DNA of 64,000 nt. Source: an uncultured Pelagibacteraceae bacterium. GTDB lineage: Bacteria > Pseudomonadota > Alphaproteobacteria > Pelagibacterales > Pelagibacteraceae. A program made the translations under genes and the position numbers. The stretch lies in contig CACLWL010000002.1 in the NCBI GenBank assembly GCA_902610655.1, positions 1 through 64,000 of the forward strand, given 5' to 3'. Shown here in pieces: positions 1-64,000 of this stretch (position 1 is its first letter; each line of letters starts with the position of its first letter). Below the pieces are notes generated by a model. The model did not search any database and was not told the DNA's origin. It saw only the letters and a list, made by a program, of their open reading frames with translations.

Positions 1-2
1 CA

Positions 3-125
3 CTTATACCTTTGTTTAGTAGCTTTATGGCTATATTCTTTTTTGACGAACAGTTTAGATATTTTCATACAATAGGTTCTATTTTGGTAATAATTGGTTT
101 ATTTTTATCAAATAAAAAAAAATAA
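3..125 (+). CDS. C-terminal end of a DMT (EamA-type) permease, partial
   Basis: The first bases read open in frame 3 to a TAA at 123-125, giving about 40 residues that end in FLSNKKK. The reading has a hydrophobic helix, then FFFDEQFRYFHTIGSILVIIG. A short acidic/aromatic loop followed by a final helix with a G-x(2-3)-LI(I/L)xG pattern is typical of the last two helices of EamA/DMT-superfamily exporters. The gene starts outside the window, so substrate and full length are unknown. The stop lies one base before the msrB start, suggesting co-transcription. Confidence 0.6.
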   Translation, partial: LIPLFSSFMAIFFFDEQFRYFHTIGSILVIIGLFLSNKKK

Positions 126-126
126 A

Positions 127-501
127 ATGTCAAAAATAGATAAATCAAAACTTTCAGCTGAACAAAAAATAGTTTTACTTGAAGAGGGAACCGAGCCTCC
201 TGGGTCTAGTGAACTAAATGCAGAAAAAAGAGAAGGTGTTTATCATTGTGCAGCTTGTGGAATAAAACTATTTGAATCTTCAACTAAATACGAAAGTGGT
301 TCTGGATGGCCTTCATTTTTCAAGTCCTTACCAGATGCCTTTGAAACTAAAGTTGATCATCTTTTAGGTTATCCAAGAACAGAGTACCATTGCAAAAATT
401 GTGGAGGGCATCATGGCCATATTTTTGATGATGGTCCAAAACCAACTGGAAAAAGGTATTGTAATAACGGTATTTGCTTAATTTTTAAGCCTAAGCGGTA
501 A
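127..501 (+). CDS. msrB: Peptide methionine-(R)-sulfoxide reductase MsrB
   Basis: This is a 124-residue single-domain MsrB, which reduces the R epimer of methionine sulfoxide in proteins using thioredoxin-type reductants in the cytoplasm. Visible family marks are the EEGTEPPGSSE start, two zinc-binding CxxC pairs (C41/C44 in CAAC, C89/C92 in CKNC), the SGWPSFF segment, HHGHIFDDGP and the catalytic cysteine C112 in RYCNNG. The usual RYCINSASL has become RYCNNGICL, a small departure. The track start at 94 is replaced by the ATG at 127, which matches the family N-terminus and follows the upstream stop by one base. Confidence 0.95.
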   Translation: MSKIDKSKLSAEQKIVLLEEGTEPPGSSELNAEKREGVYHCAACGIKLFESSTKYESGSGWPSFFKSLPDAFETKVDHLLGYPRTEYHCKNCGGHHGHIFDDGPKPTGKRYCNNGICLIFKPKR

Positions 502-562
502 AATTAATACTACCAAATTTCAATAATTTTATTAATGTGCATATTTGCTAGAACAAAATAAA

Positions 563-1405
563 ATGAAAAAAATTCTTATAACATTAATATCTTTCTTCTT
601 AATTACTTCATCAAATGCAGATGATTTATCAAATAAAATTTCAAATATAATCGCTGATTTAATACCTGGTGAAGGTGATACTGAAGTAAGTATTGATTTA
701 AGAGAAAATCACAAACCAGACTATAGTATTCTTGGTGTAAGAGAAATTGATAAAACAGACAGCGGAAATTTTTTTATGCAATTCTCATTATCTAATACTG
801 AGAAAAGAAATACAGAAAGAACAGTTGGAAACCTAGGTTTCGGACAAAGAATGTTAAGTAACGATAATACAATGATGACTGGTTATAATGTTTTTTGGGA
901 TTATGATAGTTATGGAAATTCAAGAACAAGTTTAGGACTTGAGGCTAGAAATGCAGTATTGGATTTTTCTGGTAACTATTATTTAAATACAGGAGATGGA
1001 AAAGACGAGGAAAAACCTTTAGAGGGTTATGATTTAAATTTAGCTTCCCAAGTTCCTTATATGCATTGGGCCGATGTATTCGTTAATGCTTATGAATGGT
1101 TTGGAAGAGATAGAGCCGGTATAAGAGGAACAAAACTTGGATCAGAATTATTATTAAACCCAAATTTAAATTTGGAATTAGCATTTGATGACAAGGATAA
1201 AAAAGGCTTAGAAGATGAGTGGTATGCAAGAGTAATGTTTGTATATCCTCCAAGATCAGGCCCTTCACTTCAAGATGGATTTATAAGCGCAACTGCTTGG
1301 AATGAAGAAAAAGATATGAGTAAAGAATTATTAACTAAAGTTAAAAGAAACAATAAAATTGTAGTAGAGTTTAAAGGTACATCAACAATTTCTAGAACCG
1401 ATTAA
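563..1405 (+). CDS. Inverse-autotransporter (intimin/invasin-type) beta-barrel without passenger
   Basis: A 280-residue secreted outer-membrane protein. The start is taken at ATG 563 (MKKILITL), giving a signal peptide that ends near SSNA; the track start is a TTG six codons earlier. From about residue 70 it follows the inverse-autotransporter barrel domain: NLGFGQRML, GYNVFWDYD, RTSLGLEA, LDFSGNYYLN, EGYDLNLASQVPY, VNAYEWFG. It ends with KVKRNNKIVVEFKG, the segment that in intimin and invasin leads into the Ig-like passenger. The protein stops about eight residues later, so no passenger is encoded in the same gene. The next gene starts after one intervening base and encodes another secreted protein. 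Barrel assignment is firm; what it carries or anchors is unknown. Confidence 0.8.
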   Translation: MKKILITLISFFLITSSNADDLSNKISNIIADLIPGEGDTEVSIDLRENHKPDYSILGVREIDKTDSGNFFMQFSLSNTEKRNTERTVGNLGFGQRMLSNDNTMMTGYNVFWDYDSYGNSRTSLGLEARNAVLDFSGNYYLNTGDGKDEEKPLEGYDLNLASQVPYMHWADVFVNAYEWFGRDRAGIRGTKLGSELLLNPNLNLELAFDDKDKKGLEDEWYARVMFVYPPRSGPSLQDGFISATAWNEEKDMSKELLTKVKRNNKIVVEFKGTSTISRTD

Positions 1406-1406
1406 T

Positions 1407-2168
1407 ATGATAAAAAAAATACTAATATCTTTTTTAATACTTCTTGGTTTAAAAGCTTCAAGCTTCGCGGAAGTAACGGGACCTGCAGCAGTTTACAAAG
1501 TAACAATGAAAAAAGTAGAGCTATGTACTGCGAGCACAAGTGTAACTGATTGTCAAAATTCAATTGTTATTGGATCTGGTGATCAAGAAGTGGATATTGC
1601 ATCAGTTGGTTCAGGATCAGCAGCAGCAGCTTATGGTGATCCAGCATTATTACCTTTAGGCGAGACCTACACTCATATGAGAGTTACTGTTGATAGAAAA
1701 TTTGTTATGAAATCACAAACAGTATTAGATCCTGCTGGTGATGCAGAAGGATGTGTAACGATGGCTACATCAGCTACATTATATGGAGCGGCAGAAGCTA
1801 CAAGAAAATATACTCATAGAATTTCACACGCTGATGAAAAAGATTTAGGTGATGCAGAAGAAATGAACATTTATTTAGAAAATGACAGCTACACATTGTG
1901 TACTAATGGTACTTGTGGCGCTGGTAGTTCAAACACTAATGATTATTCAAGTCCATCAGTTGCGACATTTCAAGAAACTCATGATGCTGACACAGGTGAT
2001 GATCATATGCTTGTTTATGAATTAACCTCACCTTACACAGTCGCGTTGATTGCGCCAACAATTGATATATCCTTTGGAACAAGTAGTGCACTTGGCACTT
2101 TTACTGCGGCTGAAGGAAGATGTGCATTTTTTGCAGACGAACCCCAAGTAACAATTACAATTAAATAA
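1407..2168 (+). CDS. Secreted protein of unknown function, partner candidate of the barrel
   Basis: This encodes 253 residues with a signal peptide (MIKKILISFLILLGLKASSFA, cleavage after SFA). The mature part is acidic and rich in Ser, Thr, Gly and Ala. It starts EVTGPAAVYKVTMKKVELC and has several cysteines (CTAS/DC near the N-terminus, LCTNGTC in the middle), suggesting disulfides in an exported beta-rich fold. I do not recognise a family. The one-base gap to the inverse-autotransporter barrel gene implies a single operon and possibly a shared surface function. It ends two bases from the convergent SGNH-like gene, leaving no room for an independent terminator. Confidence 0.75.
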   Translation: MIKKILISFLILLGLKASSFAEVTGPAAVYKVTMKKVELCTASTSVTDCQNSIVIGSGDQEVDIASVGSGSAAAAYGDPALLPLGETYTHMRVTVDRKFVMKSQTVLDPAGDAEGCVTMATSATLYGAAEATRKYTHRISHADEKDLGDAEEMNIYLENDSYTLCTNGTCGAGSSNTNDYSSPSVATFQETHDADTGDDHMLVYELTSPYTVALIAPTIDISFGTSSALGTFTAAEGRCAFFADEPQVTITIK

Positions 2169-2169
2169 T

Positions 2170-3273
2170 CTAAAAACTTCTAATTAATTCTGCCGCCAAA
2201 ACTTTATGGCCTATCTTATTGAAATGTGGGTCATTTTTAAAATAATATTTTTTATAAATTTCAAAGTAAGAAGAATCATTCATCTTTTCAAAGAAGATCG
2301 GGAAATAATTAATAAATTTTTCACATTTATTTTGGCAGAATTCTTGCCATATTTTTACATGTATAGAATTAACTACATCATTTTCTAACTGGTGCGGCCA
2401 CGGGTAGACTGCCAGACTTAGCTTAATATTATTTTTTGAGAGTATTTCATAAAGTTTTTCCATATGATTAATCATTATTTGATTTCCTTTTTTAACCCCT
2501 AAATCATAACCTTCAATTTTATCAGTTTTTGCGTAAGTCCATTTAGCTTTAAGATTTACTTTATCAGTAAAAATTGGATTTTCATTATTATCTAATTGCT
2601 TTTCCTCTTTTGAAAATTTGTATTTTTTTAAAACAAACATATAAAAGTTAGTTAGTGGAAAATTATTTCTTAAAAATTTCCTTCGTTTTAAATTTTTCTT
2701 TTTATAATTTTTCTCGGTTACTTTAAGACTTTCATCTATAGAGTAAAAATTAATATCGTCGTAAAAATCACTGATATCAATAAAGACTACAACATGATCA
2801 AATTTAAAACCTTGATTAATTAGATAATTTAACTTTGAAAGATATATTTTAGGTGAGTAAGATACTATTCCGAGATTTGCAGTTTTATATCCTGTCTTTT
2901 CAGTAAAAATTCCGACAAAGCTATCCTCATATTCAATTGGAGTTCCTTCAGTAAAAGAGTCTCCTATAAAAGCAAATTCATAATCTTTATTATCTACTTG
3001 ATCACATTTTGACTTGAAACCGTGATTGTTGGTGCACAATACATAAGTATCTACAAAACTTACATTATTTGTATACTGTACATTCTCTCTTAATGTGTGA
3101 TGGTAAATTGGATGATCTATTCGAATTAATCTTTCATAGAATTGTGATTTTGCAAAATAGGCATCAAAGTATTTAAGAATTTTTGACCCTAGAAAAAAAT
3201 CAATAACCAATGAGAATACAAAGGTGATCAACAGAATCTTTATTAAGTCGAGTAGTTTTTTTACAAAAATCAT
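2170..3273 (-). CDS. Membrane-anchored SGNH/GDSL-hydrolase-like protein
   Basis: This is a 367-residue protein with one N-terminal membrane helix (about residues 8-28) and an extracytoplasmic SGNH-type domain. Block I is FIGDSFTEG (residues 102-110, nucleophile candidate Ser106). The C-terminal block V is NDPHFNKIGH (about 347-356), giving the Asp/His pair. LGIVSYSPKIY and VVVFIDISDFYDD fit the inner strands. Such proteins are usually esterases or O-acyl transfer partners acting on polysaccharides or the envelope. Substrate is unknown. It diverges from pilT and converges on the secreted-protein gene. Confidence 0.65.
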   Translation of the reverse strand: MIFVKKLLDLIKILLITFVFSLVIDFFLGSKILKYFDAYFAKSQFYERLIRIDHPIYHHTLRENVQYTNNVSFVDTYVLCTNNHGFKSKCDQVDNKDYEFAFIGDSFTEGTPIEYEDSFVGIFTEKTGYKTANLGIVSYSPKIYLSKLNYLINQGFKFDHVVVFIDISDFYDDINFYSIDESLKVTEKNYKKKNLKRRKFLRNNFPLTNFYMFVLKKYKFSKEEKQLDNNENPIFTDKVNLKAKWTYAKTDKIEGYDLGVKKGNQIMINHMEKLYEILSKNNIKLSLAVYPWPHQLENDVVNSIHVKIWQEFCQNKCEKFINYFPIFFEKMNDSSYFEIYKKYYFKNDPHFNKIGHKVLAAELIRSF

Positions 3274-3398
3274 CTAGATAATAAATTATGACCAAAAATT
3301 AGTTAAATTTTGTGAAAAATAACAATTTTTTAGACTATTTTGAGCTAATTCTACAGTTTAAAATTCATTTTAACATAGCTATTATAGAAATAATTATC
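3274..3398. promoter_or_regulatory. Divergent promoter region between SGNH-like gene and pilT
   Basis: A 125-base AT-rich gap separates two divergently transcribed genes, so it must hold the promoters of both the SGNH-like gene and the pilT-pseudopilin-pilY1 operon. I see no clear operator, and AT-richness makes any -10/-35 call unreliable. Confidence 0.4.
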
Positions 3399-4412
3399 AT
3401 GTTTGAAAAATTAGAAGAACTAGCAAAAAATAACAAAAAAATTTCAGATTTTCATATTAGGTCAGGTTCACCTTTAGCTTATAGACAAACAGGTGAAATT
3501 ATCATGGTAAAAGAAGTAGTAGTCAAGCCGCAAGACTTAATAGATATGCTAACTACAAATTGCAATGAACATGAGACAAAAAGATTTCAAGATACACATG
3601 AATTAGACTCAGCAGTAATGATTAGTGGACTAAGATTTAGAGCTAACTTTTACAAAACTTTAAATGGACCCGCAGCAGTTTTGAGAAGAGTAGAGAGCAA
3701 AATACCAGAGATGGGACAATTCGATTTACCCGATGCACTTTATGATATTATTGATATGCATAAAGGTTTAGTACTAGTTACAGGCCCAACAGGTTCAGGT
3801 AAATCTACAACACTTGCTGCGATTGTTAATGAAATAAATAAAACAAGAACATCAAATATTATAACAGTTGAAGATCCAGTAGAATTTATTCATAAAGATT
3901 CAAAAAGTATTGTTTCGCATAGAGAAGTAGGTAAACAAACACAAAGTTTTGCAAGTGCTTTAAAAGCTGCATTGAGGGAAGATCCAGATGTAATTTTAGT
4001 TGGAGAGATGAGAGATTTAGAAACAGTAAGCTTGGCATTAACAGCTGCTGAAACAGGCCACTTGGTATTTGGAACGTTACACACAAGTGGTGCACCAAAT
4101 ACTATAAATAGAATTATTGATGTATTTCCTCCAGAACAACAGGCGCAAATTCGTGCGCAGTTATCAACCTCTTTAAAAATGGTTGTTACGCAAAGATTAT
4201 TAAAAACTAAAGATGGTCTAGGTCGCGTTGGTGCTTTTGAAATAATGAAGTGTACTGCTCCAATTCAAAACTTAATTAGAGAAGCAAAAATTCATCAAAT
4301 ACCAAGCATCATGCAGACTGCTGTTAAAGACGGAATGGTTACCATGTCTAAATCTTTAGAAAATCTAGTAGCAGCAGGAAAGATTGATGCAAATGCAGGA
4401 AAAGAAAATTAA
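3399..4412 (+). CDS. pilT: Type IV pilus retraction ATPase PilT
   Basis: This cytoplasmic hexameric motor of the PilT/PilU type powers pilus retraction. I use ATG 3399 (MFEKLEELAKNN), since the track start is a GTG with a hydrophobic, non-PilT leader. That leaves 337 residues, close to PilT length. Motifs are Walker A GPTGSGKST near residue 128, Asp box EDPVEF near 157, Walker B ILVGEMRD near 200 and His box GHLVFGTLHT near 219. The C-terminal APIQNLIRE segment corresponds to the AIRNLIRE motif needed for retraction. It overlaps the first pseudopilin gene and heads an operon reaching pilY1. Confidence 0.92.
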   Translation: MFEKLEELAKNNKKISDFHIRSGSPLAYRQTGEIIMVKEVVVKPQDLIDMLTTNCNEHETKRFQDTHELDSAVMISGLRFRANFYKTLNGPAAVLRRVESKIPEMGQFDLPDALYDIIDMHKGLVLVTGPTGSGKSTTLAAIVNEINKTRTSNIITVEDPVEFIHKDSKSIVSHREVGKQTQSFASALKAALREDPDVILVGEMRDLETVSLALTAAETGHLVFGTLHTSGAPNTINRIIDVFPPEQQAQIRAQLSTSLKMVVTQRLLKTKDGLGRVGAFEIMKCTAPIQNLIREAKIHQIPSIMQTAVKDGMVTMSKSLENLVAAGKIDANAGKEN

Positions 4413-5103
4413 AGGATTTTCATTACTCGAATTGATAGTAGTGGTTTCAATAATTGGAATTTTGTCAGCTATTTCGTTTCAACCATTTATGTCTTGGAGA
4501 GGAGATAGAGCAGCAAGGATAGAGGCTCAAAATATTACTAGTGTGATAAAGGATATATTTTCACAAGTTCAAAGAGGACAATACAGTTTTGTGCAATTCG
4601 AAATCCAAAAAATCAATAATGAATATTTAATTTCATCTAATGGGATGTTTATTGATAGATTTACAGGTTATGTAAGAGATAAATATAATGCATCTGATCA
4701 ATTGAATGATTTTCATAAATTTACTACTAGATGTTCAGATACTTTAACTTGGGATCATGTTGGTGAAGTTGATGAAAATATTTTAACAGTAAACCAAATA
4801 TCTGTGGATGCCACAAAAATTGGTATTGGCGTTGAAGGTAGTGATGTATCATCGGATGGGGGACGTGTATGTTTTTCAAAAGATGGAACATATTATAGCC
4901 CAGGTGGAATTTTTTTAAGTGGATCAACACCCGTAGAAAGACTATTTATTTGTACAGTAAGATCCAGTGGAACAGGTTGTTCCTTAGGTGTTAATAATGA
5001 ACCACCGTCTGATCAAAAGAATACATTTGCTTTAGAATGGTCCAGATTTGGTAATATATCACTTAAAAAATATAGCGAAAGTAACGGATGGATAGAACAG
5101 TAA
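4387..5103 (+). CDS. Minor pseudopilin (FimT/GspH-like)
   Basis: A type IV pilin-like protein of about 238 residues. The class III leader KKIKG precedes FSLLELIVVVSIIGILSAI, with Glu at +5, so PilD would cleave after the glycine. A globular domain with several cysteines follows. The start is ATG 4387 or 4393, both inside the end of pilT. Its place as first of four minor pilins ahead of PilY1 matches the fimT/fimU-pilV-pilW-pilX-pilY1 order, in which minor pilins prime assembly at the pilus tip. It overlaps the next gene by 16 bases. Confidence 0.8.
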   Translation: MQMQEKKIKGFSLLELIVVVSIIGILSAISFQPFMSWRGDRAARIEAQNITSVIKDIFSQVQRGQYSFVQFEIQKINNEYLISSNGMFIDRFTGYVRDKYNASDQLNDFHKFTTRCSDTLTWDHVGEVDENILTVNQISVDATKIGIGVEGSDVSSDGGRVCFSKDGTYYSPGGIFLSGSTPVERLFICTVRSSGTGCSLGVNNEPPSDQKNTFALEWSRFGNISLKKYSESNGWIEQ

Positions 5104-5819
5104 AAAATATTTTTAAAAACTCTTACGAGAAAGGAATCAGTCTTCTTGAGTCTTTAGTTGCAACAGCAATAGTAGGGATTGGATTTGTTGCGGTTTTCCA
5201 AATTGTAAATTACTCAACACAATCAATTAACGTTTCCTCTGAAAGAACAAAAATGAATTATATTGTTAGTATGGTTGCAGAGGATTTAATTGGTTATAGT
5301 AATTCACTGGTTAATGAAAATCCAAAAACAACACAGGTACAACTCGATGAGTATCGTAGACCAGTTGAAAATGGTGTAATTTCAAGTGTTAAAAAATATC
5401 CACAGAATTTTGTTGGGAACGAATATAAAATTAGTGCGTGCGATGAAAATAACGAAAAATTTAAAAAATTTAGTGAAAATCCAGAAATTTATGACAACGA
5501 TCCTGACAAAAGTGCGGCACATAATAAAACATATAGAATGCAAAAGATACTTTCAGAGGATATTTATTTAAAATGTGTTCAACAAAATAGTGTAGATGCT
5601 AGTGGTGCAAGTTTATCTTCAACGCAAGACATAAAAAGTATTGAAGTATTTAAAATATGTAATGACTCATCAATTGGTTGCACAACTGATACAACCACAG
5701 AATTTATTTTTGATGAAACCTACATTGGTAGAGTTCAGATAAGTACAAATAACGGTAGGAAGAAGAAGACTTTATATTTTCAAGCCGATTATATTTTTAA
5801 GGATTATTCAGGATCATGA
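5088..5819 (+). CDS. pilV: Minor pseudopilin, PilV-like
   Basis: A 243-residue prepilin-like protein. A leader of about 15 residues ends EKG, then ISLLESLVATAIVGIGFVAVFQI, with Glu+5 and the LLESLVA start common in PilV-type minor pilins. A Cys-containing globular domain follows (SACDEN, YLKCVQ, KICNDSSIGC). Translation is coupled to the preceding gene by overlap and to the next by an ATGA overlap. It probably forms part of the tip complex. The symbol rests on position and the N-terminal helix, not on an alignment of the globular domain. Confidence 0.7.
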   Translation: MDRTVKNIFKNSYEKGISLLESLVATAIVGIGFVAVFQIVNYSTQSINVSSERTKMNYIVSMVAEDLIGYSNSLVNENPKTTQVQLDEYRRPVENGVISSVKKYPQNFVGNEYKISACDENNEKFKKFSENPEIYDNDPDKSAAHNKTYRMQKILSEDIYLKCVQQNSVDASGASLSSTQDIKSIEVFKICNDSSIGCTTDTTTEFIFDETYIGRVQISTNNGRKKKTLYFQADYIFKDYSGS

Positions 5820-6781
5820 CCAAAAATTTTAAATCAGAGTCTGGTGTTAGTTTAATAGAATTATTGGTTGGAGTTGCAGTTACTGCACTTATGATGGGAG
5901 CAATGTTAGCAACGTATACTGTAGTGAATAATAGCTATAGACAAGTACTTGATAAAGCGTCAATTAGTTCTTCAAGTAGAGATATAGTTGGTATGTTAGC
6001 AAGAGATATTAGACTAGCTGGATTTCAATATTATTACGGGCAAAATGACGAGGGAATTGCTCCATTCGATGATTTAAAATATGTAACTGGACTAACTAAT
6101 GTAGAAAGTTTGTATGACAGTCATGACCCAATTATTGTAGTAAGAAATAAGTTAGGTTATATACCAGAAGATGAAACTAATGGACAACAGACTTCATCCA
6201 GACATAACGATCAACATCTTTGCTGTGATAGGATTCATATTGTTTACGGAGACTTTAATAAAAACGATGATCAAAAATATAAAAAGTATAGAGTTACTTA
6301 TTATGCATTACCGATGGAGTATGAAGCAGGTAATGATGAGAAAAATAAATATTATGGAGTTTATAAAACAAAAGAAAGTTGGATAGAAACAACAGCATTT
6401 CCTGACGGAAATTGGACAAGTGATATATCTGTTTGTAATGAGTGTTATAGACAACAACTAGTAAGATCACATGTTGCTGATATGGAATTTTTATTGTTTG
6501 ATGAAGATGGTGTTGATCTTTATGACGTAAGTGGCACAGGGACTTACCCACAGCCTAACAATGACAGCAGATACGACCTTAATAAAATAAGGCAAGTAGA
6601 CATAGCGTTATCATTTAGATCAGGTAGAGATTTTTATAAATCAAAACCCAAAGGTGATTTGAAAAGATTTATCAAAACTTTAAGAAAAGATAGAAATTCA
6701 ACTGACAAAGGATATGAAGATAAATATTTGAGGGAGTCTGTTGTTGTAAGCGTATATACAAGGAACATTGGTGCACAATAA
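5816..6781 (+). CDS. pilW: Minor pseudopilin, PilW-like
   Basis: A 321-residue prepilin-like protein. The leader MTKNFKSESG is followed by VSLIELLVGVAVTALMMGAMLATY, then SSRDIVGMLARDIRLAGFQYY, the (A/S)R.(L/M)..DIR.AGF signature of PilW-type minor pilins. Its large size also fits PilW. It starts with an ATGA overlap on the PilV-like gene and its end overlaps the PilX-like start. A double cysteine in HLCCDRIHI and a CNECYR segment may form disulfides. Confidence 0.82.
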   Translation: MTKNFKSESGVSLIELLVGVAVTALMMGAMLATYTVVNNSYRQVLDKASISSSSRDIVGMLARDIRLAGFQYYYGQNDEGIAPFDDLKYVTGLTNVESLYDSHDPIIVVRNKLGYIPEDETNGQQTSSRHNDQHLCCDRIHIVYGDFNKNDDQKYKKYRVTYYALPMEYEAGNDEKNKYYGVYKTKESWIETTAFPDGNWTSDISVCNECYRQQLVRSHVADMEFLLFDEDGVDLYDVSGTGTYPQPNNDSRYDLNKIRQVDIALSFRSGRDFYKSKPKGDLKRFIKTLRKDRNSTDKGYEDKYLRESVVVSVYTRNIGAQ

Positions 6782-7484
6782 AAATAAAAAAAATATAAAG
6801 GGATTTGCTTTAGTATTATCAATAGTTTTATTGTTGGTTATGTCACTAATGAGTGGAACCCTTGTAGTAATTACTTCAAGTGACCATAAGAGTAATAATT
6901 TTACTGATCATAACCAGCAGGCTTTTTATGTTGCTGAAACCGGTCTTTTAGAGGCTGAAAAATATTTAATAAATACTTTTATGGGTCTTCCAAAAAGAGA
7001 GATTGCAGCAGATGGAACAGAGTCTAAAGGAGCTGCAAATTCTGCAAATAAAGGAAAGCATCCTTCTAATGTAGCAGACGCAGCAGATGACACTACTGGC
7101 TGTTATAAAAGTTTTAAAAATGTAATAAATTTGCAAGACGTAGTTGTTCATCATAAAAATGCAAGCTTTTTAAATATTGTACGGCCGGCAATTGTAAACT
7201 CTTCACATTCAGGATTTAGTGCAGATGATGAAGGTGATGAAATGGATTATATTGATAAATTTAAATATGAATATTTCATAGTCAACGTTGGAGTTGCTGA
7301 TTTCACAGAGAGTGGATCTAGTATTGCCTCAGGCTCTATCGATATTATGAACGCTGGAACAGCCTATAGAATTTATGCATGCGGCATATATGAAGACACA
7401 GGTATTGCGGGAGGAGCAATAAGATTATTTAAACAAAGTAAATTGATTATACCTCTAGAAAGTTTAATTATTTTACCAGGTTAA
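6771..7484 (+). CDS. pilX: Minor pilus protein, PilX-like
   Basis: A pilus protein of about 237 residues. It has a short basic leader, then KGFALVLSIVLLLVMSLMSGTLVVITSSDHKSNN and an NQQAFYVAETGL segment. The QAFYAAEAGL-type element is the hallmark of PilX N-terminal domains. Position +5 is not Glu, as is common for PilX/GspK-type proteins. No ATG is available: TTG 6768 and GTG 6771 are adjacent, and I prefer the GTG. The start lies inside the end of pilW. It is expected to be the last minor pilin placed before PilY1. Confidence 0.75.
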   Translation: MHNKNKKNIKGFALVLSIVLLLVMSLMSGTLVVITSSDHKSNNFTDHNQQAFYVAETGLLEAEKYLINTFMGLPKREIAADGTESKGAANSANKGKHPSNVADAADDTTGCYKSFKNVINLQDVVVHHKNASFLNIVRPAIVNSSHSGFSADDEGDEMDYIDKFKYEYFIVNVGVADFTESGSSIASGSIDIMNAGTAYRIYACGIYEDTGIAGGAIRLFKQSKLIIPLESLIILPG

Positions 7485-7533
7485 TTTAATGTTGAGCTAT
7501 ATTGATAATTTTATAATATTTAAGAATATAAAA

Positions 7534-8088
7534 ATGAAAATATTTACGTTTTGTTGTTTACTCTTATCTTTTGTCCTTTGCTTTAACTATTCTTACGCGT
7601 GTAATCTTTTAGATATTGAAATTGGTGAAAATAAATCATCTCTTGAAAACATATTTGGAGAAATACCCGAAAGTCGATATCTGGAAGGTGATAATAAAAA
7701 AGTTAATCTTATCTCGAAAATCACGCATCAGGTTGATGGCTTTTGTGAAGATAGGGATGTTTTTGGCAATGTATTGATGCATGCATATATTGTCGATAAT
7801 ACTGTAGGAGCGTTCGAGCTTGAGGTTCTAGGTAAATCTAAGTCTAAAGATGGTAAAGAAAACAAATCAGATCTGTTAAGTAGATATGTTCAGTCGAATT
7901 TTGGAGAAATAAACACTGAGGATAAAAGTTGGCCTGGGTATAAATTTTGGGATGTAGGAAATAAGTACATCTATTATTATAAAATCAAACAACGTGACAA
8001 TTCAATCGATGAAGGAGTTGTTGTGACAAGTCATGAATACTTTGATGTTCTATCATCCAATGAAGATATAAATGAGTTACCTGAATAA
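7534..8088 (+). CDS. Small secreted protein in the pilus operon, unknown function
   Basis: This encodes about 184 residues if started at ATG 7534, giving a clean signal peptide (MKIFTFCCLLLSFVLCFNYSYA). The track start at ATG 7489 would add 15 polar and hydrophobic residues before it. The mature protein begins CNLLDIEIGENKSSLENIFGEIPESRY, a motif reminiscent of small periplasmic proteins that carry an I.iG.....l...fG.....r segment. The residues before the cysteine (SYA-C) do not make a good lipobox. It sits between pilX and pilY1, so a role in the tip complex is possible, but I recognise no family. Confidence 0.65.
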   Translation: MKIFTFCCLLLSFVLCFNYSYACNLLDIEIGENKSSLENIFGEIPESRYLEGDNKKVNLISKITHQVDGFCEDRDVFGNVLMHAYIVDNTVGAFELEVLGKSKSKDGKENKSDLLSRYVQSNFGEINTEDKSWPGYKFWDVGNKYIYYYKIKQRDNSIDEGVVVTSHEYFDVLSSNEDINELPE

Positions 8089-8089
8089 T

Positions 8090-11000
8090 ATGCAGCACTT
8101 TTTTAAAATAATCCTAGCAGTTTTCTTATTCTTTATAACGCTTTCCTCAAGCATTCATTCAAAACCTATTCCACCTGGATCTGGTAAAGGGGATGTTCCT
8201 GCAAATATTTTAATTTTGCTAGATAGTTCTGTCAGTATGAGAAATCCAGTTGTTGGAGGAACTGGAATTAAAGGTGTTGATTGGGCAGTAGAATTAGATG
8301 ATGGTAATTTTATTGTTTCAGAACATAATCGTGGATTATTTAAATATTTAGTTGTTGATGAAAAAAGAGATACAGACTTTGCAGGTGGTCAAGGAGCTTT
8401 TTATGGTACCGAATACTGCGCTAGCTCATTTGATACATTTGGTACCAACAAAAGTTGGGCAGGTGATATAACGAGCGACGACGAAGTATGGCTAGCAACT
8501 TATGGTGAAGGTGGACAAATTATAAGAATTGATAGTGCTGGTAATTGTACAGCAGTAATTAATAAAATTAGTGCTTGGTCAAAAGTTGAAGAGGGCGGAG
8601 TGGTTTTAAACTCGATTGGAACAAATATAGCTATGACAAGACATCTTGAGATCAGAGAAATTGGCGGCGAAGAAATTTTATTTGCAGCAGGATCAACATT
8701 CGCCAGTGGACATAAAGGGAGAATGTATGTGAGAAATCTGACAACCAATGCTGAGAAAAAATGTGGTGGTAATCTTTCTGGTCAAATTGGAAATATGTTA
8801 AATGATTCAAAAACTACCTCGATGACTATAAGTAACGATGGATCGTATATTTATTTTTCAAGACAGGGAAAATTATGGGCTTTCCCTATGACAGCTGACG
8901 CAAATAATCTTTGGTGCCCATCCAACAATGCACACATGATTGTTGAACCAAGTCAGAACAGAATTAAAGGCGGCCCTGGATTACCAGTTCAAAATACGAT
9001 TTCTGGTGTTAATAATTTCAGTGCGATAGAATTTTCTAGAGATGAAGATAATGTAATTTATACAACAAGTATTTGGCAGCATGGAATTCAAAGACTTCAA
9101 GTAGACCCAGTTAATTTTACTGTTAGCATCGATGTTACTCTCGGTACATCTGGAAATGGAAATGAAGGATCTACTTCTGGTGGTTTAGCTGCAGCAAATG
9201 TAGAATTATTCGAACCAGGAAGAGCATCAAGTCAAAACAATGTAACTAATAATATTTCTATAAGCGCAGATAGAGACTCTATTTTAGTAGGTGATAGAAA
9301 TGCCTTTTTACAAAGATTTACAAAAACAAAATTTACAAATGCTAATAAAGATACAGCATGGCATTCCCAACATTTTGGTAAAGTAAAATCAAAATTTGAG
9401 GGAGCCAAAGATGCGATTGAAGCAATTGTTACAGACAGCTCGTTGACAAACGGTGCAAATTTTGGATTTGGACATTGGAATTCAGGAATGTTTGACTTCC
9501 ATGGGAGCCCACAAAATTGGTGGTATGGTGGAGAAGTTTACTGTCATCATTACGGTGATTGTCAATATTACGATGGCTGGACAGGAACGAGAGCAACTGG
9601 GAAATCTAATCCTTGTAGAGGAGATTACTGTATTGAAGTTGGAGTTAGCCCATCTGGTGCTGAAAGAATATTAGATGTGCTAGAGGACATGGGTATGAGA
9701 TGGGGAACAGACGGTAATTCTTTTTCACAAATGGCAAAAGATTATTTTGCAGATACAACAATTTCAGGTTTAGATGAGCCAATGATTGATCCAAATCTAA
9801 AGTGTCAGCTTAACTACGTCATTGTGATAAGTGACGGGCATATTAGAAATGCATCATTAGCTTTTGATGCGCTTCATGAATTACGACATGGTGAAAATAA
9901 AGATTTGGATTCCGTAAACGGACTGGCTGATGATGTTCAGACTTTAGTAGTCGGTTATGGAGGTTCTTATGATAATGTAAATGCTAAACCAATATTTGAC
10001 AGATTAGCAAGAGCTGGATCATGTAATGATCCTGGCACATACAACCAAACTGTAAACCCAGATACATACGATGGGCTCGCAGACAAAACTAATTGTGAAA
10101 GAGCAATTGGTGCAAACACTCCAGAAGATTTAAAAACTGAAATTGAAGCTAAGATTAGACAAATAATAGCTGAAAGATTAGCGTTTTCGGCACCATCAAT
10201 TACTGCAACATTAGAGGAGGGTGGATCAGTTTATCAAGCACAATTTAGTTATCAGCAAACAGGAGAGTGGAAGGGACACCTTTTCAGAAAAACTATTTTA
10301 CCATCTTCAGAAATTAAACACTCTCCTTCATACGGCGAAAACTGGGATGCAGGAGTAGTCATGAAAGAAAGAGGTTCGGATGTAAGAAAAATATGGACTC
10401 CATTAGACTCCTCAGGGAATAATTCTGCAAATTATGTTGGCAACTGGAATAATTGGAACGAAAATAATTATAATGAAATTAATACATTATTTGAATTCAC
10501 AGGGAATTTAGTAAGAGACTTTCATAATAGTAATACTACTTGTAGTTTTGTGGATGGTGTAGCCGACGGTAATATAGATGACATTAAAGGATTAATAAAT
10601 TTTGTAAGAGGTGAAGATTATTTTGATTATAGAGGTGGATGTGGCATATACGCTGACAGAAATTGGGATTTTTGTCCTGAGGGAACAGACATAAATGATT
10701 GCGAAGTGGAATCATCAATGTTGTCAGACATTTATCATTCTCAACTCGTTGAAGTAGGTGTGCCAGGTGCGAATACATCTTTTACTGCTAATAACCAAGA
10801 AGCTTATTGGAGAACAACAAATGGTTATGCTGGCTTTAAAAGAAATCAACAATCAAGAGAAAAAATTATTTATGCAGGTTCAAATGGAGGAATGTTGCAT
10901 GCATTCAGAGCTAATGGTGGTATTGAGGAATGGGCTTTTGTTCCTCCTATGATAGCCTCTAAATTACCGTTAATGATTAATACAAATTATGAGGGAGCTT

Positions 11001-13057
11001 TTCAGATATCATCAAATGTTTACGGTGGTGGTTCAAATGCAATCTTTGGTGTAGATGGCTCGCCTGTAGTGCATGATGTCTTTATCCGTGGTCTTAATGA
11101 GGATGGTACAGACTATGATATTAATAAATCATGGAGAACTTTATTATTTATTCCTTATGGTCGCGGTGGGCCAGGATTTTCTGTTTTGGATGTAACAAAT
11201 CCAATGATAGTTGCAGGGACAACAGATGACGACGGCAATGTTACTGGAAGTGGTAAAGGACCTCTTCACATGTTCTCAATATATAATGATACATATAACA
11301 ACGAGGTAATCAGAGTTGATCATAGCGGAGAAGTTGCAAGAATACCTTACACAAGATTTAGATTAAATATTGATGATTCAGATGAAGCTAAAAAAGCGAC
11401 TGATAATTATGTTGCTGCAGAAGAGGTAGATTTAGCTGCTGATCCTACTAACAATACTTTCGATAGAAGGAATGAAATAGCAGGTTGCGAAAATAATGGT
11501 GATGTTGCTGGAGATTTTCGTCAAGATGGAACTACCTCGTGTTATAATGATGATACATATGTATTTGACATAGCAATGTCAGCTGAACAAATCAACGCCG
11601 ATAATACTGTCAAAAGCGGTATACTTACAGTTTCTGAAAGAGTGGCAGACAAATGGAAGCCTATAATTATCAAAGAAGCTAAAATTGAGAATGATAAATT
11701 AAAAATTAAATTTGATACCAAAAAGACTTTTAATGCTGGAACAGGGTCTGACACCACTGATACATTTAAAATTGAGACAAATTGTGAAGGTGCTGGAACA
11801 AATAATGTAAAATTTGATTACAGTACGTTAGGGGAGACATGGTCTACACCAAGAATTTTCAGAACTCCTACACCAGGTGCACAAGATATTGATGATGATC
11901 GATATGTTGCTGTTATGGGCGGAGGAATGGGTGCTGGAAATTCATGCCTTGGGTCAGGTGTCTTTGTTGTAGATCTTGAAGGAGGTGCGGATCAGAACTC
12001 AGATTCAGATTTAGCACAACACGACGCAGGAAAATTATTTACAGATGGCCCAATACTGATTTTAGATAGTGATCCAGATAGATCGAAAATGGGAAGCACA
12101 ACTGCAGGAACTTTTACAAAAGGTAGCCCAATAACAAATTCTATACCGGCTAATCCTATTGTTATAACAGCCGATAAAACAGATGCTAATTGGCGTGGTG
12201 CTATGGTTTACGTAAATGATTTAGAAGGAAAAATTACAAAACTAAATTTTACTTCAGAAGGCACACTGTTTGATCAAAAACCAATAATGAATTTACGATC
12301 TGACTTTAAAAATGCTAGATTAAATTATTTTGAAATGGATGCTGCAATAGGAACAACAACAAAAAATCTTTGGTTGTTCGGTGGAACTGGTGACTTCAAT
12401 AGAATCGCCGATACTGTAAATTCTGAGGGTTTAGCAAGTATGGACAACATTGTCTATGGCGTAAAAGATCCAGACTTTCCTGATTTTGGACCAAGTTCTG
12501 ATTTAGTATATAATAAAGACAGTTTTATCGAAGATGCTATTGATGCGTTGGACAAAGCTCCAATAATAGATGGTGATCAAAGCACACTTTGTATTCAAAC
12601 AAATGATTCTGTTGGTGCTCCAACATGTGACGTTGGTTTAAATGATATTGCTTGGTACTATAAATTAGGTGATGCAGACGATCAGATACTTGAAAGCACA
12701 AATAATAAATTCAGAAAAGTTTCAGCATCGCCAACCATTTATAGAGGCAGAGTTTATTTTCCAGTCTATGAACCAAACAGTGAACTTGGTGCATGTCATT
12801 TAGGAAATGCTTATGTTTGTTCTTATAATGACGAGTGTGGGTATCTTGATACAGAAGGCATAAGTCCAGATGGTGACGTACCGCAAGGAGATTGTTATGA
12901 AGTTGGAGCAGGTATATTATCAAAGCTAGTGGTATTTGGTGGCAGTATGTTTGCGAACTTGGCAGGACCAAAGGAAACAGAAGATACCTTAGTGCAAATT
13001 CTTGCAAGTGATGTTGAATTTAGATCATTCAAGAGATCTTGGAGAGAAAATTTTTAA
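8090..13057 (+). CDS. pilY1: Pilus tip adhesin / assembly protein PilY1
   Basis: A very large exported protein of about 1655 residues (ATG 8090 preferred over 8072, which overlaps the previous gene). After the signal peptide (ends near SIHS) a von Willebrand A domain begins at NILILLDSSVSM with a DxSxS metal site at Asp45. That domain is interrupted by about 370 residues of repeated beta-strand sequence before it resumes at GKVKSKFEGAKDAIEAIV (about residue 430) and LNYVIVISDGH (about 574). The C-terminal half is the PilY1 propeller (YAGSNGGMLHAFRANGG near 923, DIDDDRYVAVMGGGMG). PilY1 caps the pilus tip, acts in adhesion and mechanosensing, and controls retraction. It ends 19 bases before the convergent pilD. 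Confidence 0.9.
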   Translation: MQHFFKIILAVFLFFITLSSSIHSKPIPPGSGKGDVPANILILLDSSVSMRNPVVGGTGIKGVDWAVELDDGNFIVSEHNRGLFKYLVVDEKRDTDFAGGQGAFYGTEYCASSFDTFGTNKSWAGDITSDDEVWLATYGEGGQIIRIDSAGNCTAVINKISAWSKVEEGGVVLNSIGTNIAMTRHLEIREIGGEEILFAAGSTFASGHKGRMYVRNLTTNAEKKCGGNLSGQIGNMLNDSKTTSMTISNDGSYIYFSRQGKLWAFPMTADANNLWCPSNNAHMIVEPSQNRIKGGPGLPVQNTISGVNNFSAIEFSRDEDNVIYTTSIWQHGIQRLQVDPVNFTVSIDVTLGTSGNGNEGSTSGGLAAANVELFEPGRASSQNNVTNNISISADRDSILVGDRNAFLQRFTKTKFTNANKDTAWHSQHFGKVKSKFEGAKDAIEAIVTDSSLTNGANFGFGHWNSGMFDFHGSPQNWWYGGEVYCHHYGDCQYYDGWTGTRATGKSNPCRGDYCIEVGVSPSGAERILDVLEDMGMRWGTDGNSFSQMAKDYFADTTISGLDEPMIDPNLKCQLNYVIVISDGHIRNASLAFDALHELRHGENKDLDSVNGLADDVQTLVVGYGGSYDNVNAKPIFDRLARAGSCNDPGTYNQTVNPDTYDGLADKTNCERAIGANTPEDLKTEIEAKIRQIIAERLAFSAPSITATLEEGGSVYQAQFSYQQTGEWKGHLFRKTILPSSEIKHSPSYGENWDAGVVMKERGSDVRKIWTPLDSSGNNSANYVGNWNNWNENNYNEINTLFEFTGNLVRDFHNSNTTCSFVDGVADGNIDDIKGLINFVRGEDYFDYRGGCGIYADRNWDFCPEGTDINDCEVESSMLSDIYHSQLVEVGVPGANTSFTANNQEAYWRTTNGYAGFKRNQQSREKIIYAGSNGGMLHAFRANGGIEEWAFVPPMIASKLPLMINTNYEGAFQISSNVYGGGSNAIFGVDGSPVVHDVFIRGLNEDGTDYDINKSWRTLLFIPYGRGGPGFSVLDVTNPMIVAGTTDDDGNVTGSGKGPLHMFSIYNDTYNNEVIRVDHSGEVARIPYTRFRLNIDDSDEAKKATDNYVAAEEVDLAADPTNNTFDRRNEIAGCENNGDVAGDFRQDGTTSCYNDDTYVFDIAMSAEQINADNTVKSGILTVSERVADKWKPIIIKEAKIENDKLKIKFDTKKTFNAGTGSDTTDTFKIETNCEGAGTNNVKFDYSTLGETWSTPRIFRTPTPGAQDIDDDRYVAVMGGGMGAGNSCLGSGVFVVDLEGGADQNSDSDLAQHDAGKLFTDGPILILDSDPDRSKMGSTTAGTFTKGSPITNSIPANPIVITADKTDANWRGAMVYVNDLEGKITKLNFTSEGTLFDQKPIMNLRSDFKNARLNYFEMDAAIGTTTKNLWLFGGTGDFNRIADTVNSEGLASMDNIVYGVKDPDFPDFGPSSDLVYNKDSFIEDAIDALDKAPIIDGDQSTLCIQTNDSVGAPTCDVGLNDIAWYYKLGDADDQILESTNNKFRKVSASPTIYRGRVYFPVYEPNSELGACHLGNAYVCSYNDECGYLDTEGISPDGDVPQGDCYEVGAGILSKLVVFGGSMFANLAGPKETEDTLVQILASDVEFRSFKRSWRENF

Positions 13058-13076
13058 ATAAATATTTTTTTTTAAT

Positions 13077-13847
13077 TTAATAATTAAATAAAAATAATTT
13101 AATTACATTTCCAAATAAAATAAATATTACACAACCTATAATTAAAAAAGGTCCAAAAGGAATTTGCTCTGAAAGGTTTCTAGTTTTATTTATTAAAGAT
13201 GGTATTACAGATAATAATGCAATTGTAGATGAAAAAAATATTACTATTGGAATACTAAACCATCCAAACCAAAAGCCAATTGCTGATAATAGTTTTGCAT
13301 CACCTAAGCCCATTCCTTCTTTATTTCTAATTTTTTTGTACAAGTATATAATTAACCAAATTATTAAATAACCAAACACCCCACCAATTAAAGAATTAAT
13401 ATAATTAGGAAACAAATTTTGATTTAAATTTGGATAAAATGATTTGATAAAACCAATAGTCATTAGTGGGAAAGTAAGTTCATTTGGAATTATATAATGT
13501 TTAAGGTCAATAAAAAAAATTATTATAAAAAAAACTGACAAAACCATAAGAAGTAAAGAGGTAATTGAGAAACTATAGATGTAATATATAAAAGAGAAAA
13601 TGATTGCAGTTGAAATCTCTACAATAAAGTATTCTAAACGGATTATAAAATCACAATTTCTACATTTAGCTTTAAGCAGAATAAATGAGATTATTGGAAT
13701 ATTATCGTACCAGTTAATTACTTTTTTACAGCCAGGACAATAAGAGCGATTAAAAACTATACTTTCATTTTTAGGTAGCCTATGTATACAAACATTTGAA
13801 AAACTACCTAAAAAACTTCCAAAGATAAAAAAAGAGAGAAATAACAC
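13077..13847 (-). CDS. pilD: Prepilin peptidase / N-methyltransferase PilD
   Basis: This 256-residue inner-membrane aspartic protease cleaves the leaders of pilins and pseudopilins and methylates the new N-terminal residue. The N-terminal methylase-type segment GSFSNVCIHRLP carries the four-cysteine zinc site (C37PGC40 and C62RNC65). Hydrophobic helices follow, and the catalytic aspartates lie in DLKHYIIPNELT and in the GxGD motif GMGLGDAKLLSAIG. Length and order are standard. It is transcribed toward pilY1 and diverges from the GAF-phosphatase gene. Confidence 0.93.
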   Translation of the reverse strand: MLFLSFFIFGSFLGSFSNVCIHRLPKNESIVFNRSYCPGCKKVINWYDNIPIISFILLKAKCRNCDFIIRLEYFIVEISTAIIFSFIYYIYSFSITSLLLMVLSVFFIIIFFIDLKHYIIPNELTFPLMTIGFIKSFYPNLNQNLFPNYINSLIGGVFGYLIIWLIIYLYKKIRNKEGMGLGDAKLLSAIGFWFGWFSIPIVIFFSSTIALLSVIPSLINKTRNLSEQIPFGPFLIIGCVIFILFGNVIKLFLFNY

Positions 13848-13887
13848 TAATTAAATTTTGAACTGCGAAGCAACATTCAAAATTCCA

Positions 13888-13902
13888 TCAATACAGTATT
13901 GA
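13888..13902. promoter_or_regulatory. Perfect palindrome in the pilD / phosphatase divergent promoter
   Basis: TCAATAC-A-GTATTGA is an exact inverted repeat with 7-base arms about one central base. It lies in the 147-base gap between two divergent genes. A wider pair, CATTCAA and TTGAATG, encloses it. Position and symmetry suggest a dimeric regulator site, but no regulator is identified. Confidence 0.35.
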
Positions 13903-13994
13903 ATGAATACTACAGCATCCTGAATATGAAGATAAAAACCCGGTGAATTGATTATAATTTCCATATGTGTTAAAAATATCAAAAAAGTAATAAA

Positions 13995-15299
13995 ATGCCA
14001 ATTGTTAATATGTTTTTTAAATCCAATAAAATCCCAGTAAAGACTGAGGAACCAAGAATAAATCAGGATTTAGCCATTATCACTCAGATGAATCAAGAGT
14101 TTGCAACATCTCTTGACTTAACTGATACTTTACAAAATGCTTTGGAAGTTATTATTAAAAGATTAAACGCACAAGCTGCAAATATTTTTCTTATAGAAGA
14201 CAAAAAACAAGTATTTCAATGTATCGCATCCAAATATCAATCTTATCTGGATGAATATGAAATACCTTTAACACAAGGCGTTATGGGTAAAGCTGTTTTA
14301 CAAAAAAAATGTATAAGAGTAGGTGATGTCAGAAAAGATGTAAGAGAAATAGCAGAATTTTATTTTGATTTAGATAATAAAACAAATTTTACAACTTATT
14401 CAGTTTTATGTTCTCCGTTGATTGCAGCCAATGAATGTATTGGAGTAATACACTGTCTGAATAAAAAAACTGGCAATAAGTTGTTTGAAGAAAGCGATAG
14501 GAAATTATTAGAAACATTATCTGCACCTGCTGCTTTAGCTATAAGAAATGCTAAAATGGCAAAAGAACTTATAGATAAAAATAGAATGCAAAAGGAAATT
14601 GAAATTGTTGGAGAGATACAAAAAAATTTACTATCTCAAAATAAAAAAGAAGAAACTTTCCCAATTGCAGGAATAAATATTCCAGCAAAAGTTGTTTCAG
14701 GAGATTTTTATAATTTTTCAGAATTAGGAAACGGGAAATTTGGTTTCGGAGTTGCAGATGTTTCTGGAAAAGGAATCAAATCATCTTTGTTGATGTCCAA
14801 AGCATCTAGTCTGTATAGATGTTTAAGTAAAACTATGTTCTCTGCATCTGAACTTTTAGAATTACTTAATAAAGAAATTTGTGAAACTGCTGCAAGAGGA
14901 ATGTTTGTAACAATGTTAGTTGGAATTTATGATAGTTTAAAAAAAGAACTGCTTTTATCTAATGCAGGTCACGAACCACCTCTTATTTATTCTAAAGATA
15001 AAAAATTTTCAAATTTTACAGAAGCTGGACCACCTTTAGGAATTATGCCGAAGATTAAATACAAAGAGACAAAATTAAAGTTTGATGATAGTTCTATGTA
15101 TATTTTCACAGACGGTATTACAGAAATCAAAGATCCTGGTGGAAACATGCTAGGTGCAGATGGTTTCCAAAATTATATTAAAAAATATCAAGTCAAACCA
15201 AATAATCAAAGATTAAAAATTATGGTTGAAGATATAATCAAGTCTGGAAAAATTCAAAAAGATGATCTAACAATTGTAGTTATCGACTCTTTAAAATGA
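13995..15299 (+). CDS. GAF-domain PP2C-type (SpoIIE/RsbU-like) serine phosphatase
   Basis: A 434-residue cytoplasmic protein. Residues about 40-190 form a GAF sensor domain (QAANIFLIEDKKQVFQC, GVMGKAVLQKK, CSPLIAANECIGVIHCLNK). A linker coiled coil leads into a SpoIIE-type PP2C domain (about 215-434) with metal aspartates in SGDFYNF, GVADVSGKG, FTDGITE and KDDLTIVVID. Such phosphatases dephosphorylate a STAS-domain antagonist so it can bind its anti-sigma kinase. A STAS and an RsbW-like kinase gene lie 10 kb away, between pilC and the pilins, which makes them the likely partners. The signal sensed by GAF is unknown. An ATGA overlap couples it to the next ORF. Confidence 0.9.
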   Translation: MPIVNMFFKSNKIPVKTEEPRINQDLAIITQMNQEFATSLDLTDTLQNALEVIIKRLNAQAANIFLIEDKKQVFQCIASKYQSYLDEYEIPLTQGVMGKAVLQKKCIRVGDVRKDVREIAEFYFDLDNKTNFTTYSVLCSPLIAANECIGVIHCLNKKTGNKLFEESDRKLLETLSAPAALAIRNAKMAKELIDKNRMQKEIEIVGEIQKNLLSQNKKEETFPIAGINIPAKVVSGDFYNFSELGNGKFGFGVADVSGKGIKSSLLMSKASSLYRCLSKTMFSASELLELLNKEICETAARGMFVTMLVGIYDSLKKELLLSNAGHEPPLIYSKDKKFSNFTEAGPPLGIMPKIKYKETKLKFDDSSMYIFTDGITEIKDPGGNMLGADGFQNYIKKYQVKPNNQRLKIMVEDIIKSGKIQKDDLTIVVIDSLK

Positions 15300-15589
15300 A
15301 AAGTGTAATGATTGTTTTTGCAATTATTATTTCTACAATTTTATATTGGACTACAGCTAATGTATGTAAATATAATTTTGCAATTGACAAAAAAACAAAT
15401 ATTTTAAACGTAATTACAAAAGAAATTGATCCATCAATACCAAAAGCTAGAGTATATTATTATCAAGAACTAAATTGCACTAGCGTAGATCTAGTTTGGG
15501 ATATAAATAGAGTAATTAAAAACTTGGAAGCGATTAGCGTGCTTGTTTATCAAAGTTTAACCACTGATATAACTGGTAGACCACTTTAA
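15296..15589 (+). CDS. Small exported or membrane-anchored protein, unknown
   Basis: This encodes 97 residues. An N-terminal hydrophobic stretch (VMIVFAIIISTILYWTTA) is either a signal peptide or a single anchor, followed by about 75 residues with two cysteines (NVCKYN, ELNCTS) that could pair. I know no family for it. Its ATG overlaps the stop of the GAF-phosphatase gene in an ATGA arrangement, so its translation is probably coupled. It may modulate or accompany that signalling protein. Confidence 0.65.
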   Translation: MKSVMIVFAIIISTILYWTTANVCKYNFAIDKKTNILNVITKEIDPSIPKARVYYYQELNCTSVDLVWDINRVIKNLEAISVLVYQSLTTDITGRPL

Positions 15590-15608
15590 TTTATTTAAAT
15601 ACTTTGAT

Positions 15609-15633
15609 TTAACTATTAAAGTTAATTTTTTTT
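15609..15633 (+). terminator. Probable intrinsic terminator after the GAF-phosphatase operon
   Basis: TTAACT-ATTAA-AGTTAA forms a short 6-bp A/T stem immediately followed by eight T residues, 20 bases after the stop of the 97-residue ORF. The stem is weak but the layout is right for a rho-independent terminator in so AT-rich a genome. Confidence 0.4.
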
Positions 15634-15751
15634 AAAATTTTACAAAAAAAAATGATTTTTCTCGAAAATGATTGCAATTAAGGATTGAAAATTGAAAAAA
15701 AGCAAAAATTTTTTGCCAAATGGCTAAATTGATGGATTGAAAATCTAAATA

Positions 15752-15779
15752 GGAAAATTATTATAGAGATTAATTTTCC
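15752..15779. repeat. Inverted repeat upstream of the CTCTAACACAAA cluster
   Basis: GGAAAATTA and TAATTTTCC are perfect 9-base arms around a 10-base loop. The site opens the 543-base intergenic region that precedes pilMN and stands just before the first short repeat copy. Nearby, GGATTGAAAAT occurs twice (about 15682 and 15734). It could be an RNA hairpin or a protein site. Confidence 0.45.
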
Positions 15780-15801
15780 ATTATTGGAATTAATTGTCAG
15801 A

Positions 15802-16111
15802 TCTAACACAAAAAAAAATACTCTAACACAAAATATAAACAATAAAATTGAATCTTAAAAAATGTTGATTTTACTTGTTTTTTTAATTTTTCAAAAATTT
15901 TAAAACTCTAACACAAAAATGATTTGTTAATTTGTGTTAGAGTATTGAAAAATTTTTTTGATTTATGATTTTTTTTAAAATTTATTCAATGTTAAAAAAC
16001 CCAATATTTATGCGCCTTATTACAATTACAACCTATAATGGACACAAAAAAATTTTTTTGTGTTAGACATTTTACAAAATTGTGTTAGAGTTTTATTAAA
16101 TTGTGTTAGAG
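15802..16111. repeat. Seven-copy CTCTAACACAAA repeat cluster upstream of pilMN
   Basis: The core (C)TCTAACACAAA occurs three times in forward orientation (15802, 15821, 15906) and four times as its reverse complement TTTGTGTTAGA(G) (15931, 16057, 16080, 16101). The third and fourth copies form a perfect 13-base-arm inverted repeat around a 13-base spacer. No ORF over 60 codons lies here. The forward-then-reverse order and the position directly before the 805-codon pilus gene suggest a multi-site operator or a structured leader. The last copy ends about 21 bases before the start codon. The function is inferred from layout only. Confidence 0.7.
16042..16063. repeat. 22-base A7T7 palindrome within the repeat cluster
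   Basis: ACACAAAAAAATTTTTTTGTGT is an exact palindrome whose right end runs into one of the repeat cores. A-tract/T-tract symmetry of this kind bends DNA, or in RNA would form a hairpin ending in GUGU. It may be a bending or terminator element between the distal and proximal repeat copies. Confidence 0.5.
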
Positions 16112-16132
16112 AAAAAAATATTTGGTTAAATT

Positions 16133-18550
16133 ATGGATGACAAAGAGAAAGAAAAGTTCGGTGTCATAATAGATAAGAACAACCAACCTGAAGGCGAAAA
16201 ACCTCAGGTTGAAGATAAACCGTCGGAAAGTTCTGAACAAAATCAAAAAGATGTTAATGAAAATCAAAATTTATCTGAAGATCAACCAAAAGTTGATATT
16301 GTTTCACAAGACGAAACAGAAAAGTCATCAGACAATGTAAATTTTTCATCACCTGAAGAAAATTCACAAGAAAACAAAGTTGAAGTTGCTGAAAAAACTA
16401 ATGAAATTCAAAATGATGAAAAAAATAATGAACAAGAAAAAAAAGAACACCAAGTTATTCATAAAAAAGACGGAAGACTGCATATATATGTGCGGCAAGA
16501 CAAATATAAGGGCGAATTAAAATCAAAAAATTGGGTTGGAAGACTTTATAAAGATGGAAAACAAAAAATTTCATCTTCAGGTACTCCAAATTTAGACGAA
16601 GCAATACCAATTCTTGAAAAATGGTTCGATGATGTTCATTCAGAAAAAGAAAATTTAGAAACACAATCTTCGACACCAACAACAGAAAAAATTGAAACAA
16701 AAACTGAAATAGAAATAGAACCTGAACGACAAATACAAAAACCTATTACTGAACAATCTAAACCAAAAGTAGAAAATGTTGCTACAGTTTCACAAAATTT
16801 AACTTCTGAAGATGCAAGCGAAACAAAACCAAAAAATATTTTAGAAAAATTAAAAAATATAAAGTTTAAAGCTCCATCTTTTGGAAAAGGTGACGTAAAG
16901 AAATTAAATTTTAAACCTAATACAGGAAAAGTTAAAGAAAAGTTTAATAATTTTTTAAAAGCTCGACTTGGAAAAAAAACAGCACAAGGAGAAGAAATTG
17001 TTGGAGTTGAAATTACCAATAAGGAAATAAGACTCTCTCAAATTTCATCTAACAAATCAAATCAATGGGTGATGGATAGATTTTATATTCATCCTATTGA
17101 TTTACCAGATGACGCATTAATTGTTGATCATGCAACAAAAGTAAGTGAGGAATTAAATATTGCTCTACAGAAATCTAAAGTAACAACATCTAATGCTGCA
17201 ATCGCTATTCCTGTTACTAACGCTATTATTAGAGTTGTAACTGCACCTCTTATGAATGATGAGGAATTAAAAAAAGCAATAGATACAAATTCTTTATGGG
17301 AAAACTTGGTTCAACTAACAGATAATCTTGACGATTATTCAATATTCCACCAAGTTATAAATAGAAATCCAAAAGACAATACAATGGATATATTATTTGT
17401 TGCATCGAAACTTACCGATATAAACAATTATACTTCTATAATTAAAAATAGTGGATTAAACCCTGTAATTATCGATGTAAAATGTTTTGCTTTAAAATCT
17501 GCAGTTGATCAAATTAATCAGATCTCAAATAAGACCGAGGATGTAAATTTTACCGCACTATTAGAATTTGGCTTAGACGAAAATTATGTAATGATTTTAT
17601 ATAATAATAACCCAATAATAACCGACATTTTTTTAAGGGGTCAAGATAGAAAAATTTTAAAAGAGTCTAATGATCAAGAAGAAAAAGATGCTTTAGTAAG
17701 AAGATTCATGACACAAGTTAAACAAGCAGTTCAAGATTTTGAGACTAAATATGAAAAAAGAGTAAGGAATATTAAAGTAGTATCTAACCTTGAGAACGTA
17801 GAAGATTATTTATCAAGTTTTAGAAAAAGCCTGGTTAATACAGGATTTAACTTATTTGATCCTTTTGATGGACTTAAAATACCTCAACAATTAGAGGAAA
17901 AAATAAATATCCAAAACAGATCTTATTTCTCAACAGTTGTTGGTTTAGCTTTTAGAAAGCTTGATGTTTTTGGTTACTATAAGTTTGTTACAGCCGTTAA
18001 AAATATAAACCTTCTTCCAAATCGAGAAGGAATGATTAAGCAAAAGAAAATGAAAGCGTTCTCAAATTTTGCTTATAAAGGAATAGTTGGTGCCATAGCA
18101 GGTGTGTATCTAATTTTGTTTGGTTTAGCTTTTTGGAATATATTTAGTTACAATAGTAAGTTGTCTGGTTATCAAGCAGTTTTAACAGAGCACGATCAAA
18201 CAAAAAAGCAGCTTTCCAAGGTTAATAAGGAATTAAAAAAAATGACTACAACTTTAAAATTAAGTAATAGTTTGAAATCAAATAAAGATTTAAGTTATAG
18301 AGTGTTGGCCCAGATCGCATCAAGCGTGCCAAATAGAATAAAATTTAATTCAGTTGATTACAATGGTAAATCAGAAATAATAATAACAGGTATAGCTGCT
18401 GGAGATAATGATATTTTACAACTTATTAGAAATCTGCAATCTAAAAGTTTAATTAATCAGGCATCACTTTCTTCAATGAAAATGCCAAATGCAAAAGCAG
18501 GTGAACAAATTATGAAAGGATTTAAAATTTTTGTAAAAGTAAGTGGATAA
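16133..18550 (+). CDS. pilM: Fused PilM-PilN pilus assembly protein with extra N-terminal module
   Basis: An 805-residue protein that joins parts usually encoded separately. Residues 1-105 are acidic and low in complexity. About 106-165 form a small ordered-looking module (RLHIYVRQDKYKGELKSKNW...). About 166-240 are again disordered. From EIVGVEITNKEIRLSQI (about 287) to about 600 it is the actin-like PilM domain. At about 624 comes INLLPNREG, the PilN motif that normally binds PilM in trans, then a membrane helix (about 645-668), a coiled coil and the PilN periplasmic domain. It is the cytoplasm-to-periplasm alignment link of the pilus. Four bases separate the stop from pilO. Confidence 0.88.
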   Translation: MDDKEKEKFGVIIDKNNQPEGEKPQVEDKPSESSEQNQKDVNENQNLSEDQPKVDIVSQDETEKSSDNVNFSSPEENSQENKVEVAEKTNEIQNDEKNNEQEKKEHQVIHKKDGRLHIYVRQDKYKGELKSKNWVGRLYKDGKQKISSSGTPNLDEAIPILEKWFDDVHSEKENLETQSSTPTTEKIETKTEIEIEPERQIQKPITEQSKPKVENVATVSQNLTSEDASETKPKNILEKLKNIKFKAPSFGKGDVKKLNFKPNTGKVKEKFNNFLKARLGKKTAQGEEIVGVEITNKEIRLSQISSNKSNQWVMDRFYIHPIDLPDDALIVDHATKVSEELNIALQKSKVTTSNAAIAIPVTNAIIRVVTAPLMNDEELKKAIDTNSLWENLVQLTDNLDDYSIFHQVINRNPKDNTMDILFVASKLTDINNYTSIIKNSGLNPVIIDVKCFALKSAVDQINQISNKTEDVNFTALLEFGLDENYVMILYNNNPIITDIFLRGQDRKILKESNDQEEKDALVRRFMTQVKQAVQDFETKYEKRVRNIKVVSNLENVEDYLSSFRKSLVNTGFNLFDPFDGLKIPQQLEEKINIQNRSYFSTVVGLAFRKLDVFGYYKFVTAVKNINLLPNREGMIKQKKMKAFSNFAYKGIVGAIAGVYLILFGLAFWNIFSYNSKLSGYQAVLTEHDQTKKQLSKVNKELKKMTTTLKLSNSLKSNKDLSYRVLAQIASSVPNRIKFNSVDYNGKSEIIITGIAAGDNDILQLIRNLQSKSLINQASLSSMKMPNAKAGEQIMKGFKIFVKVSG

Positions 18551-18552
18551 TT

Positions 18553-19251
18553 ATGGATTTAAACGAACTTAAAAATTTGAACATGAACGATCTTAAAGCA
18601 AAAGTGCTAGCTTTTGCAGACAAGAAAACTTTAATTAAAATTGGGATTAGTTTTGGATCGGTAATTATTTTTTTAATAATTTATTATGCAATACTAAATC
18701 CAATAGTTAATGAGAAAAAAGCAAAAATAAGTGACATGAACGCCAAAAAGCAGGAAATTTCTCAATTTAAAGAAAAAATTAAAAAATCAAAAAAACAAAT
18801 AAAAAAAATAAAACCCAAATATGAAAATTATTCATCTTTATTTCACTCGAAAGCGGAGGTTGAAGGGCTCTATCAAAATTTGAGCGAATTTGCATCTATC
18901 AATGGTTTGGTAATTTCACAAATAGTTAAAGGCCAACCAGTTATGGTCTCCAAATCAACTGCTTTAAAAACCAAGGCTACGAAAAGTAAAAAGAAAAAGA
19001 AGAAGAAGAAAAAGAAAAAGGCAGCTAAAAAAGACGGTATTAAAGATATTGCCTATTATAAAATTCCAGTAAGTTTCGTCATAGATGGCAATTTTATTGG
19101 ATATATTAAGTTTAAAAGAGCACTTTCATTATCAAATAAGATGTTAAATTTTGACAAAGAATCGATAAAAGTGGTAAAAGGTGATTCAACTGGAACGATA
19201 AAAGTAAGTGGAACTTTAACAATAGTGGGGCTAGCAGATGAATTTTATTAA
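18553..19251 (+). CDS. pilO: PilO-like alignment-complex protein with poly-lysine insert
   Basis: A 232-residue bitopic inner-membrane protein. A short cytoplasmic part is followed by a helix (about residues 31-50, IGISFGSVIIFLIIYYAIL), a coiled coil (MNAKKQEISQFKEKIKK) and a periplasmic ferredoxin-like domain, as in PilO. It should pair with the PilN half of the preceding gene. An unusual run, SKKKKKKKKKKKAAKK, sits near residues 143-158, inside the periplasmic domain. Its A-rich coding sequence is prone to slippage. The end overlaps pilP by 14 bases. Assignment rests on topology and gene order rather than strong motifs. Confidence 0.78.
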   Translation: MDLNELKNLNMNDLKAKVLAFADKKTLIKIGISFGSVIIFLIIYYAILNPIVNEKKAKISDMNAKKQEISQFKEKIKKSKKQIKKIKPKYENYSSLFHSKAEVEGLYQNLSEFASINGLVISQIVKGQPVMVSKSTALKTKATKSKKKKKKKKKKKAAKKDGIKDIAYYKIPVSFVIDGNFIGYIKFKRALSLSNKMLNFDKESIKVVKGDSTGTIKVSGTLTIVGLADEFY

Positions 19252-19678
19252 GATTATAATTTATAAATTTCTATTTTTGTCATTGTTAACAACATCCTTG
19301 TTATCAGATAATCATGACACAACAAGCTCTTCTACAAATAAAAAAGAAGAACCTTTACCACTGAACGACCCATTCGTTGGAGACTCCTCATTCACTGGTG
19401 GTGTACAGATAATTTCAAATAACGAAACATCAGAGCAGGAAAGAAAAAAAATAGATTTATACACTTATAAATTAGTAGGAATTATTAAAAGTGAGGAAAA
19501 AAGTTTTGCTTCTTTAATTAACGCTGATGGTGAAGTAATTGCATTGGCTATGTTTGAGGAATTAAATGATGGAGTAAAACTGGTTGACATGAAGCAAAAT
19601 GAGGCAATTTTTCAAACTGAAGATTCTTATCTTATAATGAATTTTAAAAATCAAATTAGGGAAACAAATGAATATTAA
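19238..19678 (+). CDS. pilP: PilP-like periplasmic protein
   Basis: A 146-residue exported protein with an N-terminal hydrophobic signal and then a low-complexity linker (SSSTNKKEEPLPLNDPFVGD). The C-terminal small beta domain, YTYKLVGIIKSEEKSFASLINADGEVIALAMFEEL, matches the L.GvI......A.v...dG.v..v..G pattern of PilP and GspC-like HR domains. PilP links PilN/PilO to the secretin. Unlike classical PilP it has no lipobox cysteine. It overlaps both neighbours, pilO and pilQ. Confidence 0.75.
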   Translation: MNFIKIIIYKFLFLSLLTTSLLSDNHDTTSSSTNKKEEPLPLNDPFVGDSSFTGGVQIISNNETSEQERKKIDLYTYKLVGIIKSEEKSFASLINADGEVIALAMFEELNDGVKLVDMKQNEAIFQTEDSYLIMNFKNQIRETNEY

Positions 19679-21221
19679 ATATTTTAAGATTGTTTCTTTA
19701 TTTGCTGTGCTAACTATATTTTTAAATGGTTGTGCAACTCAACCATATTCTAAGTCAAAATCTAAAGGTTTTAAACACAATGAACCACTTATTAAAGAGG
19801 ATATAAAAAAAACTGGAAAAGCTTCTATAGAAAAAACAGTTGATATGGGCCCACAACCTGTTTTGGGGGATACTAAAAGTCTTCAAAAAAGAAAAAAAAT
19901 TTCCTCCCAACAAAAAAGAAATTATTTATTAATACCTGACGAGTTTGCCTCGCTAAAACAAAACGTGAGTTTTAAATTTAAAAACTTAGATTATGCAGAG
20001 GCAATGCAATTAATGGGTAAAGTTGGCGGTATAAATATTTTAGTTGGAGACGAGGTGGCAGGAGCAATAACTGCAGATTTAAAAAACGTACCTTGGGATA
20101 AAGCTTTTAATGCACTGCTTGATATGAAAAATTATGCAGCAGATATTGATGTAAGTAGTAATTTAATTAGAGTTCATTCTCCGTCAACATTGACAGCACA
20201 AGAAAATTACAAATCAACTAGAGCAGCCGCTGTTAAGAAAAAAGTAGAATTAGAAGACTCCGTTGAACCAATTGTATCGGAAATTTTTAGACTTTATTAT
20301 ATATCGCCTGCACAAGCTAAAACCACTATTACTGAATTATTTACATCATCAGGAGACAGTTCTTTTAGTCCAATACAAATTACAGAAGAAGTTACAACTA
20401 GATCTATAATTGTAAGAGGAAAAAGCGAAGATCTTGATGTTGTAGATAAAATAATTGGCGAAATAGATGTTAGAACAAAACAGGTTTTAATTGAAGCATT
20501 TATAGTTGAGGCAGACTCTGAATTTGAAAGAGCGCTTGGAACAAGATTGGGTGGTGCATATCAGAGAGGTCAAGAGTCTGTTGGAGGTATAGCAGGCGCA
20601 ACATCAACTGCTAATTCAGCAATTGGAACAAGTAGTGCCCAATTAGGTGGGACTGCAGACTCTATTACAGATTTTACAACAAATGCAGCAGGAGCTACAA
20701 GTGGTATAGGAATTTTAAAAAGAACTGGCTCTGCAGTTTTAAAGGCAGAAATTCAAGCATTAGAATCTATTGGTTTAGGGAAAACTATTTCAAATCCAAA
20801 AGTTTTTACTTTGGATAATCAAGTTGCAACAATTACACAAGGTGAAGAAATTCAATTTCAAGCGACCGGATCAGAAGGAGCAAATACATCTTTTAAAGAA
20901 GCGGCGCTTAAACTAACCGTTACACCAAGTATAATAGGTGATGGTAATGTGCTATTAGATGTACAAGTCAATAATGACTCAGTAAACCGTGCCGTATCAG
21001 GTGAACCTGGAATTAATAAAATGGAAATTGCTACAAAACTTTTAATTGCAGATGGAGATATTGTTGTAATTGGTGGAATAAAGAAAAATAAAGTATTTGA
21101 CTCAAAAGAACAACTCCCAGGACTTGGTAATGTTCCTGTTTTAGGAAATTTATTTAAAGGTACGAAGAAAAGTGATAGTTTAGATGAATTATTAATATTT
21201 ATCGCACCGAGGGTATTATAA
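19668..21221 (+). CDS. pilQ: Type IV pilus secretin PilQ (lipoprotein, MshL-like)
   Basis: This 517-residue protein forms the outer-membrane channel for the pilus. It starts with a lipoprotein signal (FLNGC, Cys22). A secretin/TonB N-terminal domain (VSFKFKNLDYAEAMQLM...INILV, about 98-150), one N1-type domain (FRLYYISPAQAKTTI..., RSIIVRGKSEDLDVV) and the secretin domain (KQVLIEAFIVEADSEF to LPGLGNVPVLGNLFKGT...LLIFIAPRVL) follow. It is shorter than PilQ proteins with AMIN domains and, with the lipobox, resembles MshL-type secretins. The next gene starts one base after its stop. Confidence 0.92.
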   Translation: MNIKYFKIVSLFAVLTIFLNGCATQPYSKSKSKGFKHNEPLIKEDIKKTGKASIEKTVDMGPQPVLGDTKSLQKRKKISSQQKRNYLLIPDEFASLKQNVSFKFKNLDYAEAMQLMGKVGGINILVGDEVAGAITADLKNVPWDKAFNALLDMKNYAADIDVSSNLIRVHSPSTLTAQENYKSTRAAAVKKKVELEDSVEPIVSEIFRLYYISPAQAKTTITELFTSSGDSSFSPIQITEEVTTRSIIVRGKSEDLDVVDKIIGEIDVRTKQVLIEAFIVEADSEFERALGTRLGGAYQRGQESVGGIAGATSTANSAIGTSSAQLGGTADSITDFTTNAAGATSGIGILKRTGSAVLKAEIQALESIGLGKTISNPKVFTLDNQVATITQGEEIQFQATGSEGANTSFKEAALKLTVTPSIIGDGNVLLDVQVNNDSVNRAVSGEPGINKMEIATKLLIADGDIVVIGGIKKNKVFDSKEQLPGLGNVPVLGNLFKGTKKSDSLDELLIFIAPRVL

Positions 21222-21222
21222 A

Positions 21223-22974
21223 ATGTTAAAAATTAGTAGAGAGAGCGAAATAAACTTAATCAATGTATTAATAGATAACGATATTATTTCGGGTAAAGAT
21301 TTACCAAATATTAAAAAAGTTAGCACTGAGGGCAACAAATCACAAATCGACGCAGTTTTTGAGCTGAAATTATGTGATGAAAAAAAAATTTTAGATGTAT
21401 TAGTTAAAGAACAAAGTTTAGAAACTATTGATTTAGCAAAAGTAGAAATTACAGACGAGATAAAATCTGTGCTTCCCTCAAATTATATTAATGTTAATTT
21501 TGTTGCTCCATTTAAAGTAGATGGAAAGGTGCTGCATATTGCAATATCTGATAGTTCGAAACTTGGTTTAATGAGAAATTTAAAGGCTATTACAAAAAAA
21601 GAAATTGAATTACATGCTGCTACTGTAAGTCAAATTTCAGAGTTTATTCAGAAACTTCAAAGTGAAAGTGGTAATATTACAACTGAAACAATAAGACAAG
21701 AAAAAAAAGAAAAAACTAAAACTTTCGACTCTGACTTAGGTGAAGCTGGAGAGGTTTTAGAAAATAAACCAGAGGAAGAAGTAGAGGCTATAGAAAATGA
21801 GTCTGAAGTAATAAAATTTAGTACAGCAGTTGTAGCAGACGCAATTAAATTAGGAGTTAGCGATATTCACATAGAACCATACAGATTTTCATCCCGAGTT
21901 AGATACAGATTAGATGGCATGCTTCAAGAACAAGAGGAATATAAAAAATTTCTTCATGATAATTATGGCGCAGTGGTGACTAGATTTAAAATAATGGGAA
22001 AACTTGATATTGCTGAAAGAAGACTGCCACAAGATGGTGCAATTAACTTCAAGATAGACGGAAAGGTTGTTGATCTTCGATTATCAATTCTTCCAACAGC
22101 CAATAACGAGAGGATCGTTATGCGTATATTGAACAAAGACGCTGGAGATATTACTCTTGAACAATTAAATTTTGAGGACCAAGATTTAAAAAATTTGAGA
22201 AAATCAATTCACAGCACGCAAGGATTAATTTTAGTTACAGGACCAACAGGATCTGGTAAATCAACTACTCTTTATAGTATTTTGAAAGAAGTCAGCAAAC
22301 CACATTTAAATATATTAACGGCAGAGGATCCAGTTGAATATGAATTGGATGGAGTAGGGCAAGTACAAATTAAAGATGATATTGGTTTATCATTTGCATC
22401 TGCCTTAAGATCTTTTCTTAGACAAGACCCAGAAATTATTCTGGTTGGAGAGATGCGAGATAAAGAGACAGTCGATATTGGTTTAAAAGCTGCTCTTACT
22501 GGTCACTTAGTCTTTAGCACACTACACACTAATGATGCACCAAGTACCATTACTAGATTGCAAAACATGGGAACTCCAGATTATTTAATAAGCGCAGCTA
22601 CACAAATGGTGTTAGCTCAAAGACTAGCTAGGAAAAATTGTAAAGACTGCCGTGTACCTGACGAGGATGTTACTCCAAAAGTTTTAACAGATTTAGGTTT
22701 TTCTCCAGAGCAAGCATCAAGAGTGAAAGCGATTAAAGGAAAAGGATGCGCAAAATGTAAAGACTCGGGTTACAAAGGAAGACAAGGAATTTATGAAATT
22801 ATGGTTGTATCAAAACCCATAAAAGAAGCAATCTTAAGACAAGCAACAACACCAGAATTAAGAGAAATTGCGATTAAAGAAGGTTTTCAAACAATGCAAG
22901 ATATGGGCAGAAGACTTATAGCAAACGGAGAGCTAAATTTCAGGGAATTCGAGCGTGTATTGTCCGCAAGTTAA
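21223..22974 (+). CDS. pilB: Type IV pilus assembly ATPase PilB
   Basis: This 583-residue cytoplasmic hexameric ATPase drives pilus extension. The N-terminal MshEN/T2SSE-N region (about 1-150) is followed by the motor. Motifs are Walker A GPTGSGKSTT near residue 340, Asp box AEDPVEYE, Walker B ILVGEMRD near 406 and His box GHLVFSTLHTND. The tetracysteine zinc site is CKDC (about 472) plus CAKC (about 509), a PilB/GspE mark absent from PilT. Length is typical. It lies between pilQ and pilC with gaps of one and two bases. Confidence 0.94.
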   Translation: MLKISRESEINLINVLIDNDIISGKDLPNIKKVSTEGNKSQIDAVFELKLCDEKKILDVLVKEQSLETIDLAKVEITDEIKSVLPSNYINVNFVAPFKVDGKVLHIAISDSSKLGLMRNLKAITKKEIELHAATVSQISEFIQKLQSESGNITTETIRQEKKEKTKTFDSDLGEAGEVLENKPEEEVEAIENESEVIKFSTAVVADAIKLGVSDIHIEPYRFSSRVRYRLDGMLQEQEEYKKFLHDNYGAVVTRFKIMGKLDIAERRLPQDGAINFKIDGKVVDLRLSILPTANNERIVMRILNKDAGDITLEQLNFEDQDLKNLRKSIHSTQGLILVTGPTGSGKSTTLYSILKEVSKPHLNILTAEDPVEYELDGVGQVQIKDDIGLSFASALRSFLRQDPEIILVGEMRDKETVDIGLKAALTGHLVFSTLHTNDAPSTITRLQNMGTPDYLISAATQMVLAQRLARKNCKDCRVPDEDVTPKVLTDLGFSPEQASRVKAIKGKGCAKCKDSGYKGRQGIYEIMVVSKPIKEAILRQATTPELREIAIKEGFQTMQDMGRRLIANGELNFREFERVLSAS

Positions 22975-22976
22975 TC

Positions 22977-24215
22977 ATGGAAGCCTATACATATAAAGGA
23001 ATATCAGAGGGAAAATACGTTGAAGGTGAAATAGAAGCTTTAAATCAAGACGAAGCATCTTTTAAACTAAAAGAACAAAAAATAATAATCACTAACTTAA
23101 TAAAGTCTGCAAAGAAAAAAGCGGCTAAAAAGGAAAAAACAAAAAGTAAAGGATTATCTCTTTTTGGTAAAAAGAAAGTTAAAGTCGAGGAAATATTAAT
23201 ATTTTCAAAACAATTCGCTACAATGGTAAAGGCAGGTTTACCTATTTTACAAACACTTGCTATGTTAAGAGACCAACTAGAAGGTCCCGCTATAAAGGAA
23301 GTGGTTGAAGATATTAGAAAAAGCTTAGAGGGTGGTGTTACATTATCTAAATGCTTTGAAAAATATCCACAATATTTTGACAATGTTTATGTTAACTTAA
23401 TTAAAGCTGGAGAGGCTAGCGGTAAGTTAGATGTTTTTTTATTAAAAATTGTAGATGATTTAGAAAAAAAAGAAAAAATAAAGAAGAAAATTAAAGGTGC
23501 ATTAATGTATCCATCTATAATGTTTACAGTTGCAATTACTGTCAGCGCGTTTATGTTAATTAAAGTAGTCCCAGTTTTTGCCAACATGTATGACGGAATG
23601 GGAATAGCTCTTCCAAAACCTACAGCAGTGATTATGAATATGAGCAACTTCTTAAGGGGAACAGGTGGTTTAATTCTATTGATTACTATAATTGGCGGAT
23701 ATGGATTATTTAAATATCTTACAACAAAAAATGAAGCTATTAGGTACAGATGGCATAAACAAGTATTAAAAGTTCCAGTATTTGGTGATTTAATATTAAA
23801 ATCTGTACTAGCACAAATTTCATTGATCATGGGTAACTTAAGTGCTGCAGGAGTAAACTTACTTGAAAGTATTGAGATTGCAAAATCTGTAAGTAAAAAT
23901 GTTGTTGTAACCGAAGCTTTAGAAAATGTTAAGAAAGGAGTTTTTTCAGGTGACACATTGACAAAATTATTTTTAAAAGAACCATTGTTTCCGCCTACTT
24001 TTAGTCAGCTTATCTCTGTTGGTGAGCAAACTGGTCAGCTAGATGAAATGTTTAATTCTGTTGCAATATATTATGAAGCAGAATTTGATACTGCAGTTGA
24101 TAACATGTCTAGTTTGATTGAACCGATCATGATTGTTTTTATGGGATTGATGATTGGTGGCTTGATGATTGCAATGTATTCACCGATATTTAATGTTGGT
24201 GCATTAATTGGCTAA
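22977..24215 (+). CDS. pilC: Type IV pilus inner-membrane platform protein PilC
   Basis: A 412-residue polytopic protein that couples PilB and PilT to pilin polymerisation. It begins YTYKGISEGKYVEGEIEALNQDEA, a standard PilC start. A lysine-rich linker is followed by two GspF domains: QFATMVKAGLPILQTL...GGVTLSKCFEKYPQYFDNVYVNLIKAGEASGKLD, and the second ending LISVGEQTGQLDEMF. Membrane helices lie near residues 180-200, 228-246 and 383-405. It closes the pilMN-O-P-Q-B-C operon and overlaps the convergent kinase gene by four bases. Confidence 0.93.
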   Translation: MEAYTYKGISEGKYVEGEIEALNQDEASFKLKEQKIIITNLIKSAKKKAAKKEKTKSKGLSLFGKKKVKVEEILIFSKQFATMVKAGLPILQTLAMLRDQLEGPAIKEVVEDIRKSLEGGVTLSKCFEKYPQYFDNVYVNLIKAGEASGKLDVFLLKIVDDLEKKEKIKKKIKGALMYPSIMFTVAITVSAFMLIKVVPVFANMYDGMGIALPKPTAVIMNMSNFLRGTGGLILLITIIGGYGLFKYLTTKNEAIRYRWHKQVLKVPVFGDLILKSVLAQISLIMGNLSAAGVNLLESIEIAKSVSKNVVVTEALENVKKGVFSGDTLTKLFLKEPLFPPTFSQLISVGEQTGQLDEMFNSVAIYYEAEFDTAVDNMSSLIEPIMIVFMGLMIGGLMIAMYSPIFNVGALIG

Positions 24216-24625
24216 ATTCTTTTTGTTAAAACTAAATGATTTACCCATTGCTGCTGATCTTTTTTAAAAACGGCATCGTCCATAATTTGTTTGATAAAAT
24301 AAGTTCCTAATCCCCCTGGCTTAATATCATCTAGCTTTCTGTGTTGTATGTTTTCAGATACAACTGGTTTACCTTTATCATAAAAACCTATTTCTAACTG
24401 ATTGTCTTTCATGGAAATTTTTATTTGCATATGATCCTTTGTCTCTTCAACACCTTTATATGCATGCTTAACAATATTTTGTGCTGCTTCTGCAATGGCT
24501 AGGACTAATTCATCTTTAAGATCTTTATTTAAATTTAACTTATCAAATACATCTCTTGAAAAAGTTCTTACCTCTTTTAAACTTCCGCTATGTACTAAAA
24601 AATCTTTAGATTCTGATATATCCAT
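24212..24625 (-). CDS. RsbW/SpoIIAB-like anti-sigma-type serine kinase
   Basis: A 137-residue GHKL-fold ATPase. The N box is ELVLAIAEAAQNIVKHAY; the G boxes appear as FYDKGKPV and GGLGTYFIKQIMDD. These are the features of RsbW-type kinases that phosphorylate a STAS partner on serine and bind a sigma factor or other target. It overlaps the upstream STAS gene by one base, the usual antagonist-kinase pair order. No sigma factor gene is visible in the window, so the target is open. It sits between pilC and pilA, which points to pilus or surface control. Confidence 0.88.
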   Translation of the reverse strand: MDISESKDFLVHSGSLKEVRTFSRDVFDKLNLNKDLKDELVLAIAEAAQNIVKHAYKGVEETKDHMQIKISMKDNQLEIGFYDKGKPVVSENIQHRKLDDIKPGGLGTYFIKQIMDDAVFKKDQQQWVNHLVLTKRI

Positions 24626-24924
24626 TACTCTAAGTTTAGTATTTGCTCTAATTTAGCCATCATAATAACTTTTAGAACAGATTTACTCACCTCTTTGACT
24701 ACAACTTTAGTATTTGACTCTAATGCTTTTTGATGACTTTCTATTAATACAGAAATACCCGAGGAATCCATATAAGACACATCTTTTAAATTTAAGTGAA
24801 CTTCTTTGCCAGTTTCAACAAGAGGTAAAATTACTTCTTTAGCCTTTTCTGTCACATCCATATCAATTTCACCATTTAAAAAAACAGTTGCAATGTTACC
24901 CTCTTCAGAAATTTTATAACTCAT
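24625..24924 (-). CDS. STAS-domain anti-anti-sigma-type protein (RsbV-like)
   Basis: A 99-residue single STAS domain: IATVFLNGEIDMDVTEKAKEVI, then VHLNLKDVSYMDSSGISVLIESHQKA. By analogy with SpoIIAA and RsbV, Ser55 in DSSG is the phosphorylation site of the downstream kinase and the dephosphorylation site of a PP2C phosphatase. Two such phosphatase genes are present in the window (GAF-PP2C and CHASE2-PP2C). It is transcribed divergently from pilA. Confidence 0.9.
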   Translation of the reverse strand: MSYKISEEGNIATVFLNGEIDMDVTEKAKEVILPLVETGKEVHLNLKDVSYMDSSGISVLIESHQKALESNTKVVVKEVSKSVLKVIMMAKLEQILNLE

Positions 24925-25104
24925 AGAGAAACTGATAACATTATTAATAAATTATTAAAAACCTAAAATTTAGCCAAAATGGCCACAAAATTTTAAAAAA
25001 CAAGGTTTTTTCTTTATTTTAGGGTCAACTTCATTCTTTACATAGATGATATAAATAATAAATATATGTATATTATACAAAATTTGGTCAATTATAGGAG
25101 GACT
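24925..25104. promoter_or_regulatory. Divergent control region between STAS gene and pilA
   Basis: This 180-base AT-rich gap serves the switch genes (minus) and the pilins (plus). It contains AATTTAGCCA-AAA-TGGC (inverted GCCA/TGGC arms at 24973-24983), a close match on the other strand to a site upstream of pilMN (15715-15730). It also has the perfect palindrome TGTATA-T-TATACA (25067-25079) 25 bases before the pilA start, and a strong Shine-Dalgarno AGGAGG (25096-25101). No regulator is assigned. Confidence 0.5.
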
Positions 25105-25578
25105 ATGAAAAAAACAAATCAAAAAGGTTTTACACTAATAGAATTATTGGTTGTTGTAGCAATTATAGGAGCACTAGCAGCTGTAGGTGTTGTTGCTTAT
25201 AATGGATACACTGCAGCAGCTAAGAAAAATTCTACTAAATCAATTCATGCAAATGCTACAAAATACATTGCTTCAGAAATGGCTAAATGTAACATCGATG
25301 GAGAACCATTCGGTGGAGATATTAGTTGTCCTGGTACCGCAGCAGCGGTTTTGGCATTACTTACTGGAGATGACAGTCCAATGAAAGATAAGAATCCTTT
25401 TGATACAAGTGAAGATGCAGTTGGATCGGGAAATTCTTCTACAGCATCAGATGCAAGTGATTTAGGATATGTAGTAGTAACCGTATCAGGTACTGATATT
25501 GTACTTACAACTAAGTATGATGATGATGATACTGTAGATGCTCTTGAAAGTAAAATCTGCATAGGAAATAGTTGTTAA
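25105..25578 (+). CDS. pilA: Major type IV pilin candidate PilA
   Basis: A 157-residue prepilin. ATG 25105 follows AGGAGG by three bases and gives the leader MKKTNQKG; the track start at 25066 is too early. The mature protein would start FTLIELLVVVAIIGALAAVGVVAYNGY, with Glu+5, the classical type IVa helix. The head is small, with cysteines near KCNI, ISCPG and a C-terminal ICIGNSC, compatible with a D-region disulfide. The strong ribosome binding site and own promoter region favour this as the abundant subunit. It overlaps a second pilin gene. Confidence 0.88.
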   Translation: MKKTNQKGFTLIELLVVVAIIGALAAVGVVAYNGYTAAAKKNSTKSIHANATKYIASEMAKCNIDGEPFGGDISCPGTAAAVLALLTGDDSPMKDKNPFDTSEDAVGSGNSSTASDASDLGYVVVTVSGTDIVLTTKYDDDDTVDALESKICIGNSC

Positions 25579-25979
25579 TAGATAAAGAAGAAGGTTTTAG
25601 TTTAATTGAACTCTTAGTAGTCGTTGCAATAATAGGAGCAATCGCTTCAATTGGTGTGCTTGCTTACAACGGCTACACAGAGGGTGCAACAAAAACTTCA
25701 GCTAAAAACGCTATGCAACAAATCGCATTAGGATATCAAGACTACTACTCTATGAATGGAAGTTACAGTCATACTACAGATGCTACTTGCGATTCCCCAA
25801 GTGCAGCTGATACAAGCCATATAAATACCGAAATTTTTGAATCAGAAGGTGATGATAAAGTCATAGATCTTGATGATTGGGATTTTTGCGTTCAAGATCA
25901 TGCGACGGGATTTTTAATAGTTGGTACCGATGGAACTACTGAATATACTTTGAATGCCAAAGGGAGTAAGAATTTTTAA
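25572..25979 (+). CDS. Second type IV pilin, tandem paralogue
   Basis: A 135-residue prepilin with a very short leader (MLIDKEEG), then FSLIELLVVVAIIGAIASIGVLAYNGYTEGATK. It shares LAYNGYT with the PilA helix end (VAYNGYT), so the two probably arose by duplication. Its head is different: acidic, with two cysteines (ATCDSP, WDFCVQ). There is no ATG; the only start is a TTG at 25572 inside the pilA stop region, implying translation by coupling at a lower level than pilA. It may be a minor or alternative subunit. Confidence 0.82.
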   Translation: MLIDKEEGFSLIELLVVVAIIGAIASIGVLAYNGYTEGATKTSAKNAMQQIALGYQDYYSMNGSYSHTTDATCDSPSAADTSHINTEIFESEGDDKVIDLDDWDFCVQDHATGFLIVGTDGTTEYTLNAKGSKNF

Positions 25980-25996
25980 TTAATGCAGATAATAAA

Positions 25997-26242
25997 ATGT
26001 CTTTTCAAAATTTTAAAAAATTCAGTACGAAATTATTATCTGGTGAGCAATCCACAAAAGTAAAAATATTTTCTACACTTAGTTTATTATGGATGGTTTT
26101 AATAGGTTATCTTGTTTGGTGGAATGGTTTAAAAAGTCCTGGCTTTGATAAAAGTTTTAAGTGGGAAGAATGGATATGGTTTGGTTTAGTACCAGCAATT
26201 ACCCCATTTATTATTTATATTATATGGAAAAAAGATGAATAA
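25997..26242 (+). CDS. Small two-helix membrane protein, unknown
   Basis: This encodes 81 residues with two likely membrane helices (FSTLSLLWMVLIGYLVWW and WIWFGLVPAITPFIIYIIW), separated by a short Trp-rich loop. It lies 17 bases after the second pilin and overlaps the next gene by eight bases, so it belongs to the pilin operon. I recognise no family. A role as a small accessory of pilin insertion or of the following outer-membrane protein is possible but unproven. Confidence 0.7.
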   Translation: MSFQNFKKFSTKLLSGEQSTKVKIFSTLSLLWMVLIGYLVWWNGLKSPGFDKSFKWEEWIWFGLVPAITPFIIYIIWKKDE

Positions 26243-27539
26243 ATTAAAATTTTTAAAAATATTTTTGGTATTAATTATTTTTATCTCAATTGATAAGGTT
26301 TTTGCTTCAGATAAGAATATTACTTATATACAAATTTTACAAAAACCTAATGATTTAGAGTTAAATATAAAGTACGCACAGCAACAAGGAAAAATCGGTA
26401 ACTTTAAACAAACCATTTCTACTTTAGAACGATTGAATATGGTATACCCAGATAATATTGAAATTAAAATGTATTTATTATCTGTTCTTGTGCAAGCTGA
26501 CTCACCTGACAAAGCGCTTACGGTAATAGATGAAATAAAAAATAACGAAGATGCAACAGAAGAAGACTTATTAACGGTTAAAGATATAGAGAAAGAGTTA
26601 GAGGACAGAGCAAGACCAAAATTGTGGAGTTTTGCTGCTGGAGTAAACTGGGGGCTTTCACAAAGTAACAATGTGAACAATGTATCAAAAACTAGATTAC
26701 AAATGAGTTCAGACTCTTTAGATCCTTTCAATACACCAATGCATGATAGAACTTATTCAGCTAGTACTGACATTTCAGCAGTGAGACGAATTGGGGAAGA
26801 TTCATCTTTTTTATTAAATGCAAGTGTATCAGACTCTCGACAAGTAATTGAAACGGGTGATGATGTAGAAGGTTACACCTTGACAACCTCATACGACACA
26901 ACAATCGGTAACCAAGGCATATCAATTTTTGGTATGTTTAGTAAATCTGATTATATTGATGACGCTGATAGCTTTTCTACAATAGCAGGTCTGTCTGGCT
27001 TTTTCCCAAGCGGAGACAGAAGCACATACAGTTATTCTTATTCACTATCTGACTCTAAAGGAAATAGGAATTCTTCTGATACAACTGCTGATGAAACTAA
27101 TTCTATTGGACATAGTGTTACTATTGGCCATGATTATGCAGTTAATGAAATTATTTCAACTAGTCTTTCTACCGGATATGGTATTTCAGAAAATAAAGTT
27201 GGGGTAAATGACTATGAAACCTTTGATTTTGGTTTTAGGCTTAATTTAAATCTACCTATTGCATATGTTTCAATTGGAGAAGCTTTATCATTTAATGAAT
27301 ATTTTGAATCTGACTCCAGCAACAATTCCTCATTAATAAGATCGGATGTCGCTAGTACTTTTGATATAATTGTTGTTAAACCATTAGGTGATTTTTTACC
27401 TTTCTTGGATCCTAACAAATTAATTAATTTGTCATTTTCATATGATAAAACAATTTCAGAAGCTAACATTATAAATTATGATTACGAGGCAGAATCTTTT
27501 GGCTTTGGAATTTCAAGATCTTTCGATTTAAGAGGTTAG
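26235..27539 (+). CDS. Outer-membrane beta-barrel with N-terminal TPR region (Slam/DUF560-like)
   Basis: A 434-residue exported protein. After the signal peptide (ends near KVFA) come TPR-like helices (LNIKYAQQQGKIGNFKQTISTLERLNMVYPDN, about 35-125). From WSFAAGVNWGLSQSNNVNNVS to the end it is all alternating beta strand, finishing FGFGISRSFDLRG with an aromatic-rich last strand typical of barrels. TPR plus barrel with an early W..g.....sNvN motif resembles surface-lipoprotein assembly modulators, but I cannot align it fully. FecR-type and CHASE2 genes follow, a neighbourhood seen in other proteobacteria. Confidence 0.65.
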   Translation: MNKLKFLKIFLVLIIFISIDKVFASDKNITYIQILQKPNDLELNIKYAQQQGKIGNFKQTISTLERLNMVYPDNIEIKMYLLSVLVQADSPDKALTVIDEIKNNEDATEEDLLTVKDIEKELEDRARPKLWSFAAGVNWGLSQSNNVNNVSKTRLQMSSDSLDPFNTPMHDRTYSASTDISAVRRIGEDSSFLLNASVSDSRQVIETGDDVEGYTLTTSYDTTIGNQGISIFGMFSKSDYIDDADSFSTIAGLSGFFPSGDRSTYSYSYSLSDSKGNRNSSDTTADETNSIGHSVTIGHDYAVNEIISTSLSTGYGISENKVGVNDYETFDFGFRLNLNLPIAYVSIGEALSFNEYFESDSSNNSSLIRSDVASTFDIIVVKPLGDFLPFLDPNKLINLSFSYDKTISEANIINYDYEAESFGFGISRSFDLRG

Positions 27540-27674
27540 AATTATTAAGTCTATTTTAAAATTATAATAAAGGTAATTTTTTGCCTGTTTTTCAACATTA
27601 TTCGTGGTTGTAAAAACCCAAACTGACTAAAAAAATGGTTTTTTAAGTCTTAAAAATTGTTATAAGCTTGTCAT

Positions 27675-29069
27675 ATGAAAAGAATTCTGAGTTTCGTTGC
27701 TGGTTTGCTGTTTTTATCTTCAATTTCATTCGCTGAAGAATTAACAATTGAAAAGCAATTAGTTGGTATAGTTGGCGCAATAAACGGAACTGTTAAAACT
27801 GAGAACAGAACTTTAAAAGCTGGAGATAGAATTTATTTAAATGAAACGATCTTGGCAGGTGAAAACTCAGGAACTCAAATTTTATTATTAGATCAATCAA
27901 CTTTTACTATTGGCTCTGACTCAGAAGTTGTAATGGATACTTTCATATATGATCCAGAAACAAATGATGGAAAAATAGTTGCCAGTGTAAAACAAGGTAG
28001 TTTAAAAGTAATATCAGGATTAATAAGCAAAAAAAACCCAGATAGCTTAACAGTTGAAGTACCAGAGGGGACTTTAGGATCTAGAGGTACAGAATTTCAA
28101 ACTAATGTATCAAAAGGTAAAACAGATACTTTATTAATCGGACCAGGAAAAAATAATACTTTAGGATTAAGACCAGGCGCAGTACTCGTTGGAAATAATA
28201 AAGGACAAACTTTATTAAACAAACCTTACAGTATCACAAGCATGACTAAAGGAAAAGCTCCAGGTAAAGCTAGGCAAATTACAAAAGCACAGTTAAAAAA
28301 ATTCAATAAAAAAATGAAAGCTTTAAAAGTTGCAAAAGCTACAGGCGCATCAAAAGAAGAAAAGAAAGCTATTAGAAAAAAAATTAAACAAGAATTAAAA
28401 GCACAAGGTTTTGAAAAAGAAGAAATTAGAACTTTAATTAAAGACAACCTACAAAAAGATAAAGAGAAAAGAATTGTTTTATTAAATGAGGGAGGTCAAG
28501 ACACTACTGATTTAGAAATTGACCAAAGTATAACTGATGAGGTTGAGGCCCCAGAAATAGAAATTGCTGAACCTGAAACTCCAACAGTAGACATTGAGCC
28601 TAAGGCAACAGAACCGAAAAAAGATAAAAAGAAAAAAGATAAAGCTAAAAAGAAAAAAGGAAAAAAGAAAAAAGAAAAAGCTAAAAATAAAAAAGGAAAA
28701 AAGAAAAAAGAAAAAGCTAAAAAATCAAAAGATAAAAAGAAAAAAGCTACTAAAAAGAAAGCTACTAAGAAAAAAGAAACTAAAAAGAAAGCTACTAAAA
28801 AGAAAGCTACTAAAAAGAAGGCAACTAAAAAGAAAGTTACTAAAAAGAAAGCAACTAAAAAGAAAGCTACTAAGAAAAAAGCACCTAAAAAGAAAAAGGC
28901 TGTGAAGAAAAAAGCGCCTAAAAAGAAAAAAGCAGTTAAAAAGAAAAAAGCAGTTAAAAAGAAAAAAGTAGTTAAAAAGAAAAAAGTAGTTAAAAAGAAA
29001 AAGAAAATAGTTAAGAAAATAGTTAAGAAAAAGAAAAAGAAGAAAAAAAAGAAGAGAAAAAAGAAATAA
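27675..29069 (+). CDS. Exported FecR-domain protein with histone-like lysine-rich tail
   Basis: A 464-residue protein. The signal peptide (MKRILSFVAGLLFLSSISFA) is followed by a FecR domain (about 25-190): VGIVGAINGTVKTENRTLKAGDRIYLNETILAGENSGTQI, LLDQSTFTIGSDSEV, VKQGSLKVISG and PEGTLGSRGTEFQ. A basic helical middle (KAQLKKFNKKMKALKVAK) and an acidic linker follow. The last ~150 residues are almost only Lys with Ala and Thr in KKKATKKK-type repeats. The tail resembles histone H1-like bacterial tails, but here the protein appears exported, so it more likely binds polyanions or the cell surface. Ligand and partner are unknown. It lies between the barrel and CHASE2-phosphatase genes. Confidence 0.82.
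   Translation: MKRILSFVAGLLFLSSISFAEELTIEKQLVGIVGAINGTVKTENRTLKAGDRIYLNETILAGENSGTQILLLDQSTFTIGSDSEVVMDTFIYDPETNDGKIVASVKQGSLKVISGLISKKNPDSLTVEVPEGTLGSRGTEFQTNVSKGKTDTLLIGPGKNNTLGLRPGAVLVGNNKGQTLLNKPYSITSMTKGKAPGKARQITKAQLKKFNKKMKALKVAKATGASKEEKKAIRKKIKQELKAQGFEKEEIRTLIKDNLQKDKEKRIVLLNEGGQDTTDLEIDQSITDEVEAPEIEIAEPETPTVDIEPKATEPKKDKKKKDKAKKKKGKKKKEKAKNKKGKKKKEKAKKSKDKKKKATKKKATKKKETKKKATKKKATKKKATKKKVTKKKATKKKATKKKAPKKKKAVKKKAPKKKKAVKKKKAVKKKKVVKKKKVVKKKKKIVKKIVKKKKKKKKKKRKKK
28617..29066 (+). repeat. Degenerate tandem repeat encoding the lysine tail
   Basis: About 450 bases of AAA/AAG-rich tandem units, mainly a 15-base unit GCTACTAAAAAGAAA (Ala-Thr-Lys-Lys-Lys), grading into AAAGCAGTTAAAAAGAAA units. 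One strand is almost pure purine with frequent A-runs. The region is likely to vary in length between strains by slippage or unequal recombination. Shadow ORFs in the other frames here are not genes. Confidence 0.9.
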
Positions 29070-29128
29070 TCTCTATAAATTCCTCTAAGATTTATTTACT
29101 TTAATAATAATATATATACATTCTAAGT

Positions 29129-31222
29129 GTGAAGGCTTGGTTATCGAAATATGGAAATTATGTAACATTCTTTATTTTATTATTTCTTTTAATTTCTATA
29201 AAAATATCAAACCCTAGCTTTGTAAAATCAATTTCCTTTATAAGTTTTGATTTATATCAAAAAATATTTCCTTTAGAAAAAAATGAAACAGAGGTAGTTA
29301 TAATTGATATTGACGAAAAAAGTCTCGGAAAATTTGGTCAATTTCCATGGAGCAGGTCTGTTTTTGCTAAAATTTTAGAAAATGTTAATGCAGTAAATCC
29401 AAAAGCAATAGGTTTTGATGTTTTTTTCACTGAAAAAGACAAACAATCACCCAAAGAATTTTTAAAAGCTTATAATTTAATACCAACAGATGTTGGAGAA
29501 ATTCAAAATCTTAAAGGCCATGATGAAATATTTAAAGAACAATTAGAAAAATCAAAATCAGTTACTGCTGTTTTAGGAAGTACTGTTCCTTCCCATAGTA
29601 ATTATGATAGAAAATCAAAAGCTAGGTTTCTTGCAAAAGGAGGTGACCCCAAAAAATTTACGTATTCGTATCCTTATTCAATTGGATCTTTAGAAATGTT
29701 AGAAAAAAGTGTTAAGGGACTTGGTTCAATATCTTTTCTTGATCAAACAGACGGAATAATAAGATCTTTACCATTAATAGTTCAGTTCGAAAAAAAAATG
29801 TACCCAACAATGGGTCTTGAGATGGTAAGAGTTGCTGAAAAACAAAAGAATTTATATGTAGAAATGAATGAGGTTGGCATTAGCAAAATAAGCGCAAGAC
29901 CACATAAAATTTTGTCTGATCCAAATGGAATAATTTGGATTAAATATAAAAAATCTCTTAAAAGCCAATACATTTCTGCTAGTTCAGTTTTTGATGGAAA
30001 GTTTGATGAAGCAAGATTTAAAGATAAATATGTATTGATAGGAGCTTCCGCACAGGGTTTATTTGATTTAGTTAAAACACCTTTAGGAGTGACTATTCCA
30101 GGAGTAGAAGTTCATGCAAATGTTATTGAAAATATTTTAGATCAATCCTATTTAATACGAAATCCAAATACTTATGTTTTTGAATTAATATTCTCAATAT
30201 TGGTTGCTTTAATTACCTTTCTGTTATCTCAAAAGATTAAACCAAAATATAGTTTGTCAGTATTTTTTGGAAGTCTGGTAGTGACAATAATTATTGGTTT
30301 TAGTTACTTTTTATTAAAATCTGAACTGGTTGATATAAGTTATCCAATTTTCATACTTACAATAACATTTCTAACTGGTTTGTACTTTAGATTTATAGAA
30401 GAAAATAAAATGGCGCTTGCCAATCTTCAGAAAGAGGCAAAACTCCTTAAAGAAAGAGAACTCGCAGGAGGAGTTCAAAAAAGCCTTTTTCCAAATATTG
30501 AAAGATTTGAAAATTTCATTTATGCAAAAAATGTACCAGCAAGAGATGTCTCAGGCGATTATTATGATGTTGTAAAGGTAAGTTCTAATGAATATTTTTT
30601 TACACTTGCAGATGTTTCTGGAAAAGGGATTAAAGCAGGTATGTATATGGCAAAAGCTTCATCTATATTTAGAACTCTATCTAACCTTTCTTATCCACTT
30701 GAAAAAGTAGTATTCGGGGTAAATAATGAGCTTGTTGAAGCAAAGTTTAAAGGAATGTTTGTCACTGCAGTTTTTGGTAAATTTAATATTGAAACTGGAG
30801 AAGTAAATTTTGTTAATGCTGGTCATGAAAGTATAATGGTGTTCGATCGAAATAAAAAATTTGAATTCATTAAATCCGAGATGCCCCCAATTGGTATTAT
30901 TAAATACTTCACTGAGTCGATGGTAAAATCAAATAAAATTAATCTTAAAGATAAGACATTTGTTGTTTACACCGACGGAGTGACAGAAGGATATTTAAAG
31001 AATGGCCAAGAGCTTGGCGCAGAAGGGGTTCAAGAAATTGTAAAAGACCTTCAAAATACAACACCAAAAGTTATTGTAGATAGTATCGCTGAAAAACTTG
31101 ATTGGGGAGCTGAAAAGTTAAGAGATGACATTACTTGCTTAGCTTTAAATTTAAATAATACTGAATTAATAAAGCCTGCTAAGAAAAAAAGACCAGAAAA
31201 CCAAGAAGAAGACAACAAATAA
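29129..31222 (+). CDS. CHASE2-domain membrane PP2C (SpoIIE/RsbU-like) phosphatase
   Basis: A 697-residue membrane sensor phosphatase starting at GTG 29129. An N-terminal helix leads to a large extracytoplasmic CHASE2 domain (about 45-345: VVIIDIDEKSLGKFGQFPWSR, AIGFDVFFTE, YVLIGASAQGLFDLVKTPLG, PGVEVHANVIENIL). Three clustered membrane helices follow (about 350-430), then a cytoplasmic PP2C domain (about 450-680) with VSGDYYD, TLADVSGKG, YTDGVTEG and RDDITCLAL metal sites. It should report an envelope signal by dephosphorylating a STAS protein. The only STAS gene in the window is at 24625-24924. The preceding FecR protein could be its periplasmic input. Confidence 0.9.
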   Translation: MKAWLSKYGNYVTFFILLFLLISIKISNPSFVKSISFISFDLYQKIFPLEKNETEVVIIDIDEKSLGKFGQFPWSRSVFAKILENVNAVNPKAIGFDVFFTEKDKQSPKEFLKAYNLIPTDVGEIQNLKGHDEIFKEQLEKSKSVTAVLGSTVPSHSNYDRKSKARFLAKGGDPKKFTYSYPYSIGSLEMLEKSVKGLGSISFLDQTDGIIRSLPLIVQFEKKMYPTMGLEMVRVAEKQKNLYVEMNEVGISKISARPHKILSDPNGIIWIKYKKSLKSQYISASSVFDGKFDEARFKDKYVLIGASAQGLFDLVKTPLGVTIPGVEVHANVIENILDQSYLIRNPNTYVFELIFSILVALITFLLSQKIKPKYSLSVFFGSLVVTIIIGFSYFLLKSELVDISYPIFILTITFLTGLYFRFIEENKMALANLQKEAKLLKERELAGGVQKSLFPNIERFENFIYAKNVPARDVSGDYYDVVKVSSNEYFFTLADVSGKGIKAGMYMAKASSIFRTLSNLSYPLEKVVFGVNNELVEAKFKGMFVTAVFGKFNIETGEVNFVNAGHESIMVFDRNKKFEFIKSEMPPIGIIKYFTESMVKSNKINLKDKTFVVYTDGVTEGYLKNGQELGAEGVQEIVKDLQNTTPKVIVDSIAEKLDWGAEKLRDDITCLALNLNNTELIKPAKKKRPENQEEDNK

Positions 31223-31257
31223 ATAAAACCCAAATTGGTTTATTAATATTTTTCTTT
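31222..31257 (+). terminator. Probable intrinsic terminator after CHASE2-phosphatase
   Basis: AATAAAACC and GGTTTATT form a stem with a one-base bulge around a six-base loop, followed by a T-rich run (AATATTTTTCTTTT). It begins at the last base of the stop codon and would end the barrel-FecR-CHASE2 transcription unit. Confidence 0.45.
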
Positions 31258-31300
31258 TGTCTTTTATCACATATAATAATAAAAATTCATTTAGGGAAAC

Positions 31301-31615
31301 ATGAAAAAAGTATTTGGAATAATATTTGCAGTTTTATTTTTAAACGGATGTGCGCAAACTACATCAATGATGGGGCCAACTTATACAATGGCAAAAACAG
31401 GAAGCGTTGTTCAAGCAGGTTCATCTGTTGCTACATCTTATGGAATCAAACAAGCACTAGGACAATCCCCAACTGAATACATTACATCATTAACTAAAAA
31501 AGAAACCAAAGTTAGAGAATGTAGAACTTTTCATTCATCTAGTTTAAGTGAAATATTTTTTGAAACTTTAGATGAAATAGATTGTTTAAGAGACCCTTTT
31601 AGTATTTTAAAATAA
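31301..31615 (+). CDS. Small lipoprotein, unknown function
   Basis: A 104-residue lipoprotein with signal MKKVFGIIFAVLFLNGC (lipobox LNGC). The mature part contains GPTYTMAKTGSVVQAGSSVATSYGIKQALGQSPTEYI, a small Gly/Ser/Ala-rich segment found in short outer-membrane lipoproteins of marine alphaproteobacteria. Two later cysteines (RECR, DCLRD) may pair. No function is known to me. It has its own leader after a likely terminator and converges on grxC. Confidence 0.75.
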   Translation: MKKVFGIIFAVLFLNGCAQTTSMMGPTYTMAKTGSVVQAGSSVATSYGIKQALGQSPTEYITSLTKKETKVRECRTFHSSSLSEIFFETLDEIDCLRDPFSILK

Positions 31616-31616
31616 A

Positions 31617-31874
31617 TTAATTACCTAAAATATTTTTTAACTCTCCATTTTTCTCTAAGGCTCTCAACTCTTCGTATCCACCAATATGATTATCTTCGAT
31701 AAAAATTTGTGGAACAGTTCTTCGGCCATTACTTTTTTTAATCATCTCTTCTCTAATTTTTAAATCAGTTCCAATATCAACTTCTTTAAAAGATGCATTA
31801 TTTCGTTTTAGAAGTCTTTTTGCTGCATCACAGAATGCACACATCGGTCCAGTATACATAATAATATTTTTCAT
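31617..31874 (-). CDS. grxC: Glutaredoxin 3 (GrxC-type)
   Basis: An 85-residue thioredoxin-fold protein, usual for dithiol glutaredoxins, which reduce disulfides with glutathione in the cytoplasm. The active site is CAFC (residues 12-15) in place of the common CPYC. The cis-proline motif RRTVPQIFI and the glutathione-binding IGGYEEL segment are present. It lies just upstream, on the same strand, of nothing else obvious; the DUF2805 gene precedes it by 31 bases, so the two may be co-transcribed. Confidence 0.92.
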   Translation of the reverse strand: MKNIIMYTGPMCAFCDAAKRLLKRNNASFKEVDIGTDLKIREEMIKKSNGRRTVPQIFIEDNHIGGYEELRALEKNGELKNILGN

Positions 31875-31905
31875 ACTTTAGATATAACCATTATTAAATT
31901 TTTTT

Positions 31906-32202
31906 CTAGCTTCGATAATCATTTTTATTTATTTTAACTCTTATATTTTTTCTAAAAGCTTCAAATTTCTTTCTGTGTTTTATACTTTTTGAATGGACTC
32001 TTTTTCTCCATAAACGAAAAGATGAAGGCTTAAGAGATTTTCTCATAATTTTAATAACCTCATTTTCCGATTTTCCGGTTTTACTTTTAATTTCTTCGAA
32101 TGTGATTCTGTCTGCCCAAGCTGCCCATATAACCCAATCTGGACTCTCCTCCTTAGGCTCTGGATTTTTAACTCTGGTTTGGGGTCTGTGACTTTTTTTC
32201 AT
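31906..32202 (-). CDS. DUF2805 / TIGR03643-type small protein
   Basis: A 98-residue basic protein. The core PDWVIWAAWADRITFEEIKSKTGKSENEVIKIMRKSLKPSSFRLWRKRVHSKSIKHRKKF is the recognisable conserved family of uncharacterised bacterial proteins (DUF2805). The middle looks like a helix-turn-helix (TFEEIKSKTGKSENEVIKIMR), and the many Arg and Lys suggest nucleic-acid binding. Function is unknown. Confidence 0.8.
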   Translation of the reverse strand: MKKSHRPQTRVKNPEPKEESPDWVIWAAWADRITFEEIKSKTGKSENEVIKIMRKSLKPSSFRLWRKRVHSKSIKHRKKFEAFRKNIRVKINKNDYRS

Positions 32203-32244
32203 AAATTTTTTAACTATTTTTTAGTAAATCGTTAATGAAATTTT

Positions 32245-32260
32245 TATAACATGTGTTATA
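32245..32260. promoter_or_regulatory. Operator-like palindrome upstream of ProC-like operon
   Basis: TATAACA-TG-TGTTATA is a perfect inverted repeat with 7-base arms in the 192-base gap between the divergent DUF2805 gene and the ProC-like gene. The rest of the gap shows no tRNA or ORF. It may control the ProC-like/LivGFHM operon. Confidence 0.35.
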
Positions 32261-32394
32261 TTCATCATAGATAGTCCTATCTAGCCATCTTTAGCTCCCG
32301 GTTTTATAGGGCTATCCACAACTCATAATATATAAATTTCCATTTTTTTACCAATTAGATAATTTTGGTGTAATAATATTAATGTCTATTTTTT

Positions 32395-33165
32395 ATGAAA
32401 TTAGGTTTTTTAGGAACAGGAAATATCACTTCAGATGTAATAAGTGGAATTTGTAAATCTAGTTTAAAATTTAAACAAATAGTAATTTCACCTAGAAATA
32501 GAATTAAGGCTAATAAATTAAGAAAGAAATTTAGAAAAGTTTATATAGCTAAAAATAATCAAGAAGTCTTAAACAAATCTGATTGGGTGTTTATAGGTTT
32601 ACTACCAAAAGTTGCTGAGAAAATTTTACCAGAGTTGAAGTTTAAAAAAAATCATACAGTAATTAGTTTTGTTGCAACTCTTGATTTTTCAACTTTAAAA
32701 AAAATTATAAATAATAAAAAAACTTTAGTAAGGGCAATACCTATGCCCCCTATATCTCTCGGCATGGGTCCTGTAGTTATGTATCCACCTAATAAAAAAG
32801 TTAAAAATTTCTTTAATAAAGTTGGAAAAAGTATTGAAATAAAAAATGAAAAACAATCTAATAATTTTTGGGCTATTTCAGGAACAATGGCAACATTTTA
32901 CGAAACTTTAAAAGTTTTATCTGATTGGTTGGTAAAAAAGAAAGTAAATAGGATAAAATCTAAAGAATATATTACCTCGCTGTATTTTGCCTTAGCAGGA
33001 TTAGCATTAGAAAATTCACGTAATAGTTTAAAGAAATTTGTTGCAGATTCTCAAACACAGGGGGGTTTAAATTGGCAAGGAGTAAATTATTTAAGAAAAT
33101 CTGGTTATTACAAGTCACTTGAAAATTCTCTAAATAATTTATTAAAAAGATTAAATAAATCTTAA
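32395..33165 (+). CDS. Pyrroline-5-carboxylate reductase-like oxidoreductase
   Basis: A 256-residue protein of the ProC fold. The N-terminal Rossmann motif MKLGFLGTGNITSDVISGI replaces the family's usual GxGxMA. VISPRNRIKANKLRKKF, KSDWVFIGLLPKVAEKIL and LVRAIPMPPISLGMGPVVMY match the strands and the RxMPN-like region. The C-terminal TQGGLNWQGVNYL corresponds to the TPGGTT.agl segment of true P5C reductases. The divergence (RAIPMPP instead of R.MPN; GGLN instead of GGTT) suggests another imine or keto substrate. It starts an apparent operon with livGFHM; only three bases separate it from livG. Confidence 0.7.
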   Translation: MKLGFLGTGNITSDVISGICKSSLKFKQIVISPRNRIKANKLRKKFRKVYIAKNNQEVLNKSDWVFIGLLPKVAEKILPELKFKKNHTVISFVATLDFSTLKKIINNKKTLVRAIPMPPISLGMGPVVMYPPNKKVKNFFNKVGKSIEIKNEKQSNNFWAISGTMATFYETLKVLSDWLVKKKVNRIKSKEYITSLYFALAGLALENSRNSLKKFVADSQTQGGLNWQGVNYLRKSGYYKSLENSLNNLLKRLNKS

Positions 33166-33168
33166 TCT

Positions 33169-33948
33169 ATGCAGCAAAATTCAAACATTTTGCAAGTCAA
33201 CAGTCTTTCAAAATACTTTGGAGGCTTGGCCGCTGTATCGAATTGCAATCTAAATATAAAAAAAGGCTCTATCACAGGAATTATTGGACCAAATGGTTCA
33301 GGAAAAACAACTTTATTTAACTTAATCTCTGGCAATCTTAAACCAAACCAAGGAAAAGTACTGTTCAATAATCATGATATTACAGGAACACCACCCTATG
33401 AACTTTTTTCAAAAGGTATTTTAAGAACATTTCAAATTGCTCATGAATTTACAAATCTAACAGTATTAGAAAATTTAATGATGGTGCCAGGAAATCAATT
33501 TGGTGAAAAATTAACTAATGTTTTTTTAAATTCAAAGGTAATAAATAAACAAGAAGAAGACATTAAAAATAAAGCATTAAGTGTTACAGAGTTTTTAAAT
33601 TTGAAACATTTAGCAAATGAACTAGCTGGTAATTTATCAGGTGGTCAAAAAAAACTTTTAGAGCTTGGTAGAACAATGATGGTTGAGGCCAGTTTAGTTT
33701 TGTTAGATGAAGTTGGTGCGGGTGTAAATAGGACATTATTAAAAGATCTAGGAAGTGCAATTCTTCGATTGAACAAGGAAAGAGGCTATACTTTTTGTAT
33801 GATCGAGCATGATATGGATTTTATAAGCAGAATGTGTGATCCGGTTATAGTGATGTCTGAAGGTTCAGTTCTATTTGAAGGTACCTCTCAAGAAGTAAAA
33901 AAAAATGAAAAAGTAATTGATAGTTATCTAGGTAGAGGAAAAAAATAA
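33169..33948 (+). CDS. livG: Branched-chain amino acid-type ABC transporter ATPase LivG
   Basis: A 259-residue ABC ATPase with Walker A GPNGSGKTT, the Liv-specific ILRTFQIAHEFTNLTVLENLM segment, signature LSGGQKKLLELGR and Walker B LVLLDEVGAGVN. The LivG-type C-terminus (VIVMSEGSVLFEGTSQEV) follows. DEVGAGVN in place of DEPAAGLN is a small departure. It energises uptake together with LivF, LivH and LivM, which follow without gaps. Substrate class cannot be decided from the ATPase. Confidence 0.92.
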   Translation: MQQNSNILQVNSLSKYFGGLAAVSNCNLNIKKGSITGIIGPNGSGKTTLFNLISGNLKPNQGKVLFNNHDITGTPPYELFSKGILRTFQIAHEFTNLTVLENLMMVPGNQFGEKLTNVFLNSKVINKQEEDIKNKALSVTEFLNLKHLANELAGNLSGGQKKLLELGRTMMVEASLVLLDEVGAGVNRTLLKDLGSAILRLNKERGYTFCMIEHDMDFISRMCDPVIVMSEGSVLFEGTSQEVKKNEKVIDSYLGRGKK

Positions 33949-34656
33949 ATGGCATTTTTTGAGGGAAGTAAAATGACAGCAGGTTACGGAGATGGCCCTA
34001 ATATAATAAATTCTTGTACAATTAAAGTTGATAGAGGAGAGATTGTTGCCATACTTGGACCGAACGGTGCAGGCAAATCTACAGCTATGAAAACTTTGCT
34101 GGGTTTACTTAATTTAAAATCTGGAAAAGTTTTAATTGACGGAAACGATATAACAAATTTATCTCCACAAGATAGAGTTAAAAAAGGAATATCATTCGTA
34201 CCCCAAAGTAGAAATGTGTTTGCAGAACTAACTGTTAAAGAAAATCTAGAGATTGGCGCATTCCTAAGATCAGACAATATAGAAAAAATACTTAATGAAA
34301 TTTATGATTTATTTCCAATTCTTAGTGAAAAACAATCTCAAATAGTTGGTGAGTTATCAGGAGGGCAAAGACAACAAGTTGCATTAGGACGTGCCTTAAT
34401 GATCAAACCTTCTGTTTTAATGCTTGATGAACCGACAGCTGGCGTTTCACCCATTGTGATGGATGAATTATTTGAGCACATAATAAAAGTTAAAAAAACA
34501 AATGTTGCTATAATAATGGTGGAACAAAATGCAAAACAGGCTCTTAGTGTTTCTGATAGAGGCTATGTATTAGTGACAGGTGAAAATAAATTTGAGGGAT
34601 CAGGTGAAGATCTTCTAAATGACACAGAAGTTAGAAGATCCTTTTTAGGAGCTTAA
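33949..34656 (+). CDS. livF: Branched-chain amino acid-type ABC transporter ATPase LivF
   Basis: A 235-residue ABC ATPase with Walker A GPNGAGKST, GISFVPQSRNVFAELTVKENLEIGAF (typical LivF), signature LSGGQRQQVALGRALM, Walker B VLMLDEPTAGVSP and the switch segment MVEQNAKQAL. It starts directly after the livG stop and abuts livH. It pairs with LivG as the second nucleotide-binding subunit. Confidence 0.93.
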   Translation: MAFFEGSKMTAGYGDGPNIINSCTIKVDRGEIVAILGPNGAGKSTAMKTLLGLLNLKSGKVLIDGNDITNLSPQDRVKKGISFVPQSRNVFAELTVKENLEIGAFLRSDNIEKILNEIYDLFPILSEKQSQIVGELSGGQRQQVALGRALMIKPSVLMLDEPTAGVSPIVMDELFEHIIKVKKTNVAIIMVEQNAKQALSVSDRGYVLVTGENKFEGSGEDLLNDTEVRRSFLGA

Positions 34657-35667
34657 ATGGAATTTATAAACGCAATAATATTACTTTTAAACTATACAAT
34701 CATACCAGCTCTTACTTATGGATCTCAACTTGCTTTAGGAGCAATATTCGTAACTTTAGTTTATGGTATTTTAAGGTTTGCAAACTTTGCAACTGGAGAC
34801 ATGATGTCATTTGGTACAATGATTGCAGTATTATTAACTTTTTATTTTCAATCTTTAGGTATTAGTTTTGGTTTTTTGCCGACTGCTTTATTAACAATAC
34901 CTTTTGCAATAATAGGCATGATTTTTTACATGCTATTTATCGACAAATTTGTTTTCAGTTATTATCGAATTAAAAAAAGTCCACCTGTTCAACTAGCAAT
35001 GGTTAGTGTGGGTGTCATGTTTGTTACACAAGCAATAATTAGAATAATAATTGGTCCATTTGATAGAAGATTTTTTGATGGTGAAAAATTTATCTTAAAG
35101 GCTACAGAATTTAAAGAAATGACAGGACTTAATGAAGGTTTAACAATTAAATCAACACAAGCAATAACTATTCTAGTTACCATAGTTTTAGTATCAATAA
35201 TGTTTTGGTTTTTAAATAGAACTAAAACAGGAACCAGTATGAGGGCATATTCTGACAATGAAGATTTAGCTTTATTATCAGGAATTGATCCTAAAAGAGT
35301 TGTTTTAATTACATGGATTATTGCTGGTATGTTAGCAACTATTGGAGGAGTACTTTATGGTTTGGATAAAAGTTATAGACCTTTTGTTTATTTCAATAAT
35401 ATGCTTCCAATTTTTGCAGCAGCGATTGTTGGTGGTATAGGAAATCCGTTTGGTGCTTTTCTTGGAGGTTATGTAATTGCTTTTGCAGAAATATTAATTA
35501 CTTACGCTTATAAAAAATTCTTTACTTACATCTTGCCTGACTTTTTAGAACCAGACTCTTTAGTACAATTATTATCAACAGATTATAAATTTGCAGTATC
35601 ATTTTCTATTTTAGTAATTGTATTACTGTTTAGACCATCTGGTATATTCAAGGGGAAAACTTTATGA
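34657..35667 (+). CDS. livH: Branched-chain amino acid-type ABC permease LivH
   Basis: A 336-residue polytopic inner-membrane permease. LGAIFVTLVYGILRFANFATGDMMSFG is the LivH hallmark (gl.yGilr.iNfAhGe). RTKTGTSMRAYSDNEDLALLSGIDPKRVVLITWIIAGMLA contains the cytoplasmic coupling loop, and AAIVGGIGNPFGAFLGGYVIAFAEIL is the final conserved part. It overlaps livM by ATGA. Confidence 0.92.
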   Translation: MEFINAIILLLNYTIIPALTYGSQLALGAIFVTLVYGILRFANFATGDMMSFGTMIAVLLTFYFQSLGISFGFLPTALLTIPFAIIGMIFYMLFIDKFVFSYYRIKKSPPVQLAMVSVGVMFVTQAIIRIIIGPFDRRFFDGEKFILKATEFKEMTGLNEGLTIKSTQAITILVTIVLVSIMFWFLNRTKTGTSMRAYSDNEDLALLSGIDPKRVVLITWIIAGMLATIGGVLYGLDKSYRPFVYFNNMLPIFAAAIVGGIGNPFGAFLGGYVIAFAEILITYAYKKFFTYILPDFLEPDSLVQLLSTDYKFAVSFSILVIVLLFRPSGIFKGKTL

Positions 35668-37040
35668 AGCAATATAAAAATATAATTGCTGCTTACTCAA
35701 TAATGATACTATTAATTATTTCTGTAGGAGTTTTACAATCATGGTCAATTGCTTTAACAATTTTAAATTATTGTTTGATATCTGCTGTTATGACAATTGG
35801 CGCAAATATCCAATGGGGTTATGCTGGATTAATAAATTTTGGAATTATGGGCTATACAGCTTTAGGAGGTTTAGCTGCAGTTTTAGTAAATACACCACCA
35901 GTTAAAGAAGCCTGGAAAGCTGGAGGAATGGAAATGATAATTTCTCTAATTTTAATTATATTGGGCGTTTATTTAATACATTTAATTTTAAGGAAACTTG
36001 TAAAGTCAAAAAAAAGAAATTATTTAATTGCATTAATAATTATTATTGGATTTTTAGTTGTAAGATATATATCTGGACCAGCGATTGAAAATATCGAAGC
36101 AGTGGATCCTGCTAAAACTGGATTTCTTGGTGGACTAGGTTTACCCATAATTTTTTCTTGGATTGTTGGAGGTTTATTTGCAGCAGGAATTGCTTTTATC
36201 GTTGGAAAAATTGCACTTGGTTTAAGAGCAGACTATTTAGCAATAGCAACCTTACTTATAGCAGAAATAATAGTTTCTGTAATTAAACATGAAGATTGGT
36301 TGTCAAGAGGTGTTAAGAATGTAATAGGTTTAAAACGGCCAGTTCCATACGAAGTTGATCTACAAAACACAAGTTGGTTTATAAATTTAGTTGAAAAATT
36401 TCACTCAAAGAAATTACAATTAATTTCATCTATGTCTGAAAAACAAGATATTTTGAACCATCTAGTTATTGATGCATCTTCTGTATATGTGAAATTGTGT
36501 CTTGCAGGATTATTTTTAACCGTTGTAATCATTTTATTAATTCTTACTCAAAAAGCTTTATATTCTCCATGGGGAAGAAAAATGAGAGCAATTAGAGATA
36601 ATGAAGTTGCAGCAAATGCTATGGGAAAAAATGTAGTTAAAGAACATTTATTAATTTTTATATTAGGTTCTGCAATAGTCGGGATCGCAGGTGCAATGAT
36701 GGTAACAAATGATGGTTTGTTTACACCTGGAAGCTACAGACCTATGAGATACACATTTGTAATATGGGTAATGGTTATTGTTGGTGGTACAGGAAATAAT
36801 TTTGGAGCGATACTCGGAGGATTTGTCGTTTGGTTTTTATGGGTGGAGGCAGCTCCAATAGCTTTATTTTTTATAAATTTCTTTACATCACATTTGGAGG
36901 AAACTAACTCATTTAAGGCACATTTAATTGAAAGTGCAGCATATTTCAGGTTTTTATTAGTTGGAATTGGACTATTGATAATAATGAGATATCGTCCAAA
37001 AGGTTTAATACCAGAGAAAATAAATATTAAAAAAATATGA
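35664..37040 (+). CDS. livM: Branched-chain amino acid-type ABC permease LivM
   Basis: A 458-residue polytopic permease. Conserved parts are IQWGYAGLINFGIMGYTALGG, GKIALGLRADYLAIATLLIAEII, the coupling loop SPWGRKMRAIRDNEVAANAMGKNV and VGGTGNNFGAILGGFVVWF, followed by RPKGLIPEK. It is somewhat longer than common LivM proteins because of extra helices after residue 90 and an extracytoplasmic loop (about 215-270). Its stop overlaps the start of a 22-codon ORF. Confidence 0.92.
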   Translation: MKQYKNIIAAYSIMILLIISVGVLQSWSIALTILNYCLISAVMTIGANIQWGYAGLINFGIMGYTALGGLAAVLVNTPPVKEAWKAGGMEMIISLILIILGVYLIHLILRKLVKSKKRNYLIALIIIIGFLVVRYISGPAIENIEAVDPAKTGFLGGLGLPIIFSWIVGGLFAAGIAFIVGKIALGLRADYLAIATLLIAEIIVSVIKHEDWLSRGVKNVIGLKRPVPYEVDLQNTSWFINLVEKFHSKKLQLISSMSEKQDILNHLVIDASSVYVKLCLAGLFLTVVIILLILTQKALYSPWGRKMRAIRDNEVAANAMGKNVVKEHLLIFILGSAIVGIAGAMMVTNDGLFTPGSYRPMRYTFVIWVMVIVGGTGNNFGAILGGFVVWFLWVEAAPIALFFINFFTSHLEETNSFKAHLIESAAYFRFLLVGIGLLIIMRYRPKGLIPEKINIKKI

Positions 37041-37105
37041 AATATATTTTATTAGGAGCAGCCTTAGCTTTTGCGATGTATTTATCTGATAAATACATTT
37101 TTTGA
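37037..37105 (+). CDS. 22-residue single-helix membrane peptide
   Basis: ATG 37037 overlaps the livM stop as ATGA and reads MKYILLGAALAFAMYLSDKYIF, then TGA, which in turn overlaps the ATG of the MFS gene as TGATG. The product would be one short membrane helix. Coupling junctions on both sides with no wasted bases argue that it is translated, or at least carries ribosomes from livM to the transporter gene. It is too short for the ORF track, and I know no homologue. Confidence 0.5.
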   Translation: MKYILLGAALAFAMYLSDKYIF

Positions 37106-38289
37106 TGAATAAAAATCTTTTACTATTAGCTTTAAGTCAAATTTTTAGTTTTACTGCTGCACCAGTAACAGTTTTTTTAAGTGGAATTATTGGATCCCAA
37201 ATAAGTCCAGTAAAATCATTATCTACTTTACCAATGTCAATTTCTGTCGTTGGCATAGCCATTGGAGCAATTGTAGCAACAAAAGTAATGAGTTTAGTGG
37301 GAAGAAAATATGGTTTTATACTAGCATCAATAGGTAATGCACTAATCTCAATTTTAGCTGCATATTCAGTATTAAATCAAAATTTTGTTTTATTTTGTTT
37401 TGCAAACTTTTTTTTGGGCGTAGGTATGGCTTTTACACACCAATATCGATTTGCTGCAGCTGAAAGTGTAGAAAAAAATATGGCCCCGAAAGCTATTTCA
37501 ATAATACTATTTGGAGGAATAATCTCAGCTTTCCTTGGACCAAGTTTAGCAAACTATGCAAAAGATTTATTAAGTGAGCATTTATACGTAGGATCTTATT
37601 TAGTTTTAGCAGCATTAACTTTTATACCATCAATTCTCTTTTTATTTTATAAAAATGATACAGTAGTGAAAAAAAATATAAAATATTCTGGGAGAAGTTA
37701 TTTAGAATTAATTTCACAACCAAGATTTATTCAAGCGATTACAGCATCAGCTTTTGGATATGCTATAATGACATTTCTAATGACAGCAACGCCAATAAGT
37801 ATGCATGTTATGGAAAAAATGAGTTTGAGTAAAACAGGTATAGTTATTCAATTTCATGTAGCCGCAATGTTCTTGCCATCTCTTATCACAGGTCATCTAA
37901 TAAAAAAAATAGGTCATAGCAATGTAATCTATGCTGGTTTATTTCTTTACGGTGTCACATTATTTATGAGTATTTTCGATCAAAGTTTTTATAATTATAT
38001 GATTGCACTTATTTTTTTAGGTTTGGGCTGGAACTTTTTATTTATAGCTGGGACAAGTTTACTTGTGCTTACATATAATGAAAATGAAAAATACAAAGCA
38101 CAAGGCTTAAATGATTTTATTGTTTATTCTGTGCATGCTTTAGGAAGTTTATCAGCGGGAATATTTATATCCTTATCTAGTTGGAAAATAATGAACTTAA
38201 TATGTATTCCATTTATAATATTAATAATACTAACAAGTGTTAGAGCAGATATTGTAGATAAAAAAAACCCTAGCGTTTTACGACGCTAG
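37105..38289 (+). CDS. Major facilitator superfamily transporter
   Basis: A permease of 394 residues and 12 helices, starting at ATG 37105 rather than the TTG in the track. The MFS loop motif is present after helix 2 in the form KVMSLVGRKYGFILAS. FLGVGMAFTHQYRFAAAES and FLGLGWNFLFIAGTSLL fit helices 4 and 10. It is the last gene of the ProC-like/Liv/peptide/MFS operon. Substrate is unknown. Its last codons (NPSVLRR stop) form the left arm and loop of the terminator hairpin. Confidence 0.85.
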   Translation: MNKNLLLLALSQIFSFTAAPVTVFLSGIIGSQISPVKSLSTLPMSISVVGIAIGAIVATKVMSLVGRKYGFILASIGNALISILAAYSVLNQNFVLFCFANFFLGVGMAFTHQYRFAAAESVEKNMAPKAISIILFGGIISAFLGPSLANYAKDLLSEHLYVGSYLVLAALTFIPSILFLFYKNDTVVKKNIKYSGRSYLELISQPRFIQAITASAFGYAIMTFLMTATPISMHVMEKMSLSKTGIVIQFHVAAMFLPSLITGHLIKKIGHSNVIYAGLFLYGVTLFMSIFDQSFYNYMIALIFLGLGWNFLFIAGTSLLVLTYNENEKYKAQGLNDFIVYSVHALGSLSAGIFISLSSWKIMNLICIPFIILIILTSVRADIVDKKNPSVLRR

Positions 38290-38296
38290 GGTTTTT
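38263..38296. terminator. Bidirectional intrinsic terminator embedded in the MFS gene end
   Basis: AAAAACCCTAGCGT and ACGCTAGGGTTTTT are perfect 14-base arms around a TTTACG loop. The MFS stop codon TAG lies within the right arm. A/T runs on both sides let it work in both directions, which suits the convergent LivK-type gene 10 bases away. Confidence 0.9.
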
Positions 38297-38305
38297 AAAT
38301 TAAAA

Positions 38306-39496
38306 TTATCTTTGTTTTTTTGTTTTAAATTTACCACCTTTTATTTCTTTCTCTAAAAAAGAACCAAAAGCTTCACCGACATCAGTAAATTCTACTCCTG
38401 TTGCTCCTTCATAATTTACAGCTTTTCCACTTGCTAATAAATCAAGAGCTTTTTTTAGTTGACCAGGATAAATTTTTGTCCCAGGTGCATTCGCTACAGA
38501 CATCACATTCTTTTGTACTGTATTTCTGTCAGCTTTTCCTCCTGCTTGCATAGCAAGAGTAATTAATGCAGCAGCATCGTAAGATTCACCTGTATATGGT
38601 CCAGATGAGTCTATACCAGCAGACTTAGCTACCTTAGAAAATACACCAGCACCTTTACCAGTTGATCCAGGTATAGATCCAAAAGATTTGTTTAAATCTT
38701 TCCCAAAAGAGTCTGTAAGAGTATCTCCTATCATACCGTCTGATAAAATAAATTTATCAAATGCTCCAGAATCTAAAGATCCTTGTATAATACCTTTTCC
38801 ACCTTGGTCTAAGTATCCAATAACTGCAACCGCATCTCCACCTGCTGAAGCTAATGTTGCAACTTCAGATGAGTAATCTGCTTTACCATCTTCATGAGCC
38901 ACAACAGTTGTTACTTTAATACCATGTGCTTTAACTGCAGCAGAGTAAACATCAGCCAAACCTTTTCCATAGTCGTTATTCGTATATGTTATTGCAACAC
39001 TTTTAACGCCTCTATCTTTCGTAATATCTGCAAGAATTTGACCACCTCTTGCATCAGATGGTGCTGTCCTAAAAAAATACCCTCTATCATTAATATCCGT
39101 TAAACCTGGTGATGTTGCTGATGGTGAAATCATTACAACACCGTTAGGCACTGCAACTTTTTCTGCAATTGCACCAGTAACTCCAGAACAGTCTGCACCC
39201 ATGATAGCAACAACGCCTCCAGAAACTAATCCTTCAGCTGCAGTAACAGCTGCCGCCGAGTCTACACATGTAGAATCCGCTCTTGTTACTGAAATTTTTT
39301 TACCACCTAGCAATGATCCCGAGTCAGATGCTTCTTTAAAGGCAAGTTCTGCTGACGCTGCCATCGCTGGAGTAAGTGATTCAATTGGACCTGTGAAACC
39401 TAAAATAATACCCATTTTAATTCCATGTCCGTCCGCATAAGAATTTGTAATCATTGAAGATACAAATAAAAATACAGCAATTATTAATTTTCTCAT
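38306..39496 (-). CDS. LivK-type periplasmic solute-binding protein
   Basis: A 396-residue type I periplasmic binding protein (Peripla_BP_6). The signal peptide ends near NSYA. IKMGIILGFTGPIESLTPAMAASAELAFKEA, GGVVAIMGADCSGVTGAIAEKVAVPNGVVMISPSATSPGLTDI, YFFRTAPSDARGGQILADI and TYTNNDYGKGLADVY follow the Liv family closely. Two cysteines (STCVDS, ADCSG) probably form a disulfide. It is the expected binding protein for the adjacent convergent LivGFHM, though on a separate transcript, which allows higher expression. Confidence 0.9.
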   Translation of the reverse strand: MRKLIIAVFLFVSSMITNSYADGHGIKMGIILGFTGPIESLTPAMAASAELAFKEASDSGSLLGGKKISVTRADSTCVDSAAAVTAAEGLVSGGVVAIMGADCSGVTGAIAEKVAVPNGVVMISPSATSPGLTDINDRGYFFRTAPSDARGGQILADITKDRGVKSVAITYTNNDYGKGLADVYSAAVKAHGIKVTTVVAHEDGKADYSSEVATLASAGGDAVAVIGYLDQGGKGIIQGSLDSGAFDKFILSDGMIGDTLTDSFGKDLNKSFGSIPGSTGKGAGVFSKVAKSAGIDSSGPYTGESYDAAALITLAMQAGGKADRNTVQKNVMSVANAPGTKIYPGQLKKALDLLASGKAVNYEGATGVEFTDVGEAFGSFLEKEIKGGKFKTKKQR

Positions 39497-39580
39497 TTTC
39501 CCTCTAAGTTGTTTGCATTTATAAAAGAGTAATTTAAGGACGATTAAATTTATTTTTCAAGATCAAAATTATTTAATTTT

Positions 39581-39695
39581 ATGACTGAAAAATACCATTA
39601 TTTTATACAAAAAAAACAATTTTGAAAAAGAAGCACTAGTAAATCCTGAAATTATAGAGGAGTATACAGAGATTAAAGAATTATATGAACTTTAA
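39581..39695 (+). pseudogene. Frameshifted small ORF upstream of the EutA-like gene
   Basis: ATG 39581 reads MTEKYHYFIQKKQF then TGA. With one base skipped, near an A8 or T4 run at 39609-39623, it continues EKEALVNPEIIEEYTEIKELYEL to a TAA overlapping the EutA-like start by 11 bases. The joined reading would be a charged, helical peptide of about 37 residues. It may be a decayed gene, a homopolymer error or coincidence. No family is recognised. Confidence 0.3.
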
Positions 39696-40431
39696 AAAAA
39701 TTGATCCAAAATTTATTAAAAAAACAAATCCAAGAATTGGTCTTATAGCCTTAGCCTCAGATTTTGTAATTGAAAGAGATTTTACAACTGTAATTAAAGA
39801 AAAAAATATAGATTTTTTTGTAAATCGAATTAAATCTTATGATCCTTTGACAAGAGAAAATTTGATAAAAATGTCAGAGGAGATAACAAGCGTTACAAAT
39901 GAAATTTTACCGAATGAAAAAATCGATTGTATTGTTTATGGTTGTACTTCTGGAACAATAGCTAGTGGTTTTAGCTCAATTGAAAGAAAGATCAAAAATG
40001 CAAAACCTCTATCTAAAGTAACAACTCCAAGCTCAGCTGCGATATCTGCATTAAAAAAATTAAATATTAAAAAAATATCTATTTTTACCCCTTACCCAAA
40101 AAAGTTAAACGATGAAGTTGTTTCATTTTTTAAGAATGAGAAATTTGATGTAACAGCAAATGCTTATTTGGATATAGAGTCAGACAGCGATATTTGGAAA
40201 GTTGATCCAGATTTTTTATATGAAGTATTAACTAATATGGATCATGCTGCAGCTGATGCAGTCTTCATTTCTTGTACTGCTCTACCTGTACTACAAATAA
40301 TTAAAAAACTTGAAACAAATCTTAATAAATTTGTTCTTTCTAGTAACCAGGTTCTAATTTGGGACACTTTAGAAAAAATTGGACAAAATAATTCTATAAC
40401 AGGTTTTGGTAAATTATTTACATCAAATTAA
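39685..40431 (+). CDS. Asp/Glu racemase / maleate-isomerase-like protein (EutA-like)
   Basis: A 248-residue cytoplasmic protein. PRIGLIALASDFVIERDF, CIVYGCTSGTIASGF (first catalytic-type Cys) and DAVFISCTALPVLQII (second Cys) form the two-cysteine pattern of the Asp/Glu racemase superfamily. TPSSAAISALKKLNIKKISIFTPY is typical of maleate isomerase and of EutA of ectoine clusters. The next gene is an ectoine-hydrolase-like peptidase starting one base after its stop, which supports the EutA reading. Its exact reaction is not established; arylmalonate decarboxylase-like activity is an alternative. Confidence 0.65.
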   Translation: MNFKKIDPKFIKKTNPRIGLIALASDFVIERDFTTVIKEKNIDFFVNRIKSYDPLTRENLIKMSEEITSVTNEILPNEKIDCIVYGCTSGTIASGFSSIERKIKNAKPLSKVTTPSSAAISALKKLNIKKISIFTPYPKKLNDEVVSFFKNEKFDVTANAYLDIESDSDIWKVDPDFLYEVLTNMDHAAADAVFISCTALPVLQIIKKLETNLNKFVLSSNQVLIWDTLEKIGQNNSITGFGKLFTSN

Positions 40432-40432
40432 T

Positions 40433-41599
40433 ATGCTTTTCTCGAAAAAAGAATATCAGGATAGATTAAAAAAAACACAGCATTCCATGCAAGAGAAAGG
40501 ACTAGAACTATTAATTTCTCAAGATACCAACAATATAAATTATCTTACTGGTTATGATGCATGGTCTTTTTATTATGCTCAGTGTGTTATTGTCCACGTT
40601 AATTTAGAGGAACCATTATGTTTTGTAAGAGCTCAAGATGCTGGTGGCGCGTATATCAAAACTTATTTAAAAGAGGAAAACATCATAGTTTATGATGAAA
40701 AGTATATTCATACTTGGCCAATGCATCCTTATGACTCTTTAGTTAGTTTAATTAAAGAAAGAAAATGGGATAAACTTAATATTGGCGTTGAAATGGATAG
40801 CCATTATTTCACAGCATACAGTTATGAAAAATTAAAAAAGGGATTACCAAATGCAAATATTAAAGACTCTGAGAGATTAATTAATTGGGTAAGATTTTTA
40901 AAGTCAGAAGCAGAAATAAATCTTATGAAAGGAGCAGCAAAAATTTCGGAAAATGCAATGAAAGTTGCAATGGAAAGTATAAATCCGGGAATAAGACAGT
41001 GCGATGCAGTTGCAGAAATACAAAGAGCACTTTTCAGAGGAACACCTGAAATTGGGGGTGAATATGCAAGCATTGCAGTTTTACTACCTACTGGAAAAGG
41101 TACATCAGCATCACATTTAACAGCAACAGATGAAAAATTTGTTAATGGTGAGGCAACAGTAGTTGAATTATCTGGTGTTAATAAAAGATATCATTGTCCA
41201 ATAGCAAGAACAGTACATCTTGGCAAACCAGAGCAAAAAAAAATAGATGCAATGAAAGCAACTAACGAAGCTTTAAATGAGGGAATATCTGCATCAAAAC
41301 CAGGTAATACTGCAGATGATGTTGCTCAAAAATTTTGGGGTGTTCTTGATAAATACAATATTAAAAAAGAATCTAGAACAGGATACTCAATTGGAATTGG
41401 ATACCCTCCAGATTGGGGTGAACATACTTTAAATATTTCTAAAGGTGATAAAACTATATTAAAACCAAATGCATGTTTTCATATGATAGCAGTAATGCAA
41501 TTTGGAGATTGGGGAGTTGAGGCATCTGAGTCAGTAAGAATAACAGATAAAGGAAGTGAGTTATTTTGCAATTTCCCCAAAGATTTACATATAAAATAA
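40433..41599 (+). CDS. doeA: Ectoine hydrolase-like M24 family enzyme (DoeA/EutD-like)
   Basis: A pita-bread (creatinase/aminopeptidase P) fold protein of 388 residues, with the start at ATG 40433, one base after the previous stop. The N-terminal domain has SQDTNNINYLTGYDAWSFYYAQCVIV. The C-terminal domain has FLKSEAEINLMKGAAKISENAM, GEYASIAVLLPTGKGTSASHLTATDE, VVELSGVNKRYHCPIARTVHLG and GIGYPPDWGEHTLNIS. Several metal-ligand positions of metallopeptidases are replaced, as in creatinase and DoeA. By family it would open the ectoine ring to N-acetyl-diaminobutyrate. DoeB and transaminase genes are absent here, so the assignment is probable, not proven. Confidence 0.65.
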   Translation: MLFSKKEYQDRLKKTQHSMQEKGLELLISQDTNNINYLTGYDAWSFYYAQCVIVHVNLEEPLCFVRAQDAGGAYIKTYLKEENIIVYDEKYIHTWPMHPYDSLVSLIKERKWDKLNIGVEMDSHYFTAYSYEKLKKGLPNANIKDSERLINWVRFLKSEAEINLMKGAAKISENAMKVAMESINPGIRQCDAVAEIQRALFRGTPEIGGEYASIAVLLPTGKGTSASHLTATDEKFVNGEATVVELSGVNKRYHCPIARTVHLGKPEQKKIDAMKATNEALNEGISASKPGNTADDVAQKFWGVLDKYNIKKESRTGYSIGIGYPPDWGEHTLNISKGDKTILKPNACFHMIAVMQFGDWGVEASESVRITDKGSELFCNFPKDLHIK

Positions 41600-41637
41600 C
41601 TTGAAAAACCATCACACAAATGTTTTAAACCATTCTT

Positions 41638-42723
41638 ATGTCCAAGAATTCTGAATTTGTAAAATTCGATAAAGTTGACAAAAGTTACGATGGTAAAGTT
41701 TTGGTTGTTAAAGACCTTAACTTAGATATTTCTGAAGGTGAATTTATTACAATGCTTGGACCTTCTGGTTCCGGTAAAACAACATGCTTAATGATGCTAG
41801 CTGGTTTTGAAACACCAACAAATGGAGAGATTTATCTAGACTCAAACCCTATTTCAAATATTCCTCCACATAAAAGAGGAATAGGGATGGTTTTTCAAAA
41901 TTATGCTTTATTTCCACATATGACAGTTTATGAAAACTTAGCCTTTCCTCTTAAAGTAAGAAAAATTGCTAAAGATGAAATTGATAAAAAAGTTGATAAA
42001 GCATTGTCAATGGTTTCTCTAACAGGTTTTGAAAATAGAATGCCAGGACAATTGTCTGGTGGACAACAACAAAGAGTTGCAGTTGCTCGAGCATTAGTTT
42101 TTGATCCTGCGGTTGTTTTAATGGATGAGCCACTTGGAGCTTTAGATAAAAACTTAAGAGAAAGTATGCAATACGAAATAAAACATATTCATGAAAGTAT
42201 CGGCGTTACAGTAGTGTATGTCACTCATGATCAAGGTGAAGCTTTAACTATGTCTAATAGAATTGCTGTGTTTAATGATGGAAAAGTTCAACAATTATCA
42301 TCACCTGATAAATTATATGAAGAACCAGTAAATTCTTTTGTAGCGGAATTCATTGGAGAAAATAATACATTTCAAGGAGAAGTTTCAGATATTTCAAATG
42401 GAAAGTGTAAAGTAAAATTAAAAGAAGGAGAAATAGTAGCAAATCCAATTAATGTTAAATCTAAAGGTGATAAAACTACTGTTTCTATAAGACCTGAAAG
42501 AGCTTTAATTAATCCAACAAAAAAATTGGATAATAATTATAAAGGTAAAATTGAAGAAGTTATTTACCACGGTGACCATACTCGAGTGAGATTAAATGTA
42601 CTTGGAAATTCAGAATTTATTTTAAAAGTCCCAAACAGCTCACAAAATTTGGACATCAAACTTGGCAATATTATAGATATTAGTTGGAACTCAGCTGATG
42701 CTAGAGCTTTAGACCCAAAATAA
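41638..42723 (+). CDS. potA: PotA-type ABC transporter ATPase
   Basis: A 361-residue ABC ATPase with Walker A GPSGSGKTT, signature LSGGQQQRVAVARAL and Walker B VVLMDEPLGALDKNLRE. RGIGMVFQNYALFPHMTVYENL is typical of the PotA/spermidine-putrescine class. The C-terminal TOBE domain (VSIRPERALINP, EEVIYHGDHTRVRLNV) is present. It precedes its binding protein and two permeases. These Pot-type systems also import other amines and compatible solutes, so polyamine specificity is only a family guess. It starts 38 bases after the DoeA-like gene. Confidence 0.88.
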   Translation: MSKNSEFVKFDKVDKSYDGKVLVVKDLNLDISEGEFITMLGPSGSGKTTCLMMLAGFETPTNGEIYLDSNPISNIPPHKRGIGMVFQNYALFPHMTVYENLAFPLKVRKIAKDEIDKKVDKALSMVSLTGFENRMPGQLSGGQQQRVAVARALVFDPAVVLMDEPLGALDKNLRESMQYEIKHIHESIGVTVVYVTHDQGEALTMSNRIAVFNDGKVQQLSSPDKLYEEPVNSFVAEFIGENNTFQGEVSDISNGKCKVKLKEGEIVANPINVKSKGDKTTVSIRPERALINPTKKLDNNYKGKIEEVIYHGDHTRVRLNVLGNSEFILKVPNSSQNLDIKLGNIIDISWNSADARALDPK

Positions 42724-42791
42724 ACTAGTTTAGAATTATTCTCATTATAATCTGCTCTAATTCACTCAATTTAAAGCAAATACAAGGTTGA

Positions 42792-42845
42792 CTCCGTTTT
42801 TTTTACTTGTTGTAATTATGTTTTTAAAAAAACGTTTAAACGGAG
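42792..42845 (+). promoter_or_regulatory. Two-state RNA leader that can mask the Shine-Dalgarno of the binding-protein gene
   Basis: CTCCGTTT (42792-42799) is exactly complementary to AAACGGAG (42838-42845), which contains most of the GGAGG ribosome binding site. The same 5' strand, read as CGTTTTTTT (42795-42803), is also exactly complementary to AAAAAAACG (42826-42834), which would leave GGAGG free. The two pairings exclude each other. CGTTTAAACG (42833-42842) is itself palindromic. This is the layout of a translational switch or thermosensor; ligand and activity are unproven. Confidence 0.5.
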
Positions 42846-42850
42846 GATAA

Positions 42851-43966
42851 ATGAAAAAATTAAGTAAACTATTACTTGCCCTTTCTTTTGCTCTTTCAAT
42901 AACTTCATCAGCATTTGCAGTTACAGTTGCATCTTGGGGTGGAGCTTATACAGAGTCTCAAAAGTTAGGATATGGTGATCCTACTGCTAAAAAACTTGGT
43001 GTTGATATTAACTGGGTTGATTATTCAGGTGGATTGTCTGAGATTAAGGCACAGAAAGAAGCAGGCGCAATTGTATGGGATATTATTGACGTATTTGCAA
43101 TGGATACTATCACTGGATGTGACGAAGGTTTATTTGTTGAATTTGATTTTGACAAAGATTTTCCAGCAGCTCCAGATGGAACTCCTGCAAGTCAAGATTT
43201 CTTTACAAGCATGCCATCAAAATGTGCAGTGGGAAATATTTTATATTCTTGGAACTACGCTTATAATACAAAAAATGTAAAAGGTACTCCAAAAACTATA
43301 AAAGATTTTTTTAATACAAAAAAATTCCCTGGAAAAAGAGCTATCTATAAAAGCGCCCTAACAAATTTAGAAATCGCTTTAGCAGCAGATGGAATTAAAC
43401 CAGGAAAAGGTGGTGCTAAAATCTACAAAGCTCTTGAAACAGAAAAAGGTGTTAACAGAGCAATGGATAAAATCAAAAAACTTTGTACAGATCCAAAAGG
43501 TGGATGTGTATTTTGGTCAGCAGGTGCTCAACCGCCAGAATTATTAATGAGTGGTGAAGTTGTTATGGCAACTGGTTGGAATGGTAGATTCTTCAACGCA
43601 ACAGTTGGAGAAGGTGCTCCAATTAAACAAGTATGGGATGGTCAAGGTCTTGACTATGAATATTTTGTACTTGTTAAAGGTGGTCCAGACGAAGCAAACG
43701 CAAAAAAAGCTTTAGTTGAAATGACAAGTACTGAAGGTTTAGCGGGAAGTGCTAAGTATATTGCTTATGCTCCTTGGAGAAAATCTTCAATCGACGTAAT
43801 GTCAAAAGGTGAGCCGTGGTATAAAGATGGTAAAACTAACATGGTACCTCACATGCCTACAGCTCCTGAGAACACTAAAAATTATTTCCTAGTAGATCCA
43901 ATTTTCTGGGCAGACAATGGCACAGAGCTTGGTGAAAAATGGGAAGCTATGAAAGCTGGTCTATAA
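42851..43966 (+). CDS. PotD-type extracellular solute-binding protein
   Basis: A 371-residue periplasmic binding protein. The signal peptide ends SSAFA, then VTVASWGGAYTESQKLGYGDP, the start typical of family-1 binding proteins of Pot-type systems. DVFAMDTITGCDEGLFVEFDF, NILYSWNYAYNTKNVKGTPKTIKDFFNTKKFPGKRAI, VFWSAGAQPPELLMSGEVVMATGWNGRFFNA and APWRKSSIDVMSK follow the PotD fold. Cysteines in TGC, SKC, LC and GGC may form disulfides. It is preceded by a strong GGAGG within a foldable leader and followed by a terminator-like hairpin, an arrangement giving more binding protein than permease. Confidence 0.88.
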   Translation: MKKLSKLLLALSFALSITSSAFAVTVASWGGAYTESQKLGYGDPTAKKLGVDINWVDYSGGLSEIKAQKEAGAIVWDIIDVFAMDTITGCDEGLFVEFDFDKDFPAAPDGTPASQDFFTSMPSKCAVGNILYSWNYAYNTKNVKGTPKTIKDFFNTKKFPGKRAIYKSALTNLEIALAADGIKPGKGGAKIYKALETEKGVNRAMDKIKKLCTDPKGGCVFWSAGAQPPELLMSGEVVMATGWNGRFFNATVGEGAPIKQVWDGQGLDYEYFVLVKGGPDEANAKKALVEMTSTEGLAGSAKYIAYAPWRKSSIDVMSKGEPWYKDGKTNMVPHMPTAPENTKNYFLVDPIFWADNGTELGEKWEAMKAGL

Positions 43967-44003
43967 TTTTAAGTTTTAAAGATTAAAATTATATATTATA
44001 TTT

Positions 44004-44032
44004 AGGGCGGTTATTTAATAACCGCCCTTTTT
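44004..44032 (+). terminator. Attenuating terminator between binding protein and permease genes
   Basis: AGGGCGGTTATT and AATAACCGCCCT are perfect 12-base arms, folding with a small A/T loop and followed by TTTTATTT. It lies in the 70-base gap after the binding-protein gene and ends just before the permease ATG. It is likely to lower read-through into the permeases. Confidence 0.8.
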
Positions 44033-44036
44033 ATTT

Positions 44037-45290
44037 ATGAGCAGCGAAACAAACAAAATTTTAACAACCGATGGAATTCCTTTAGAGGAAAGTCTAAAAA
44101 AGGCAGAAAAAAAAAATAAAATAAAAGCTTTTTTGTTGGTAGCTCCTTTATTACTATTTTTAATAATAACATATGTTTTTCCAATTGGAGATATGCTTTT
44201 TAGAAGTGTAGACGACCGAATGGTGACTAATATGCTACCTAAAACTTTCAAGGCAATGGAAAAATGGGACGGGAAAGAATTACCGGACGAGGAAGTTTTT
44301 GAAGCATTCTATTTAGATTATAAAAAATTAGTTGAGGAAAAAACTTTTGGAAAATTAGCTACACAGCTTAATTATGAGAAAAATGGCTTTAAAAGTATTC
44401 TTAAAAAATTAAAAAGAAAAATGAAAAAATTTGAAGAGGGAAATTATAAAGAACAAATAATGGAGGTACACAAGAGATGGGCGAACGTTGAATATTGGAG
44501 AGCTCTTAAAAGAAGAACTCCAGCATACACTTACTCTAAATATTTAAAAGGAGTAGACATGTATGAAAATGAAGATGGTAAAATTGTTCAAGTTCCTGAA
44601 GACAGGAGGGTACATAAAATATTATGGGTTAGGACTATCGAGGTAGCTTTTTTTGTAACAGTATTATGTTTTTTAATGGCTTACCCGATTGCACATTTGC
44701 TCGCAACTCTGCCAATGAAATATAGCAATCTATTAATGATTTGTGTACTTCTTCCATTTTGGACCTCTTTACTTGTTAGAACTGCAAGTTGGATGATTTT
44801 GTTACAGCAACAAGGAATTGTGAATGATTTTTTTGTGTGGATAGGTTTAATCAGCGATGATAATAGACCAGAAATGATGTACAATAAAACAGGAACCTAC
44901 GTTGCCATGACTCAAATACTTTTACCATTTATGGTTCTTCCTTTGTATAGTGTTATGAAAACTATATCTCCTAGCTTAATGAGAGCAGGAAAATCATTAG
45001 GTGGCACACCATTCGTCGCTTTTTGGAAAGTTTATTTTCCTTTAACAATACCTGGAATAGGCGCTGGCTGTTTATTGGTTTTTATATTGGCAATTGGTTA
45101 TTATATTACACCAGCATTAGTTGGGGGTGCATCAGGAACATTGATAAGTAATCAGATTGCCTACCATATGAAAAGTACTCTTGACTGGAGCTTTGCTTCA
45201 GCCATGGGATTAATGTTGTTGACTGGAGTGCTAGTGATCTATTGGATTTATAATAAACTTGTAGGGGTTGATAATATTAAGTTAGGATAA
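44037..45290 (+). CDS. potB: PotB-type ABC permease with large periplasmic insert
   Basis: A 417-residue permease, about 120 residues longer than usual PotB. Helix 1 is IKAFLLVAPLLLFLIITYVFPIGDMLFRSV. Then about 130 charged residues (about 60-190, MVTNMLPKTFKAMEKWDG to VQVPEDRRVHK) form an extra extracytoplasmic domain rich in helix. The core resumes at ILWVRTIEVAFFVTVLCFLMAYPIAHLLA. The EAA coupling loop is AGKSLGGTPFVAFWKVYFPLTIPGI. It pairs with the next permease; only three bases separate them. Confidence 0.87.
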   Translation: MSSETNKILTTDGIPLEESLKKAEKKNKIKAFLLVAPLLLFLIITYVFPIGDMLFRSVDDRMVTNMLPKTFKAMEKWDGKELPDEEVFEAFYLDYKKLVEEKTFGKLATQLNYEKNGFKSILKKLKRKMKKFEEGNYKEQIMEVHKRWANVEYWRALKRRTPAYTYSKYLKGVDMYENEDGKIVQVPEDRRVHKILWVRTIEVAFFVTVLCFLMAYPIAHLLATLPMKYSNLLMICVLLPFWTSLLVRTASWMILLQQQGIVNDFFVWIGLISDDNRPEMMYNKTGTYVAMTQILLPFMVLPLYSVMKTISPSLMRAGKSLGGTPFVAFWKVYFPLTIPGIGAGCLLVFILAIGYYITPALVGGASGTLISNQIAYHMKSTLDWSFASAMGLMLLTGVLVIYWIYNKLVGVDNIKLG

Positions 45291-45293
45291 ATT

Positions 45294-46148
45294 ATGGCTT
45301 TACCAAAATATACAGAACCACACTACAGAATTTGGCATTATTTTTATTTAACTATTTGTACGTTTGTATTTTTCTTTTTAATAGCACCTTTATTTGTTAT
45401 TTTTCCATTATCGTTCAATGCAGAAGAATTTTTAGTTTTTTCTGACGGCATGAAAAGACTTGATCCTGACGCATTCTCATTAAGATGGTATCAGGATATG
45501 GTCTACGGCACTAAAAATCCCTGGGGACTTGCAGCAAAGAATAGTTTTATCATTGCTATATTTGCAACATTGGGATCTGTATTATTAGGAACTGTAGCGG
45601 CATTAGGATTAAGTAGCAGGCACATGCCTTATAAAGGAATTATTATGGCAACTTTAATTTCTCCAATGATTGTTCCACTAATTATTTCAGGGGTTGCAAT
45701 TTTCTTTTTTATGGCAAAAGTAGGATTAGCAGCTACTCATACAGGAATTATTCTAGCTCATATAGTTTTAGGAACTCCGTTTGTGGTTATTACTGTTACA
45801 GCAACGTTATCTGGCTTTGACCATAGCGTGACAAGAGCAGCGTCTAGTCTTGGAAGTGATCCAGTAAATACTTTTATGAAAATAACATTACCACTTATAT
45901 TACCAGGTGTAATATCTGGTGGATTATTTGCATTCGTTACATCTTTTGATGAGGTTGTTGTAGTTTTATTCCTAGCTGGACTTGATAATACAACAATACC
46001 AATTCAGATGTGGACAGGATTAAGAGAACAGCTAAGCCCTACTATTCTCGCAGTTGCTACTTGTTTAATTGTTTTATCAACTCTTATTTTAGTTACGGCA
46101 GAACTTTTAAGACGAAGATCTGAAAGAATTAGAGGAATAAACAGATAA
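45294..46148 (+). CDS. potC: PotC-type ABC permease
   Basis: A 284-residue permease with six helices. IAPLFVIFPLSFNAEEFLVF precedes LRWYQDMVYGTKNPWGLAAKNSFIIAIFATLGSVLLGTVAALGLSSR. The coupling loop is TRAASSLGSDPVNTFMKITLPLILPGVISGGLFAFVTSFDEVVVVLFLAG, close to PotC and YdcV. It is the last gene of the transporter operon and converges on the thiolase gene with two bases between stops. Confidence 0.88.
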   Translation: MALPKYTEPHYRIWHYFYLTICTFVFFFLIAPLFVIFPLSFNAEEFLVFSDGMKRLDPDAFSLRWYQDMVYGTKNPWGLAAKNSFIIAIFATLGSVLLGTVAALGLSSRHMPYKGIIMATLISPMIVPLIISGVAIFFFMAKVGLAATHTGIILAHIVLGTPFVVITVTATLSGFDHSVTRAASSLGSDPVNTFMKITLPLILPGVISGGLFAFVTSFDEVVVVLFLAGLDNTTIPIQMWTGLREQLSPTILAVATCLIVLSTLILVTAELLRRRSERIRGINR

Positions 46149-46150
46149 TA

Positions 46151-47275
46151 TTAATCAACTGTTTCAATTATAGTAGCAATTCCCATTCCAAGTCCAATAC
46201 ATTGAGTTGAAAGAGCATATTTTTTATTTTCTCTTCGTAATAAATTTGCAACTTTACCAGTTATTCTTGCTCCTGTTGCTCCTAGAGGATGTCCTAATGC
46301 TAAAGCTCCTCCATCAATATTTACTTTTTTCTGATCTATTCCTAAATCTTTAATACAAGCCAAAGATTGCGAAGCAAAAGCTTCATTCAGTTCAAATATA
46401 TCAATCTGATCAATCGATAAATTTGCTCGCTTTAAAGCTTTTTTTGTAGCACCTATTGGCCCTAGCCCCATATAGTCTGGGTCACATCCATCTACTGCTG
46501 TAGAAATTATTCGACCTAAAATATCAAGATTATTATCTTTTGCGTAATTTTCTTCACAAATTATTGTTGCTGCTGCTCCATCTGTTAATGGTGATGAAGT
46601 TGCTGCAGTAACAGTTCCATTTGGATCAAATGCAAGTTTAAGCTGATCCAATTTTTCTTGTGTAGTGCCCGGTCTGATATTTCCATCAGTCTTACATTCA
46701 CCAATAGCAACTATTTCCTCATTAAATTTTCCATTTTTTTGTGCCTGGGCAGCTTTTTCATGACTTGATATAGCAAATTCTTGTTGTTCTTTTCTTAAGA
46801 TACTAAATTTTTTTGCTACATTCTCAGCTGTTGTACCCATAGTGAAATATACATGTGGGTTTTCTTTTTCAGTAAATGGATATGGAACTGGATCAAATCC
46901 AGTGTTTACTCTAGACATGCTTTCAACTCCTCCACAAATAAAAACTTTACCCGATCCCATTGCAATTTTACCAGCAGCTATATGTATAGCCTCCATAGAT
47001 GAACCGCACCATCTATCCACTGTCATTCCAGAAGTTTTAATGTTCATATCTGAGAGGAAAGTGACTAATTTACCAATGTTAAAACACTGTTCACCAACCT
47101 GAAAAGCACAACCAACAACAATATCTTCAACATCTTCTTTATTAATTTTTGATTTAGCAACTAAATTCTTTATAACCTCAGCTAATAAATTTACGGGTTT
47201 TACGTCAATCAAAGCACCTTTTCTTGCCATTGTGAAAGGTGAACGCGCGTATCCGGCAATTACTGGTTTAAACAT
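46151..47275 (-). CDS. Acetyl-CoA acyltransferase (thiolase, FadA-like)
   Basis: A 374-residue thiolase. The acyl-accepting cysteine lies in MTVDRWCGSSMEAIH. The GGVESMSRV, FELNEAFASQSLACIKDL, NIDGGALALGHPLGATGAR (catalytic His) and STQCIGLGMGIATIIE (second Cys) motifs are all present. It carries out thiolytic cleavage of 3-ketoacyl-CoA or the reverse. It closes a seven-gene minus-strand operon, 15 bases after the DmdA-like gene. A HADH-ECH protein for the preceding two beta-oxidation steps is encoded at 59251-61473. Whether it prefers acetoacetyl-CoA or longer chains is unclear. Confidence 0.92.
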   Translation of the reverse strand: MFKPVIAGYARSPFTMARKGALIDVKPVNLLAEVIKNLVAKSKINKEDVEDIVVGCAFQVGEQCFNIGKLVTFLSDMNIKTSGMTVDRWCGSSMEAIHIAAGKIAMGSGKVFICGGVESMSRVNTGFDPVPYPFTEKENPHVYFTMGTTAENVAKKFSILRKEQQEFAISSHEKAAQAQKNGKFNEEIVAIGECKTDGNIRPGTTQEKLDQLKLAFDPNGTVTAATSSPLTDGAAATIICEENYAKDNNLDILGRIISTAVDGCDPDYMGLGPIGATKKALKRANLSIDQIDIFELNEAFASQSLACIKDLGIDQKKVNIDGGALALGHPLGATGARITGKVANLLRRENKKYALSTQCIGLGMGIATIIETVD

Positions 47276-47290
47276 AGTTTATATATATAT

Positions 47291-48454
47291 TTATTTCGGA
47301 AATGGTAAAGTGGTAATAGTACCTTTAACAACCTTACCATCTGAAGTTTCTACTATTATTTTCTCATTTTCATTCCAGTGACCTTTTGAAATCATTGAAA
47401 GACCTATATTTTTTTTATATTTTGGTGAAAATATTCCTGAAGTTATACGCCCAATAATTTTTTTATTTTGAGAAAGAACTGGTAGAAGCTTACCATTTGG
47501 CTTGTATGGTTTACCACCAAACATTACACCCCGCATTTTTTGTTTTAAGCCTTTTTTTTTTATTTCTTCTAAAGCTTTTTTTCCAATAAAATTATGAGCT
47601 GATGGTTTACAATATTCCTCTAAATTACACTCAAAAGGATTATTATCTTTTGTAAAATCATTTCCATAAGACATCAAACCTCCTTCAATTCTATCAATTA
47701 GATTTGGGCATCCAGGAGAAATATTAAATTTTTTTCCTGCTTTCCAAATTGCATCCCAAAGTTTTTCACCTATATCAACACTGTCAAAATATTTTTCAAA
47801 ACCTTTAAAATAAATTTCAAAACCATCTTGTTTACTATAACCTGATCTTGCGATAATTTGCTTTGTACCCATAAAATCAAATACTCTAAAATTAAAAAAT
47901 TTAATTTTTCTTATTGATTCTCCAAAAATAGATACAAGCAATTCTTCTGATTTAGGACCTTGAACGGCAAGAGGATAAACATCAGGTTCTTTTATTCTTA
48001 CATCTAGATTAGATCCTATTGCAATACCATTGGCCCACAGTAAAATATCCGAGTCTGCAATAGAAATCCAAAACATGTCGTCATCTAATTTTAATAAAAC
48101 AGGATCATTAATCATGCCACCGTGTTCATTTAGGATTGGAATATAAAAACATTTTCCAGTTTCCATATTTTTTAATGGTCTTGGTGTTAATTTTTGAATA
48201 AGCTTAAAGGCATCTTTACCAGTTATTTGAACCTGTCTCTGACATGAAACATCCCACAATTGTACATGTTTATTAAGATGCCAATAATCTTCTTCCACAG
48301 TTTTTCTAAAGCCTTTTGGTAAAAGCATATGGTTTACAACTGTAAAATCAGATACGCCTAACTTTTCAACTTTATTTGTAAAAGGCGTACGTCTTATCCG
48401 TCTTGACATATTTAACTTAATATTTTGTGACTTATTTACTGAAGTTTTTCTCAT
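47291..48454 (-). CDS. DmdA-like GcvT-fold tetrahydrofolate methyltransferase
   Basis: A GcvT-family protein of about 388 residues (start at 48454, or 48409 with MSRRIRRTPF; the track start lies inside the previous gene). RRTPFTNKVEKLGVSDFTVVNHMLLP, VEEDYWHLNKHVQLWDVSCQRQVQITGKDA, LTPRPLKNMETGKCFYIPILNEHGGMINDPVLLKL, FKFFNFRVFDF-type and ARSGYSKQDGFEIYF strongly recall Pelagibacter DMSP demethylase DmdA. True DmdA moves a methyl from DMSP to tetrahydrofolate. As it sits among dehydrogenase and TPP-enzyme genes, it may demethylate another S- or N-methyl compound. I cannot separate true DmdA from a paralogue here. Confidence 0.8.
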   Translation of the reverse strand: MRKTSVNKSQNIKLNMSRRIRRTPFTNKVEKLGVSDFTVVNHMLLPKGFRKTVEEDYWHLNKHVQLWDVSCQRQVQITGKDAFKLIQKLTPRPLKNMETGKCFYIPILNEHGGMINDPVLLKLDDDMFWISIADSDILLWANGIAIGSNLDVRIKEPDVYPLAVQGPKSEELLVSIFGESIRKIKFFNFRVFDFMGTKQIIARSGYSKQDGFEIYFKGFEKYFDSVDIGEKLWDAIWKAGKKFNISPGCPNLIDRIEGGLMSYGNDFTKDNNPFECNLEEYCKPSAHNFIGKKALEEIKKKGLKQKMRGVMFGGKPYKPNGKLLPVLSQNKKIIGRITSGIFSPKYKKNIGLSMISKGHWNENEKIIVETSDGKVVKGTITTLPFPK

Positions 48455-48458
48455 TCGA

Positions 48459-48794
48459 TTACTTTGACCACCATACAGAATACCCATTAGGCGCAATTAT
48501 AACTGGTATATGGTATTTCTTTTTCGGATTTTTCATATTAAACTTAATTAAAATATCTGAAACATTAGTTTTTTTTTTGTAATATTTCTCCAAATTAAAA
48601 ATAAGTTCATATTTTAATAAACAATCCTTTTTTGATAGGGAAAATTCTTTAGATACTCTACCATTTTTATCTGTTTTAGATTGATAGATTTTATTTCTTT
48701 TACCATTTTTTTTTATCTGATTAATAATTACTCTAACTCCTGAAGCGTGAGAACCATCTGTTGAACTCAACAAGTGTGATGATACTATTGCCAT
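48459..48794 (-). CDS. Transthyretin/5-hydroxyisourate-hydrolase-like protein with altered C-terminus
   Basis: A 111-residue transthyretin-fold protein. SSHLLSSTDGSHASGVRVII at the N-terminus (His7) and KKYHIPVIIAPNGYSVWW at the C-terminus match HIU hydrolase. The catalytic C-terminal YRGS of uricase-pathway enzymes is replaced by WWSK, so the hydrolase activity is doubtful. No other urate genes are present. Tight spacing (three bases) to the TPP-enzyme gene suggests a role in the same pathway, for example hydrolysis of another cyclic amide. Confidence 0.75.
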   Translation of the reverse strand: MAIVSSHLLSSTDGSHASGVRVIINQIKKNGKRNKIYQSKTDKNGRVSKEFSLSKKDCLLKYELIFNLEKYYKKKTNVSDILIKFNMKNPKKKYHIPVIIAPNGYSVWWSK

Positions 48795-48797
48795 TAG

Positions 48798-50540
48798 TTA
48801 CTCAATTGATGCTTTATCTCTTTTATTACTTACGGCAGCCACAATAGGGCTAATAACCCCTTTAGCTTTAACATTCACACATGCAGTTTTTCCGCTTTCT
48901 AAAGCTCTTTTGAGTGCAGGTGCCAACTCTTCTCTTTTTAGAACAAGTTCTCCATGACCTCCAAATCCTTCAAAAATTTTATGAAAAGGAATATCTCTAA
49001 AATCTGTTGCAAAATGTTTGCCACTTTCAAACAACCTTTCTTGTTGTTGAGAAATACAATCTAATCCTCCATTGTTATCAATTACAACTACTATGGGTTT
49101 ATTTTCTTGAAATGCTGCCTCAATTGATAAGCCTCCTGATAGAAAAGCTCCATCGCCACTAATTAAAACTACATTTGACTTAGGGTTAAGATTCTTTGCT
49201 GATAGTGCAAATGGAACACCTACGCCTAGCATACTAAATGTTCCAGGATGTAGTATACCTCCAAGCTTTTTCCCTTTATGGCCTGCAATATTAATCGCTA
49301 TTTCAGACCAAAAATGTGTGTTTCCACCATCAATTACTAACCAGTCTTTATCTTTCATTACTTCCTGCACATCCAAAGCTAATTGTAGTGGGTGTATCTT
49401 TCCGCCATTCTTTTTTGCCTCAGCAGTTTCTATCTCAAGATCTTTTAAAGATTTATCAATCCATTTCTTTTTTTCTGATAAATTTTGTTCAATCCATTTT
49501 TTATCTAAATTCCATTTATTATTTAATTTTAATTTATTTAAAGTATCTAAAAACACTCCAGGATCACATAACATATTAATATCTGCTGCTCTATTTAATT
49601 CAATTTCCTCGTGAGATCCATTTATACAAATAAGTTTTGTGGATTTTGGAAATAACGGGGGATTTCCAAAATTCATTTGGTTGTCAAGTCTTGTTCCAAC
49701 CATCAAAATTAAATCAGACTCATCAAAAGCAAATTTTGAGGGAGGGTACTGATGTATATCCGCGAGCCCCATATAAGATTCTGCTTCTTCTCCCAAAAGC
49801 TTTTGATGATATGGAACATTAAAAATTGGTATATTTAAATTTTGACCTGCGGCCTCTAATTTTTTTTCAGAACCAGACCACCAAACTCCATGTCCACCAA
49901 TTATCATGGGTTTTTTTGCATTTGAAGCTAATTCCAATACCTCACTCATTTGATTTGGATCTGGCCAAGCAATATTTTTTAATTTCTTTGATTGTGAAAA
50001 AGGTCTTTCATCCAATCCTGCATTTTCATGAAATGAAGAAAACATAATATCTACAGGTACACTTAAATGAACTGCTCCCGGGTAACCATTCGTAGCTATT
50101 AAATATGCTTTATCTATAAATTCACGAATTCTATTTCCATCAGTAATACTAGCGCTATATTTTGTTAATGGTTCAGCTATTTTAACATCATCAATCTCTT
50201 TAAATCCACCTGACCCTTGTCTTCTTAAACTGCTTGATCCAGTAATGAATATTACCGGAGATCTTTCCCCCCACGCCTCCATCATTGATGGAACTGCATT
50301 GGCAAATCCTTCTGGACCAACTAAACATACAGCAGGCTTTCTGGTTATTCTTGTATGACCATCTGCAATGTGTCCTGCTATTTGTTCATGAGGACAATTA
50401 ATAACATCGATTTGACACTCCATTAATCCTTCTAATGCAGGATTACAGAAACCTCCTGAAAGTGTAAAAACATTTTCGATACCTTTGTCTCTCAAAGCTC
50501 TAGCGATTAAGGATCCACCTCTTATTTTTTTGTCTGACAT
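48798..50540 (-). CDS. Thiamine-diphosphate-dependent enzyme (acetolactate synthase / decarboxylase family)
   Basis: About 580 residues, starting at ATG 50540 (MSDKKIRGGS), one base after the upstream stop. The N-terminal PYR domain carries the catalytic glutamate in NCPHEQIAGHIADGHTR. The middle domain is AKKPMIIGGHGVWWSGS...LILMVGTRLDNQMNFG. The C-terminal PP domain has the ThDP motif SGDGAFLSGGLSIEAAFQENKPIVVVIDNN. It decarboxylates or ligates 2-keto acids in known relatives. Glyoxylate carboligase, oxalyl-CoA decarboxylase, HACL and ALS share this layout and I cannot choose between them. With an upstream hydroxyacid dehydrogenase supplying a 2-keto acid, a decarboxylase role is likely. 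Confidence 0.85.
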   Translation of the reverse strand: MSDKKIRGGSLIARALRDKGIENVFTLSGGFCNPALEGLMECQIDVINCPHEQIAGHIADGHTRITRKPAVCLVGPEGFANAVPSMMEAWGERSPVIFITGSSSLRRQGSGGFKEIDDVKIAEPLTKYSASITDGNRIREFIDKAYLIATNGYPGAVHLSVPVDIMFSSFHENAGLDERPFSQSKKLKNIAWPDPNQMSEVLELASNAKKPMIIGGHGVWWSGSEKKLEAAGQNLNIPIFNVPYHQKLLGEEAESYMGLADIHQYPPSKFAFDESDLILMVGTRLDNQMNFGNPPLFPKSTKLICINGSHEEIELNRAADINMLCDPGVFLDTLNKLKLNNKWNLDKKWIEQNLSEKKKWIDKSLKDLEIETAEAKKNGGKIHPLQLALDVQEVMKDKDWLVIDGGNTHFWSEIAINIAGHKGKKLGGILHPGTFSMLGVGVPFALSAKNLNPKSNVVLISGDGAFLSGGLSIEAAFQENKPIVVVIDNNGGLDCISQQQERLFESGKHFATDFRDIPFHKIFEGFGGHGELVLKREELAPALKRALESGKTACVNVKAKGVISPIVAAVSNKRDKASIE

Positions 50541-50541
50541 T

Positions 50542-51699
50542 TTAATACTTAAACTCTCTAATAAATCTTTCTGCAATTATATCCGAAGATACGTCTTTTA
50601 TATCATTTAAACCTACTAATCCCAAGGTTGTACTAAGTTCTTCTTTAATAATATCAACTATTCTTCTAAGTCCTTTAGCACCGTCAGCACCTATTCCATA
50701 CATCAAAGGTCTTCCCACCATAGTAAAATCAGCTCCCAATCCTAATGCTCTAACAATGTCACTACCTCCTCTTATTCCACTATCAAATATTATTGGAAAA
50801 TCTTTACCTAAGGCATTTCTAATTAAAGGAAGCGCCTCTATAGAAGTAGTTGCACTATCTAATTGTCTCCCTCCATGATTAGATACTTGTATTGCATCAA
50901 CTCCTTCATCTTTGATTTTCGTAGCATCCTCTGGTGACATCACACCTTTTATTATTAATTTTCCTTTCCATTTTTCTCTTACTCTTTTAAGAGTATTCCA
51001 ATCTGTAGATCCTCTGCTTTCACTTCTAACAAATTTCTTTACCTTCTTAGATGTATGATAATTCATTGGTTTAGGTATTCCATACATCAATGTGCCTATT
51101 GACCAAAGAGGATGTGTTGCAAAGTCAAAAAATTGTTTGGGGCCTAGATTAAATGGAACAGTAAATCCATTCTTATTATCTTTAGCTCTTCTAAATTGTA
51201 TTGGTACATCAACAGTAAGAATTGCAACTTTATAACCCTTTTCATGAGCTCTATCTAAAAGCTCCATTAAGAATTCTTCATCTTGAAAATTATATAATTG
51301 CAACCAACAATTTCCTTGTGAAAGATCATACATTTTTTCTAAAGATGTGGACGACGCCATGGAAACACACATGGGTATATTGTTTGCCCTACACTCATCA
51401 GCTAGCATTTTATCTGCTCCTGGCCATGTTAAATTGCACATTCCCATCGGAGCAAAACCAAATGGTTGGTCATATTCAGACCCTAAAAAATTTTTTTTAA
51501 TCTTTCTTTTTTCAATATTTCTAAGTACTCTTGGTTGTAGTCTAATTTGATCTAGAGCTTTACTATTGCTTTCACATAATTTTTCATCTCCTGATGCGCC
51601 ATCAACAAAATCAAACATCATCTTGGGCATTCTTTTTTTAGCTAAACTACGAGCGTCTTCTACGCTATGAATTTTTTTGCTTGTTAAATTATTATTCAT
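50542..51699 (-). CDS. FMN-dependent alpha-hydroxyacid dehydrogenase (LldD/glycolate-oxidase family)
   Basis: A 385-residue TIM-barrel flavoprotein. Motifs are SVEDARSLAKKRMPKMMFDFVDGASGDE, PFGFAPMGMCNLTWPGAD, CWLQLYNFQD, ILTVDVPIQFRRAKDNKNGF, LIIKGVMSPEDA and the catalytic VSNHGGRQLDSATTSIEALP (His base, Arg), then FDSGIRGGSDIVRALGLGADFTMVGRPLMYG for FMN phosphate. It oxidises an L-2-hydroxyacid to a 2-keto acid, probably passing electrons to quinone or oxygen. The substrate chain is unknown. It overlaps the upstream S51 peptidase gene by eight bases. Confidence 0.92.
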   Translation of the reverse strand: MNNNLTSKKIHSVEDARSLAKKRMPKMMFDFVDGASGDEKLCESNSKALDQIRLQPRVLRNIEKRKIKKNFLGSEYDQPFGFAPMGMCNLTWPGADKMLADECRANNIPMCVSMASSTSLEKMYDLSQGNCWLQLYNFQDEEFLMELLDRAHEKGYKVAILTVDVPIQFRRAKDNKNGFTVPFNLGPKQFFDFATHPLWSIGTLMYGIPKPMNYHTSKKVKKFVRSESRGSTDWNTLKRVREKWKGKLIIKGVMSPEDATKIKDEGVDAIQVSNHGGRQLDSATTSIEALPLIRNALGKDFPIIFDSGIRGGSDIVRALGLGADFTMVGRPLMYGIGADGAKGLRRIVDIIKEELSTTLGLVGLNDIKDVSSDIIAERFIREFKY

Positions 51700-52387
51700 A
51701 AGTTTTTTTTATATGATCATTTAAGAGAATTCTATTATTTTTATTGATAAAATACGCAGATCTATTTTTTTTAGACGAACATACTGTGTTTGGTTTACCA
51801 TTAATAAAAAGCACTGCAGCTTCATCATCTATAGCAATTCCAGAAGGTATTTTTTTATTTTTGATGTTCAATTCAAATTCAGTTAATCGATTTTTTTTAG
51901 ATGCGTGAGGTGTGCAGCTTCCTGAGATAAAGTTCATTCCTTTTAGAGGCTTATATCCGCTTCCTAAAGAGTCGGTTAATATCCATTCAAACCAACACAC
52001 AGCGCCAGCACTTACACCTGATAAAATGATACCCGCATTATAAGCATCTTTGAAATTTTTATATAATTTATGTCTTTGCCATAAGTTAAGCATAAAATAA
52101 GTATCTCCTCCTCCAACATAAATTATATCCTTATCCTTAATCCAATCCGAAAAACCCACTACTTTTGAACAAAGCTCAAAATGAGATAGTTCTAAATCAT
52201 ATTTCTTTAATTCTTTATAGAATAATTTAATTTTATTAGGGTTATCTTTACTTGCTGTCGGTAAAAAGCCGAATTTAATATTTCTTTTTATTTTTTGATT
52301 AATTACAAACTCATCTAAAATTTTATCAGACTGATGAGTAAACCCACCACCCCCAATAGATATAATTTTTTTTTCGACTCTTTTCAT
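51692..52387 (-). CDS. Peptidase S51 (PepE / cyanophycinase-like)
   Basis: A 231-residue protein with the class-I-glutaminase-like fold of dipeptidase E and cyanophycinase. The IISIGGGGFTH start, IIYVGGGDTYFMLNLW and ILSGVSAGAVCWFEWILTDS (nucleophile Ser in the SAG elbow) are present. PHASKKNRLTEFE and AIDDEAAVLFING follow. PepE-type enzymes split Asp-X peptides; others split beta-aspartyl or N-acyl amide bonds. In this operon it may hydrolyse an imported peptide-like compound brought in by the neighbouring Dpp-type system. Confidence 0.85.
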   Translation of the reverse strand: MKRVEKKIISIGGGGFTHQSDKILDEFVINQKIKRNIKFGFLPTASKDNPNKIKLFYKELKKYDLELSHFELCSKVVGFSDWIKDKDIIYVGGGDTYFMLNLWQRHKLYKNFKDAYNAGIILSGVSAGAVCWFEWILTDSLGSGYKPLKGMNFISGSCTPHASKKNRLTEFELNIKNKKIPSGIAIDDEAAVLFINGKPNTVCSSKKNRSAYFINKNNRILLNDHIKKTYE

Positions 52388-52396
52388 TTAAGAAAT

Positions 52397-53623
52397 TTAA
52401 TTTTTATAAATTCCTGCCCAAGGTTCTGGTTTACTAGGTATATTTTTCGACAACCCACGAACTATCTCGTTTTTCTCATCGTACATTGGTAATTTACAAA
52501 TCTCACCTTTATATAGATTCCCATCTAAACACTTAACATCTATTACAGACCCTGGTCCAATATTATCATTGTTTAAATGAATTATTGCTACACCACAAAC
52601 CTGAAAAGGTGACCAGGTACTTGATGTAACTTTTCCGATCAATTTTTTTTCGATAAAAATGTTTTCACCTTTTAACGCTACACTTTCTTTAACTCTCAGC
52701 CCCCATGTTCTACATTTTTTCTCAACATTTGATAGTGCGTTTTTTCCAATAAAATCCTTTTTATCTAAATCTACAAATTTTCCAAGACCAACCGAGAAAG
52801 GATTTGTATTTTTATTAAAATCTTGTCCAGCTGAAAGAAGGCCTGCCTCTATTCTTCTACCTCTAAAGGATGGTGTAGCTGTTAAAATCATTCCCATTTT
52901 TTGTCCTTCAGAAAGAATTAAATCTCCAATTTTTTCAGTATTATTTTCAGGTCTAAAATATATTTCCCAGCCTAGTTCGTTGGTAAATCCAGTTCTACTA
53001 ATAATAACTTTTTCATTTAAAATTGTAACTTCCTTACAATCAAAATAATTCCATGTTTTTGCTGTATCCTTTTTTATTAATTTTGACAAAAGTTCCATAG
53101 ATTTAGGACCTTGAATTTGACTAATCCATACATTTGGATCAGATATTTCCACCTCATAACCTTCAGAGTTTGCTTTGTACCATGAAAAAAGATCTCCATC
53201 AGCTTGTGCAAACCAATATTTTTGATCTTCTAATCGTAAAAGAATTCCGTCTGTGATCATCCCACCATCATGGTAACATGCAAATTGGTAAGAACATCTT
53301 CCAACTTTTACTCTTGAAATGTTTCTTGGAAAAATTCTTTCTAAAAACTTTAATGAATCTGGACCAGATATCTCATATGGATATTCTCCAGTATGTCTTA
53401 AAATAATTTCCTTTCTTGTTTTCCAATACATTTCCTCAGGAGTAGCATTTGAGAGTTTTTCTAAAGTTAGTCTCCCTGCATAATGTGAATATTCTGGTTC
53501 ATAAGGCAGTTCTTGATATGTGAGAGGGTGAATTGGAAGAGTTCTTGCTAGCTCAACCTCATTACCACCATTCAATTTGGTTGGTTTAATAGAAAATCTG
53601 ACTTTTTTTAGCGTATCATGCAT
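52397..53623 (-). CDS. GcvT-fold aminomethyltransferase-like protein
   Basis: A 408-residue GcvT-family protein with an N-terminal extension (MHDTLKKVRFSIKPTKLNGGNEVELARTLPIHPLTY). The core has YWKTRKEIILRHTGEYPYEISGPDSLKFLERIFPRNI, YQFACYHDGGMITDGILLRLEDQKYWFAQ, WISQIQGPKSMELL, ISRTGFTNELGWEIYF and RIEAGLLSAGQDFNKNTNPFSVGL. This is the folate-binding T-protein plan, so it probably transfers a one-carbon unit to tetrahydrofolate. It differs clearly from the DmdA-like gene downstream in the same operon. It is the first gene of the operon. Confidence 0.82.
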   Translation of the reverse strand: MHDTLKKVRFSIKPTKLNGGNEVELARTLPIHPLTYQELPYEPEYSHYAGRLTLEKLSNATPEEMYWKTRKEIILRHTGEYPYEISGPDSLKFLERIFPRNISRVKVGRCSYQFACYHDGGMITDGILLRLEDQKYWFAQADGDLFSWYKANSEGYEVEISDPNVWISQIQGPKSMELLSKLIKKDTAKTWNYFDCKEVTILNEKVIISRTGFTNELGWEIYFRPENNTEKIGDLILSEGQKMGMILTATPSFRGRRIEAGLLSAGQDFNKNTNPFSVGLGKFVDLDKKDFIGKNALSNVEKKCRTWGLRVKESVALKGENIFIEKKLIGKVTSSTWSPFQVCGVAIIHLNNDNIGPGSVIDVKCLDGNLYKGEICKLPMYDEKNEIVRGLSKNIPSKPEPWAGIYKN

Positions 53624-53667
53624 TTTATTTACCTTAGATGATTATTAAACAACAAATGTCAATAAAA

Positions 53668-53687
53668 CAATAAAGTTTTCTTTATTG
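53668..53687. promoter_or_regulatory. Perfect palindrome in the shared promoter of the catabolic island
   Basis: CAATAAAG-TTTT-CTTTATTG has exact 8-base arms around a four-base centre. It lies in the 116-base gap between the seven-gene minus operon and the plus-strand transporter set. Central position in a divergent promoter makes a common operator likely; the winged-helix gene at 61470-61802 is a candidate ligand protein. Confidence 0.45.
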
Positions 53688-53739
53688 ATCTCGAAGTAAC
53701 GAATTGTTAACTTTATATTTTAAAAAGAGGGGTTAATTT

Positions 53740-55227
53740 ATGAAACAAATATACAAAGTGATATCATTTTCATTGATATCTTTAATGTTGTCTTTTTCAT
53801 TAGTAAATGCATCTAGCGGAGTTTTTAAATTATCGCATGATCTAGGCTTTGGAAAAGATACAAACCTTGATGCAATTACTAAAGGTCGTTTATTCCAAGT
53901 GGTTATAATGACACAAAATCGTTTAGTAAGAAAAGATTTAAAAGGAAAAGTTTCTGCATCATTAGCAACAAAATGGTCGGCGAACTCTGAAGCAACTGAA
54001 TGGACTTTCAACCTTCGTAAAGGGATTAAATTTCACGATGGTTCTGATTTTGATGCAGAGGATGTTAAATATTCATTAATGCGAGTTAAAGATCCAGATA
54101 TTGGATCTCCGGCTAAGAAAAGTATGAGCTCTGTTACTGATATTGAAGTAGTAGATTCACATACTGTAAAAATGAAATTAAATACTTCATTCGCAGATTT
54201 TCCATTATTATTAACTGATTACAGATTAAGAATGATACCTTCAGGCTCTGGGGATACCATTGGTAAAACTGGTATAGGTACTGGACCATTTAAAGTAGAT
54301 ACATTTGATCCAGAAGGAACAACTGTTCTTAAAGCAAATCCAGATTATTGGGAAGGCGCACCTGGCGTAGGTGAAGTGCATGTAATTGCTATACCTGATG
54401 GGGAAGCAAGAGTTCAAGCACTTCTTACTGGTCAGATTGATATGAATAGATATGTTCCATTTAGTCAGAAAAAAATTTTTGACGGTAATAAAAAATTTAA
54501 CGTTTCAGTAGTACCAACTGGGAACTGGAGAGGTATGGTTATGAGAACAGACACAGCTCCATTCGACAATCCAAAAGTAAGAAAAGCAGTTAGATTGGCG
54601 GTTGATAGACAAGAGCTTGTCGATTTAGTTATGGGAGGAGCAGCCACTGTATCTTGCGATACACCTGTTGCACCATCAGATCAATATCGTCTAAAAATGA
54701 AATGTCCTCAAGATATTAAGAAAGCTAAAAAACTTCTTAAAGAAGCTGGATATCCAGACGGTTTTGATATGGTAATACACGTATCAACTAAAGAACCTAC
54801 TTGGCCAACAATTGGTGAAGTATTACAACAGCAATTAGCTAAAGCAGGGATTAAAGCTGAAGTTAAAATGACACCTTCAAAAAGTTACTGGAAAGAAACT
54901 TGGATGAAAAAAGCAGTAGCAATGACTCGTTGGAATGAAAGACCAGCAGACAGTATTCTTCACGAAGCTTATCATAGTGGAGCAAAATGGAATGAGTCAT
55001 TTTTCAAAAATAGTGCATTCGATAAAAATTTATCTGATGCAAGAGGTGAATTGAACTTCGGTAAAAGAAAAAAAGCTTACCAAAATGCTCAAAAAACTTT
55101 ATGGGAAGAGTCTGGTACAATGATTCCTTATCACGTATCTAAACTTGTTATAACTTCATCTAGAGTTAAAAATTTAGATGATGTAGAAGTTTTTTCTGTG
55201 CGTTGGCATAAGCTAAAAGTAGACTAA
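53740..55227 (+). CDS. Dipeptide/oligopeptide-type ABC solute-binding protein (SBP_bac_5)
   Basis: A 495-residue periplasmic binding protein. The signal peptide ends near LVNA. GRLFQVVIMTQNRLVRKDLKGKVSASLATKWSANSEATEWTFNLRKGIKFHDGSDFDAEDVKYSLMRVKDP is the classic family-5 region. GTGPFKVDTFDPEGTTVLKANPDYWEG and NPKVRKAVRLAVDRQELVDLVMGG follow. These proteins bind peptides, nickel chelates, glutathione, opines and other organic solutes, so substrate is open. It starts the plus-strand arm of the island, after AAAGAGGGG as ribosome site, and a hairpin follows it. Confidence 0.9.
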   Translation: MKQIYKVISFSLISLMLSFSLVNASSGVFKLSHDLGFGKDTNLDAITKGRLFQVVIMTQNRLVRKDLKGKVSASLATKWSANSEATEWTFNLRKGIKFHDGSDFDAEDVKYSLMRVKDPDIGSPAKKSMSSVTDIEVVDSHTVKMKLNTSFADFPLLLTDYRLRMIPSGSGDTIGKTGIGTGPFKVDTFDPEGTTVLKANPDYWEGAPGVGEVHVIAIPDGEARVQALLTGQIDMNRYVPFSQKKIFDGNKKFNVSVVPTGNWRGMVMRTDTAPFDNPKVRKAVRLAVDRQELVDLVMGGAATVSCDTPVAPSDQYRLKMKCPQDIKKAKKLLKEAGYPDGFDMVIHVSTKEPTWPTIGEVLQQQLAKAGIKAEVKMTPSKSYWKETWMKKAVAMTRWNERPADSILHEAYHSGAKWNESFFKNSAFDKNLSDARGELNFGKRKKAYQNAQKTLWEESGTMIPYHVSKLVITSSRVKNLDDVEVFSVRWHKLKVD

Positions 55228-55239
55228 TACAAAAACTTT

Positions 55240-55269
55240 TTTTACAGGCCTTTAATTAGGCCTGTAAAA
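55240..55269. terminator. Hairpin after the binding-protein gene
   Basis: TTTTACAGGCCT and AGGCCTGTAAAA form perfect 12-base arms around TTAATT in the 94-base gap before the permeases. It lacks a clear T-run afterward on the plus strand, so it may serve to stabilise the binding-protein mRNA or to attenuate transcription rather than stop it. Confidence 0.65.
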
Positions 55270-55321
55270 TCTAATTCATTTATTATAAATATATTTAAAT
55301 TAAATATTTATAATCATTATT

Positions 55322-56278
55322 ATGTTAATTTTAGTTTTAAAAAGAATTCTTCTTGGATTGATAACTTTATTTATTGTCTCATTAATTACTTTTGTTGGTG
55401 TTGAGGTTTTACCAGGTGATGCGTGTACAACTTATCTTGAACGAGAGGCCTATGGTGCTGCTCTTGAGGCATGTTATAAAAGATTAGGATTGGATATCCC
55501 AGCTTATGAAAGATATGTTAATTGGGCAGTAGGTGTAATCCAAGGTGATTTTGGTTATTCATTGAGTGGGGAAATGAAAATAAATGATGTGTTAGGCCCA
55601 AGAGTAAAAAATTCATTAGTTTTGGCGTCAGCTTCAATTTTGATAGGAATTCCAATTGCTTTATTGTTGGGTATTATCACAGCATTATGGAGAGATAAAT
55701 TACCAGATATAATAATTTCGACTTTTACAATTTTTTCAATGACAATTCCTGAATTTATAAGTGCAACGTTATTAATATTAATTGTTGCAATTTGGTTAGA
55801 ATGGTTGCCAGGAATAGTTATAGTGCCAACAGGTGCTTCAATATCAGAATTGTTGCCAAATATAATTTTACCTGTAATTGCAATTTCAATGATTATGACT
55901 GCTCATATGGCCAGAATGGTAAGATCAAGCGTTATACAAGTTATGTCATCAGACTATGTTCAAATGGCAATACTCAAAGGTGTACCTTATTGGAAAATGG
56001 TATTTAAACATGTATTACCAAATGCATTATTGCCAGCAATTAATGTAGTTGCCTTAACAATTGCATGGTTATTAGGTGGAGTAGTTGTTACAGAAGTAGT
56101 ATTTAATTATCCTGGCTTAGGTCGACTAGTAATCGAGTCTATTTCAAATAGAGATTTACCAGTTGTGCAAGCTTTAGCAATTATTTTAGCTTCTATATAT
56201 GTCGTTATTAACCTGATAGCGGATTTATTAACTTTAATGTTAAATCCTAGATTAAAATCACTTCAAATTAAAAAATGA
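55322..56278 (+). CDS. dppB: Dpp-type ABC permease DppB
   Basis: A 318-residue permease. MLILVLKRILLGLITLFIVSLITFVGVEVLPGDACTTYLER is the DppB/OppB N-terminus. LGLDIPAYERYVNWAVGVIQGDFGYSLSG, the coupling loop SSDYVQMAILKGVPYWKMVFKHVLPNALLPAI and GVVVTEVVFNYPGLGRLVIESISNRDLPVVQA follow. It pairs with DppC; the genes overlap by ATGA. Confidence 0.93.
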   Translation: MLILVLKRILLGLITLFIVSLITFVGVEVLPGDACTTYLEREAYGAALEACYKRLGLDIPAYERYVNWAVGVIQGDFGYSLSGEMKINDVLGPRVKNSLVLASASILIGIPIALLLGIITALWRDKLPDIIISTFTIFSMTIPEFISATLLILIVAIWLEWLPGIVIVPTGASISELLPNIILPVIAISMIMTAHMARMVRSSVIQVMSSDYVQMAILKGVPYWKMVFKHVLPNALLPAINVVALTIAWLLGGVVVTEVVFNYPGLGRLVIESISNRDLPVVQALAIILASIYVVINLIADLLTLMLNPRLKSLQIKK

Positions 56279-57165
56279 ACTCAACTATTAAAGAAGAAAA
56301 ACCAAAAAATACTATTTCAAAAGTATTAGAAGTTATTTTAACCATGGTATCAAGACCATCAGGTTTAATTGGCTTAATAATTTTAATTTTTCATGTAACG
56401 CTTGCAATAACAAGCCCTTTGTATGTACCTCATGATTATAAAGCTATAGATCCATCTTTGATGTTACAACCACCATCTTCGGAATATTGGTTTGGAACAG
56501 ATAGCTTAGGTAGAGATGTTTTTACAAGAACCATACTAGGAGGTCGTACAGCTTTAACAGTTACTTTTTTTGGTTCTTTAATTGCCCTGTTGTGGGGAGG
56601 TGCAGTTGGTATTTTTTGTGGTTTAGTTGGAGGAAAAATTGATGATGTTGTTATGAGAATAATTGATGCGTTTTTATCTATTCCATGGATACTTGCTATG
56701 CTGTTAATAGTGTCTTTACTTGGCACATCCATAATAGTTTTAATTCCTGCTCTAGGATTCTTTTATGGAAAGGGAATTGTAAGAGTTGCAAGAGCGGCAA
56801 CACATGATGTAATCGCTAAGGATTTTATAGTTTCTGCAAGAGCTAGAGGTCATAGTAACTTTTCTATAATTTGGAATGAAATACTGCCTAATGTGAGAGA
56901 TGCGATTATGGTTGAGGGTGCAATGAGGTGGTCATGGATGTTGTTAGGTTTTAGCTCATTATCTTTTTTAGGTTTTGGTGTGAGTCCTCCAACTCCTGAT
57001 TGGGGTTTAATGATATCTAATGCAAGAGGATTAATGTCGTTTGCATATTGGTCAGTTCTTGCTCCAATATTTGGATTAAGTTCACTTATAATTGGTATTA
57101 ATTTAACAGCAGATGCCTTTGCAAAAGCTTTAGGCATTGATAGATCAACAAAAGCCCCAGTTTAA
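56275..57165 (+). CDS. dppC: Dpp-type ABC permease DppC
   Basis: A 296-residue permease. PSSEYWFGTDSLGRDVFTRTILGGRTALTVTFFGSLIALLWGGAVGIFCGLVGGKIDDVVMRIIDAFLSIPWILAMLL is the DppC signature region. VSARARGHSNFSIIWNEILPN is the coupling loop, and FGVSPPTPDWGLMISNARGLMSFAYWSVLAPIFG completes it. One base separates its stop from the ATPase start. Confidence 0.93.
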   Translation: MNSTIKEEKPKNTISKVLEVILTMVSRPSGLIGLIILIFHVTLAITSPLYVPHDYKAIDPSLMLQPPSSEYWFGTDSLGRDVFTRTILGGRTALTVTFFGSLIALLWGGAVGIFCGLVGGKIDDVVMRIIDAFLSIPWILAMLLIVSLLGTSIIVLIPALGFFYGKGIVRVARAATHDVIAKDFIVSARARGHSNFSIIWNEILPNVRDAIMVEGAMRWSWMLLGFSSLSFLGFGVSPPTPDWGLMISNARGLMSFAYWSVLAPIFGLSSLIIGINLTADAFAKALGIDRSTKAPV

Positions 57166-57166
57166 A

Positions 57167-59200
57167 ATGCAACAGGTAGTCCAAGAAATTAAAAATTTAT
57201 CAATTGGTTTTACGAGTAAAAAAGGTCAACAAATTTCAATTTTAAAAAATATTAATACAAAAATTAAAAAAGGAGAAACAGTTGGAATCGTAGGAGAATC
57301 CGGATCAGGTAAAAGTACTCTTGCTTTAGCAATGATGGGATATGTTAAGCATGGATTATACACAATTTCAGGCGAATGCTTGTATCAATCAAATAATATT
57401 TTAAAAATGAAAAACAGAGAACTAGAGGGTATTCGTGGAAGAAAAATTGCAATGATACCCCAAAATGCTGGACAGTCTTTGACACCAAATTTAAAAATTG
57501 GATATCAGATAGATGAAGCTTTAAAATTACACACCAATCTTAAAAAAGAAAATAGAGATAATAAAATTTCTGAATTACTAAACAAAGTAAGGCTACCTTC
57601 TCCAGAAGCAATTTCAAAAAGATATCCGCATGAACTTTCAGGCGGTCAACAACAAAGAGTAGCTGTAGCAATGGCTTTAGCAGGTAATCCAGATTTATTA
57701 CTATTAGACGAACCTACTACTGGCTTAGATGTTACAACCCAAGCACATGTACTAGAGTTACTTAATTTTATTGCAAAAGATACTGGCACTTCGATGGTTT
57801 ATGTTAGTCATGACCTAGGTGCGATTGCACAAGTTAGCGATAGAGTAATTGTAATGTATTCGGGTGAAATAGTTTTAGATGGTCCAGTTAGAAATATTCT
57901 AAAAAATCCTATCCATCCGTATACTTATGGATTATTAAAATCTATACCAAAGTTAACCCTTTCAGGTTTGCCTGACTCGATGTCTGGCAGTCAGCCGCAG
58001 CCTGGAACAATTAAACAAGGATGCAGTTTTTATGTAAGGTGCCAATTTGCAGAGGATAAATGTAAAATAAATTCTCCAGAACTGGAATTTGTAGATGAGT
58101 TTAATACTAGCGTCAGATGCTTTAATCATAAAAAACTTCATAAACAAAAAAGTATAGACACAAGTTCCTCAAAACAATTAATTAATAAAATTCAAAAAAA
58201 TGAAATTTTAGATATTTCTTCGGTATCTATTAGTTATGCTAAACAGAAATTTTTGGAGCAATTATTAAATAAGATTGATGATAGCAATCCAACAGTCAAA
58301 GATATAAATATTAATATTGATAAAGGTGAAACACTAGCTTTAGTTGGCGAGTCAGGTAGTGGAAAATCTACTATTCTAAAATCAATTGCAGGTCTAATAA
58401 AAACAAAAGATGGTACAATTAAATTTGATAAAAAAAAAATATTATCAAATGATCTTAAAAAAAGAGATGCAAATAATTTGAGGGCTATTCAATTGATTTT
58501 CCAAAATCCGGATGAATCTCTTAATCCAAATCACACAGTAGAGGAAATAGTATCACAGCCACTAAAACTATATTTCGGTTTGACTGGCGAGGAGTTGAAA
58601 CAGAAAATTATAGAAGTTTTAGAAAAGGTAAGATTGGGGGAATTTTATCTTACAAGATATCCGAGACAACTTTCAGGAGGAGAGAAGCAAAGAGTAGCTG
58701 TAGCAAGAGCATTTGCTGCAAAACCTGATATTATTCTTTGCGATGAGGTTACATCTGCATTAGATGTTTCAGTTCAAGCTGCTGTTTTAAATTTACTTCA
58801 AGAACTTAAAGAAGATTTTGGCACAACGTATATATTTGTTTCTCATGACTTAGCAGTTGTGAGAGCAATAAGTGATAGGGTTGCTGTTTTGTATCAAGGT
58901 AGATTATGTGAGATTGGCCCATCAGACAGTGTCTACAAATTTCCTTCTCATCCTTATACAGAAGTTCTTTTAGGTGCCGTTTTAGAACCAGATCCTGATG
59001 TAAAACCAAAATTAGTTGCAGAGGATATTGTTGAAGAGAAGCCACCAGAAAAGGGCTGTTCTTTTCAAGGTAGGTGCCCAAGGTTTCTAGGCGAAATTTG
59101 CAAAACTAATGTTCCCCCTTGGCAAATAGATGAAAATGGAAACTCAATTCGTTGCCACATTAAGATTAATGATTTAAAAAAACAACAAAAACTAAATTAA
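57167..59200 (+). CDS. Fused Dpp-type double ABC ATPase (DppD-DppF)
   Basis: A 677-residue protein that joins both nucleotide-binding subunits; ATG 57167 is used instead of the TTG in the track. Half one has Walker A GESGSGKST near residue 43, signature LSGGQQQRVAVAMA near 158 and Walker B LLLLDEPTTGLD. Half two has Walker A GESGSGKST near 393, signature LSGGEKQRVAVARA near 502 and Walker B IILCDEVTSALD. Each half ends with the oligopeptide C-terminal cysteine segment (GCSFYVRCQFAEDKC, GCSFQGRCPRFLGEIC). Such fusions are common for glutathione- and peptide-type systems. Confidence 0.93.
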   Translation: MQQVVQEIKNLSIGFTSKKGQQISILKNINTKIKKGETVGIVGESGSGKSTLALAMMGYVKHGLYTISGECLYQSNNILKMKNRELEGIRGRKIAMIPQNAGQSLTPNLKIGYQIDEALKLHTNLKKENRDNKISELLNKVRLPSPEAISKRYPHELSGGQQQRVAVAMALAGNPDLLLLDEPTTGLDVTTQAHVLELLNFIAKDTGTSMVYVSHDLGAIAQVSDRVIVMYSGEIVLDGPVRNILKNPIHPYTYGLLKSIPKLTLSGLPDSMSGSQPQPGTIKQGCSFYVRCQFAEDKCKINSPELEFVDEFNTSVRCFNHKKLHKQKSIDTSSSKQLINKIQKNEILDISSVSISYAKQKFLEQLLNKIDDSNPTVKDININIDKGETLALVGESGSGKSTILKSIAGLIKTKDGTIKFDKKKILSNDLKKRDANNLRAIQLIFQNPDESLNPNHTVEEIVSQPLKLYFGLTGEELKQKIIEVLEKVRLGEFYLTRYPRQLSGGEKQRVAVARAFAAKPDIILCDEVTSALDVSVQAAVLNLLQELKEDFGTTYIFVSHDLAVVRAISDRVAVLYQGRLCEIGPSDSVYKFPSHPYTEVLLGAVLEPDPDVKPKLVAEDIVEEKPPEKGCSFQGRCPRFLGEICKTNVPPWQIDENGNSIRCHIKINDLKKQQKLN

Positions 59201-59250
59201 GACAATTTTTTTATTCCATGTCACAACTAAATTTAATATAAAAACACTCC

Positions 59251-61473
59251 ATGAAAATAAATAAAGTAGTTGTTATTGGTTCAGGAACGATGGGGAGTGG
59301 TATTGCTGCTCATCTTTGCAATGCAAATATTCCAGTCACATTATTAGACTTAACAACAGAAATTAGTCAAAAGGCAAAAGAAAGAATTCAAAAATCTAGA
59401 CCTCCTTTGCTAATCGACAAGTCAAAAATTAATGGAATTAATATTGGAAATATAAATGATAATTTTAATGAAGTTGCAGAAGCAGACTGGATAGTCGAGG
59501 CCGTTGTCGAAAGAATTGATATAAAGCATGATATTTATAAAAAAATATTTGATACTAGGAAAAAAAATACAATAGTATCCTCAAATACATCATCTATCCC
59601 AATTAGCATTTTGTCAGAAAAGTTATCTGATGAAGATAAAAAAGATTTTTGTATTACGCATTTTTTCAATCCGGTTAGATATATGGGGCTTTTAGAAATT
59701 GTTAAAAGTGAGAGCTCGGATTTAGATAAAATAAATTATCTTAAAAAATTTTGTGAGCATGAATTAGGTAAGGGGGCAATTATTTGTAATGATACCCCAG
59801 GATTTCTAGGAAATAGAATTGGTGTATTTGCGATGCAAGTTGCAATGACTGAAGCTTTTAAAATGAATTTATCAATCGAGGAGGCCGATGCAATATTTGG
59901 AAGACCAATGGGCATACCAAAAACAGGAGTATTTGGTTTATACGATTTAATTGGTATAGACCTTATGTCAGATGTTTTAAAAAGTTTTATTAAAGAACTT
60001 CCTGAAAACGATCCGTTTCAGCAAGTTGCGAAAGAAATTCCACTTATTACTAAATTAATTAAAGATGGCTACACCGGTAGAAAAGGTAAGGGTGGCTTCT
60101 ATAGAATGAATAAGCATGAAAATAAAAAAGTATTAGAAGCAATTAACCTTGAGACAGGGGAATACTTACCATCGAAAAAAATTGAACTAGGCATCGAAAC
60201 AGTAGATTTAAATTCATTAATTAATAGAAAAGATAAGTTTGGTGAGTACGCTTGGTCAGTAATATCAAAAATTATAAAATACTCATCATCTTTAGTTCCA
60301 GGCATTACAGATAAATTTAATGATATCGATGAAGCTATGAGACTAGGTTTCAATTGGTCTATGGGACCATTTGAAATGTTAAAATCAATTGGTGTGAGTA
60401 ATTTTTTTGACAAAGTGAAAGATGTAAAAGGGAATTCTTTCTTAGAAAACTTATCAAAAACAAAAGACGAAAACTTTTATGGCGAACGTCAGTTATATAC
60501 TGATATTGAAACACTAGGAAAAATAAAACCAAGAGCAATTAAGGTCGACAAAAATAAGTCTGCTGACATACTTAGATTTAAAGATTTTAATATCGTAGAA
60601 TTTACTACGAAAGCTTGCGCTTTAGATTATGATTCTATGGATGCACTGAAAAATGCGACCGATAAACCTTTAATAATAATTAATGAAAGTATGCAATTTT
60701 CAGCAGGTGTTAATTTAAAATATACAATGGAATTTGTTGAAAAAGGGGATTTTAAATCAGTTGAAAATTTTATAAAATATTTTCAACAAACTTGTAAACA
60801 TTTAAAATATTGTAAGCACCCTGTAATTTCAGCACCATCAGGATTAGTGTTAGGTGGAGGAGAGGAAGTTGCAATTCAATCAAATTTTGTTGTTTCTCAT
60901 ACTAACATTGTAATGGGACTTGTCGAAACTGGAGTAGGAGTTGTACCTGCAGGAGGCGGATGTAAGGAAGTTTTATGGAGATGGTCACAAACTGAAGAAG
61001 CTAAAAAAGATCCAGATTATGCACCGCTACAAGTTTTCAATATTATAGGTTATGCAAAAACAGCTACATCAACTGTAGAGGCATTACCATTAAAATTTTT
61101 AAGACCTGAAGATAAAATGGTAATGAATAGAAATAGTTTATTGGAGGAAGCTAAGAAATTATTAGAAAGTAATAAAAATTTTCAACCCCCTAAAGAATGT
61201 ACATTTAAATTATCTGGTAAACCTCTTAAAGACAAAATGATAAAATCTTTAGAAAAACTCTATAATGAAAAAATTATTTTAGATCATGGCTTTAAAGTTG
61301 GAGAAGAGCTAGCAACAGTCCTAAGCGGAGGTGACACTTCTATCGATAAAGAACTGAGTGAGGATAAACTTTATAATTTAGAATTAGAATCATTTATGCG
61401 ATTAATTGAGACTAAGCAAACACAAGACAGAATTAAACATACTCTTTCTACAGGCAAACAATTAGTAAATTAA
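59251..61473 (+). CDS. 3-hydroxyacyl-CoA dehydrogenase / enoyl-CoA hydratase fusion
   Basis: A 740-residue bifunctional beta-oxidation protein. Order is reversed from classical FadB. The dehydrogenase comes first: VVVIGSGTMGSGIAAHL binds NAD, SSNTSSIPISIL and FCITHFFNPVRYMGLLEIV carry the catalytic Ser/His region, and DTPGFLGNRIGVFAMQ begins the helical half. From about residue 440 a crotonase domain follows (FSAGVNLKYTMEF, PSGLVLGGGEEVAIQSNFVVSH, GLVETGVGVVPAGGGCKEVLWR). It would hydrate enoyl-CoA and oxidise hydroxyacyl-CoA, feeding the thiolase of the divergent operon. It follows the ATPase by 50 bases. Confidence 0.92.
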   Translation: MKINKVVVIGSGTMGSGIAAHLCNANIPVTLLDLTTEISQKAKERIQKSRPPLLIDKSKINGINIGNINDNFNEVAEADWIVEAVVERIDIKHDIYKKIFDTRKKNTIVSSNTSSIPISILSEKLSDEDKKDFCITHFFNPVRYMGLLEIVKSESSDLDKINYLKKFCEHELGKGAIICNDTPGFLGNRIGVFAMQVAMTEAFKMNLSIEEADAIFGRPMGIPKTGVFGLYDLIGIDLMSDVLKSFIKELPENDPFQQVAKEIPLITKLIKDGYTGRKGKGGFYRMNKHENKKVLEAINLETGEYLPSKKIELGIETVDLNSLINRKDKFGEYAWSVISKIIKYSSSLVPGITDKFNDIDEAMRLGFNWSMGPFEMLKSIGVSNFFDKVKDVKGNSFLENLSKTKDENFYGERQLYTDIETLGKIKPRAIKVDKNKSADILRFKDFNIVEFTTKACALDYDSMDALKNATDKPLIIINESMQFSAGVNLKYTMEFVEKGDFKSVENFIKYFQQTCKHLKYCKHPVISAPSGLVLGGGEEVAIQSNFVVSHTNIVMGLVETGVGVVPAGGGCKEVLWRWSQTEEAKKDPDYAPLQVFNIIGYAKTATSTVEALPLKFLRPEDKMVMNRNSLLEEAKKLLESNKNFQPPKECTFKLSGKPLKDKMIKSLEKLYNEKIILDHGFKVGEELATVLSGGDTSIDKELSEDKLYNLELESFMRLIETKQTQDRIKHTLSTGKQLVN

Positions 61474-61802
61474 TTAAATATTTTTTGTTGTTGGTTATGC
61501 CACTTTTCAAGCGCTGGACTAAGGGCTTCACAAGAGTAATACTTTTTCCTTTTATCTTTTTTATCTATAAATTTTTTTAAGTACCCCAACTTAACACCCT
61601 CTAATAAAATTGTTTGTATGGTTGTTCTACTGACTGTTGATTGAGTTATTTTACACAAATTTTCAAAAGTAATTTTGTCGTGCCCATAAATATAACAAAT
61701 TATTATAAAATGTATTTTTGTTTTAAAAACAAATGACAAAACACCGGTATCATGTACGTGACTTACTAAGTCAGAAGCTATTTTAATAAATTTGTTTTTC
61801 AT
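61470..61802 (-). CDS. Small winged-helix regulator (MarR-like)
   Basis: About 110 residues from ATG 61802; the upstream extension in the track has no family look. DKITFENLCKITQSTVSRTTIQTILLEGVKLGYLKKFIDKKDKRKKYYSCEALSPALEKWHNQQQ is a winged-helix pattern. The recognition helix is around TQSTVSRTTIQTIL, and the wing is formed by KDKRKKYYS, as in MarR-type proteins. It is shorter than typical MarR. It converges on the HADH-ECH gene with a four-base overlap, so it is a candidate regulator of the island. Confidence 0.65.
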   Translation of the reverse strand: MKNKFIKIASDLVSHVHDTGVLSFVFKTKIHFIIICYIYGHDKITFENLCKITQSTVSRTTIQTILLEGVKLGYLKKFIDKKDKRKKYYSCEALSPALEKWHNQQQKIFN

Positions 61803-62108
61803 AATATTAAAATTTATTACTAAAAAACAATAGTATTTTTTTCGCCACATATAACCAATGCTGATACAGATTTTGAGCTATGCAATTTGATCATTTTAGA
61901 ATGAATTTAAGTTAATGCTCGATAGCAAAATATAGAATTAAAAAAACCCCCATTATAAAGGCTAATCTGAACCTATTTTACAATTAAATTTTGGTACTAA
62001 ATTTTAGTGCGATTTAAAAATTATATTACTTTAAATATCATTAGCTAAGATGCTTAAAACGTAAGGGATTCAATACTTATTTAATTAATTTGGGAGAATT
62101 AGACCAAT
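61803..62108. promoter_or_regulatory. Control region before the adhesin gene
   Basis: This 306-base AT-rich gap lies between the divergent regulator gene and the adhesin. No ORF, tRNA or clear repeat is seen. A GGGAGA ribosome site precedes the adhesin ATG. The length is unusual for this compact genome, so leader or operator elements may be present but I cannot point to one. Confidence 0.35.
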
Positions 62109-64000
62109 ATGAAATTGTTAATAAATAAATTTTTAAATTGGTTTTTAATTATTTTTCTGAGTTTAACCAGTACAAATTCTTACGTTTTTGCACAAAATAT
62201 TGATCAATTTGCTTTACCAACAGGCGGTCAGGTAGTTAGTGGTAATATTGATATTAATCAACCAAGTGTTGGAAGACTTGATGTAAATCAAACTACCCAA
62301 CAAGGTATTGTAAATTGGAATACATTTAATGTTGGATCAAGTGCTTCGGTGTATTTTAATCAACCAACTAATAAATCCACTATTTTAAACAATGTTGTTA
62401 GCGGAAAATCAATTATTAATGGATCTATTTTCTCAAATGGAAGACTTATATTAGTAAATCCTACCGGAATATTGATGGGGCCCACTTCAGCTGTTAGAGC
62501 AGAAGGTGCTATACTATCTACGCTAAATATTACAAATCAAAATTTTTTAAATAATAATTTATCGTTTTCAACAGATAAATTATCACAACTAACTGCAAGT
62601 GGAAAAATAGATGCCCAGTATGTAGCATTAATTTCTCCAGAAATTAATAATAAAGGACAAATTATTGCAAAAGCTTCAACCGCTCTTGCAGCTGGAGATG
62701 ATATTTTGTTAAGTATTAGCGGAAGTAACAAGTTAACAGTAAAAGTAAAACCATCAAAACTAAAATCACTTGCAAAAAATGAGGGAACAATTGAAACCAA
62801 AAATGGAATAGTAACAATAAAAGCAGATGCTGCACAAAGTTTGGTCGATGAAACAATTAAAATAAATGATGCAAAAGCACAGGGCCTTGTATCAGAAAAT
62901 GGTGTTATAAAATTAGTTTCAAATACAGGTACCATTGAAGCAAGTGAAATCAAAATCGATGCAGGATCGAAAGGTGAAGCAACCATCTCGGGTAAATTAG
63001 ATGTTAATTCTTCAACAGGTAAGGGTGGCGATATTGAGATTACTGGTAAAGAATTAAACATAGTATCTGCAAAACTTAGCGCAGATGGTAAAGAAGGTGG
63101 TGGTAAAATATTAATAGGTGGAGACTGGCAAGGTAAAGGGGATCTACTTCAGTCAACTTTTACTTCAATAGATAAAAATTCAGTATTATCAGCCAGTTCA
63201 ACAGAAAATGGTACTGGTGGTACAATTGTTGCTTGGTCAAATATTAAAGATAGCAATTCAATTACAAGTGTTTATGGAAAATTAATTGCAAAAGGTATTG
63301 ATGGCTACGGAGGTCAGATAGAAACGTCTGGAGCTGTTTTAAATTACGATGGAATTAAAGTCGATACAAGTTCAGAAACTGGAAATTATGGTAGTTGGTT
63401 ACTTGATCCAACCAATCTAACTGTTGGTTCATCTGAGGCTTCAACATATGTAAGTAACTTAGCATCTACAAATGTTAACGTAACTGCAGATAATACTATT
63501 ACTGTTAACAGTGCTATTTCTTATGGTGGTGGAAGATCTAATGGAACTTTAACTTTTACATCCGCTTCAACAGTTCTAAATGCAAATGTTGGATCGAGTA
63601 GTAATTCATTAAATGTTGTTTTTGCATCAGCAGTTAAACTTGGAGCAGATGTAACTATAAATACTCAAGGCGGAGATTTAACTTTAAATAGCACACTAGA
63701 CAGCAATACTAGCACAGCAAAAGGATTGACAGTATCAGGATCATCTGGAACAGCCACATTTATTGGAAATATTGGTTCAACTAATAGACTTTCAGGGATA
63801 GATGTTACAGCAGGTACTATTAACATTGGTGGAAATATTTCTACAGACGCGTCAGCTGGAACTTATTCAACTTCTTCTCTAGGAGCTGCAGGATGGATAA
63901 GAAGCGATTACAACGGTTATTTTGGAGAATGGAATAATGGGCATGTTAATGATAATACAAATCTATTTAACAACAATCCTACCGCTACCCATAACGTAAC
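62109..64000 (+). CDS. Filamentous-haemagglutinin-type adhesin (TpsA-like), N-terminal part
   Basis: An open frame from ATG 62109 runs past the window end (630 codons seen). The long signal peptide (ends near SYVFA) is followed by the haemagglutination-activity/TPS domain: ALPTGGQVVSGNIDINQPSVGRLDVNQTTQQGIVNWNTFNVGSSASVYFNQP, SIINGSIFSNGRLILVNPTGILMGPTSAVRAEGAILSTLNI. Then come beta-helix repeats and GNYGSWLLDPTNLTVGSSEAS, frequent in giant adhesins. It is probably secreted by a TpsB/FhaC-type partner, which would have to be outside the window. A role in attachment fits the pilus content. Confidence 0.88.
   Translation, partial: MKLLINKFLNWFLIIFLSLTSTNSYVFAQNIDQFALPTGGQVVSGNIDINQPSVGRLDVNQTTQQGIVNWNTFNVGSSASVYFNQPTNKSTILNNVVSGKSIINGSIFSNGRLILVNPTGILMGPTSAVRAEGAILSTLNITNQNFLNNNLSFSTDKLSQLTASGKIDAQYVALISPEINNKGQIIAKASTALAAGDDILLSISGSNKLTVKVKPSKLKSLAKNEGTIETKNGIVTIKADAAQSLVDETIKINDAKAQGLVSENGVIKLVSNTGTIEASEIKIDAGSKGEATISGKLDVNSSTGKGGDIEITGKELNIVSAKLSADGKEGGGKILIGGDWQGKGDLLQSTFTSIDKNSVLSASSTENGTGGTIVAWSNIKDSNSITSVYGKLIAKGIDGYGGQIETSGAVLNYDGIKVDTSSETGNYGSWLLDPTNLTVGSSEASTYVSNLASTNVNVTADNTITVNSAISYGGGRSNGTLTFTSASTVLNANVGSSSNSLNVVFASAVKLGADVTINTQGGDLTLNSTLDSNTSTAKGLTVSGSSGTATFIGNIGSTNRLSGIDVTAGTINIGGNISTDASAGTYSTSSLGAAGWIRSDYNGYFGEWNNGHVNDNTNLFNNNPTATHNV

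Follow-up and report, generated by a model that had tools for sequence, protein, structure and literature searches.

A conserved gene quartet with a DmdA-family demethylase in a candidate catabolic island of SAR11 bacteria

Gene content and boundaries of the island

The stretch of DNA analysed here (the window, 64,000 nucleotides) belongs to a SAR11 bacterium (Pelagibacteraceae). It carries two divergent groups of genes: seven on the minus strand, A to G (46151-53623), and four on the plus strand, H to K (53740-59200), coding for the components of a Dpp-type importer. With their neighbours, they are:

45294..46148, plus strand: potC, which closes the core polyamine transporter genes potABCD and borders the insertion on the left
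46151..47275, minus strand: A, thiolase (acetyl-CoA C-acyltransferase subfamily); TIGR01930 420 bits, cutoff 240.55
47291..48454, minus strand: B, DmdA-family folate-dependent demethylase, quartet member; NF009133 526.8 bits, cutoff 410; 3tfh 392 bits
48459..48794, minus strand: C, transthyretin/HIUase-fold hydrolase, quartet member; PF00576 72.6 bits
48798..50576, minus strand: D, TPP-dependent lyase/decarboxylase, most conserved quartet member; PF02776/PF00205/PF02775
50542..51699, minus strand: E, FMN-dependent 2-hydroxyacid dehydrogenase, quartet member; PF01070 402.8 bits
51692..52387, minus strand: F, S51-family serine hydrolase; PF03575 117.2 bits
52397..53623, minus strand: G, stand-alone GcvT-fold demethylase; PF01571 141.6 bits
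53624..53739, no strand: region separating the divergent arms, from the alignment of SAR11 intergenic regions
53740..55227, plus strand: H, family-5 solute-binding protein (SBP); PF00496 299.6 bits; 54-57% orthologues in non-SAR11 cassettes
55322..56278, plus strand: I, DppB-type permease, from gene order; about 60-62% in non-SAR11 cassettes
56275..57165, plus strand: J, DppC-type permease, from gene order; about 61-63% in non-SAR11 cassettes
57137..59200, plus strand: K, fused ATPase of the DppDF type, with which the island ends on the right, from gene order; 55-58% in non-SAR11 cassettes
59251..61473, plus strand: L, HADH-ECH protein, outside the island; core SAR11 gene after potC (empty site, six genomes)
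61470..61850, minus strand: M, winged-helix-like small protein, outside the island; no Pfam/NCBIfam match

If B starts at ATG 48454, which is probably the case rather than TTG 48496, the gaps from A to G are 15, 4, 3, -35, -8 and 9 bases; the original prediction of seven minus-strand genes separated by at most 15 bases, facing a divergent Dpp-type importer arm, is thus borne out. As far as the contigs reach, the order A-G/H-K and the orientation are kept in 79 of the best 80 SAR11 genome loci, an arrangement far from chance. The predicted catabolic set itself, which covers import and hydrolysis, demethylation, the oxidation of 2-hydroxy acids and TPP steps, is conserved.

In six SAR11 genomes devoid of the island the HADH-ECH gene directly follows potC, and for this reason we delimit the insert as A-K. 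The small gene M is found only in close relatives and, at 75% identity, also in the island-free genome G056, so that we exclude it from the island. HADH-ECH and winged-helix genes are therefore pre-existing neighbours of the insert. Both had been listed with the island. A built-in beta-oxidation end of the pathway is not supported, the HADH-ECH gene being part of the core potABCD locus and not co-inherited with the island, and neither is a role of the winged-helix protein as its regulator. The insertion site also gathers BioY, an aminotransferase, an SBP_bac_3-like gene and TRAP genes. In our best explanation, to which, taken as a whole, we give about an even chance, A-K moves horizontally as a catabolic island and has entered SAR11 genomes between potC and the HADH-ECH gene.

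The region between the two arms contains an imperfect AT-rich repeat, AACAATAAAG-4-CTTTATTGAT at 53666-53689, in which a shared palindromic promoter or operator had been seen. We rejected it as a conserved promoter palindrome: in the alignment it appears in the closest clade only and is absent from the other SAR11 intergenic regions. Promoter-like matches fell below the shuffle level (63 observed versus 76.8 in shuffles). Elsewhere a LysR protein is the recurrent regulator, in 9 of 20 non-SAR11 loci; the SAR11 island has none.

The quartet E-D-C-B outside SAR11

Twenty non-SAR11 loci were chosen by the presence of an orthologue of the TPP enzyme D, whose orthologues outside SAR11 are 61-84% identical while no other protein exceeds 38%. 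The FMN 2-hydroxyacid dehydrogenase, the TPP enzyme, the transthyretin-fold hydrolase and the DmdA-family demethylase form a complete quartet E-D-C-B in 15 of them. C adjoins D in all 20, and four loci carry the D-C pair but neither B nor E. The quartet stays together across distant families of alphaproteobacteria: it is the core of the island, common to SAR11, SAR116 and Rhodobacteraceae-like bacteria. Far from the scattered distribution in relatives that was to be checked, the island genes remain clustered in SAR11, as do E-D-C-B in other alphaproteobacteria. A search of plasmids with D gave no match at E 1e-60.

Importer, S51, MttB and TRAP genes recur with the quartet in other lineages. 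Nevertheless the full chain is not universal: in the region read, most non-SAR11 quartets have neither S51 nor importer nor MttB. The quartet neighbours in these lineages have 2-hydroxy or 2-oxo acids as their substrates: Ldh_2, PanE/ApbA, FAA hydrolase, aminotransferase and TRAP DctPQM.

Three members of the quartet have intact catalytic residues and lie below the cutoffs of the named families. In C the catalytic His/Arg/His is invariant in 24 sequences and the C-terminus has W-x-S in place of YRGS in all 24; the protein is under the TIGR02962 (5-hydroxyisourate hydrolase) equivalog cutoff (72.7 vs 87.45 bits). D has the Pfam TPP N, M and C domains, the catalytic Glu and the GDG motif, and is under every named equivalog (HACL, OXC, ALS, Xsc; best 262.2 of 587 bits). 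E keeps the catalytic Tyr/Lys/His/Arg; its nearest solved relatives include L-lactate oxidase and (S)-mandelate dehydrogenase, and it is under the named equivalog or exception models (LldD, 223.5 of 550 bits; lactate oxidase, 172.6 of 645.5 bits).

B and the DMSP demethylases

Two GcvT-fold enzymes, B and G, had been predicted. Both are present, but the description understates B, which scores above the NCBIfam DMSP-demethylase equivalog cutoff of 410 bits, as do, above the same cutoff, the quartet B proteins of three other loci (L203, L207 and L240). B shares 44-49% identity with the DmdA of SAR11 and of roseobacters, and the folate-site residues (3TFH E204 and Y206) are kept in all B rows. 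At 3TFH W197, which we take to be the equivalent of the DMSP-specific W171, every quartet B has a Tyr, but so does roseobacter DmdA. The role of W171 is given in a passage of PMC7487153.

The cutoff, the identity and the Tyr shared with roseobacter DmdA would all fit B being an ordinary second DMSP demethylase, the island extending known DMSP catabolism. The cassette would then either make DMSP, by oxidation of 4-dimethylsulfonio-2-hydroxybutyrate (DMSHB) by E, decarboxylation by D and completion by an aldehyde dehydrogenase, or supplement DMSP demethylation. At the opposite, the genome has, apart from B, a dmdA of its own next to genes resembling dmdB/dmdC (AMP-ligase, acyl-CoA dehydrogenase), and such neighbours are found beside this separate dmdA only and never beside quartet B in the loci read. 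In the tree all quartet B proteins form one clade (support 99/95), beside and not within SAR11/roseobacter DmdA. Moreover, S51, C and D are all unneeded for DMSP. We regard a second DMSP demethylase as doubtful. One 39% homologue from a different cluster (L242) joins roseobacter DmdA on a long branch; it is not a quartet member, and the clade statement does not draw on it.

We rather favour, with chances that we see as balanced, the reading that quartet B is a new folate-dependent demethylase and not a DMSP demethylase. It would be the centre of an undescribed E-D-C-B pathway for a common methylated marine metabolite. SAR11 would share this pathway with SAR116-like and Rhodobacteraceae-like bacteria, and some of the published dmdA genes, notably those of SAR116, would belong to it. 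Two SAR116-like genomes were checked: in both the best DmdA match is the quartet gene, ahead of paralogues at 36-38%; the 'dmdA' of SAR116 is probably the quartet B gene. B is thus routinely counted as a DMSP demethylase, though its function probably differs.

Helper modules

The thiolase A is island-specific in SAR11: identity is 81-82% with its counterparts in other carriers of the island and does not exceed 40% in SAR11 devoid of it. It is absent from the non-SAR11 cassette regions, paralogues at 36-37% aside. F is under the PepE and cyanophycinase equivalog cutoffs (29.1/156 and 28.2/126.6 bits). Outside SAR11, S51 occurs exactly with the orthologous importer (4/4 loci, versus 0/16 without importer; Fisher p = 2e-4). 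A catabolism of cyanophycin or arginine, suggested by S51 and agmatinase, was rejected: the agmatinase belongs to the core locus, and the demethylases would be left unexplained.

G is under all NCBIfam equivalog and subfamily cutoffs (TMAO demethylase 185.7/1100, DmdA 171.2/410, GcvT 155.3/300, LigM 69.3/580 bits). The folate-site Glu and Tyr are kept as in B, the position of W197 is a Phe, and its relatives include DMGDH/TMAO-demethylase-like proteins. A predicted structure of G, built on a 10-sequence alignment, was discarded (mean pLDDT 47, pTM 0.39). A plasmid-borne G adjoins a GlxA-type regulator; G, and likewise D-C, are found elsewhere without the remaining island genes. Five non-SAR11 loci have MttB, not G; the nearest solved relatives of these MttB proteins include trimethylamine and glycine betaine methyltransferases. 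From its position, MttB may perform the same step as G.

These relatives of MttB and of G, the Phe of G and the GlxA-type regulator beside its plasmid-borne copy would be consistent with a substrate that is a quaternary-ammonium compound (betaine) alone, from which G/MttB and B would strip successive N-methyl groups, with no sulfur involved. We find this unlikely, since B groups with the sulfonium (DMSP) demethylases and is the sole demethylase in the region read of one genome, G772, and since taking a methyl group from a tertiary amine is difficult chemistry when no flavin oxidation step takes part. Least probable of all is a loose collection of independent cargo genes at a hot spot by the polyamine locus, forming no single pathway: the other genes gathered at the site and the occurrence of G and D-C by themselves speak for it, but E-D-C-B hold together in distant families with importer, S51, MttB and TRAP recurring alongside, and the seven genes are tightly packed.

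A possible pathway

Within the even-handed confidence given above to the best explanation as a whole, the core E-D-C-B and its helper modules would degrade a small zwitterionic ('onium') molecule that carries methyl groups, its backbone being a 2-hydroxy acid from the start or turning into one; we infer the reactions, their order and the substrate class from the genes. The Dpp-type importer would take up a peptide- or amide-like form, from which the S51 hydrolase F would free the acid. B and, separately, G (MttB-type in other lineages) would then transfer methyl groups carried by S+ or N+ to a one-carbon acceptor, presumably tetrahydrofolate for both. The FMN dehydrogenase E would convert the 2-hydroxy acid to a 2-oxo acid, the TPP enzyme D would decarboxylate or cleave it, and C might hydrolyse a cyclic or strained product. 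Carbon would finally exit via lineage-specific CoA chemistry, with thiolase A in SAR11.

Our leading concrete guess for the substrate, a long shot, is DMSHB or its trimethylammonium analogue. The DMSHB version leaves C and F without a natural place. Mycosporine-like amino acids, which have a methoxy group and amino-acid side chains, were also weighed, with nothing specific either way. The original prediction knew of no described pathway with this gene set, and we likewise found no description of such a cluster in titles, abstracts and selected passages on the gene set, on gonyol in SAR11 and on DMSHB catabolism.

Significance

SAR11 are among the most abundant bacteria of the sea; an undescribed catabolic route there therefore amounts to an uncounted substrate. 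The cassette is also a lead to the compound, as its binding protein, S51 hydrolase and demethylase can be screened together. If quartet B is inactive on DMSP, counting dmdA genes overestimates DMSP demethylation in the lineages that carry it. IMCC1322 was shown to make DMS, its demethylation being deduced from the dmdA gene (PMC4304780); passages of PMC8547437 and PMC12262181 also make statements on SAR116 demethylation that rest on annotation, as does one of PMC6309047 for subclade B/3. According to PMC12478193, Pelagibacteraceae are without MtgC, and roseobacters and SAR116 employ MtgB, which is of the MttB type. Using G where others have MttB would be a way round cobalamin for a lineage without the MttB route.

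Comparison with known systems

C shares its fold and the catalytic His/Arg/His with 5-hydroxyisourate hydrolase (HIUase); it differs by its score under the equivalog cutoff and by W-x-S for YRGS, and the cassettes read have no urate genes. The mandelate pathway, with the FMN dehydrogenase mdlB and the TPP decarboxylase mdlC, resembles the island in the way it works, a TPP enzyme acting after an FMN 2-hydroxyacid dehydrogenase. However, among the solved matches listed, it is 2-hydroxyacyl-CoA lyases and acetolactate synthases that D resembles, not benzoylformate decarboxylase, and the island adds a demethylase and a transthyretin-fold hydrolase.

The island sits inside the SAR11 polyamine locus (potABCD, agmatinase; PMC8437039), and in L236, too, the quartet has potABCD and a gene of the agmatinase family at its flanks; on the other hand, potABCD and HADH-ECH belong to the SAR11 core and occur without the island as well. 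In the glycine betaine demethylation of roseobacters and SAR116, as excerpted from PMC12478193, MtgB (MttB superfamily) works with the corrinoid protein MtgC. Several cassettes have MttB-family genes beside or near S51, whereas SAR11 has the GcvT-fold G instead, with no corrinoid gene seen in the island.

B resembles DmdA of Pelagibacter (PDB 3TFH; dmdABC pathway), with which it shares the fold, the folate-site Glu and Tyr, close to half of its residues and a score above the NCBIfam cutoff. B differs by its separate clade, by its partners, E-D-C and not dmdB/dmdC, and by the presence in the same genome of a second DmdA with the usual neighbours.

Organization and boundaries of the island

The island lies on contig C2 of a SAR11 genome (G000) of 1.07 Mb that is 82% complete, and consists of two divergent arms:

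46151-53623, minus strand: thiolase (A), DmdA-family demethylase (B), transthyretin-fold hydrolase (C), TPP enzyme (D), FMN 2-hydroxyacid dehydrogenase (E), S51 hydrolase (F) and GcvT-fold protein (G)
53740-59200, plus strand: Dpp-type importer (H-K)

The tight packing of seven minus-strand genes facing an importer, on which the original prediction was built, is confirmed, with gaps of at most 15 bases throughout A-G. Order and orientation are kept in 79 of the 80 best loci as far as the contig extends, the sole exception being a solitary G. The 80 best matches of G in named genomes belong to Pelagibacteraceae single-cell or metagenome assemblies, apart from one MAG labelled Acidiferrobacteraceae, which places the host in SAR11. 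Within the host genus, G is found at 66% identity or more in 13 of the 61 genomes searched, and partial islands stand at contig ends in at least four further genomes (G005, G017, G047, G009). In locus L034 (genome G054) gene E appears split over two frames (6444-7599), through a sequencing error or because this copy is broken. A 12-pair hairpin at 55240-55269, between the binding-protein gene H and the permease gene I, is a possible site of transcript processing or attenuation.

The HADH-ECH gene (L, 59251-61473) and the winged-helix gene (M, 61470-61850) had also been counted in the island, and here the prediction fails. Six island-free genomes of the genus have L immediately after potC and then the usual right-hand genes, with agmatinase and an aldehyde dehydrogenase among them in most cases, which limits the insert to A-K. 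L is part of the ancestral polyamine locus, and may today be co-transcribed with H-K. M is present in the island-free G056. In an island-free relative (L247:7511-16003, cf. 61470-64000 here) the winged-helix gene adjoins a 2100-aa PATR/Gly-rich passenger-like protein, whose next gene resembles its secretion partner; a relative of this protein begins at L031:18381.

The insertion site holds additional cargo in other strains: a BioY biotin transporter gene between K and L (L034:15131-15715 and L037; the gap is of about 700 bases in 41 of 80 loci, gap size alone being observed elsewhere), a branched-chain aminotransferase adjoining A (L062:17413-18348), a TRAP transporter (L066:18256-21165) and, separating F from G, an SBP_bac_3-like gene (L032:7418-8146), such a protein being also close to a SAR116-like cassette (L200:2274-3005).

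A four-gene unit outside SAR11

Orthologues of D outside SAR11 are well separated (61-84% identity, the next-best proteins all at 38% or less) and rare: they turn up in 5 of the 384 other genomes of a class-level sample, in 12 of the 249 from G772's family, called Rhodobacteraceae-like from gene content, and in 5 of the 14 from G466's order. This label and "SAR116-like" are readings from size, GC and gene content of draft genomes. With co-occurrence scored up to about 10 kb from D, C adjoins D in all 20 non-SAR11 loci examined; E-D-C-B is complete in 15, D-C-B occurs in one, and D-C alone of the core genes in four, counts that are not independent events, many loci being mutually related. The conserved unit is thus this quartet rather than the whole SAR11 island. 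Several neighbour genes were identified by eye alone.

G772 has the quartet, the importer and S51, with no G, MttB, thiolase or HADH within the region read. Agmatinase-family genes adjoin the quartet in two Rhodobacteraceae-like genomes (L236:7411-19856, L227:10564-12822); in L236 it also adjoins potABCD, an Amdase-family gene and an M24 peptidase, resembling the SAR11 flank.

An orthologous importer (54-58% identity) and S51 occur together in four of the 20 loci, S51 being missing from the other 16 (Fisher p = 2e-4, many loci being related). Since S51 tracks the importer, it probably acts on the imported compound. One SAR11 variant has a TRAP DctM that recurs, at 69-77% identity, in three non-SAR11 loci. 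PanE/ApbA, FAA hydrolase, Ldh_2 and aminotransferase genes are also among the neighbours, each of a kind that fits 2-hydroxy and 2-oxo acids as substrates.

Gene G and MttB

An MttB protein is found in five loci, none of which has G; it adjoins S51 in SAR116-like G313 and G481 and is close by in G845. PMC12478193 describes demethylation of glycine betaine in roseobacters by an MttB-type MtgB with a corrinoid protein; it reports this system from SAR116 too, and MtgC as missing from Pelagibacteraceae. G would accordingly be a cobalamin-free replacement for the MttB route. The folate-site Glu and Tyr are retained in both B and G, and in one genome (L198) G stands alongside a homocysteine methyltransferase. 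Orthologues of G (53-55%) on Tritonibacter and Phaeobacter plasmids (L051 and L052, both 14001-15209) adjoin LysR and GlxA-type regulators, the rest of the island being absent. A 68% G lies in a MAG labelled Acidiferrobacteraceae (L127:1936-4856), and after it come relatives of the DUF2182/DUF1326 pair known next to dmdA in Antarctobacter.

Predicted reactions

C retains the His/Arg/His of HIUase, but a C-terminal W-x-S replaces YRGS in 24 of 24 sequences. The catalytic Glu and GDG are conserved in D, and nearly all copies of E have the Tyr/Lys/His/Arg of 2-hydroxyacid oxidases, the split one in L034 being the exception. Catalysis by C, D and E is therefore likely intact, with the specificity of C probably altered.

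From the observed gene set and residues, we infer that the substrate would be imported, its amide hydrolysed and a methyl group passed to folate. A 2-hydroxy acid would then be oxidised and decarboxylated or cleaved with TPP, after which C would hydrolyse the product and CoA steps differing by lineage would follow. 4-Dimethylsulfonio-2-hydroxybutyrate or an ammonium analogue is consistent with B, E and D but leaves S51 and C unexplained. In agreement with the original prediction, the open-access literature, to which the search extended, yielded no paper describing this cluster.

Gene B and the DMSP demethylases

B scores above the NCBIfam cutoff for DMSP demethylase. In quartet B, Tyr occupies the position of the Trp named as key for DMSP by PMC7487153, which is not proof by itself because roseobacter DmdA also has Tyr. 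In SAR116-like G313 and G481 the best DmdA match is quartet B (43-46%, others 36-38%), so that the statements of DMSP demethylation by SAR116 in PMC4304780, PMC8547437 and PMC12262181 probably draw, at least partly, on the quartet gene. A third DmdA-like clade occurs in SAR11, and its relatives on Phaeobacter plasmids adjoin OsmC, enoyl-CoA hydratase and acyl-CoA synthetase (L016-L026, L169:9114-10253 and L167:6004-7146 for clade and relatives together).

It would be too simple to call B dmdA. All quartet B proteins, those of SAR11 included, form a single clade (99/95), whereas SAR11 and roseobacter DmdA both fall outside it; G000 has a second, separate dmdA, whose neighbourhood (AMP-ligase and acyl-CoA dehydrogenase) agrees with the known DMSP route.
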